Positions 1 to 35,052 of a DNA stretch of 35,052 nt are shown piece after piece. Numbering within the stretch: the stretch's first letter is position 1; each line of letters opens with the position of its first letter. Below the pieces are notes generated by a model. That model was not told the DNA's origin. It did no database searches and saw only the letters and a program-made list of their open reading frames with translations. This DNA is from Streptococcus sp. HSISM1 (GTDB lineage Bacteria; Bacillota; Bacilli; Lactobacillales; Streptococcaceae): NCBI RefSeq assembly GCF_000448565.1, contig NZ_CM002128.1, positions 349,678-384,729 of the forward strand, read 5' to 3'. Made by a program: the position numbers and the translations under genes.

Positions 1-115
1 ATAATTAATCTGAATACACTTTCGAAGATTGTGTAGAAAGTAATCTTTGAAATATGGGAATTTTAGTAGTTATTGTATACTAATTGATGTTTTGTTTAAT
101 AAAATGGATGGAAAA

Positions 116-3067
116 ATGAATAATTTAATCTCAGTGGTTGTAACCTGTTATAATCACGAAAAGTATATTGAGCAATGCTTGCGAAGTATTTTTAATCAGA
201 CTTATCGAAATATCGAATTAATCGTTTTGGATGATGGTTCGACGGATAGTTCAGCTAAAATTATCCAAGAGGTTTTGAAAGATTCACCTTTTGAGACAAG
301 CTTTGAATCTCATGAAAATCTAGGTGTTGTAACGAATCGGAATATGGGGCTTGGTCTAATCAAAGGAGACTATTTGCTGTTTGTAGATAGCGATAACTAC
401 CTGGATATGGATTACATTGAGCTGTTGTATGTCAAATTGATTGAAACAAATGCTGATATTGCATATTGTGATCTTTTTAATCCTGAAAAAGAGGAGTACT
501 ATCTTAAAAGTCGTGAATTTGATCTAACAGATTTTCTAAATGCTAGTTTCATCGATAACTGTTCTTTGATTCGTAGAAGTATTATTGGGGATGCTCGTTA
601 TGATGAGAAGTTAAATCGTAAAAAGCTTGAAGATTATGACTTTTTATTAAATCTCATTCTTAATAATGGAGCTAAAGCAGTATATCAACCAAATACTAAG
701 CTTAACTATCGAGTATTTGAAACAGGGTCTATTTCTTTACGTAATTCAGTCAAATATCATTATGAAATATATCTTGAGATCCTTGAGAAGTATTTGGATA
801 AACTTCCTCATGAGGTTTATAAAGCAGTTTGTGATAATCTCATGAATTTAGAAGATCGTTTAGAAAGTTTAATTAGTCACCATAATGATGTTTCTAAATA
901 TGTAAAAGAATTACAAAGAAAGCAGAATCAACTTCATCGTAAGAGTCAAATGCAAGTAGTAGAATTGAAAGAGGCTCGTAAAGAGATACAATTGATTCGA
1001 AGTTCTCTTTCGTATCGTATAGGGAATTCTCTGATTAAACCTATTAAAATCACGAAGGTTTTATTAAAAAATCCACGAAAAATTAAGTCTTATTTAAATG
1101 CTACAAAGGATAAAATTGTTAGATTACGTCGTCATGTGACCCCACTTAAGGTTCGTCGGTTACGTCGTCTTAGAAATAGTCAACGGTCTGCTCTGTCATT
1201 TACTGGTAAAAGAGCACTAGTCTATGTCATTTTCGAATCTGAAAATCGGTTGCAAGAATACAAATTACGATTTTTACAGGCCTTATCTCCGTTAATGGAT
1301 GATGTCATTGTTATTGTAAACGGTCAGCTTCATGTTGAGGATGTCAATAAACTTGAACCTTATGGACAAGTTTTGACCCGTAACAATAAGGGATATGATA
1401 CAGCAGCCTTTAGAGAAGGAATCTTTGCCTTTGGTAAAGATAAGCTTAAAGATTATGACCAGCTCTTCTTGGTGAATGATACTAATATTGGTCCGATGAG
1501 AGATTTGTCTCAAGTATTCCATGAAATGGCTGATAAGCAACTAGATTTCTGGGGAATTTCCTTTGGAGAAGAGCAAGAGGATGTTACTAAAGAGAATCCT
1601 TATGGCTACATTCCTAAGCATCTTCAATCTTATTTCCTAGTTATTGAAAAGCTCATGCTAAACGATGATTCCTTTTATGAGTACTGGTCACACTTGACGG
1701 ATACAGACTCTCGTGATAAGGCGATTGGTAGACATGAGACACGTTTTACCAAGCATTTTGCCGATTTGGGTTATCGTTTCGATGCTGTTGTGCAAGAATA
1801 CGAAGATTCTGCAATGTATATTCACCCGTTGAGGATGCTTAAAGCAGGTAGCCCTTTGGTCAAATACACAGCTTTGAAAAATTATGATGAGGATCAATTC
1901 TTGTGGCAAGGTCTTGAGCGTGAGTCAGAAGTTCCGGATTTGCTAGAGTATGTTGCTGAGAAGACAGATTACCCAGTGTCAATCTTGGAAGATATTATCA
2001 ATAAATTCAAGGCTGTTCCTCGAGAACAATATATTTTATTGATTGATGGAGTTGAAAATATCATTCCTCAGTGTACTCGTTACCGTGTCTTGAATAAGGC
2101 AGAGCAATTACGTAAGCATGGCTTTGAAGTTATGGTTACTAACTTATCAGATTTTCAATTGTCAATGGCCCAAAATGCTAGTCATATTATTATCTATCGT
2201 TCTCCAATCTCGCCTGAACTACTGCGCTTATGTCATATGGCTCAAGATTATGGTAAATCGATTTTTTATGATATTGATGATTTAGTCTTTGATACGGTTT
2301 ATACAGATCAATTGAGTTATACGCAAGGGTTGAATTCGGTTGAAAAAGGAAACTATGATGCAGGTGTTCGAAATTATGGCTATATGCTAGAAAACTGTGA
2401 TGGTGCCATTACTTCGACTAACCAATTGCAGGAGGAGTTGTATAAGTACCAAAGTAAGGTTTTACTTAATCGCAACTTGGCTTCTGATGACTTAATCGCT
2501 ATTAGTAGTCAATATATCAAAGATTACTCTCAAACATCTGATATTGTTAAGATTGGTTATTTCTCTGGTTCAATTAGTCATAATGAGAATTTTGAATTGA
2601 TTAAACCAGCTATTAAGCAACTGCTTACAAAATATAGCAATGTCCAATTACATATTGTCGGGATTCTCGATATCCCTCAGGATATGAAGCCCTTTGAAAA
2701 TCAAATTGTAACTCACGATTATGTGGACTGGGATAAATTGCCTGCCTTGATTAGTGAGGTTGATATTAACCTAGCACCGCTTGTGGATTCTATCTTTAAT
2801 CGTGCCAAATCTGAGATTAAGTGGATTGAAGCTGCTTTAGTGAAAGTACCAACAGTAGCAAGCAAGATAGGAGCTTTCTCGGATATGGTTATTGATGGTG
2901 AAACAGGTCTGTTAGCTACTGATGATCAGTGGTTTGACAAGCTAGAAGCTTTAGTTTTATCTCCAGAATTAAGACAAAACATAGCAGAATCAGCTTACCG
3001 AGCAGTCCTTGAAAATTGTACCTTAAGCAAGAAAGATGAAATGGTGACTTATTTTGAACAAAATTAA
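116..3067 (+). CDS. Three-domain polysaccharide glycosyltransferase (GT2 + RgpF-like + GT4)
   Basis: A 983-residue protein that probably adds sugars to a rhamnose-containing cell-wall polysaccharide at the cytoplasmic face. Residues about 1-230 form a GT-A (GT2) domain with LDDGSTD near the N-terminus and the DXD-like FVDSDN. A charged helical stretch (VELKEARKEIQ) follows near 250-300. Residues about 355-560 resemble the rhamnan-synthesis protein F domain (RALVYVIFES, NNKGYDTAAFREG, FLVNDTNIGP). Residues about 645-975 form a GT-B (GT4-like) domain (YFSGSISHNENFEL, IKWIEAALVKVPTVAS). I chose the ATG at 116 because GGATGG precedes it and homology-like sequence (ISVVVTCYN) starts right after; the frame is open back to position 47. 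The 3' end overlaps the next gene by 14 bases, so they are co-translated. Domain assignments are from motif recognition; the sugars transferred are unknown. Confidence 0.85.
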   Translation: MNNLISVVVTCYNHEKYIEQCLRSIFNQTYRNIELIVLDDGSTDSSAKIIQEVLKDSPFETSFESHENLGVVTNRNMGLGLIKGDYLLFVDSDNYLDMDYIELLYVKLIETNADIAYCDLFNPEKEEYYLKSREFDLTDFLNASFIDNCSLIRRSIIGDARYDEKLNRKKLEDYDFLLNLILNNGAKAVYQPNTKLNYRVFETGSISLRNSVKYHYEIYLEILEKYLDKLPHEVYKAVCDNLMNLEDRLESLISHHNDVSKYVKELQRKQNQLHRKSQMQVVELKEARKEIQLIRSSLSYRIGNSLIKPIKITKVLLKNPRKIKSYLNATKDKIVRLRRHVTPLKVRRLRRLRNSQRSALSFTGKRALVYVIFESENRLQEYKLRFLQALSPLMDDVIVIVNGQLHVEDVNKLEPYGQVLTRNNKGYDTAAFREGIFAFGKDKLKDYDQLFLVNDTNIGPMRDLSQVFHEMADKQLDFWGISFGEEQEDVTKENPYGYIPKHLQSYFLVIEKLMLNDDSFYEYWSHLTDTDSRDKAIGRHETRFTKHFADLGYRFDAVVQEYEDSAMYIHPLRMLKAGSPLVKYTALKNYDEDQFLWQGLERESEVPDLLEYVAEKTDYPVSILEDIINKFKAVPREQYILLIDGVENIIPQCTRYRVLNKAEQLRKHGFEVMVTNLSDFQLSMAQNASHIIIYRSPISPELLRLCHMAQDYGKSIFYDIDDLVFDTVYTDQLSYTQGLNSVEKGNYDAGVRNYGYMLENCDGAITSTNQLQEELYKYQSKVLLNRNLASDDLIAISSQYIKDYSQTSDIVKIGYFSGSISHNENFELIKPAIKQLLTKYSNVQLHIVGILDIPQDMKPFENQIVTHDYVDWDKLPALISEVDINLAPLVDSIFNRAKSEIKWIEAALVKVPTVASKIGAFSDMVIDGETGLLATDDQWFDKLEALVLSPELRQNIAESAYRAVLENCTLSKKDEMVTYFEQN

Positions 3068-4355
3068 ACAAATAAAAGTGGAAAATTTATTTTTCATCTT
3101 AGCAACGATTTTTATTTTTTCATTTATGTTAGTATTTCCAATTAATCGTGTGCCAGACGAAACAAACCACGCGCGTATGACTTGGGAAACTGTCCACAAA
3201 CCAACTCTACAGTCCTTTAAATGGATGAACGAGATTTCGAGTGATGCTCATGTAAACCCTACTGACTATGAAAAGGTTCTTAATAAAAAACTTGATATGG
3301 AAAAAGAACCGTATCAAGTCACTCTAAACCTTAAATCTCTTTCCTTCCTTCCTCAGTTGGTTGGTATGACATTGGGAAGTTTGATAAAGCCAACAGTAGG
3401 CATGATAATCTATATGGGCAGAATTTTTAATGCCTTAGCTTATATTATAGGTGTCTTTTGTTTAATTAAATATTTTAAATATGGTAAACTAGCTCTATTC
3501 TTTATTTCGTTACAACCAATAATGGTTCAACAAGCATCTTCTTTATCTTATGATATAATGAATTATTTAGAAATCATGCTAGCAATTGGTTTTATAACAA
3601 ATTTAGCATACAAAAAGACTTTTTCAAATAAGGATGGATTTTTATTAGTACCTATATCGTTATTGCTTTTAGCTACTAAACCAAATAACTTTTTATTACT
3701 ATGTCTTATTCCGTTTATACCATTAAATTTTGAAGGTGTCTTTAGTTTTTTAAATACGCCCTTAAGAGTAATTAAACAGACTATTTCAAAATTTAAGTAT
3801 ATGTTTTATTTAGTTTTATTACTTGCAATCTTCGCTGTTCTATATTATTTAATGAGAGATAACGGTGGAGTAATCCACTACATTCGGGTGTTGTCGAATA
3901 CATTATTAAAACAACATATGAACGGTGACCTAAATACTATTTTGACAATAGGTATGTTTGGTTATTTTGGGAATTTCACTATTCAGCTTCCATTATGGCT
4001 TATTTTTGTAAATATTTGCATATTATTTCTTGTGTTTTTATCAAGCGAAGAATATTTCTTCACTAAAGATTTTGCAACTGTCTCTTCATTATTGTTTCCA
4101 ATACAAGTGCTTGCAACTGTAACGGTCATGTATCTACAATGGACACCTATAGTGTTAGGAAATGGGGCGAATATTTCTGTTGGAAGCCAGGGGAGATATT
4201 TCACTCCATTTCTCATCTTATTTTTGCCCATAATTGCAAATTTAGGTAACCTTAAAATTAAACAGCATAAGTTGCTAACTATTACTGTAGTTACCTTATT
4301 ATTCAATTATCTGATTTCTCTTTACTTATTAATTCCATTTTATTGGGTATTTTAG
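3054..4355 (+). CDS. DUF2142-like multi-pass membrane protein, probable GT-C type transferase
   Basis: A 433-residue protein with about ten to twelve hydrophobic helices. After the first helix (residues about 12-30) it has NRVPDETNHARMTW, which matches the acidic loop motif (P-DE-x-x-H) typical of DUF2142 and similar GT-C fold membrane proteins that use lipid-linked sugar donors. By family, such proteins transfer a sugar outside the membrane, so it may add a side-chain sugar to the exported polysaccharide. It overlaps the preceding glycosyltransferase by 14 bases and ends just before the RBS of the next, so it belongs to the same operon. The gene is clearly more A+T-rich than the rgpA/rgpB genes downstream. 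The function is inferred from fold and context only. Confidence 0.7.
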   Translation: MNKIKQIKVENLFFILATIFIFSFMLVFPINRVPDETNHARMTWETVHKPTLQSFKWMNEISSDAHVNPTDYEKVLNKKLDMEKEPYQVTLNLKSLSFLPQLVGMTLGSLIKPTVGMIIYMGRIFNALAYIIGVFCLIKYFKYGKLALFFISLQPIMVQQASSLSYDIMNYLEIMLAIGFITNLAYKKTFSNKDGFLLVPISLLLLATKPNNFLLLCLIPFIPLNFEGVFSFLNTPLRVIKQTISKFKYMFYLVLLLAIFAVLYYLMRDNGGVIHYIRVLSNTLLKQHMNGDLNTILTIGMFGYFGNFTIQLPLWLIFVNICILFLVFLSSEEYFFTKDFATVSSLLFPIQVLATVTVMYLQWTPIVLGNGANISVGSQGRYFTPFLILFLPIIANLGNLKIKQHKLLTITVVTLLFNYLISLYLLIPFYWVF

Positions 4356-4363
4356 GAGTTGCG

Positions 4364-5596
4364 ATGACTAAAACAATTTTATTTATTTCACCTACTGGAA
4401 CAATGGATAATGGCGCCGAAATTTCAATTTTTAATTTAATGAAATTTTTAGTTAGTAAAGGCTTTCGAGTCTTAAACGTTTTCCCTGATTATCGTGTACC
4501 AGTTCAAAAAAATTATTTGGAGCAGATGAAGAAAGCTGGAATTCAAGCTATTGGTATTCCAGCAGTTAAGTGGTGGTGGGAAGAAGCTCCAGGTGGATTA
4601 CCTGGGACACATTATCAGCGAGTAAAAAGTTACGAGGATAATATTAAAAGAATTCGAGATATTTTGAATCAGAATAAAGTTGATTTAGTTATTAGTAACA
4701 CAGCTAATGTCTTCCAAGGAGCTTTGGCTGCAGCTGAAGAAAATATTCGTCATTTTTGGCTAATTCATGAATTCCCTGAGGGAGAATTTGGTTATTATAA
4801 AGAAAAACTTGGATTTATTGAATATTATTCTGATCAAATTTTTGCTGTGTCTGGTTCTTTGCAAAAGGAATTATCACAATTATTAACTGATAAGAATATT
4901 TTAAGTTTTATACCATACTCTGAAATAAGTGGTACAAATTTAAAAACCTCTAATTCTCATAGGATTATTCAGATTGGAAGAATAACTGAGAATAAAAATC
5001 AGTTGGAATTAATCAAAGCTTTTCACAATTTAAATATTTCAAATATTCCATTGATATTTATTGGTGCAGAAGATGAAGAATATGCAAAAAGATGTAAAGA
5101 TTATGTAAAAAATAATAGCATTCAAAATGTTCATTTCATAGGTTTTCTTGAAAAACCTTGGGAATTTTTAACCGATAAAGATATATGTGTATTTACGTCA
5201 AAAATAGAAACGTTTGGAATGGTATATATTGAAGCACTAATAAATAGCATTCCAACAATTGTATCGAATAACAAGGGATATAGATCTGTTAAAGACCTCT
5301 TTAGACAAGGAGAAATGTACTGCTTGGGCGATATACCTGATTTATCAAGACATATCTTAAATTTATTGACAAATTTTTCTATGAAGAAAAATGAAATGGT
5401 ACAAAATAAAGAAAAAATAACAGCAATATATAATTTAGAAAATGCTTATAAGTGTATATTGAAACATGTAAATGAGGATGTAGAGATTAATGTAAAAGAA
5501 AAAGATAAATTTTTAAATATTAAGGGTGTAAAATCATCTAAAATTGATGTATTTAAAAATTTTATTAAAAAATTATTTGTATTAAAAAAGTTATAG
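4364..5596 (+). CDS. Family 4 glycosyltransferase
   Basis: A 410-residue GT-B enzyme. The N-terminal half starts with ILFISPTGTMDNGAE, the acceptor-side Rossmann fold, and the C-terminal half has IIQIGRITENKNQ followed by SKIETFGMVYIEAL, which carries the E-x7-E donor-binding motif of GT4 retaining transferases. The ATG at 4364 is chosen because AGGAG sits at 4354-4358 and the GT-B fold begins immediately; the frame extends upstream to 4343. It follows the DUF2142-like gene without a gap and presumably acts on the same glycan. The last 60 or so residues are Lys/Asn-rich and A+T-rich, unlike the core. The donor sugar cannot be told from the sequence. Confidence 0.85.
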   Translation: MTKTILFISPTGTMDNGAEISIFNLMKFLVSKGFRVLNVFPDYRVPVQKNYLEQMKKAGIQAIGIPAVKWWWEEAPGGLPGTHYQRVKSYEDNIKRIRDILNQNKVDLVISNTANVFQGALAAAEENIRHFWLIHEFPEGEFGYYKEKLGFIEYYSDQIFAVSGSLQKELSQLLTDKNILSFIPYSEISGTNLKTSNSHRIIQIGRITENKNQLELIKAFHNLNISNIPLIFIGAEDEEYAKRCKDYVKNNSIQNVHFIGFLEKPWEFLTDKDICVFTSKIETFGMVYIEALINSIPTIVSNNKGYRSVKDLFRQGEMYCLGDIPDLSRHILNLLTNFSMKKNEMVQNKEKITAIYNLENAYKCILKHVNEDVEINVKEKDKFLNIKGVKSSKIDVFKNFIKKLFVLKKL

Positions 5597-5631
5597 AATG
5601 ATTGCAGACAAATACCGTCACTACAAAATGG

Positions 5632-5661
5632 TTATACAAGCTTTCTTTAAAATGGTATAAT
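5632..5661 (+). promoter_or_regulatory. Promoter for the rgpA-rgpB-rgpC-rgpD group
   Basis: An extended -10 element (TGG then TATAAT at 5656-5661) lies in the roughly 100-base gap between the GT4 gene and the rgpA-like gene, with a weak -35-like TTATAC at 5632-5637 about 18 bases upstream. This suggests the rgp genes can be transcribed separately from the three genes before them. Confidence 0.6.
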
Positions 5662-5695
5662 TGAATAGACTGTGAATGATTTGAAAGGGAACTCT

Positions 5696-6844
5696 ATGCA
5701 ACACGTTTTTATTATCGGAAGTCGTGGACTTCCGGCTCAATATGGTGGTTTTGAGACTTTTGTGGACCAATTGGTCTCGCATCAAGTATCTCCAGATATC
5801 CAGTACCATGTTGCTTGCCTTTCTAATGATCAAGCCTATCATCATTTTGACTACAAGGGTGTCGATTGTTTTACGATTAAAGCTCCGAAGCTTGGGCCTG
5901 CGCGTGTCATTGCCTATGATATGATGGCCATCAACTACGCCTTGAAGCTTATTAAGAAACAAGGAATTGAACAGCCGATTTTTTACGTCTTGGGCAATAC
6001 AATCGGAGCCTTTGTGGCGCCTTTTGCAAGTAAGATCCATAAATTGGGTGGGCAATTCTATATCAACCCCGATGGACTGGAGTGGAAGCGGGCCAAGTGG
6101 GCCAAACCAATCCAAGCCTATCTCAAGTATTCTGAAAAGATCATGACGCGCCACGCAGATTTGGTGGTTTCTGACAATCCAGGGATTGAATCCTATATCA
6201 AGGAAGTCTACCCTTGGTCCAAGACGACTTATATTGCCTATGGGACAGACTTGTCTCCGACAAGCTTGGCCAGTCAGGATAGGAAGGTCAGAGAACTCTA
6301 TCAGAAGTGGCAGACACAAGAGAAAAACTATTACTTGATTTTGGGTCGCTTTGTTCCTGAAAATAATTACGAGACAGCCATTCGTGAATTTATGTCTTCT
6401 TCAAGCAAGCGGGATTTGGTCATCATTTGTAACCATGAAGGCAATCCCTATTTTGAAGAACTCAGGACTCGAACGGGCTTTGATCAGGATTCGCGTGTCA
6501 AGTTTGTAGGAACCGTTTATGATCAAGACCTGTTGAAGTATATCCGTAAAGAAGCATTCGCCTATATTCATGGTCATGAAGTGGGAGGAACCAATCCAGG
6601 TCTCTTAGAGGCTCTCGCTCAGACGGATCTGAATTTGGTTTTAGGCGTTTCCTTTAACCAAACGGTCGCAAAAGACACAGCCCAATATTGGACTAAAGAA
6701 AATGGAAATTTGGCGCATTTGATTGACCAGGTTGATTCTTTAGAGGACGTATCTGAATGGGGTCAATTAGCTAAAACAAATATGAAGCATAACTTTACCT
6801 GGGAAAAAATTGTAGGTGAGTACGAGGAATTATTCTTATCATGA
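5696..6844 (+). CDS. rgpA: RgpA/Cps2T-like rhamnosyltransferase (DUF1972 + GT4)
   Basis: A 382-residue glycosyltransferase. It opens with FIIGSRGLPAQYGGFETF, the hallmark of the DUF1972-containing rhamnosyltransferases (RgpA of S. mutans, Cps2T of pneumococcus), which place the first L-rhamnose on the lipid-linked GlcNAc primer. The C-terminal GT4 half contains LILGRFVPENN and HEVGGTNPGLLEAL. The start at 5696 follows AAAGGGA at 5684-5690; an in-frame GTG at 5672 is less likely. It overlaps the rgpB-like gene by 4 bases (ATGA). Its codon use is less A+T-rich than the genes before it, as if it belonged to a more conserved core. Assignment to RgpA is by motif and gene order; linkage specificity is inferred. 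Confidence 0.85.
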   Translation: MQHVFIIGSRGLPAQYGGFETFVDQLVSHQVSPDIQYHVACLSNDQAYHHFDYKGVDCFTIKAPKLGPARVIAYDMMAINYALKLIKKQGIEQPIFYVLGNTIGAFVAPFASKIHKLGGQFYINPDGLEWKRAKWAKPIQAYLKYSEKIMTRHADLVVSDNPGIESYIKEVYPWSKTTYIAYGTDLSPTSLASQDRKVRELYQKWQTQEKNYYLILGRFVPENNYETAIREFMSSSSKRDLVIICNHEGNPYFEELRTRTGFDQDSRVKFVGTVYDQDLLKYIRKEAFAYIHGHEVGGTNPGLLEALAQTDLNLVLGVSFNQTVAKDTAQYWTKENGNLAHLIDQVDSLEDVSEWGQLAKTNMKHNFTWEKIVGEYEELFLS

Positions 6845-7782
6845 AAGTAAATATCTTGTTGTCCACCTATAATGGTGAGCAGTATCTAAAAGAGCAGGTC
6901 AAAAGTATCCAAGATCAGACTTATCAGGACTGGCAACTCTTGATTCGGGATGATGGGTCAACAGATGGTACGGTGGAGATCATTCAAGAGCTGGTGGCTC
7001 AAGATGAGCGCATTCGCTTTATCAATCAAGGAGCCATCGAAAATCTGGGTGTCATCAAGAGTTTTCACACACTGTTAAAATATGAAAAGGCTGATCTTTA
7101 TTGCTTCAGTGACCAAGACGATGTCTGGCTTCCTGAAAAGATTGCCCTACAAGTGGAAGAAGCAGAGAAACATCCGCAAGAGGAGCCTTTGCTGGTCTAC
7201 ACAGATTTAAAAGTGGTTGATGAAAACTTGAACGTGCAGCACGAAAGTATGATTCGCACCCAGTCTGATCATGCCAATACGGAACTGATTCAAGAATTGA
7301 CGGAAAATACGGTAACTGGTGGAGTAGCCATGATTAACCATGCCTTGGCCGACTTATGGACAGGTCAGGAACAACATGCGCTTCTCATGCATGATTGGTA
7401 TTTGGCCTTGTTGGCAACTGCCTTAGGGAATCTCATCTATATCGATCAGCCGACAGAGTTGTACCGTCAGCACAGTAGCAACGTTCTTGGAGCTCGAACC
7501 CTAAGAAAACGGGTTAAAAACTGGGTTCGCCCTCATATTCTTTTTTCTAAATATTGGAATCTCATCGAGTCCAGTCAAGAACAAGCAAAAAATTTATTGG
7601 ATCTGCCAGTCAGTCCTAAAAATAAAGAAATTATTGAAAACTTTGTGACCATCATGGACGTTCCACTAAGAGAACGTTTGAGACGGATTCGTCAGTATGG
7701 TTACCGTAAGAACCGAGCCTTTCACACCTTTGTGTTTACTAGCTTAATTCTGACAAAGTTTGCATATCGAGGTAAAAAATAA
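6841..7782 (+). CDS. rgpB: RgpB-like rhamnosyltransferase, GT2
   Basis: A 313-residue GT-A fold enzyme. It shows VNILLSTYNGEQYLKEQ at the N-terminus, IRDDGSTDGT at about residue 37, the DXD-type CFSDQDDVW near residue 95, and TGGVAMIN/MHDWY further on, all typical of RgpB/WbbL-like rhamnosyltransferases. In the S. mutans pathway RgpB and RgpF extend the rhamnan backbone. Start and stop overlap the neighbours by 4 bases and 1 base (TAATG), so translation is coupled. The C-terminal 60 residues are basic and may sit at the membrane. The rgpA-rgpB-rgpC-rgpD order is the standard streptococcal arrangement, which supports the name. Confidence 0.85.
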   Translation: MKVNILLSTYNGEQYLKEQVKSIQDQTYQDWQLLIRDDGSTDGTVEIIQELVAQDERIRFINQGAIENLGVIKSFHTLLKYEKADLYCFSDQDDVWLPEKIALQVEEAEKHPQEEPLLVYTDLKVVDENLNVQHESMIRTQSDHANTELIQELTENTVTGGVAMINHALADLWTGQEQHALLMHDWYLALLATALGNLIYIDQPTELYRQHSSNVLGARTLRKRVKNWVRPHILFSKYWNLIESSQEQAKNLLDLPVSPKNKEIIENFVTIMDVPLRERLRRIRQYGYRKNRAFHTFVFTSLILTKFAYRGKK

Positions 7783-8591
7783 TGTTTGACGTTTTTAGTC
7801 AGAAAAATCGAATTTTATTACGAGAGTTAATTAAAACAGACTTTAAATTACGCTACCAAGGATCAGCAATTGGTTATCTTTGGTCGATTTTAAAGCCCTT
7901 GATGATGTTTAGTATCATGTATGTGGTATTTGTTCGTTTTTTGAGGTTTGATGATGGAACTCCACATTATGCAGTTGGACTTCTCTTGTCCATGATTTTT
8001 TGGACATTTTTTACAGAGGCAACGAATATGGGTATGTTATCAATTGTTTCAAGAGGAGATTTGCTACGCAAATTAAATTTCCCTAAGCAAACAATTGTTG
8101 TTTCCTCAGTTTTGGGAGCCGCAATAAATTTTTCTATTAATCTTCTAGTAGTATTTGTGTTTGCTCTTATAAATAATGTTTCATTTGGTATTCATTCTCT
8201 AATAATTATTCCTTTATTTATTGAGATGTTAATCTTAGCTATGGGGTGTGCCTTTATTCTATCGGCCTTATTTGTTAAATATCGTGATATCGGGCCGGTC
8301 TGGGAAGTTGTTCTTCAAGCAGGTATGTACGCCAGTCCTATTATTTATTCGATTACCTATCTATTGCAACGAAATCATTTAGCAGTTGCTAAAATGTTGA
8401 TGGTGAATCCAATAGCTCAAATGTTACAAGATATGCGTCATTTTATTATTGATCCAGTCAATCCACGTGGTTGGGATATCTTTGAGAATAAAATGATAGC
8501 TTGTATTCCATATTGTATTCCTGTATTTATTTTTGTGATTGGTTTAATTGTATTCAATAAAAATTCGAAACGATTTGCGGAGATTTTATAA
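7782..8591 (+). CDS. rgpC: Polysaccharide ABC exporter permease, RgpC/Wzm-like
   Basis: A 269-residue ABC-2 type permease with six predicted hydrophobic helices. The N-terminal motif LLRELIKTDFKLRYQGS followed by GYLWSILKP is characteristic of Wzm/TagG/RgpC permeases. With RgpD it moves the undecaprenyl-linked rhamnose polysaccharide across the membrane. It begins on the last base of rgpB and its stop overlaps the rgpD start (TAATG), so the permease and ATPase are made together. The gene is more A+T-rich than rgpB, which marks one of several composition changes in the cluster. Confidence 0.9.
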   Translation: MFDVFSQKNRILLRELIKTDFKLRYQGSAIGYLWSILKPLMMFSIMYVVFVRFLRFDDGTPHYAVGLLLSMIFWTFFTEATNMGMLSIVSRGDLLRKLNFPKQTIVVSSVLGAAINFSINLLVVFVFALINNVSFGIHSLIIIPLFIEMLILAMGCAFILSALFVKYRDIGPVWEVVLQAGMYASPIIYSITYLLQRNHLAVAKMLMVNPIAQMLQDMRHFIIDPVNPRGWDIFENKMIACIPYCIPVFIFVIGLIVFNKNSKRFAEIL

Positions 8592-9799
8592 TGTCAAGTA
8601 ATGTAGCAGTTAAGGTAGACCATGTAAGTAAATTTTTTAAGTTACCAACAGAGTCAACTCAAAGTTTACGCACAACACTAGTGAACCGTTTTAAAGGAAT
8701 TAAAGGTTATAAAAAGCAAGAAGTTCTACGTGATATTTCCTTTGAAGTCCAAAAAGGAGATTTTTATGGTATTGTCGGTCGAAATGGTTCTGGAAAATCA
8801 ACCCTCTTAAAAATCATTTCCGAAATCTATGTGCCGGAAAAAGGTTCCGTCACCATCGATGGGAAGTTGGTATCCTTTATCGAGCTTGGCGTCGGTTTTA
8901 ACCCTGAACTGACCGGTCGAGAAAATGTCTATATGAATGGTGCTATGCTGGGCTTCTCAACAGCTGAAATTGATGGCATGTATGATGACATCGTAGACTT
9001 TGCTGAGTTGCATGACTTCATGAACCAAAAGCTTAAGAACTACTCATCAGGGATGCAGGTTCGCTTAGCCTTTTCAGTTGCCATTAAGGCTCAAGGAGAT
9101 ATCTTGATTTTGGATGAGGTCCTTGCAGTAGGAGACGAGGCCTTCCAGCGTAAATGTAATGATTACTTTATGGAGCGTAAAAAGTCAGGAAAAACTACCA
9201 TTCTTGTCACTCATGATATGAATGCGGTTAAGAAATATTGTAACAAGGCAGTACTAATTGAAAATGGTCTTGTCAAAGTAGTTGGTGATCCTGATGAAGT
9301 CGCGAACCAATATAGTTATGATAATGCAGCTAGCCAAACAGTTTCTAATGATGATGTAACAATAGAGCATGAAGCAGTAACCAATTTAAGTGTAAAACTA
9401 CTTTCAGATAAGATGACTCAACCTGAGGCTCCAATAGAGTTTGAGATTTCTTATGATGTCAATCAAGACATACAAACCTATATTGCATTTTCACTGACGG
9501 AGATTGATCGAGGTCTTTGGATCTATAATGATAATTCCTTGGATGTTATGACTAAGGGATGTGGTAACAAAATATTTCGTTACTCATGTAGTTTGTCTTG
9601 CCTAAATGATATAAAAGTGAAATTACAGGTTTCTGTAAGAGATAATACTAATACAATGCTGGCATTTGCTAAAGGTGACAATGCCCCCGTGATTTTAATC
9701 AATCGGACTGATATTTCAGATAATGATATATCAGCTAAAGACTCTGCTACAGGTTTAGTACAGAGAAACGGTAATTGGGAGACTATTGTCAATGAATAG
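8591..9799 (+). CDS. rgpD: Polysaccharide ABC exporter ATPase, RgpD/Wzt-like
   Basis: A 402-residue ATPase paired with RgpC. Walker A is GRNGSGKST at residues 63-71, the signature is YSSGMQVRLAF near 155, Walker B is ILILDEVLAVGD near 173-184, and the switch histidine lies in LVTHDM. Residues about 240-402 form a Wzt-type C-terminal extension (beta-rich, EFEISYDVNQDIQTYIAFSL), which in the family binds the polysaccharide end. The nucleotide-binding domain is relatively G+C-rich, while the C-terminal extension becomes A+T-rich, consistent with exchange of the substrate-recognition part. It overlaps the next gene's start by 8 bases. Confidence 0.9.
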   Translation: MSSNVAVKVDHVSKFFKLPTESTQSLRTTLVNRFKGIKGYKKQEVLRDISFEVQKGDFYGIVGRNGSGKSTLLKIISEIYVPEKGSVTIDGKLVSFIELGVGFNPELTGRENVYMNGAMLGFSTAEIDGMYDDIVDFAELHDFMNQKLKNYSSGMQVRLAFSVAIKAQGDILILDEVLAVGDEAFQRKCNDYFMERKKSGKTTILVTHDMNAVKKYCNKAVLIENGLVKVVGDPDEVANQYSYDNAASQTVSNDDVTIEHEAVTNLSVKLLSDKMTQPEAPIEFEISYDVNQDIQTYIAFSLTEIDRGLWIYNDNSLDVMTKGCGNKIFRYSCSLSCLNDIKVKLQVSVRDNTNTMLAFAKGDNAPVILINRTDISDNDISAKDSATGLVQRNGNWETIVNE

Positions 9800-10660
9800 A
9801 ATTCTTTTGTATATTCACTACAATAAATCAGACGAACTAAGTGGCCATGTTCTTTACCAATTGGAACAAATAAGACCACTTTTTTCTCGAGTAATTTTCA
9901 TATCCAACAGTCATTTAGATCAGAATCACATAGAAAAATTGAAAATGATTGGAATATTTGAAATTATTCAAAGAGAAAATATCGGATTTGATTTTGCAGC
10001 TTGGCGAGATGGAATGAAATACGTTGGTTTTGATCATTTGGAAAAGTATGATTCTGTGACATTGATGAATGATACATGTATAGGTCCTCTTTGGTCATTG
10101 GAACCTTATTTTAGTTCATTTGAATCAGCTATAGATTGCGATTTTTGGGGAATGACAAACTTTAAAAAACGAAGTATTTTCAAGAACATGTCCAAAGTTA
10201 CTTTGTATCTTATTCTCAAGCGGTAGTATCATCTAAGGTTTTTCAAAAATTTTGGATGAGTATCAAAAATTTTGAAAATGTTAGACAAGTAATTGATTGC
10301 TATGAAACTAAATTGACATCTAAATTAAAAAAATCAGGTTTTAACTATCAAGTGGTTTTTAATACTTTGCACGAAAATTCTGATGAAATGGTTCATCCTG
10401 ATTTTTCTTACTATAAACCTTTTAAAATATTAGAACATCGTGTTCCAGTTTTAAAAGTTAAAGCAATTCAGGCGCATCCTCTTCAAGCTGACCAGTTAAA
10501 AAATAAAATAAGAGAAGTTTCAGAATTTCCAATTGAAATTTTAAATAGTGTCTATTCTTCAATAGAATTTTTTTCTGTTGAAAATGAACAAACAGAAAGA
10601 TACACTTTATTAAAAAAAGTGCGAAATAAAATTAAAAGAACAATAGGAAGAAAAGGATAA
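9792..10660 (+). pseudogene. RgpF-like rhamnan synthesis protein, broken by one missing base
   Basis: A single gene split into two frames. The first part, from ATG 9792, reads ILLYIHYNKSDELSGH and ENIGFDFAAWRDGM, with LMNDTCIGP and DCDFWGMTN, the core of the RgpF domain. After the six-A run at 10164-10169 the frame fails and stops at 10226. Reading one frame over from the same point gives KYFQEHVQSYFVSYSQ and then runs without a gap to the stop at 10660. One extra A restores a 289-residue protein. RgpF domains are involved in rhamnan backbone synthesis; this one is about half the length of S. mutans RgpF (583 aa), lacking a second half. The stop overlaps the following ATG (TAATG). The break is probably a sequencing error. 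Confidence 0.8.
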
Positions 10661-13164
10661 TGGATTTAAATAAGATTTATAGCTTTTATAATAACTATCT
10701 TAAAAAACGTATTCTAAAAATTATTCTATTCTCTCTTGCGTTTGCATTATTAATTTTAAATGTTATTAATATGCAGTTTACAGTGAAGTCACATTATCGT
10801 ATACAAGAGGTTTCTTATTTTAATAGTTCAATATTATTAATCGGTATTTCTAGTCTCTATTTGGGAATGATATTGTCAAAAATTTGGAATAAGAAATTTT
10901 TTATTAAATTAGGAGTGATCTATGGATTGTATTTATTATTTTCATATATACTTGATGCTAGTCTAAGAGTAAATGAAAAACAGTTTAATTTTTTTAAGAG
11001 CTTGCAATCCTCTTTTCTTCAAACAGATTTCATATTTTATATTGCTTTAATTTTTATATTCGCTTTTGTCTATCATTATTTGATTTCTGTATTTTTCCCA
11101 TTGTTTGAAAAATATCTAATTCCAATTTCGAATGATCGAGAAATATATACATTTATTTTCTATGCATTTTCTTTAACAGCTTTTTGTTTTTCTGATAGTA
11201 AATTTTTTAACGCCGTAATGGGGAGTAATTTCATTACTCAATTTCTTGAAAATAATATTATAAAACTTACGACTCCTACTTTAATAGAACTAGATAAACT
11301 GATTTTAACCTTGGTTATCATTGTTTTCTTTATTTCTTGTTATATTGTAAAAGGGATAAATGAATTAGAAAATAATAAACCGGGATTTGGCTTGGTGGTT
11401 CTTACGAGTGTTGTTTTTTCTATACTATTAAATTATTTTCTTCAATATAGTATACGAACAGATGTAATCGTAATGGAAAAACACATTTTTCCGGGGGCTA
11501 CACTGTTTCAAATTAGCATTTTTTTTTCTGTGTTTTTGTTTCTGTACTCTATTATCAACGAGTATCTGTTGACTACCATCATAAATATATTGCTTATTAT
11601 TGGAATTTCAATTTCAAGTTATTTAAAATATCAGTTCCGCCAAGAACCATTGTTACCAAGTGATTTAAGTTGGTTGAAAAATCCAGGATCACTTTTAGGA
11701 TTTGTTGGATCAAGTTCTTATTTATATGTTTTTGTATTAATAGTTTTCTTTTCATTAATTTATTGGTTTTTTAAAGATATATTTCTTTATGGTAAAGTAT
11801 TTAAAGCACAACTGGTTAGATTTGCAACAATTCTTTTTATTCTATTTTTCTTTTCTACTGTCTACTATTCCTTTAAAAATAGGCAAGATGGTAAAATGAG
11901 TGAACATATTCCAGTATTAGCAAACTTAAATAATCGGTATGATATTGCATGGTTTGGAAATACAGTTAATGCGCAAATGAAATCAAATAGCTATGTATGG
12001 TTTTCTCAGATGACATCCGATATTATGCATAAACCTGAAAAGTACAGTAAAACTTCTATTAAAAAGATTGAAGAAAAGTACCATTTAAAATCAGTAGAAA
12101 TAAATAAATATCGAAATCAATTCATCAATGAACAAACTGTAATTTATGTATTAAGTGAAAGTTTTTCAGATCCATCAAGAATAGAAAAAGTTCAAGTTTC
12201 ATCAAATCCAATTCCTAAAATTCAAGGAATAAAGAGCAGAACAACTAGTGGATTGATGAAATCTGATGGGTATGGAGGTGGGACTGCTAATATGGAATTT
12301 CAAACGTTAACAGGATTGCCAATGTACAACCTTTCTCCGAGCATTTCTATTCTATATACTCAAGTAGCACCTAATATGAAATATTTTCCTTCTATAAGTA
12401 ATTATTTTGAACCTAAGAATCGAGATGTTATTCATATTGCAAGTCCTAGTAATTATTCAAGAAATGTAATATATGGGAATTTAAAATTTAATAAATTTAT
12501 ACATTATGGAAACAAAGGAAATAAAGGATATAATGTTGGTGGGAATTATAGTGATGATTCAACTTATCACTTAATTGAAGAAAATCTGAATAAGAATAGT
12601 CAATTTTTCTCTGTGATTACAATGCAGAACCATACTCCGTGGACGGAACTGAATCCTATAGATATGAGTGCGAGTTATCCAGGATTTTCGGATGGACAAA
12701 ACAAATCTTTATCATCGTATGTGAGAATGCTTTCACAAACCGACACCGCTACCCAATCCTTCCTTGAAAGTCTTTCTAAAATAGATAAGAAGATTACAGT
12801 GGTATTCTATGGGGATCACTTGCCAGGACTTTATCCTGAGTCCGCCTTTAAGAATAATCCGGAGAGTCAGTATCAGACAGACTACTTCATTTGGAGTAAT
12901 TTTGATGCACCGAAATTGAATTATCCTTTGGTCAATTCAAGTGATTTCTCTGCTATGGTCTTTGAACAGACCAATTCAAAAGTTTCACCTTACTATGCTT
13001 TGTTGACGGAAGTATTGAAAAAAGCAAGTGTCGATAAAAAGGCCTTAGAAGGGGAAGCACAAGAGATTGCAGAGGATTTGAAAATGGTTGAATACGACCT
13101 GATTAGTGGGAAAGGTTACCTTTCTAAAGACTTCTTTAAAGTCCCAACCAACAAATCCAATTAA
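10660..13164 (+). CDS. GacH/SccH-like glycerol-phosphate transferase (LTA-synthase-type sulfatase fold)
   Basis: An 834-residue membrane enzyme. The first 430 or so residues contain about ten to twelve hydrophobic helices. The extracellular C-terminal domain has VLSESFSDPSR, GGGTANMEFQTLTGLP (the conserved nucleophile-threonine region of the LTA synthase/phosphoglycerol transferase family), TMQNHTPW and VFYGDHLPGLYP (metal-binding Asp/His). Length and position at the end of a rhamnose-polysaccharide cluster match GacH of S. pyogenes and SccH of S. mutans, which transfer glycerol phosphate onto polysaccharide side chains. From about 12720 the base composition becomes noticeably less A+T-rich, so the enzyme's 3' end looks like conserved flanking DNA joined to a divergent 5' part. 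Specificity is inferred. Confidence 0.8.
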   Translation: MDLNKIYSFYNNYLKKRILKIILFSLAFALLILNVINMQFTVKSHYRIQEVSYFNSSILLIGISSLYLGMILSKIWNKKFFIKLGVIYGLYLLFSYILDASLRVNEKQFNFFKSLQSSFLQTDFIFYIALIFIFAFVYHYLISVFFPLFEKYLIPISNDREIYTFIFYAFSLTAFCFSDSKFFNAVMGSNFITQFLENNIIKLTTPTLIELDKLILTLVIIVFFISCYIVKGINELENNKPGFGLVVLTSVVFSILLNYFLQYSIRTDVIVMEKHIFPGATLFQISIFFSVFLFLYSIINEYLLTTIINILLIIGISISSYLKYQFRQEPLLPSDLSWLKNPGSLLGFVGSSSYLYVFVLIVFFSLIYWFFKDIFLYGKVFKAQLVRFATILFILFFFSTVYYSFKNRQDGKMSEHIPVLANLNNRYDIAWFGNTVNAQMKSNSYVWFSQMTSDIMHKPEKYSKTSIKKIEEKYHLKSVEINKYRNQFINEQTVIYVLSESFSDPSRIEKVQVSSNPIPKIQGIKSRTTSGLMKSDGYGGGTANMEFQTLTGLPMYNLSPSISILYTQVAPNMKYFPSISNYFEPKNRDVIHIASPSNYSRNVIYGNLKFNKFIHYGNKGNKGYNVGGNYSDDSTYHLIEENLNKNSQFFSVITMQNHTPWTELNPIDMSASYPGFSDGQNKSLSSYVRMLSQTDTATQSFLESLSKIDKKITVVFYGDHLPGLYPESAFKNNPESQYQTDYFIWSNFDAPKLNYPLVNSSDFSAMVFEQTNSKVSPYYALLTEVLKKASVDKKALEGEAQEIAEDLKMVEYDLISGKGYLSKDFFKVPTNKSN

Positions 13165-13257
13165 AAGGAGAGCTAGCAGGTAAAAATCTTTCTGATTTTG
13201 GCTGTCTGGCTCCCTTTTTTTTGTTTTTATGCTAAACTATTAGATGGGGGTACGCTC

Positions 13258-13734
13258 ATGATTAAGATGTTTGGAAAGGTCCATTATCATTGGCAACCGG
13301 ACTTATCCGTTCTTGTGACTTATTGGTCCATTGCAGTGATTCCGGTCTTTATTGGACTGGCCTTGATGTATGAGAGCTCTAGTGTGCCAACGCTAGTTTT
13401 GTTTTCGTTCTTTTTATTTATGGCCTTGCTCGCGATTGGGGTCCATCGTTACTTCACGATTTATGAGGATGGGATCTTGCGGATTATTACTGCCAATCCT
13501 TTTACTCCAATCAAGGTGAAGATTGACTCGATCGAAAAGGTCGAAGTAAATAAGAAGTCGATCAAGCTCATTTTTAATGATGGTTCGCGCAGCCGGACAT
13601 TCTGTATGCGCAAATGGCCGAAAAAATACTTTATCAATGCACTTGCCTTAAATCCCTATTTTAAGGGTGAAGTAATCTTGACGGATAATTTCATCCATGT
13701 GGATTACTATGAGATGTATTATGCAGACAAATAA
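13258..13734 (+). CDS. ebsA: EbsA-family small membrane protein
   Basis: A 158-residue protein with two hydrophobic helices (about residues 22-42 and 46-64), followed by a basic cytoplasmic-looking domain with YFTIYEDGILRII and MRKWPKKYF. This resembles the streptococcal EbsA family, which commonly sits next to a ferredoxin gene and cmk; its biochemical role is not established. The ATG at 13258 has GGGGGT just upstream and begins the conserved region, whereas the open frame back to 13198 reads through what looks like leader DNA (TGCTAAACT, a possible extended -10). It converges on the ferredoxin gene. Confidence 0.7.
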   Translation: MIKMFGKVHYHWQPDLSVLVTYWSIAVIPVFIGLALMYESSSVPTLVLFSFFLFMALLAIGVHRYFTIYEDGILRIITANPFTPIKVKIDSIEKVEVNKKSIKLIFNDGSRSRTFCMRKWPKKYFINALALNPYFKGEVILTDNFIHVDYYEMYYADK

Positions 13735-13758
13735 AAAGCCCTCTTAATCTTTTAAGAG
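13732..13758 (-). terminator. Terminator of the ferredoxin gene
   Basis: On the minus strand a stem of CTCTTAA with TTAAGAG (13741-13758) spans the ferredoxin stop codon and is followed by GGGC and then five T (plus-strand AAAAA at 13733-13737). It also separates the convergent ebsA-like gene. Confidence 0.6.
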
Positions 13759-13944
13759 AGCATGAGTGGGGCATTCTTTAATAGCCTCGAGAACATCGTT
13801 TGTGACAGGGACTTCCTTTTCAAGGAGGTCGTCGTCTTCAGTACCAAATTTAACGATGCCATTGTCATGGTAATCAAATAATTCAGAATAGGTCTGACAG
13901 AGACCGCAAGCGATGCAACGATCTGGTATTAACGTAACTTTCAT
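13744..13944 (-). CDS. fdx: Small ferredoxin
   Basis: A 66-residue acidic protein with CIACGLCQTY near residue 10 and IKECPTHAL near the C-terminus, the Cx2Cx2C...CP arrangement of single-cluster bacterial ferredoxins (4Fe-4S, possibly 3Fe-4S). It is a cytoplasmic electron carrier; its partner in streptococci is not evident from the neighbourhood. It is transcribed opposite to everything around it, divergent from the LysM gene with only 45 bases between the two starts. The ribosome site is weak (AGAAG). Confidence 0.9.
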   Translation of the reverse strand: MKVTLIPDRCIACGLCQTYSELFDYHDNGIVKFGTEDDDLLEKEVPVTNDVLEAIKECPTHALLKD

Positions 13945-13989
13945 ACTTCTATTGTAATGATTTTTACGAGAAAAAACAAGGAGGAAGTC

Positions 13990-14445
13990 ATGGCAAAAGA
14001 ACCATGGGAAGAAGATATTTACGATGATGGAGAAGAAACATTGAAAAGAACGAGTAAGTTAAATGGAATAAAAGCAGATCGTCTGTTGACGATTTTAGCC
14101 ATTATTTTCTTTGTAGTAGTAGTGGCAATGGTCTGCTTGTTGATTTTCCTTTCAACAGGTGGTAGCAATAAATCCAAACAAATGTCTGGCTTCTACAATG
14201 GTGAGACCAAAGTTGAACAGAAATCATCGGCTCCTGCAGCACAAACTGACCAAGCAGATGCTAAAAATAGTTCAAAAGATGAGAATTCTGAAGAAGGTAC
14301 GATCACTGTTCAAGCAGGTGAAGGGGAAGCAGCGATCGCTGCACGTGCTGGTATTTCCATCGCCCAATTGGAACAGTTAAATCCTTCTCATATGTCTACA
14401 GGATCATGGTATGCGAATCCTGGTGATGTCGTTAAGATTCAGTAG
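13990..14445 (+). CDS. LysM-domain surface-associated protein (SAG1386/EF1546 type)
   Basis: A 151-residue type II membrane protein. Residues 1-30 are acidic and cytoplasmic ([13 protein letters not shown]), one hydrophobic helix follows (about 36-57, [17 protein letters not shown]), then a Ser/Gln/Asp-rich linker and a C-terminal LysM-like domain ([19 protein letters not shown]...LNPS...PGDVVKIQ) expected to bind peptidoglycan outside the cell. The ATG at 13990 follows AAGGAGGAAG; the open frame extends to 13957 without a better site. It lies 14 bases before cmk, so the two are likely co-transcribed. The family is widespread in streptococci and enterococci with no firm function. Confidence 0.85.
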
Positions 14446-14459
14446 GAGTTGAGGACAGC

Positions 14460-15140
14460 ATGAAACAAATTCAAATTGCCATTGATGGACCGGCTTCTAG
14501 TGGAAAATCCACGGTTGCAAAGATCATTGCCAAGGATCTAGACTATACGTATCTAGATACGGGGGCTATGTATCGTGCGGCGACTTACCTAGCTTTGCAA
14601 AATAATCTGACAGCCGAACAGGTAGATGACTTGTTAGCCCTTTTAGATCAATATCCAATTAGTTTTGGTCGTTCGGAAGAAGGAGAGCAACTTGTTTTTG
14701 TAGCAGACGTGGATATTACCCATCCAATTCGTGATAACCAAGTGACCAATAATGTTTCGTGGGTCGCAGCGCTTGCGCCTATCCGTGAAAAGTTGGTGGC
14801 TCTTCAGCAAGAGATTGCAGAGAAGGGTGGAATCGTCATGGACGGTCGTGATATTGGGACAGTTGTCTTACCAAATGCAGAGCTGAAGATTTTTTTGGTC
14901 GCTTCTGTTGAGGAGCGGGCAGAACGTCGCTACAAGGAAAATGTTGAAAAGGGCATCACAGCGGATCTTGAATTGTTAAAAAAAGAAATCGCTGAACGTG
15001 ACTATAAGGACAGCCACCGTGCTGTGTCTCCTTTGAAACCTGCAGCAGATGCCATTCATTTTGACACAACGGGTGTTGGAATTGCAGACGTTGTGGCCTT
15101 TATTGAAGAAAAAGCAAAAAAACTTCTTGACAAAGAATAA
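14460..15140 (+). CDS. cmk: Cytidylate kinase
   Basis: A 226-residue enzyme that phosphorylates CMP and dCMP with ATP in pyrimidine salvage. The P-loop GPASSGKST is at residues 10-18, and [13 protein letters not shown] and [11 protein letters not shown] are the CMP-binding signatures of Cmk. Length is typical. GGAGTTGAGGAC precedes the ATG. It sits 14 bases after the LysM gene and its 3' end contains the -35 box of the infC operon. Confidence 0.95.
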
Positions 15141-15155
15141 AAAACTTGATATCAT
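15127..15155 (+). promoter_or_regulatory. Promoter of the infC-rpmI-rplT operon
   Basis: A perfect -35 TTGACA (15127-15132, inside the last codons of cmk) is followed after 17 bases by an extended -10, TGA-TATCAT (15150-15155). This is the best consensus promoter in the window and it leads straight into the leader of the translation-factor operon. Confidence 0.75.
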
Positions 15156-15162
15156 ATAAAAG

Positions 15163-15300
15163 TTGAGAAAAGCAGAAGTGAGAACTTCTCGCCTTGTGAC
15201 GCAAGTTGCCTGGCCCCTACGGATCAAGTTTCAGTAATGAAATACATCATGTAGTTCGGGCCTGTATTGCAGGTCCGTTCTTTGTTTTTCTCGAATAATA
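15163..15300 (+). ncRNA. Ribosomal-protein L20-type leader with attenuator
   Basis: The 5' leader of infC contains AGAAG/CTTCT pairing near 15175-15191, a G+C-rich middle (CCTGGCCCCTACGG) and a final stem CGGGCCTG/CAGGTCCG at about 15258-15278 followed by a broken T tract (TTCTTTGTTTTT). By family knowledge, low-G+C Gram-positive infC-rpmI-rplT operons are autoregulated by L20 through such a leader and terminator. The stems are visible here; L20 binding is inferred. Confidence 0.65.
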
Positions 15301-15317
15301 AAAAAGAGGTGAAAACC

Positions 15318-15839
15318 ATAGCAAAGCAAGACTTATTCATCAATGATGAAATTCGTGTACGTGAAGTTCGCTTAATCGGTCTTGAAGGTGAGCAATTGGG
15401 TATCAAACCACTTAGCGAAGCGCAAGCACTTGCAGACGACGCTAATGTTGACTTGGTTCTCATTCAACCTCAAGCTAAACCTCCTGTTGCGAAAATTATG
15501 GACTACGGTAAGTTCAAATTTGAGTACCAGAAGAAGCAAAAAGAACAACGCAAAAAACAAAGCGTTGTGACCGTGAAAGAGGTTCGTTTGAGCCCAGTGA
15601 TTGACAAGGGTGATTTCGATACAAAACTTCGCAATGCTCGCAAATTCCTTGAAAAAGGAAATAAAGTGAAGGTATCCATTCGCTTTAAGGGTCGTATGAT
15701 TACCCACAAAGAGATTGGTGCTAAAGTTTTAGCCGACTTCGCTGAAGCGACACAAGATGTGGCGATCATCGAACAACGTGCTAAGATGGATGGACGTCAA
15801 ATGTTCATGCAATTGGCGCCAGCAACTGACAAGAAATAA
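15318..15839 (+). CDS. infC: Translation initiation factor IF-3, probable AUA start
   Basis: A 173-residue protein that binds the 30S subunit and enforces start-codon fidelity. It contains [29 protein letters not shown] and [14 protein letters not shown], all diagnostic of IF-3. I place the start at ATA 15318 because AGAGGTG lies six bases upstream and the resulting N-terminus ([13 protein letters not shown]) has the same spacing to the first conserved Arg as B. subtilis IF-3, which starts at AUU. Alternative in-frame starts are GTG 15309 (no good SD) and TTG 15282 (inside the leader's T tract). Non-AUG starts are a known feature of infC autoregulation. First gene of the operon with L35 and L20. 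Confidence 0.92.
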
Positions 15840-15872
15840 TCTGTCAGAAAGTTAAAAAAAGGAGAAAATATC

Positions 15873-16072
15873 ATGCCAAAACAAAAACACACCGCGCATC
15901 AGCTAAACGTTTCAAACGTACAGGTTCTGGTGGACTTAAACGTTTCCGTGCTTACACTTCTCACCGTTTCCACGGAAAAACTAAGAAACAACGTCGTCAT
16001 CTTCGTAAAGCATCTATGGTGCATGCTGGAGATTTCAAACGTATCAAAGCAATGCTTACTCGCTTGAAATAA
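15873..16072 (+). pseudogene. rpmI: Ribosomal protein L35, broken by one missing A
   Basis: The gene sits between infC and rplT after a GGAG site and begins MPKQK. After the five-A run at 15883-15887 the frame is wrong; shifting by one base gives [31 protein letters not shown] and KAMLTRLK to the stop at 16072, which is the complete L35 sequence. Adding one A yields exactly 66 residues, the normal streptococcal length. L35 is a 50S subunit protein, and a loss at codon 6 would be costly, so an undercalled homopolymer is the likely cause. The alternative 64-residue reading frame from the same ATG is not a real protein. Confidence 0.92.
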
Positions 16073-16121
16073 TCGCGTATTCGTAAGTAAAGAATTCTAG
16101 GAAATATTGGAGGAAATATAA

Positions 16122-16481
16122 ATGGCACGTGTTAAAGGTGGCGTTGTATCACGCAAACGTCGTAAACGTATTCTTAAATTAGCTAAAGGTTACTATGGAG
16201 CTAAACATATCTTGTTCCGTACTGCAAAAGAACAAGTAATGAACTCTTACTACTATGCATACCGTGACCGTCGTCAAAAGAAACGTGACTTCCGTAAATT
16301 GTGGATCACACGTATCAATGCGGCAGCTCGTTTGAACGGACTTTCATACTCACAATTGATGCATGGTTTGAAATTGGCTGAGATCGAAGTTAACCGTAAA
16401 ATGCTTGCTGACTTGGCTGTTAACGATGCAGCAGCTTTCACAGCTCTTGCAGATGCAGCTAAAGCAAAACTTGGTAAATAA
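16122..16481 (+). CDS. rplT: Ribosomal protein L20
   Basis: A 119-residue, very basic 50S protein needed early in large-subunit assembly. The N-terminus [19 protein letters not shown] and [21 protein letters not shown] are diagnostic. TTGGAGG precedes the ATG. It is the last gene of the infC operon and by family feeds back on the operon leader. A strong terminator follows eleven bases after the stop. Confidence 0.97.
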
Positions 16482-16492
16482 TGTTTATAATA

Positions 16493-16518
16493 GGCTGGGC
16501 AAAAGTTGTCCAGCCTTT
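16493..16518 (+). terminator. Terminator of the infC-rpmI-rplT operon
   Basis: A ten-pair stem, GGCTGGGCAA with TTGTCCAGCC (one G-T pair), around a three-base loop and followed by TTT. It also forms the first end of the intergenic repeat described below. Confidence 0.8.
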
Positions 16519-16673
16519 GATGTATGATAGAAATAACTGTATGACGCAGTGGTTGATTGGTATCTTTATTCGCTTTTTAAGCTCTAAAGATGACCTATGT
16601 TGACGGAAACTATGTTTCCTTTATCTGCAACCTTCAACATTCTCCCAGACTGTTGAAGCTGTGCGGAGGTGGG
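16493..16673 (+). repeat. Structured intergenic repeat, copy 1
   Basis: This 180-base non-coding stretch shares landmarks, in the same order, with the reverse complement of 26667-26837. These are GGCTGGG-CAAAAGTT, then GACGCAGTGGTTGA about 50 bases in, and CTGTGC-GAGGTGGGA at the far end. The middle differs and contains hairpins GGAAAC/GTTTCC and CTTCAAC/GTTGAAG. It has no open frame of note. It looks like a diverged member of a dispersed streptococcal spacer repeat. Confidence 0.6.
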
Positions 16674-16677
16674 AAGA

Positions 16678-16712
16678 TTGAAAAGGTTTGGGGAACCTTT
16701 TCAACCTTTTTT
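16678..16712 (+). terminator. Second terminator between rplT and comEB
   Basis: The stem TTGAAAAGGTT/AACCTTTTCAA is followed by six T. It lies just after the repeat and before the comEB promoter, so it insulates comEB from upstream transcription. Confidence 0.8.
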
Positions 16713-16756
16713 ATATTAGGAGTTCTTTCCCACTCCCTTTTTTCTTTCTGATTTCA

Positions 16757-16765
16757 TGCTATAAT
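16757..16765 (+). promoter_or_regulatory. Promoter of comEB
   Basis: An extended -10 element TGC-TATAAT (16757-16765) stands 44 bases before the GTG start. No good -35 is visible, as is common for extended -10 promoters. Confidence 0.6.
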
Positions 16766-16809
16766 GAAATCAATTATAGGAGTAATCATATTAGATGGAG
16801 GATCTAAAG

Positions 16810-17277
16810 GTGACACACAATCGACTAGCATGGGATGAGTATTTTGCAGCTCAGGCTTTACTGATTTCGAATCGGGCGACCTGTAATCGGGCGAAAGTAG
16901 GGGCTGTTCTGGTTAAGGATAATAAGGTCATTGCAACCGGCTATAATGGATCTGTTTCTGGAACAGATCATTGTTTAGAGGATGGCTGCCTCATGGTCGA
17001 GGGACACTGTGTCCGTACGATTCATGCGGAAGTCAATGCTATTTTGCAAGGAGCTGAAAGAGGGATTCCCAAAGGCTTCACAGCTTATGTCACGCATTTT
17101 CCTTGTCTCAATTGTACTAAGCAGTTACTCCAAGTTGGCTGCAAGCGGGTGGTATACATCCATCAATACCGCATCGATGAATATGCCGAATACCTCTACC
17201 GTGAAAAAGAGGTAGAACTGGTCAATTTACCAATTGAAGAAGTGAAACGAGCTATTGCTGAGGCTGATTTTATTTAG
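16810..17277 (+). CDS. comEB: Deoxycytidylate (dCMP) deaminase
   Basis: A 155-residue zinc enzyme that deaminates dCMP to dUMP for dTMP synthesis. The zinc and catalytic site is visible as HAEVNAIL and PCLNCTKQL, and the front part LAWDEYFAAQALL...NRATCNRAKVGAVLV is typical of ComEB. I prefer the GTG at 16810 because GGAGG lies eight bases upstream and the protein then begins MTHNRLAWDEY as in related streptococci; ATG 16795 is the alternative. It has its own promoter and is flanked by non-coding DNA. Despite the name it is not a DNA-uptake protein. Confidence 0.93.
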   Translation: MTHNRLAWDEYFAAQALLISNRATCNRAKVGAVLVKDNKVIATGYNGSVSGTDHCLEDGCLMVEGHCVRTIHAEVNAILQGAERGIPKGFTAYVTHFPCLNCTKQLLQVGCKRVVYIHQYRIDEYAEYLYREKEVELVNLPIEEVKRAIAEADFI

Positions 17278-17395
17278 GGAAGGCTTCCCAACTATTTCAT
17301 GATATATTAGCAATCTTATTGAAAACCTGTCCAAATTAATGATTAAGAGATAGCATTGAATAGATGGCTATCATGAAAAGAATAATGGAATCAAG

Positions 17396-17401
17396 TATAA
17401 T
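17396..17401 (+). promoter_or_regulatory. Putative -10 for the first membrane paralogue
   Basis: TATAAT at 17396-17401 lies 47 bases before the ATG of the next gene, in an otherwise featureless 170-base spacer. No convincing -35 is seen. Confidence 0.4.
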
Positions 17402-17448
17402 GGTGTTAACGGAAAAACATAAAAATATAAGAAAGGTAGGAGAAAGTG

Positions 17449-17880
17449 ATGACAAACCAAGAGAAACATCTTGAGGAAAATAAAGAACATAGTAAGATCA
17501 GTGAAGATTATTCCAATTCTGTATCTGTTCAGAATCCTCCAAAAGAAAATAGCTTACATTCTATTCTTCTTTCAGCGACATTTTACTTATCCATTATCTA
17601 TCTTGTATTGTTTGTCTTTTTCTTTAATATTTTGGGATTTTTCATGTTGTTGATTTTTCTAACACCAAACTTCTTAGGTGTTGCTATTGGAACCATTTTA
17701 CTTGGACTAGGGATGAAGAAGGGGAATAAAAGCCTCCTCTATACGAGTGTTGGACTCTATCTGCTGTCTATCATCTTGGGTTTTGAACTAGATTGGGAAA
17801 TTTTTCGAATCGCTCCGTTACTGCTAGGTATTCTGGTTTTAATTGGAACACTCTTAGTTGAAGAAGAGAAAAGCTCTTAA
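17449..17880 (+). CDS. Four-helix membrane protein, paralogue A, unknown function
   Basis: A 143-residue protein not recognised as a named family. Residues 1-40 are hydrophilic (Glu/Lys/Ser-rich, probably cytoplasmic) and about four hydrophobic helices follow. The end reads TILLGLGMKKGNKSLLY, then LDWEIFRIAPLLLGILVLIGTLL, then a charged tail EEEKSS. The same pattern closes the next two genes, so this is a tandem family. The ATG at 17449 follows TAGGAG at 17437-17442; GTG 17446 is possible. It has a possible promoter upstream and a 134-base gap to paralogue B. Confidence 0.75.
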   Translation: MTNQEKHLEENKEHSKISEDYSNSVSVQNPPKENSLHSILLSATFYLSIIYLVLFVFFFNILGFFMLLIFLTPNFLGVAIGTILLGLGMKKGNKSLLYTSVGLYLLSIILGFELDWEIFRIAPLLLGILVLIGTLLVEEEKSS

Positions 17881-18014
17881 TCAAAAAATGGGTATGGTCG
17901 ACTCTACTCAATAAAAAGTATTCGGGTCGATCAAAGAGATAGTTAAATCAGTTCTTCCGCTCTATTTTAGGCGCTATTATTTGAAAGAATAACTAAAAAT
18001 GTTGGGAGAAAGTT

Positions 18015-18446
18015 ATGACAGATCAACAGAAAAATCCTGAAGTAGATAAAGAAAAAGAGGCATTCGTTTCAGATGAAAGTCTTCTTCCTAACAATGAAAT
18101 GAAGCCAGAAAAGAGAGTTGGGACTTCTGCAATACTTTCTTTTGCCCTGTTCATAGCCATCGCTTATACAGTTTTACTTTTATTAGGTCTCTTTTCAATG
18201 GGAGCGTGGGCTGGTGGCTTTTTATACTTTTTGGGAATCCATATGATTAGCTTTGTGATTGCAACTATCCTGCTTTGGAATGGAAATGTGAATGGCAATA
18301 AAGCAACTCTTTATATAGCAGCAGCTATTTATGTTTTTTCATTTATTGCTGCGGGTGATCCGGATTGGCTGATTAATCATATACCACCGCTTGTGGTAGG
18401 AGTGATGGTATTGATTGGAACTGTATTGTTAAAAAATGAAGAGTGA
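18015..18446 (+). CDS. Four-helix membrane protein, paralogue B, unknown function
   Basis: A 143-residue protein, the same length as paralogue A. A hydrophilic N-terminus of about 35 residues (NPEVDKEKEAFVSDE) is followed by four hydrophobic segments and the shared ending IATILLWNGNVNGNKATLY, PDWLINHIPPLVVGVMVLIGT and a charged tail. GGGAGAAAG precedes the ATG. A terminator follows nine bases after the stop. The shared features with A and C are the repeated ATILL-x2-G-x3-G-x-K turn and the W-x5-P-L-x2-G-x-LVLIG helix. The function is unknown. Confidence 0.75.
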   Translation: MTDQQKNPEVDKEKEAFVSDESLLPNNEMKPEKRVGTSAILSFALFIAIAYTVLLLLGLFSMGAWAGGFLYFLGIHMISFVIATILLWNGNVNGNKATLYIAAAIYVFSFIAAGDPDWLINHIPPLVVGVMVLIGTVLLKNEE

Positions 18447-18454
18447 TGATAGCA

Positions 18455-18481
18455 GGTAGGATGTTCAATCCTATCTTTTTT
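18455..18481 (+). terminator. Terminator after paralogue B
   Basis: The stem GGTAGGAT/ATCCTATC (one G-T pair) with a five-base loop is followed by six T. Confidence 0.75.
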
Positions 18482-18523
18482 ATTAATTCCTGAGAGTAAG
18501 CGAGGAAAACGATTACAAACTAT

Positions 18524-18531
18524 GTTATAAT
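18524..18531 (+). promoter_or_regulatory. Promoter of the third membrane paralogue
   Basis: TATAAT at 18526-18531, with a G two bases upstream (ATG-T-TATAAT), lies 51 bases before the ATG and after the terminator of paralogue B, so gene C is transcribed on its own. Confidence 0.5.
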
Positions 18532-18581
18532 TTAAATAAATGAATCGTTAAATACTTTTCTTAGAAAGCGGAGGAGAATCT

Positions 18582-19807
18582 ATGTCTAGAAAAAAATGGT
18601 ATGGTATACTGCTAATTCTTGAAGCAATTCTTTATCTTGTTTCTTATGGTAGTAGTCTAGTAGAGAGCTATAATGTCCAAAATTTAAATGGAAATACACC
18701 ACTGTTCACTGTCTCTAGTATTTTTTCTATATGGAATGGAATGATTATTTGCTGGGTAATTTGGAGAATCATGAAGCAGCGTTTAAATGTTGAAGGATTG
18801 ATAGCTGCTCTTCTCCTCTCAATTACCCAACTACTGATGTTTTTTTACCACCTTTCTCCCCAACAAATCTGATGAACATTTCCTTTGTGCTAAATATCAT
18901 TTGTTTAATATGGATTTGCCTGCTTATAAAGAATGTAGAAATGAGGGAGCTTTTAAACAATTGGAAAAGTAAAGATGGTTGGAAATCATCGATAGCTTAT
19001 TTAGTACTATTTGTTGCCTCTACAAATATTTCTCCACTATTTATATTGATTGGTATGGATAGAACGAGTGATATTTACGCTTTTACACTTCGATACATTT
19101 TAATGGAGTTATTTATTCTACTTCTGATTAATGTTATGATCACAAGTACAAGTGAGAAACTTCAGAAAGTATTTTCTCTCTTGCTCATTTTATCTTCTCT
19201 TGTTGTGATAGGTGCAGTATACTCTTTCATCTCTCGTATAAGCTTTTACGGTCTCTTTTATCTTCTCCTATCGATTTATATTGTTTGTCGTGTTTTTGGT
19301 TTGCTTGAGAAAGTTGCAGTTAGCTGGGAGTCCAAGGTGAAAGTACAAGATCTATCATCTATTGACACTAAACCAGAGATGGCGGACTCTCAAGTAGAAG
19401 GAGACATAGATGTAAACGATCAGTTGAATGCTGATATACGATCAAACAATGATGAAGAAAATTCGCCAAAAAGAATTATTCTTCAGTCGCCTTGGTTATG
19501 GAGCGCACTTATAATAGTAGTCTGTCACCTTGGTATTATGATTTTTCCTTTATTTTTAGGAAACCCCATGTATCTACTGATCTTATATATTGGTGCCATC
19601 CATTATATTTGTTTTATGATTGCGACTATATTACTTTTCATAGGTATGAGAAAAGGAAGTAAAGGACTCCTAAATGCGGCAGCTATCTCATTTATTATTT
19701 CCATTATAGGTACGCTAGATCCTTATTGGACAGGTCCAAATATTTTATCCTTGGTTTTAGGAGTCCTGGTATTTATTGGAGGTATATTATTTAAAAATGG
19801 AGACTGA
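18582..19807 (+). pseudogene. Large membrane protein, paralogue C, split by one missing T
   Basis: Two adjacent reading frames look like one gene. The first (18582-18872, GGAGGAG before its ATG) encodes about three helices and stops at TGA 18870-18872. The second frame starts at ATG 18872 with no ribosome site. At the seven-T run 18840-18846, one more T joins them as MFFLPPFSPTNLMNISFV, which makes a continuous 408-residue protein. It has roughly eight to ten helices, a hydrophilic loop near residues 250-300, and a C-terminal copy of the domain seen in paralogues A and B (IATILLFIGMRKGSKGLL, LVLGVLVFIGGILF). The alternative is two coupled genes, but the missing RBS argues against it. Confidence 0.7.
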
Positions 19808-19858
19808 GTAAAGTAGATAGGGTTGAAAATTTTTAAAGAACTGTTATCATTTAAGTAG

Positions 19859-19906
19859 ATGGTAGGTTTTCGAGTACCCATCGGTACGCGGACGCCTACC
19901 ATTTTT
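19859..19906. terminator. Bidirectional terminator after paralogue C
   Basis: ATGGTAGG (19859-19866) pairs with CCTACCAT (19895-19902), with an inner GTACC/GGTAC hairpin, and is followed by TTTT on the plus strand. Confidence 0.65.
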
Positions 19907-19913
19907 GAAGATA

Positions 19914-19937
19914 AAAAAAGCACCGTGTGAGGGTGCT
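19914..19937 (-). terminator. Minus-strand terminator without an obvious gene
   Basis: AGCACC/GGTGCT (19919-19937) is followed on the minus strand by a tract of T (plus-strand A run 19913-19919). No minus-strand gene is present upstream of it in this window. Confidence 0.5.
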
Positions 19938-19969
19938 AGATCTTGCCTGCTGAACTCGTCAATTGATAG

Positions 19970-19990
19970 ATACCCTAAGGGGTATTTTTT
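19970..19990 (+). terminator. Terminator hairpin before metK
   Basis: ATACCC/GGGTAT with a four-base loop and six T. Together with the two hairpins before it, it fills part of the 400-base spacer 19808-20206. The stretch 19991-20105 shows nothing I can name. Confidence 0.65.
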
Positions 19991-20107
19991 GTGAACTTTT
20001 TAGGAACTTTGAGGACTGTTTAAGTCAGTTTAACTGGGTATTGCATAGACCGAAAAAGCTGATTTAATGGGCTTTTTGAAAAATCATTTTCCATATCATA
20101 TGTAATG

Positions 20108-20116
20108 TGTTATAAT
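20108..20116 (+). promoter_or_regulatory. Promoter of metK
   Basis: An extended -10 TGT-TATAAT (20108-20116) stands 13 bases before the riboswitch. The -35 region is weak (TTTCCA near 20088). Confidence 0.7.
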
Positions 20117-20128
20117 GAAGTGTTATAT

Positions 20129-20200
20129 GGTCCCGATAAGGTGGTAGAAATCTTCTATCAGTACTTTGTAACTCTATAACAATATTTTTTAAGGGGGGAC
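20129..20200 (+). ncRNA. S_MK box (SAM-III) riboswitch
   Basis: The leader reads GGTCCCGATAAGGTGG, a small hairpin (GGTAGAAATCTTCTATC), TTTGTAAC and, after a variable A+T-rich loop, AAGGGGGGAC. GTCCC (20130-20134) can pair with GGGGAC (20195-20200), which is part of the metK Shine-Dalgarno sequence. This is the layout of the S_MK box of Lactobacillales, where SAM binding locks the SD into the pairing and stops translation of SAM synthetase. The elements are visible; ligand binding is from family knowledge. Confidence 0.85.
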
Positions 20201-20206
20201 ATTTTT

Positions 20207-21397
20207 ATGTCAGAACGTAAACTTTTCACGTCTGAATCAGTATCTGAGGGGCATCCAGATAAGATTGCAGACCAAATTTCAGATGCTATTTTAGATGCTA
20301 TTTTAGAGCAAGATCCAGAAGCTCACGTGGCTGCCGAAACAGCTGTTTATACTGGTTCCGTGCATGTCTTTGGTGAGATTTCAACGACTGCTTATGTGGA
20401 TATTAACCGTGTGGTTCGTGATACCATTGCAGAGATTGGGTATACCAATACGGAATATGGATTCTCAGCTGAAACTGTAGGAGTACACCCATCTTTGGTG
20501 GAACAATCTCCTGATATTGCCCAAGGGGTTAATGAAGCCTTGGAAGTTCGTGGGAATGCAGATCAAGATCCACTTGATTTGATCGGAGCAGGAGACCAAG
20601 GTCTCATGTTTGGTTTTGCAGTGGATGAAACAGAAGAACTCATGCCATTGCCGATTTCACTCAGCCACAAGTTGGTTCGTCGTTTGGCTGAACTTCGTAA
20701 GTCTGGGGAAATTAGCTATCTTCGTCCAGATGCCAAGTCACAAGTTACTGTTGAGTACGATGAAAATGACCGCCCAGTGCGTGTGGATACGGTGGTTATT
20801 TCAACCCAACATGATCCAGATGTCAGCAATGAACAAATCCACGAAGATGTGATTAACAAGGTCATCAAAGAAGTGATTCCAGCTTCTTATCTAGATGAGG
20901 AGACTAAATTCTTCATCAACCCAACAGGTCGCTTTGTTATTGGTGGGCCTCAAGGGGATTCCGGTTTGACAGGTCGTAAGATCATCGTGGATACTTATGG
21001 TGGTTATTCACGTCACGGTGGTGGTGCCTTCTCTGGTAAGGATGCCACTAAGGTAGACCGTTCCGCTTCTTATGCAGCTCGCTATATTGCCAAGAACATC
21101 GTGGCAGCAGGTCTTGCTAAGAAGGCAGAAGTGCAATTGGCTTATGCCATTGGGGTAGCTCAACCTGTCTCTGTTCGGATCGATACCTTTGGTACTGGAA
21201 CAGTCGCTGAAAGTAAGCTTGAAAAAGCAGCACGTGAGCTCTTTGATCTTCGTCCTGCAGGGATTATCCAAATGCTGGATTTGAAACGTCCAATCTATCG
21301 TCAAACAGCGGCTTATGGCCATATGGGACGAACAGATATTGACCTTCCATGGGAACATTTGGACAAGGTAGAAGCCTTGAAAGAAGCTGTAAAATAA
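20207..21397 (+). CDS. metK: S-adenosylmethionine synthetase
   Basis: A 396-residue cytoplasmic enzyme that makes SAM from methionine and ATP. Diagnostic sequences are SEGHPDK at residues 13-19, [10 protein letters not shown], and the loop [16 protein letters not shown]. Length is normal for the family. GGGGGGAC lies six bases before the ATG and doubles as the regulatory arm of the S_MK riboswitch. The gene stands alone between a promoter and a terminator. Confidence 0.98.
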
Positions 21398-21413
21398 TTA
21401 GTTGAAATGGAAA

Positions 21414-21444
21414 AGTTAGGGTCAAGTTGATCCTAGCTTTTTTT
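21414..21444 (+). terminator. Terminator of metK
   Basis: The imperfect stem AGTTAGGGTCAA/TTGATCCTAGCT is followed by seven T. Confidence 0.75.
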
Positions 21445-21484
21445 CGTTTGAAAATTCCTACAGATGGAAAAATAGGTCAATCTG

Positions 21485-21493
21485 TGGTATAAT
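21485..21493 (+). promoter_or_regulatory. Promoter of murA
   Basis: An extended -10 TGG-TATAAT (21485-21493) lies about 95 bases before the expected murA start. Confidence 0.6.
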
Positions 21494-21588
21494 AGATGCA
21501 GTATTTTGAATACGTTGTCCCTTTTATTTCCGTTACAAAAAACGATAGTAAAAGGAAAAAGACTTGAAAGAGCTAATAAATTATTAAG

Positions 21589-22847
21589 ATGAAAAAATTG
21601 TAATAAATGGTGGTCGCCCTCTAAAAGGAGAGGTGACCATTAGTGGTGCAAAAAATAGTGTAGTAGCCCTGATTCCGGCGACCATTCTGGCGGATGATAT
21701 CGTGACCCTTGATGGGGTACCGGATATCTCCGACGTGGCGAGCCTGATTGAAATCATGACCATCATGGGGGCTAAGATCGAGCGCAAAGAAGACAGTTTG
21801 ATTATTGATCCACGTGGGGTGAAGAATATGCCCATGCCATTTGGAAAGATCAACAGTCTGCGAGCTTCCTATTATTTCTATGGCAGCCTACTAGGACGCT
21901 ATGGTCAAGCAACGGTTGGACTGCCTGGTGGGTGTGACCTTGGACCACGTCCGATCGATTTGCATTTGAAGGCCTTTGAAGCAATGGGAGCCGCTATGAC
22001 CATGGATGGCTCTAGTATGAAACTTGCGACTAATGGCAAGCCTCTTCAAGGAGTTAACATCTACATGGATACTGTTAGTGTCGGTGCAACGATCAATACG
22101 ATTTTAGCAGCAGTCAAGGCTGAAGGTCGGACAGTGATCGAAAATGCGGCTCGAGAACCTGAAATTATCGATGTGGTAACCTTGCTCAACAACATGGGAG
22201 CCCATATTCGTGGAGCAGGAACGGATATCATTATCATTGATGGTGTTCAGAATTTGCATGGAACGAGACATCAAGTAATTCCAGATCGCATCGAAGCAGG
22301 AACCTATATTGCCCTTGCAGCTGCTATTGGAGAAGGTATCCAGATCAATAATGTCCTGTATGAGCATTTGGAGAGCTATATTGCCAAGTTAGAGGAAATG
22401 GGTGTGCGCATGACCATTTCTGAAGATAGTATCTTTGTAGAAAAGCAGACGGGCTTGAAGGCGATCCAGATTAAAACGTCTCCTTATCCTGGTTTTGCGA
22501 CTGATTTGCAACAACCGATCACACCTTTGCTCTTAACGGCTGCAGGACGTGGGCGCATTGTTGATACGATTTATGAAAAGCGGGTCAACCATGTACCAGA
22601 ATTGGCTAAAATGGGGGCCACCATTTCGACCTTGAACGACCACATTATTTATGAAGGGCCAAATCAATTGACAGGATCCAGTGTGAAAGCGACGGATCTT
22701 CGAGCTGGTGCGGCTTTAGTGATCGCAGGTCTCATGGCTTCTGGAACAACAGAAATTACAAATGTGGAATACATCCTTCGCGGGTATTCAGATATTATTC
22801 AAAAATTGACCCAACTTGGAGCAGATATCCAGTTGGTAGAGGAATAG
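21589..22847 (+). CDS. murA: UDP-GlcNAc 1-carboxyvinyltransferase (MurA), start region frame-broken
   Basis: The first committed enzyme of peptidoglycan synthesis, adding enolpyruvate to UDP-GlcNAc. The body has [15 protein letters not shown] (with the conserved Lys-Asn pair), [17 protein letters not shown] (catalytic-loop Cys), [13 protein letters not shown] and the C-terminal [11 protein letters not shown]. The true N-terminus [14 protein letters not shown] is encoded just upstream of the GTG at 21633, but in that frame no start codon exists and a stop lies at 21585. An ATG at 21589 is out of frame by one base at the six-A run 21592-21597 (ATG AAA AAA TTG TAA). Restoring one base gives exactly 419 residues, as in pneumococcal MurA. 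GTG 21633 would remove 15 conserved residues and has an unsuitable start context. Streptococci carry two MurA paralogues; I cannot say which this is with certainty. Confidence 0.9.
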
Positions 22848-22903
22848 TGACAGGGCTAGAGATCTGATAGTGGCAGCTGGATACACGAACAATGGAGTTT
22901 GAG

Positions 22904-23455
22904 ATGAATATTTGGACGCACTTAGCTGCCTATTCACTAATTGAAACACAAAGGTTGTATTTACGACCTTTTCTCTTTGAGGATGCGGGAGATTTTTATA
23001 AGATTGCTTCGAATCCTGAAAATTTACAATTTATCTTTCCTGCACAAGCCGATCTTGCTGAAACTCAATATGTACTAGCCAACTATTTCATGAAAAATCC
23101 CTTGGGGGTTTGGGCGATCTGTGATAAGGAAACCAATCAGATGATCGGTTCCATCAAGTTTGAAAAGTTGGATGAAATCAAGGGTGAAGCTGAGTTAGGC
23201 TACTTTTTACGCAAAGATTTTTGGGGGAAGGGCCTGATGACAGAAGCGGTCAAAGAGTTGGTCTATCTATCATTTGAAAAATTTCAACTGAAGGAGCTTA
23301 AGATTGTCACCCATGTTGAAAATGCAGGGAGTCAAAAGGTCGCTTTAAAGGCTGGCTTTCGTCTCTTTCGTCAATTCAAAGGGAGTGACCGCTATACGCG
23401 TAAAATGCGCGATTATTATGATTTCCGCCTAGGTAGAGGGGACTTCTATGAGTAA
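22904..23455 (+). CDS. GNAT-family N-acetyltransferase (RimJ-like)
   Basis: A 183-residue acetyltransferase. IETQRLYLRPFLFEDAGDFY at the start, IGSIKFEKL, then AELGYFLRKDFWGKGLMTEAVKEL (the acetyl-CoA pyrophosphate loop) and VENAGSQKVALKAGF are the standard GNAT motifs, closest to the RimJ/RimL type. The substrate is unknown. The ATG at 22904 follows GGAG at 22894-22897; ATG 22892 is in frame but lacks a site. It overlaps the next gene by 8 bases, so it is coupled to spxR. Confidence 0.85.
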   Translation: MNIWTHLAAYSLIETQRLYLRPFLFEDAGDFYKIASNPENLQFIFPAQADLAETQYVLANYFMKNPLGVWAICDKETNQMIGSIKFEKLDEIKGEAELGYFLRKDFWGKGLMTEAVKELVYLSFEKFQLKELKIVTHVENAGSQKVALKAGFRLFRQFKGSDRYTRKMRDYYDFRLGRGDFYE

Positions 23456-24725
23456 ACACCAAGAGATTTTAGACTATCTCGAAAAATTACCGATTGGAAA
23501 ACGGGTCAGTGTCCGCAGTATCTCCAATTTTTTGAATGTCAGTGATGGGACGGCCTATCGTGCCATTAAAGAAGCTGAAAATCAAGGAATTGTCGAAACG
23601 CGTCCTAGAAGCGGGACCATCCGTGTCAAATCGCAAAAAGCTGTACTAGAGCATTTGACCTATCGGGAAATTTTAGAAATCACCGGCTCTGAAATATTAG
23701 CAGGTGAAGAGGGACTCGAAAAAGAATTTAATAAATTTTATATTGGTGCCATGACGGAAAAGCACGTCCTAGACTATGTGTCTGAAGGTGGGCTTTTGAT
23801 CGTGGGTGACCGTACTAGCATCCAACGATTGGCTCTTAAACATGACAATGCGGTCTTAGTGACAGGTGGCTTTGAAGTGAGTGAGGATGTGATTGATCTG
23901 GCCAATCAGGTACAAATCCCAGTCATACGAACTTCACACGATACCTATACCGTCGCGACTATGATCAATAAGGCCTTGTCTAATATGCAGATCAAGACGG
24001 ATATCTTGACAGTCGAGCAGGTCTATCGGCCCTTCCATGAGTACGGCTATCTTTCTGAGACGGATACGGTCCGGGATTATTTAGATTTGGTTCGAAAGAA
24101 TCGCTTTAGTCGCTTTCCGGTTGTCAATCAGCACCAGATGGTAGTGGGCGTCGTAACCATGAGAGATGCTGGAGATAAGGCGCCTCAGACGACCCTTGAT
24201 AAGGTGATGTCACGGACCATTTTTACCACTAATTTGTCCACCAGCATTGCGACGATTAGCCAACGGATGATCGCTGAAGATTATGAAATGATTCCTGTTG
24301 TTCGTAATAACCAGACCTTGCTGGGTGTTATTACGCGTCGAGATGTCATGGATCGGATTAGCAAGGTGCAATTTTCGAGCTTACCAACCTTTAGTGAGCA
24401 GATTGGTCAAAAGATTCAGACAGAGAACGACCATTACCAATTCACAGTGGAACCGAGTATGCTGGAGAAAAGCGGTGTTTTGGCCAATGGGGTCATGATC
24501 GAAGTGCTGATGAAGGTTGTTCGCAAGATGATGCAACACAGTGGGCGTAGCTTGATTGTCGAACAGTTGATTATCAATTTTTTACAGGCTGTGCAGGTGG
24601 ATGACGTGATCCGTATTGAACCCCAACTTGTTCGGCGAACCAGACGTTCAGCCTTGGTTGATTTTAGCTTGTATTTAGATCTGCAGCTAGTCGCGAAAGC
24701 AACCATTACGATTAAGATTAATTAA
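23448..24725 (+). CDS. spxR: HTH-DRTGG-CBS-hotdog regulator (SpxR/YtoI type)
   Basis: A 425-residue four-part protein. Residues 1-60 are a GntR/HTH-like domain (VSVRSISNFLNVSDGTAYRAIKEAE), 75-185 a DRTGG-like domain, 190-305 a CBS pair (RFSRFPVVNQHQMVVGVVT; YEMIPVVRNNQTLLGVITRRD), and 315-425 a hotdog (thioesterase-fold) domain. This order is that of SpxR of S. pneumoniae, which influences spxB (pyruvate oxidase) expression and is thought to sense energy or metabolic state through its CBS/hotdog parts. The neighbourhood murA-GNAT-spxR-map resembles that in pneumococcus from memory. No signal or membrane segment is present. Confidence 0.8.
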   Translation: MSKHQEILDYLEKLPIGKRVSVRSISNFLNVSDGTAYRAIKEAENQGIVETRPRSGTIRVKSQKAVLEHLTYREILEITGSEILAGEEGLEKEFNKFYIGAMTEKHVLDYVSEGGLLIVGDRTSIQRLALKHDNAVLVTGGFEVSEDVIDLANQVQIPVIRTSHDTYTVATMINKALSNMQIKTDILTVEQVYRPFHEYGYLSETDTVRDYLDLVRKNRFSRFPVVNQHQMVVGVVTMRDAGDKAPQTTLDKVMSRTIFTTNLSTSIATISQRMIAEDYEMIPVVRNNQTLLGVITRRDVMDRISKVQFSSLPTFSEQIGQKIQTENDHYQFTVEPSMLEKSGVLANGVMIEVLMKVVRKMMQHSGRSLIVEQLIINFLQAVQVDDVIRIEPQLVRRTRRSALVDFSLYLDLQLVAKATITIKIN

Positions 24726-24745
24726 ACAAAAGAAATGAGGAGACA

Positions 24746-25606
24746 ATGATTACATTAAAATCACAACGTGAAATTGAAGCCATGGATCGTGCAGGAGATT
24801 TCCTTGCCAGCATCCATATTGGATTACGTGACTTGATCAAGCCAGGGCTTGACCTATGGGAAGTAGAAGAATATGTCCGTCGTCGCTGTAAAGAAGCCAA
24901 TGTCTTGCCGCTTCAAATCGGTGTAGAAGGTAGTCTCATGGACTATCCTTATGCGACTTGCTGTGGTTTGAATGACGAAGTAGCCCATGCTTTTCCACGT
25001 CACGTCATTCTCAAAGATGGGGATCTCCTCAAGGTAGACATGGTCTTGTCAGAACCGCTTGATAAGTCTGTTTTGGATGTATCGAAATTAGATTTTGATA
25101 ATGTAGCGCAAGTCAAGAAATACACGGAGTCTTATAGTGGTGGCTTGGCGGACTCTTGCTGGGCTTATGCGGTTGGAAATGTTTCGCAAGAAGTCAAAGA
25201 TTTGATGGACGTGACCAAAGAATGTCTCTATAAGGGAATTGAGAAAGCGGTCGTTGGCAATCGCTTGGGAGATATTGGTGCAGCGATTCAAGAGTATGCA
25301 GAAAGCAAAGGCTATGGCGTGGTGCGTGATTTGGTCGGACACGGTGTCGGGCCTACCATGCATGAAGAACCAATGGTCCCGCATTATGGTCGTGCTGGAC
25401 GCGGTCTTCGCTTACGTGAAGGGATGGTCTTGACGATTGAGCCAATGATTAATACCGGTACTTGGGAGATTGATACAGATATGGAAACTGGTTGGGCCCA
25501 TAAGACCCTCGACGGTGGCCTTTCTTGTCAATACGAGCATCAATTTGTGATTACAAAAGATGGTCCAGTGATCTTGACTAGTCAAGGTGAAGAAGGAACA
25601 TACTAA
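24746..25606 (+). CDS. map: Methionine aminopeptidase, streptococcal insert type
   Basis: A 286-residue metalloenzyme that removes the initiator methionine. The metal and active-site segments are visible as GLNDEVAHAFP, DLLKVDMVL, GHGVGPTMHEEP, TIEPM and YEHQFVIT. Between the first metal ligands it carries an insert of about 27 residues (around KSVLDVSKLDFDNVAQVKKY) known from streptococcal type I enzymes. GAGGAG precedes the ATG. It follows spxR by 20 bases and is probably in the same transcript. Confidence 0.95.
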   Translation: MITLKSQREIEAMDRAGDFLASIHIGLRDLIKPGLDLWEVEEYVRRRCKEANVLPLQIGVEGSLMDYPYATCCGLNDEVAHAFPRHVILKDGDLLKVDMVLSEPLDKSVLDVSKLDFDNVAQVKKYTESYSGGLADSCWAYAVGNVSQEVKDLMDVTKECLYKGIEKAVVGNRLGDIGAAIQEYAESKGYGVVRDLVGHGVGPTMHEEPMVPHYGRAGRGLRLREGMVLTIEPMINTGTWEIDTDMETGWAHKTLDGGLSCQYEHQFVITKDGPVILTSQGEEGTY

Positions 25607-25688
25607 AACTAGAGAGGAAAGAATGGAGCTGAAGGCAAGTGTCTGGTTTCGCTCTTTGCTCTTTTTTAGTAAAATGGGGAGGTGACGA

Positions 25689-26660
25689 ATGAAAAAGGTC
25701 CTACAAAAAGTACTGGGACAGCCATTTATAAAGGGCTTCGTGCGGTTTTATCAGAGTGCAGAGTCTGACATCACTAGCATTGCGGTGGCCTATTATTTGC
25801 TGATCTCCATTTTCCCTTTGATGCTGATTGCAGCCAATATTTTACCCTACTTTCATATTCGTCCCACTCAGATTCTTTTAAGCTTACAAAAAGTCTTGCC
25901 AGCCTCCTTATATCGAATAGTGGCACAGATGATTTCGAGTGTCTTGACCAAACCTTCGACAGGCTTACTGAGTTTCTCGATTATTTCTGCTTTGTGGATC
26001 TTCTCTCAGAGCATTGCCTACCTCCAAAAAGCCTATAACAAGAGTTATGGGGTGGAAAAGGAGCGTGGTATTATCTGGGGGCGACTCTTTAGCTTCCTGA
26101 TCAGTTTTGCCTTGCAGGGCTTGTTTGGACTCTCGCTGATCCTTTCCATGTTTGGGAAAATGATCGTTCGTTATCTCTATCGGACCTTTTCATTTGATCG
26201 GACGATTTATGTACGTTTACTGAATTTGACAGAGCCGACCATCTACCTCTTACTTTTTGTCAGTCTGGTCTTGCTCTATTACACCCTTCCAAATGTCAAA
26301 ATTCCAAAATTTAGATATGTATTGCCAGGGGCGACCTTTGTTGTTGCTGTCCTGTATGCGATCTTGAATATCTTTTGGAAATATGTGGATCGTTATGTGA
26401 GTCATTTCTTAGATGCTCGTTTCTTCGGTTCTGTCGTCCTAGCGGTCATTATGTTCTGGTTCATCTTGGTAGCTAAAATCATGATTATTGGTTGTATTTT
26501 AAACGCCAGTATCCAGTTTGCTAGAGAAGCCAAGTTCCAAACGCGCAATGGAGAAATTGTCTCCAAATTAAAAACGGAAGAAGTAGCTTTTCGGCATAAA
26601 GAAGCTTCACAAACATTAAAGCGACGGTTACGCTTGAGAAAAAAAGATAAAATAGAATAA
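25689..26660 (+). CDS. YihY/BrkB-family membrane protein
   Basis: A 323-residue protein with six hydrophobic helices, matching the YihY/BrkB (once called RNase BN) family. ESDITSIAVAYYLLISIFPL near residue 28 is the family's first helix signature, and LPGATFVVAVLYAILNIFWKY is in the second half. The basic tail (RRLRLRKKDK) is cytoplasmic. GGGGAGGTG precedes the ATG. The function is unsettled; the RNase BN assignment has been disproved for the family. It follows map by 82 bases with a possible weak promoter between. Confidence 0.85.
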   Translation: MKKVLQKVLGQPFIKGFVRFYQSAESDITSIAVAYYLLISIFPLMLIAANILPYFHIRPTQILLSLQKVLPASLYRIVAQMISSVLTKPSTGLLSFSIISALWIFSQSIAYLQKAYNKSYGVEKERGIIWGRLFSFLISFALQGLFGLSLILSMFGKMIVRYLYRTFSFDRTIYVRLLNLTEPTIYLLLFVSLVLLYYTLPNVKIPKFRYVLPGATFVVAVLYAILNIFWKYVDRYVSHFLDARFFGSVVLAVIMFWFILVAKIMIIGCILNASIQFAREAKFQTRNGEIVSKLKTEEVAFRHKEASQTLKRRLRLRKKDKIE

Positions 26661-26666
26661 GGGATA

Positions 26667-26837
26667 GTGGGACAGAAATCGGTCATTCGTTAGAATTCGA
26701 TTTCGTCGTCCCACCTCTGCACAGTTGAGTAGGGCTGTAAAAGCTGATGAAATCAGCGTAGTAGAGCCCACTCAACCACTGCGTCTTGCTCGACAATTCA
26801 AAAATAATGGAGAGGCTAGAACTTTTGTCCCAGCCTC
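26667..26837 (-). repeat. Structured intergenic repeat, copy 2
   Basis: A 171-base non-coding element made of nested inverted repeats. GTGGGAC (26667-26673) pairs with GTCCCAC (26708-26714). GTTGAGT-GGGCT (26724-26736) pairs with AGCCC-ACTCAAC (26765-26776), enclosing a GCTGAT/ATCAGC hairpin (26743-26757). GAGGCT (26812-26817) pairs with AGCCTC (26832-26837), followed by six T. Read on the minus strand it shares ordered blocks with 16493-16673. Confidence 0.7.
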
Positions 26838-26843
26838 TTTTTT
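26812..26843 (+). terminator. Terminator after yihY (end of the repeat)
   Basis: GAGGCT.../...AGCCTC with six T at 26838-26843. The T run points to use for plus-strand transcripts coming from map-yihY. Confidence 0.65.
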
Positions 26844-26851
26844 CTTATCTA

Positions 26852-26890
26852 TTTTGTTGTATTTGCAACAAAAATGTGTTATGCTATTGT
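26852..26890 (+). promoter_or_regulatory. marR promoter with a 22-bp palindromic operator
   Basis: TTTTGTTG (26852-26859) and CAACAAAA (26866-26873) form a perfect inverted repeat with a six-base centre. It covers the -35 TTGCAA (26863-26868), which is 16 bases before the extended -10 TGC-TATTGT (26882-26890). A MarR-family gene starts 22 bases later, so autorepression through this site is a natural inference. Confidence 0.6.
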
Positions 26891-26911
26891 CAATAGGAAA
26901 GGAGGAGTGAG

Positions 26912-27366
26912 ATGAGTATTTTGCGTGAGATTGGCATCATTGCGCGAGCACTGGATTCTATAGCAAATATTGAATTTCGAGATTTGGACCTGGCGCGTGG
27001 TCAATATCTTTACTTGGTGCGAATTGCCGAGCAACCTGGAATGATTCAGGAAGAACTCTCTGAAGTCCTGAAAGTAGATCGATCCACCGTTGCAAGGTCT
27101 GTAAAAAACTAGAAGAACGAGGCTTGATTCAACAGCGTCCAAGGGGTGAAAACCTTAAAATCAAGGAATGGGAATTAACTGAAAAAGGTAAGCAGATTTA
27201 CCCCTTCATTTTAGGGGAGCATCTTTACTCTGAGAGAACTGCTTTAAAAGGATTTTCCAAAAAAGAAGTCGCACAGTTAGAAGAGTACCTCATCCGAGTT
27301 CGTGAGAATATCACCTTGGATTGGGAACTAGTTAAAAAAGGTAAAAAAGAAATTATAGTGAGGTAA
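26912..27366 (+). pseudogene. MarR-family transcriptional regulator, broken by one missing A
   Basis: A winged-helix regulator. The first frame (GGAGGAG before ATG 26912) encodes LREIGIIARALDSIAN, LDLARGQYLYLVRIAE and the recognition part LSEVLKVDRSTVARSVK, then stops at 27110 after the six-A run 27103-27108. The other frame continues directly as KLEERGLIQQRP (the wing) and WELTEKGKQIYP to the stop at 27366. One additional A restores a 151-residue protein of normal MarR size. It sits behind a palindromic operator and four bases before the B3/B4 gene, suggesting they form one autoregulated unit. The ligand is unknown. Confidence 0.85.
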
Positions 27367-27370
27367 AGCA

Positions 27371-28077
27371 ATGAAAGTAACAGTCGATCAAGAATTTTGG
27401 GAGTTGTTCCCAACAGCTAGAATTACAGTGATGTCCTTGTATGGCATTGATAACACAGTAGATGAAGCCAAGGATCCTTATTTCAAAGAATTGTTGGACA
27501 AGGGTGCCAAGAGAGCATGGGAATTTATCGATGAAGAAAACTATACCCAGAGTGAGTTCGTTCAAGAGTGGCGCCAAGCTTTTAGCAAGTTTAAAACAAA
27601 AAAGGAGCCCGATCTTCCATCGAAGCACTCTTAAAACGGGTTCACCAAGGTCGTGAATTTTATCCGATTAATCCCTTGGTTGATTTATACAATAGTGTGT
27701 CTATGGCTTATGCCCTTCCTTGTGGAGGAGAAGACATGGATAAATTAGTGGGTGGACTTTCTCTAGGACAAGCGAAAGGAGGCGAACCGTTCTTTCCATT
27801 AGGAGCTGACGAAGATGCGCCAGCTTTGGAAGGGGAGATCATCTACTACGACCAAGAAGGCGCCGTTTGTCGTTGTTTGAATTGGCGTGAGGCTCAAAGA
27901 ACCATGCTAACTGAAGATACCAAGGACGCTATTTTGGTCATTGAAGCCATCAACGAGGAGCAGGCCAAACGGGCACAAACAGCCATGCAGGAATTGAAAG
28001 ATCTAGCTAAGGATTATTTTGGGGTTGAAGGCACCATCTATCAATTAAGTGCAGAGCAAGCAAGTATAGAAGTTTAA
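27371..28077 (+). pseudogene. B3/B4-domain protein, broken by one missing A
   Basis: This resembles the stand-alone B3/B4 (phenylalanyl-tRNA synthetase beta-type) domain proteins. The first frame starts MKVTVDQEFWELFPTARI and fails after the six-A run 27598-27603. The continuing frame gives GARSSIEALLKRVHQG, then YPINPLVDLYNSVSMAYALP and GGEDMDKLVGGL, the B3/B4 core, and ends at 28077. One added A makes a 235-residue protein. Stand-alone B3/B4 proteins may act on amino acids or mischarged tRNA, but this is not settled. It is co-oriented with marR, 4 bases apart, without its own promoter. Confidence 0.8.
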
Positions 28078-28083
28078 AAGAAT

Positions 28084-28120
28084 AAGGCTTGAAACAATCG
28101 TTTCAAGCCTTGTTTTTATT
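28084..28120. terminator. Bidirectional terminator between the B3/B4 and gtrA-like genes
   Basis: AAGGCTTGAAAC (28084-28095) pairs with GTTTCAAGCCTT (28100-28111), followed by GTTTTTATTTTT. It serves both convergent genes. Confidence 0.85.
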
Positions 28121-28546
28121 TTTAAAGACAAAGAGTTTACTAAAGACGTAATTGAGGACCACTATAGCAACTTGCGCAAAGAGAGTTTCAATTAGATTGA
28201 TTTGACTCTTGTTGTTGTGGACAAATTGCCCGATAATTCCTGGGAATTGCTTGACAAAAATCTCGGTCAAGGCCATGTCTAGTATAAAGGTCCCAGAGCG
28301 CGCAATCGCAAATCGGATCAAGCGCTGAAACCAGCCCTTTCTTTCTTGCTTAAAGACGATGGTATCGTTGGTCGCAAAGGCAAAGAGGATCCCAGCAATG
28401 TTTCCAATCGCTGTCGCTAATCGTTCATCACGAGACACATGATAGATGAAGAGGCGGGTTCCTACGGAAACAATGGTTGTGGCAACTCCAAAAAAGAGAT
28501 AGGATAAAATCTCATTATCAAAAAATTTTTTAATTAGTGTTTTCAT
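28103..28546 (-). CDS. GtrA-family membrane protein
   Basis: A 147-residue protein with four hydrophobic helices. LSYLFFGVATTIVSVGTRLFIY near the N-terminus and NYVFSKLFVFK at the end are the GtrA (PF04138) signatures. GtrA proteins are thought to flip polyprenyl-linked sugars or otherwise help glycosylation of envelope polymers such as teichoic acids. It is the only sizeable minus-strand gene in this half and is convergent with the B3/B4 gene and divergent from queT. Its partner glycosyltransferase is not next to it. Confidence 0.85.
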   Translation of the reverse strand: MKTLIKKFFDNEILSYLFFGVATTIVSVGTRLFIYHVSRDERLATAIGNIAGILFAFATNDTIVFKQERKGWFQRLIRFAIARSGTFILDMALTEIFVKQFPGIIGQFVHNNKSQINLIETLFAQVAIVVLNYVFSKLFVFKNKNKA

Positions 28547-28576
28547 AAATTCAGTCTACCATAAAACCTCAAAATA

Positions 28577-28585
28577 TGCTATACT
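28577..28585 (+). promoter_or_regulatory. Promoter of queT
   Basis: An extended -10 TGC-TATACT (28577-28585) lies directly before the riboswitch stem. Confidence 0.6.
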
Positions 28586-28590
28586 TGAAA

Positions 28591-28674
28591 GGTTGAAGAA
28601 ATCAAACCTTCAACCCTTGGTGCTTAAGATCCTTTCGCCAAGCATATTAGACGCGGGAAAACCGCTAAAGGAGA
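28591..28674 (+). ncRNA. preQ1-II riboswitch with its P1 hairpin
   Basis: The aptamer core starts at CTTGGTGCTTAAG (28616), pairs back through CGCCAAGCATATTAGACGCGG and ends in AACCGCTAAAGGAGAA, which overlaps the queT Shine-Dalgarno GGAG. This is a near match to the streptococcal preQ1-II (COG4708) motif. The optional P1 hairpin GGTTGAAG/CTTCAACC (28591-28615) is present just upstream. By family, preQ1 binding closes the SD and turns off translation of the transporter. Confidence 0.9.
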
Positions 28675-28678
28675 ATAA

Positions 28679-29188
28679 ATGAAACAGTTAACTGCTCGTG
28701 ATATGGCACAAATTGCCATTGTTGCTGCGATTTATATCGTATTGACCATTACCCCACCTCTCAACGCTATGGCCTACTATGGCTATCAATTCCGTGTTTC
28801 GGAAATGATGAATTTCTTAGCTTTTTACAATAAGAAGTACTTGATTGCGGTGACGCTTGGTTGTATGATTGCTAACTTATTTAGTTTTGGATGGATCGAT
28901 GTCTTTGTCGGTGGAGGTTCAACCTTTGTCTTCTTAGGACTTGGACTCATTCTATTTGGTCGATTTAAAAACAAGTTCTTGTTTGACGGTCTTATTCGCT
29001 TGGACCATTTCTTGTTTGCGATTTTCTTTTCCATCTCCATGTTTACGATTGCCTTGGAACTATACTACCTTCAAGGCCAACCATTCTTCTATAACTGGTT
29101 GACTATGGGATTGGGTGAATTCGCATCCTTGATTTTTGGAGCGATTGTGATCAATCAACTTTCTAAACGGATCGATTTTACAAAATAA
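28679..29188 (+). CDS. queT: QueT, queuosine-precursor transporter
   Basis: A 169-residue integral membrane protein with about five to six helices, the substrate-binding S component of an ECF transporter for the queuosine precursor preQ1 or related bases. ARDMAQIAIVAAIYIVLTI, YYGYQFRVSEMMNFLAFYN and ANLFSFGWIDVFVGG fit the QueT (COG4708) family. The preQ1-II riboswitch directly upstream confirms the role. The shared ECF module is not in this window. A terminator follows the stop. Confidence 0.93.
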   Translation: MKQLTARDMAQIAIVAAIYIVLTITPPLNAMAYYGYQFRVSEMMNFLAFYNKKYLIAVTLGCMIANLFSFGWIDVFVGGGSTFVFLGLGLILFGRFKNKFLFDGLIRLDHFLFAIFFSISMFTIALELYYLQGQPFFYNWLTMGLGEFASLIFGAIVINQLSKRIDFTK

Positions 29189-29190
29189 GA

Positions 29191-29214
29191 AAAGGGAGCT
29201 TTGGCTCCTTTTTT
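29191..29214 (+). terminator. Terminator of queT
   Basis: GGGAGC/GCTCC with a TTTG loop, flanked by AAA before and six T after. Confidence 0.8.
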
Positions 29215-29263
29215 AATGCTAAGAATGCAGTAAATTCAAGGCTAAATTAAGATTTTATGATAA

Positions 29264-31231
<1,968 letters not shown>

Positions 31232-31240
31232 AGGATCTTT

Positions 31241-32203
31241 ATGGTAGAACGAATCAAAAAAGCCCGTTTAATTTATAATCCGACCTCTGGGCAAGAAATT
31301 ATCAAGAAAAATATTGCGGAAGTCTTAGACGTACTCGAAGACGTGGGCTATGAAACCAGCGCCTATCAAACGACTCCAGAACCATTTTCTGCTCAAAATG
31401 AAGCAGAAAGAGCCGCTAAAGCCGGCTTTGATTTAATCATTGCTGCTGGTGGAGATGGCACGATTAATGAAGTGGTCAATGGAGTTGCAGGTCTGGAGAA
31501 TCGTCCGCAGATGGCCTTTATCCCAACCGGCACAACCAATGACTATGCGCGTGCCTTGAAGATCCCGATGGGAGATCCAGTGGCAGCTGCCCGCATTATC
31601 GAAAAGAATCAAACCATTCAAATGGACATTGGTCGTGCTTATGGCAGTAAGTATTTTATCAATATTGCTGCAGCAGGGACCATGACAGAATTGACCTTCA
31701 GTGTCCCAAGTAGTGTCAAATCTCGCCTGGGTTACTTTGCTTATGTAGCTGAAGCAGCTAAAATGTTGCCGAGGAACAAGGCTCGTAAGGTACGGATCGA
31801 ACACGATAATGGCGTTTTTGAAGGGCCAGCGTCGATGATTTTTGTGGCTTTGACCAACTCTATTGCTGGCTTTGAAAGTGTCGCACCAGATGCTAAGCTC
31901 GATGATGGAAACTTCACCTTGATTATCGTAAAAACTGCTAAGCTCTTTAACATGTTGTCCTTGATGATTCAGGCCATTAATGGAGGCAAGCATGTGCACG
32001 ATGAAAATGTAGAATATCTCAAGACCAAGAAGTTGTCGATCGAAATGTTAGGGAAAAATGCTCAACCATTCCGCATCAATCTAGATGGCGAATATGGGGG
32101 AGATACTCCAGTTGAATTGGAAGTCTTTCATAATCACTTGGAATTTTTTGCGAATATTGATGAAATCAACAACGATGCTTTGGTTCACACATCTGAAGAA
32201 TAA
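31241..32203 (+). CDS. Diacylglycerol-kinase-type lipid kinase (YegS/DgkB family)
   Basis: A 320-residue cytoplasmic or membrane-associated kinase. ARLIYNPTSGQE at the start, IIAAGGDGTINEVVNGV (nucleotide-binding loop) and AFIPTGTTNDYARAL are the DAGK catalytic-domain motifs, followed by the C-terminal beta domain (LIIVKTAKLFNM, FRINLDGEYGG). In Gram-positives this family (DgkB) recycles diacylglycerol from lipoteichoic acid synthesis. GAGGA precedes the ATG and it is probably co-transcribed with ligA and pulA. Confidence 0.9.
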   Translation: MVERIKKARLIYNPTSGQEIIKKNIAEVLDVLEDVGYETSAYQTTPEPFSAQNEAERAAKAGFDLIIAAGGDGTINEVVNGVAGLENRPQMAFIPTGTTNDYARALKIPMGDPVAAARIIEKNQTIQMDIGRAYGSKYFINIAAAGTMTELTFSVPSSVKSRLGYFAYVAEAAKMLPRNKARKVRIEHDNGVFEGPASMIFVALTNSIAGFESVAPDAKLDDGNFTLIIVKTAKLFNMLSLMIQAINGGKHVHDENVEYLKTKKLSIEMLGKNAQPFRINLDGEYGGDTPVELEVFHNHLEFFANIDEINNDALVHTSEE

Positions 32204-32215
32204 AAACAAATAGTT

Positions 32216-32250
32216 GGAACCATGTCCGTGTTTCACGAGCGAATGGTTCC
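32216..32250 (+). other. Hairpin between the lipid kinase and pulA
   Basis: GGAACCAT (32216-32223) pairs with ATGGTTCC (32243-32250) around an inner CGTG/CACG hairpin. No T run follows, so it is a processing or attenuation structure, or a repeat, rather than a clear terminator. Confidence 0.55.
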
Positions 32251-32281
32251 TTCGGTATCAAATTGGAAATAGGAAAATGTT

Positions 32282-34579
32282 ATGCGACAATACCATGTAA
32301 AGCTTCATTTTCATAAGCAAAAAGGAAATTATTTTGCCTATGATATGTGGCAGTGGCAGGATCAAGTAGAAGGAAAATCAGTCTCTTTCTCCAAGTTAGA
32401 TTATTTTGGAGTAGAGGGAAATCTGGTATACGAGAGTGAGGATGCCTTGAGCCGGGGTCATGTCTTGGTTAAAGAAGGAGATTGGTTCACCCAAACCCGT
32501 GATTTTGAAATCGAACTCTTACCAGAAGGGTATGTTCGAGAAGTTTGGATTCTCGATGGGGACGATACTGTCTATTATTCATTGCAAGCTGCTTTGACGA
32601 GTCATGCTTATAGTCATCGTCAACCTCATGCCTACGATATGGCGACCCATGCCAAGGAATTTGACACCAAATGGGCTTATCAAGGCTGGCTTGGTTATCG
32701 TGAAGAAGAAGGGGAGTATTGCTTTAAGCTGTGGGCCCCTACTGCTAAGAAAGTTGAATTGTTGCTCTATCAATCAACAGAGTTGGATGCGCCTATTTGG
32801 AAGACTATTCCGATGATGCGTGGCAAACAAGAGTCTAGCTACCATCCAGAAAACACCCAAGGTGTTTGGATTCTAGATTTTCTAGGAAATTTAAGTGGCA
32901 TGGCTTATCAATATCGTGTGCATTTTGAACACCAGACTCAAGTGACGCGTGATCCTTATAGCATTGCAACGACAGCCGACGGAATGCGCTCAGCCATTCT
33001 CTCAAGAGCAGATCGTCAGTTTGATTGGGGCACTAAAAAAGGCGCCGATGCGACTCCCTGGCGCCTGGACAATCCTTGTCAAGCAGTGATCTATGAGATG
33101 CACCTTCGGGATTTGACCAAGTCACCGACATCAGGTGTGGACGAGTCTTTGCGTGGGACCTATCTAGGGGCTTGCCAAGAAGGTACCGTCAATAGCCATG
33201 GCGATGCGACTGCTTTTGATTATATCCGTCAGTTAGGAGTCAATGTCGTGCAATTGCAGCCGATATCTGATCGCTATAAACAGTATGATGAAGAAGGTCG
33301 TGTGACCTACAATTGGGGTTACAACGTTCAGAATTATTCTGCACCAGAAACCAGTTTTTCAACGGATCCATCCAATCCCAAACAAACCATGAAAGAGCTT
33401 AAAACTATGATCCGGGCTTATCATGACGCGGGGATTTCTGTAGTCATAGATGTGATCTACAATCATATCTACTCAACTGAGAATGGTCCTTTCCAAAATA
33501 CAGTTCCGGATTATTATTACCGGATGGAGCCAGATGGGCGCTTCCAAAATGGGACAGGTGTCGGTAATGAGACGGCGAGTGAGCATGAAATGTACCGCAA
33601 GTACATGATTGATTCCCTCACGCACTGGGTTAAAGAGTACCAGATCGATGGTTTCCGCTTTGATTTGATGGGCATTCACGATGTGACGACAATGAATGCT
33701 ATTCGGGAGGCGATGGATGCTCTGGATCCTCGCATTCTCCTTTATGGAGAAGGTTGGGATATGGGAACCGGTCTCGCACCAGAGGACAAGGCTAAGAAAG
33801 ACAATGCAGCGCAATTGCCACGTATTGGATTCTTTAACGACACGGAGCGCGATGCTATTAAAGGGGCTGAGGTTTATGGTTCCATCAAACGTGGCTTTGT
33901 CAGCCGAAAATCAACAGAGAATATCGTTGCGCGTGCTGTTCTAGGTAGTGCGGAGCTGGGTCATTATTTAAGTCCGAATCAGGTTTTGAATTATGTGGAG
34001 GCTCATGACAATTATAATCTCTATGACTTGCTTCAGACCCTCCATCCAAATGAAGAAGTAGCAGGCTTGGTCAAGCGCTCAGAGTTGGCTACGGCCATGA
34101 ACCTGCTCTTCCAGGGTATGACCTTTATGCAATTGGGTCAAGAGTTTATGCGGACCAAATTGGTGGCGACAGGTCCTGATGGGGAAATCACACCTTTGGA
34201 TCGTGAACGGGCCATGAATTCCTACAATGCTCCAGATTTTGTGAATCAGGTCAACTGGGATCTGGTCAGTCAGAACAAGGAATCAATTGCCTATATCCGA
34301 AGCTTGATCGCCTTGAAGACCAGTCTTCCTGTCTTAGGGCTTGAAAGCTATGATAAAATCTACCAACAAGTCTTTATTCAATCTGCAACTGATACCAGTG
34401 GCCTTGTCATCTATGAACTAACAGGAGACAAGAAGTACTTGGTCATCTTCAACGCCAGCGGACTTCCATATTACCTCCAAAATTCAAATAAATTGAAATT
34501 GATGGTTGGGAATAGTCGTCATAAACGACCATTCTATGTGGAGAATTTAACAGCTTCTGTTTTTGAAGTCCTAGACTAA
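32282..34579 (+). CDS. pulA: Type I pullulanase, cytoplasmic
   Basis: A 765-residue GH13 debranching enzyme that cuts alpha-1,6 links in pullulan, glycogen or imported branched maltodextrins. The N-terminal part (about 1-110) is family-typical, followed by a CBM48-like domain (YCFKLWAPTAKKVELLLY). The catalytic barrel shows YNWGYNVQNY (type I pullulanase signature), VVIDVIYNH, DGFRFDLMG (nucleophile Asp), ILLYGEGWDMG (acid Glu) and YVEAHDN (third Asp). There is no signal peptide or LPXTG anchor, unlike surface pullulanases such as SpuA, so it acts on internal glycogen-like substrates. It follows the lipid kinase and the hairpin at 32216 and ends in a strong terminator. Confidence 0.95.
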   Translation: MRQYHVKLHFHKQKGNYFAYDMWQWQDQVEGKSVSFSKLDYFGVEGNLVYESEDALSRGHVLVKEGDWFTQTRDFEIELLPEGYVREVWILDGDDTVYYSLQAALTSHAYSHRQPHAYDMATHAKEFDTKWAYQGWLGYREEEGEYCFKLWAPTAKKVELLLYQSTELDAPIWKTIPMMRGKQESSYHPENTQGVWILDFLGNLSGMAYQYRVHFEHQTQVTRDPYSIATTADGMRSAILSRADRQFDWGTKKGADATPWRLDNPCQAVIYEMHLRDLTKSPTSGVDESLRGTYLGACQEGTVNSHGDATAFDYIRQLGVNVVQLQPISDRYKQYDEEGRVTYNWGYNVQNYSAPETSFSTDPSNPKQTMKELKTMIRAYHDAGISVVIDVIYNHIYSTENGPFQNTVPDYYYRMEPDGRFQNGTGVGNETASEHEMYRKYMIDSLTHWVKEYQIDGFRFDLMGIHDVTTMNAIREAMDALDPRILLYGEGWDMGTGLAPEDKAKKDNAAQLPRIGFFNDTERDAIKGAEVYGSIKRGFVSRKSTENIVARAVLGSAELGHYLSPNQVLNYVEAHDNYNLYDLLQTLHPNEEVAGLVKRSELATAMNLLFQGMTFMQLGQEFMRTKLVATGPDGEITPLDRERAMNSYNAPDFVNQVNWDLVSQNKESIAYIRSLIALKTSLPVLGLESYDKIYQQVFIQSATDTSGLVIYELTGDKKYLVIFNASGLPYYLQNSNKLKLMVGNSRHKRPFYVENLTASVFEVLD

Positions 34580-34600
34580 GTTTTTTAAAAGAAATCATAA

Positions 34601-34634
34601 AATCCCTGAGTTTTTAAACTCAGGGATTCTTTTT
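34601..34634 (+). terminator. Terminator of pulA
   Basis: AATCCCTGAGTTT pairs with AAACTCAGGGATT (34601-34628), followed by CTTTTTATT. Confidence 0.9.
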
Positions 34635-34653
34635 ATTATGTGACTTTCAGTCC

Positions 34654-34677
34654 GTCTCGCTCCGTTAGGTGCGAGAC
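34654..34677. other. Hairpin near the left end of the IS200-like element
   Basis: GTCTCGC (34654-34660) pairs with GCGAGAC (34671-34677). It stands between the pulA terminator and the element and could be part of its outer end or a leftover terminator. Confidence 0.4.
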
Positions 34678-34678
34678 A

Positions 34679-35052
34679 AAAAAACCACCCGCTATGCGGG
34701 TGCGCATCAAAGGTTATACCAAAAAAACTCCAAACGCGATACAATTAAGGTGTTCAAGCCAATTGTAAAGCGAAAGGAGAAAAATATGGCTCAAAAAGCA
34801 CATAGTTTATCACACACAAAATGGATGTGTAAATATCACATTGTGTTCACCCCTAAGTATAGACGAAAAGTGATCTATAATCAATATCGAAGTAGTTTAG
34901 GAGAAATATTCCATAGATTATGTAGTTATAAAGGTGTTGAGATTATTGAAGGCCATTTAATGCCAGATCATGTTCATATGTTGGTAAGTATTCCACCTAG
35001 AATTAGTGTTGCAAGTTTCATGGGATATTTAAAAGGTAAAAGACGCTCTAAT
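34679..35052 (+). mobile_element. IS200/IS605-family insertion sequence, left part
   Basis: This contains a subterminal hairpin CACCCGC/GCGGGTG with a TAT loop (34686-34702), typical of the single-strand left end recognised by the HUH transposase, followed by a tnpA gene that runs off the window. The exact left boundary is not fixed. The family has no terminal inverted repeats, and none are seen. The right end and any tnpB lie outside. Confidence 0.75.
34786..35052 (+). CDS. tnpA: IS200/IS605 transposase TnpA, 5' part
   Basis: The first 89 residues of a HUH-type Y1 transposase. WMCKYHIVFTPKYRRKVIY opens the fold, and the metal-binding HUH motif is in MPDHVHMLVSIPP. FMGYLKGKRRSN follows just before the window ends. 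The catalytic Tyr lies further on, outside the window. AAAGGAGAAA precedes the ATG. The enzyme moves single-stranded IS DNA by a peel-and-paste process. The visible part is intact, with no frame break. Confidence 0.92.
   Translation, partial: MAQKAHSLSHTKWMCKYHIVFTPKYRRKVIYNQYRSSLGEIFHRLCSYKGVEIIEGHLMPDHVHMLVSIPPRISVASFMGYLKGKRRSN

Follow-up and report, generated by a model that had tools for sequence, protein, structure and literature searches.

Private one-base shortfalls at A/T runs split six genes in the single-contig genome of Streptococcus sp. HSISM1 and are very probably assembly errors

The window, by which we mean the whole stretch of DNA analysed (35,052 nucleotides), comprises bases 349,678-384,729 of the single-contig genome of Streptococcus sp. 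HSISM1, which has 2,334,492 bases. Large multi-domain glycosyltransferases are encoded in a polysaccharide gene cluster at window positions 47-10660. The RgpF domain occurs twice in this cluster, in a 1006-residue protein encoded at 47-3067 and in a broken gene at 9786-10660. Further downstream, an L20 leader (RF00558) at 15164-15292 precedes the infC-like, rpmI and rplT-like genes (infC and rplT were named by eye). Three tandem membrane protein genes, which look related by eye, lie at 17446-19807; the extent to which this stretch can be aligned varies among relatives, and the third gene (18582-19807) matches no Pfam family above the cut-off. An interspersed repeat of approximately 180 bases at 26663-26842 is found in at least 40 places in the genome, this copy included. 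The other 39 copies are 91-97% identical to it (scoring was limited to 40 of the 118 first-look candidates, each of which matched). The copy in the window is 95.6% identical to one in S. cristatus (L028), with flanks that are approximately 70% alike, and the alignments of two of our relatives (L128 and L130) break across it. Finally, a preQ1-II riboswitch (RF01054) at 28575-28681 is located ahead of a membrane protein gene at 28679.

The initial annotation had reported six genes of the window as broken, each by the loss of one base from an A or T run, and had proposed a comparison with other genomes at the six sites. A search of 284 genomes of the genus returned a cluster of 17 genomes with 91-98% DNA identity over window positions 22,950-25,600; the next listed genome beyond this cluster has 75% identity over the same positions. 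Among named genomes, a scan returned a single member of this cluster, Streptococcus sp. F0442, with 89% identity over 18.8 kb; its alignment blocks coincide in coordinates and identities with those of relative G229, and the two probably represent one genome. The window is taken to belong to the S. parasanguinis/australis part of the genus. We compared the window with the matching stretch from all 17 relatives of the cluster, three of which (L116, L120, L123) end early, at contig ends or at the end of the requested range. The window does carry a split version of all six genes, whereas every comparable relative has them open as far as compared, and the breaks are private to the window among these close relatives. 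A private one-base shortfall is seen directly at five of the six genes, the exception being the rgpF-like gene.

The rgpF-like gene (9786-10660, forward strand, as are the other five) consists of two pieces, 9786-10226 and 10256-10660, which match successive parts of the PF05045 profile. In all seven relatives that match both pieces, the two share one open frame, of 289 residues in four relatives and of 581-582 residues in three. The longer proteins, taken as the best match in those three relatives, are more distant than the 289-residue ones. Three further relatives have just an end of the gene. Five relatives align here at the DNA level, but the alignment is too divergent for a safe net length, and we therefore assessed this gene by its frames.

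In rpmI, encoding ribosomal protein L35 (15873-16067; PF01632), the frame is lost very near the start. The one-base shortfall is found at the exact normalised site against 17 of 17 relatives, all of which have an open frame of 66 residues. A search of the genome for a second rpmI copy found none; the broken gene is the sole L35 match. The third gene of the tandem membrane set (18582-19807) is split into pieces at 18582-18872 and 18872-19807 and is open in relatives. It is one base short against all 12 aligning relatives, which carry three different letters at this position, and whose open frames measure 408 residues (seven relatives) or 410-422 residues (five relatives). murA (21592-22847) also loses its frame near the start; the remainder is a single 404-residue frame from 21633, and this long piece matches PF00275. 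The shortfall is again at the exact normalised site against 17 of 17 relatives, in which the protein has 419 residues (14 relatives) or 427 residues (three relatives).

The gene for the marR-family regulator (26912-27366; an intact relative matches PF01047) contains two breaks, one in the middle of the gene and a second one near the 3' end, which had been overlooked. Its first site is one base short against 13 of 15 relatives (five of five by a looser test), and all 15 have an open frame of 154 residues. In the B3/B4 domain gene (27371-28077; pieces at 27371-27634 and 27676-28077, with PF03483 on the second piece), the shortfall is at the exact normalised site against 15 of 15 relatives. The frame in the window stops at codon 87, while all 15 relatives are open from the ATG through the compared stretch of 174-226 codons. 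The initial annotation had also claimed that adding one base restores a family-typical protein every time. This is borne out by the frames of 289 (rgpF-like), 66 (rpmI), 408 and 419 residues seen in relatives. It does not hold for marR: since this gene has two breaks, the 151-residue product proposed for it is not family-typical, the relatives having 154 residues.

Shortfalls of the same kind occur between genes, where they are beyond what the initial annotation could have detected from frames. An intergenic stretch at 13198-13259 (forward strand) is one base short against 16 of 17 relatives, and the metK-murA intergenic stretch at 21425-21470 (forward strand) against 15 of 17; at the latter site, the run in the window is only three bases long. 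A further intergenic shortfall of one base near 16.7 kb is seen against six of six aligning relatives. The aligned part of the window yielded no private one-base excess, defined as a difference from at least 70% of at least five relatives; the systematic comparison of the window covered the positions between 9,700 and 27,900.

We then counted private length differences in a wider sample, consisting of 200 kb round the window and 40 kb round each of mutSL and polC, which lie 1.3 and 1.7 Mb from the window in contig coordinates. This sample was set against the matching stretches of five relatives, each assembled in one or two contigs. An event was called private if the net length difference was identical against every covering relative (at least three), and all six genomes were handled alike. 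The window and 280 kb of stretches together make up 315 kb, of which 194.5 kb, where at least three of the five relatives cover, were counted. The main counts are of one-base insertions and deletions; other sizes were put aside (in the genome of the window, one event of three bases and one of two), and the counted events exclude the rgpF-like site. Our coding mask requires an open frame of 90 residues, and rpmI and the B3/B4 gene are therefore labelled noncoding in the mask counts.

The genome of the window has 39 private one-base shortfalls and five one-base excesses in 194.5 kb, compared with 56 shortfalls and 33 excesses in 1,149 kb for the five relatives pooled (Fisher p = 0.002 for the bias of losses over gains). 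By the mask, the shortfalls split into 22 coding and 17 noncoding in this genome, as against 7 coding and 49 noncoding in the relatives (p = 9 x 10^-6). Coding shortfalls set against private substitutions give an odds ratio of 17.5 for this genome versus the relatives (p = 6 x 10^-13). With a looser coding call, the near region alone contains 15 coding shortfalls in 131.6 kb in this genome and 10 in 811 kb in the relatives. A/T runs of at least four bases are found at 37 of the 39 shortfalls (34 of 56 in the relatives) and runs of at least five at 32 of the 39 (22 of 56), leaving two of the 39 outside A/T runs of four or more. We also tallied by hand, with rpmI and the B3/B4 gene moved to coding, how many A/T runs of 5-7 bases are short: 22 of 841 coding runs and 9 of 292 noncoding runs, or 31 of 1,133 overall (approximately 1 in 37). 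Coding and noncoding runs are thus affected at near-equal rates, and there is no visible selection on the events. Shortfalls outnumber excesses by six to zero round mutSL and by five to two round polC, where two one-base excesses fall in one gene. The pattern is present in all three sampled regions of the chromosome, and the feature is therefore broader than the window. Private substitutions amount to 13.2 per kb, within the 9.6-20.6 per kb seen in the relatives, and their transition share is ordinary.

Chance or natural divergence was rejected as an explanation, as the five relatives were handled identically and lack the pattern. Some such events are nevertheless real, given that one relative (G066) also carries private coding shortfalls, five by the mask and six by the looser call. 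At the rate of the relatives, about 9-10 of the 39 shortfalls may be real. One of the coding shortfalls (in L140) has an opposite excess 30 bases away, and the two may form a real compensated pair. The excess over background is approximately 0.15 per kb, which by extrapolation would give some 350 events genome-wide if our sample is typical.

Several genes outside the window are also hit. In the deposited sequence, dnaE is broken twice within approximately 830 bases, at about 293-294 kb of the contig (L133): a PolC-family search finds frames of 725 and 295 residues at this locus, compared with 1040-1072 residues in five relatives. According to the sections consulted of two papers, B. subtilis possesses PolC as well as DnaE and cannot do without the latter (PMC5627055, PMC3290774). 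Also broken are aroE, aroC, an LCP-family gene, a DUF2130 gene, a glycogen-phosphorylase-family gene and an EsaA-like gene, as well as, below the family cut-off, a csm6-like gene and a MalF-like permease gene; several other broken genes match no family. A divergent MutS-like gene has a 205-residue frame at contig positions 1397318-1397962. The estimated completeness of this one-contig genome is 95.65%, compared with 99-100% in six relatives. Low completeness alone proves little, because some other one-contig genomes are also below 99% (G002, 93%; G072, 97%).

The six breaks are very probably assembly errors caused by uncorrected homopolymer undercalling, as the initial annotation had suggested, a reading that we draw from sequence comparison. 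Its support consists of the bias towards loss, the bias towards A/T runs, the occurrence in three regions, the lack of a clear depletion in coding sequence, the hits in dnaE, the normal substitutions, and the open mutS and mutL genes. A small fraction of the A/T runs across the chromosome, whether genic or not, would come out one base short in the consensus, and where such a run lies inside a gene, the called frame would break. The loss would have arisen in base calling or consensus building, most likely in a long-read assembly made without effective short-read polishing. Undercalling is favoured by the near-equal rates inside and outside of genes, as this is what is expected of errors that arise after the DNA has left the cell. 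The degree of undercalling appears to be moderate. The one-base breaks are most likely not a real biological feature, and the cells most likely carry intact copies of the six genes.

The alternatives raised by the initial annotation, a load of slippage mutations or a set of switchable genes, fit poorly, given that mutS and mutL are open and that off-states are absent from the compared relatives. In a mutator lineage devoid of mismatch repair, real slippage mutations would have piled up in homopolymers, and one-base events at homopolymers are in fact in excess in all three sampled regions. Such a lineage might also be suggested by the third, divergent MutS-like gene, whose frame is shorter than in five relatives (205 versus 555 residues), but the same artefact probably accounts for this short frame too. 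The events are mostly in one direction (39 to 5), there is no clear sparing of genic runs, and two of the events fall in dnaE, none of which sits well with a mutator. A defect in mismatch repair is also unlikely because the mutS and mutL frames, of 851 and 682 residues, are open, as in five relatives, and because the substitution load is normal, in rate as well as in transition share. We consider this explanation very unlikely overall. Phase-variable switches, with the runs turning the six genes on and off, are an extremely unlikely explanation. A frame change at a homopolymer is a known switch mechanism, for which the portions of the literature consulted give examples from Bordetella and Neisseria, along with a one-nucleotide insertion or deletion in Streptococcus pyogenes. 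The runs in the window are short (5-7 bases), however, and the comparable relatives are open at all six genes, with no off-state among them. Moreover, rpmI, murA and dnaE are among the genes affected, and runs between genes are struck about equally often.

It is also very improbable that the breaks are real, recent pseudogenes, or that transcriptional or translational slippage allows them to be read through. The sequence on either side of the breaks is still recognisable, but none of the six genes has a split frame in any comparable relative, and the breaks also strike genes such as rpmI and dnaE. Programmed frameshifting was considered and rejected: it would need a conserved shift site, and the split frame is present in no compared relative. 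If the short runs were real, the isolate would carry hundreds of fresh homopolymer losses, including those in dnaE, rpmI and murA, and would survive through transcriptional or translational slippage restoring enough product. We regard this scenario as extremely unlikely.

Homopolymer undercalling, our preferred explanation, is an ordinary finding as far as biology is concerned, dropped letters being a common sequencing artefact. Its value is that of a quality warning: claims about gene content, pseudogenes or metabolism made from this genome, for instance the loss of murA, rpmI, aroC or dnaE, need support from reads. The comparison of private insertions and deletions with private substitutions, inside and outside of genes, provides a simple control by which real gene loss can be told apart from assembly error.

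Among known systems, phase variation at simple sequence repeats resembles the present case in that a one-base change in a homopolymer shifts the frame. It differs in that the runs here are short, that no off-state is seen in the compared relatives, and that housekeeping genes and intergenic runs are struck alike. Homopolymer errors in long-read assemblies are the closer match. As described in the part consulted of one study, errors in long reads are predominantly short insertions and deletions linked to homopolymers, which fragment genes and lower completeness (PMC12007338), and the published error profiles, as far as covered by the excerpts seen, resemble the pattern in this genome (PMC12007338, PMC8011154). 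We found no difference from this class, to which we assign the breaks on the strength of their pattern. The likeness, drawn from the same excerpts, extends to the scattered one-base deletions in homopolymers, the many broken genes and the lower completeness.
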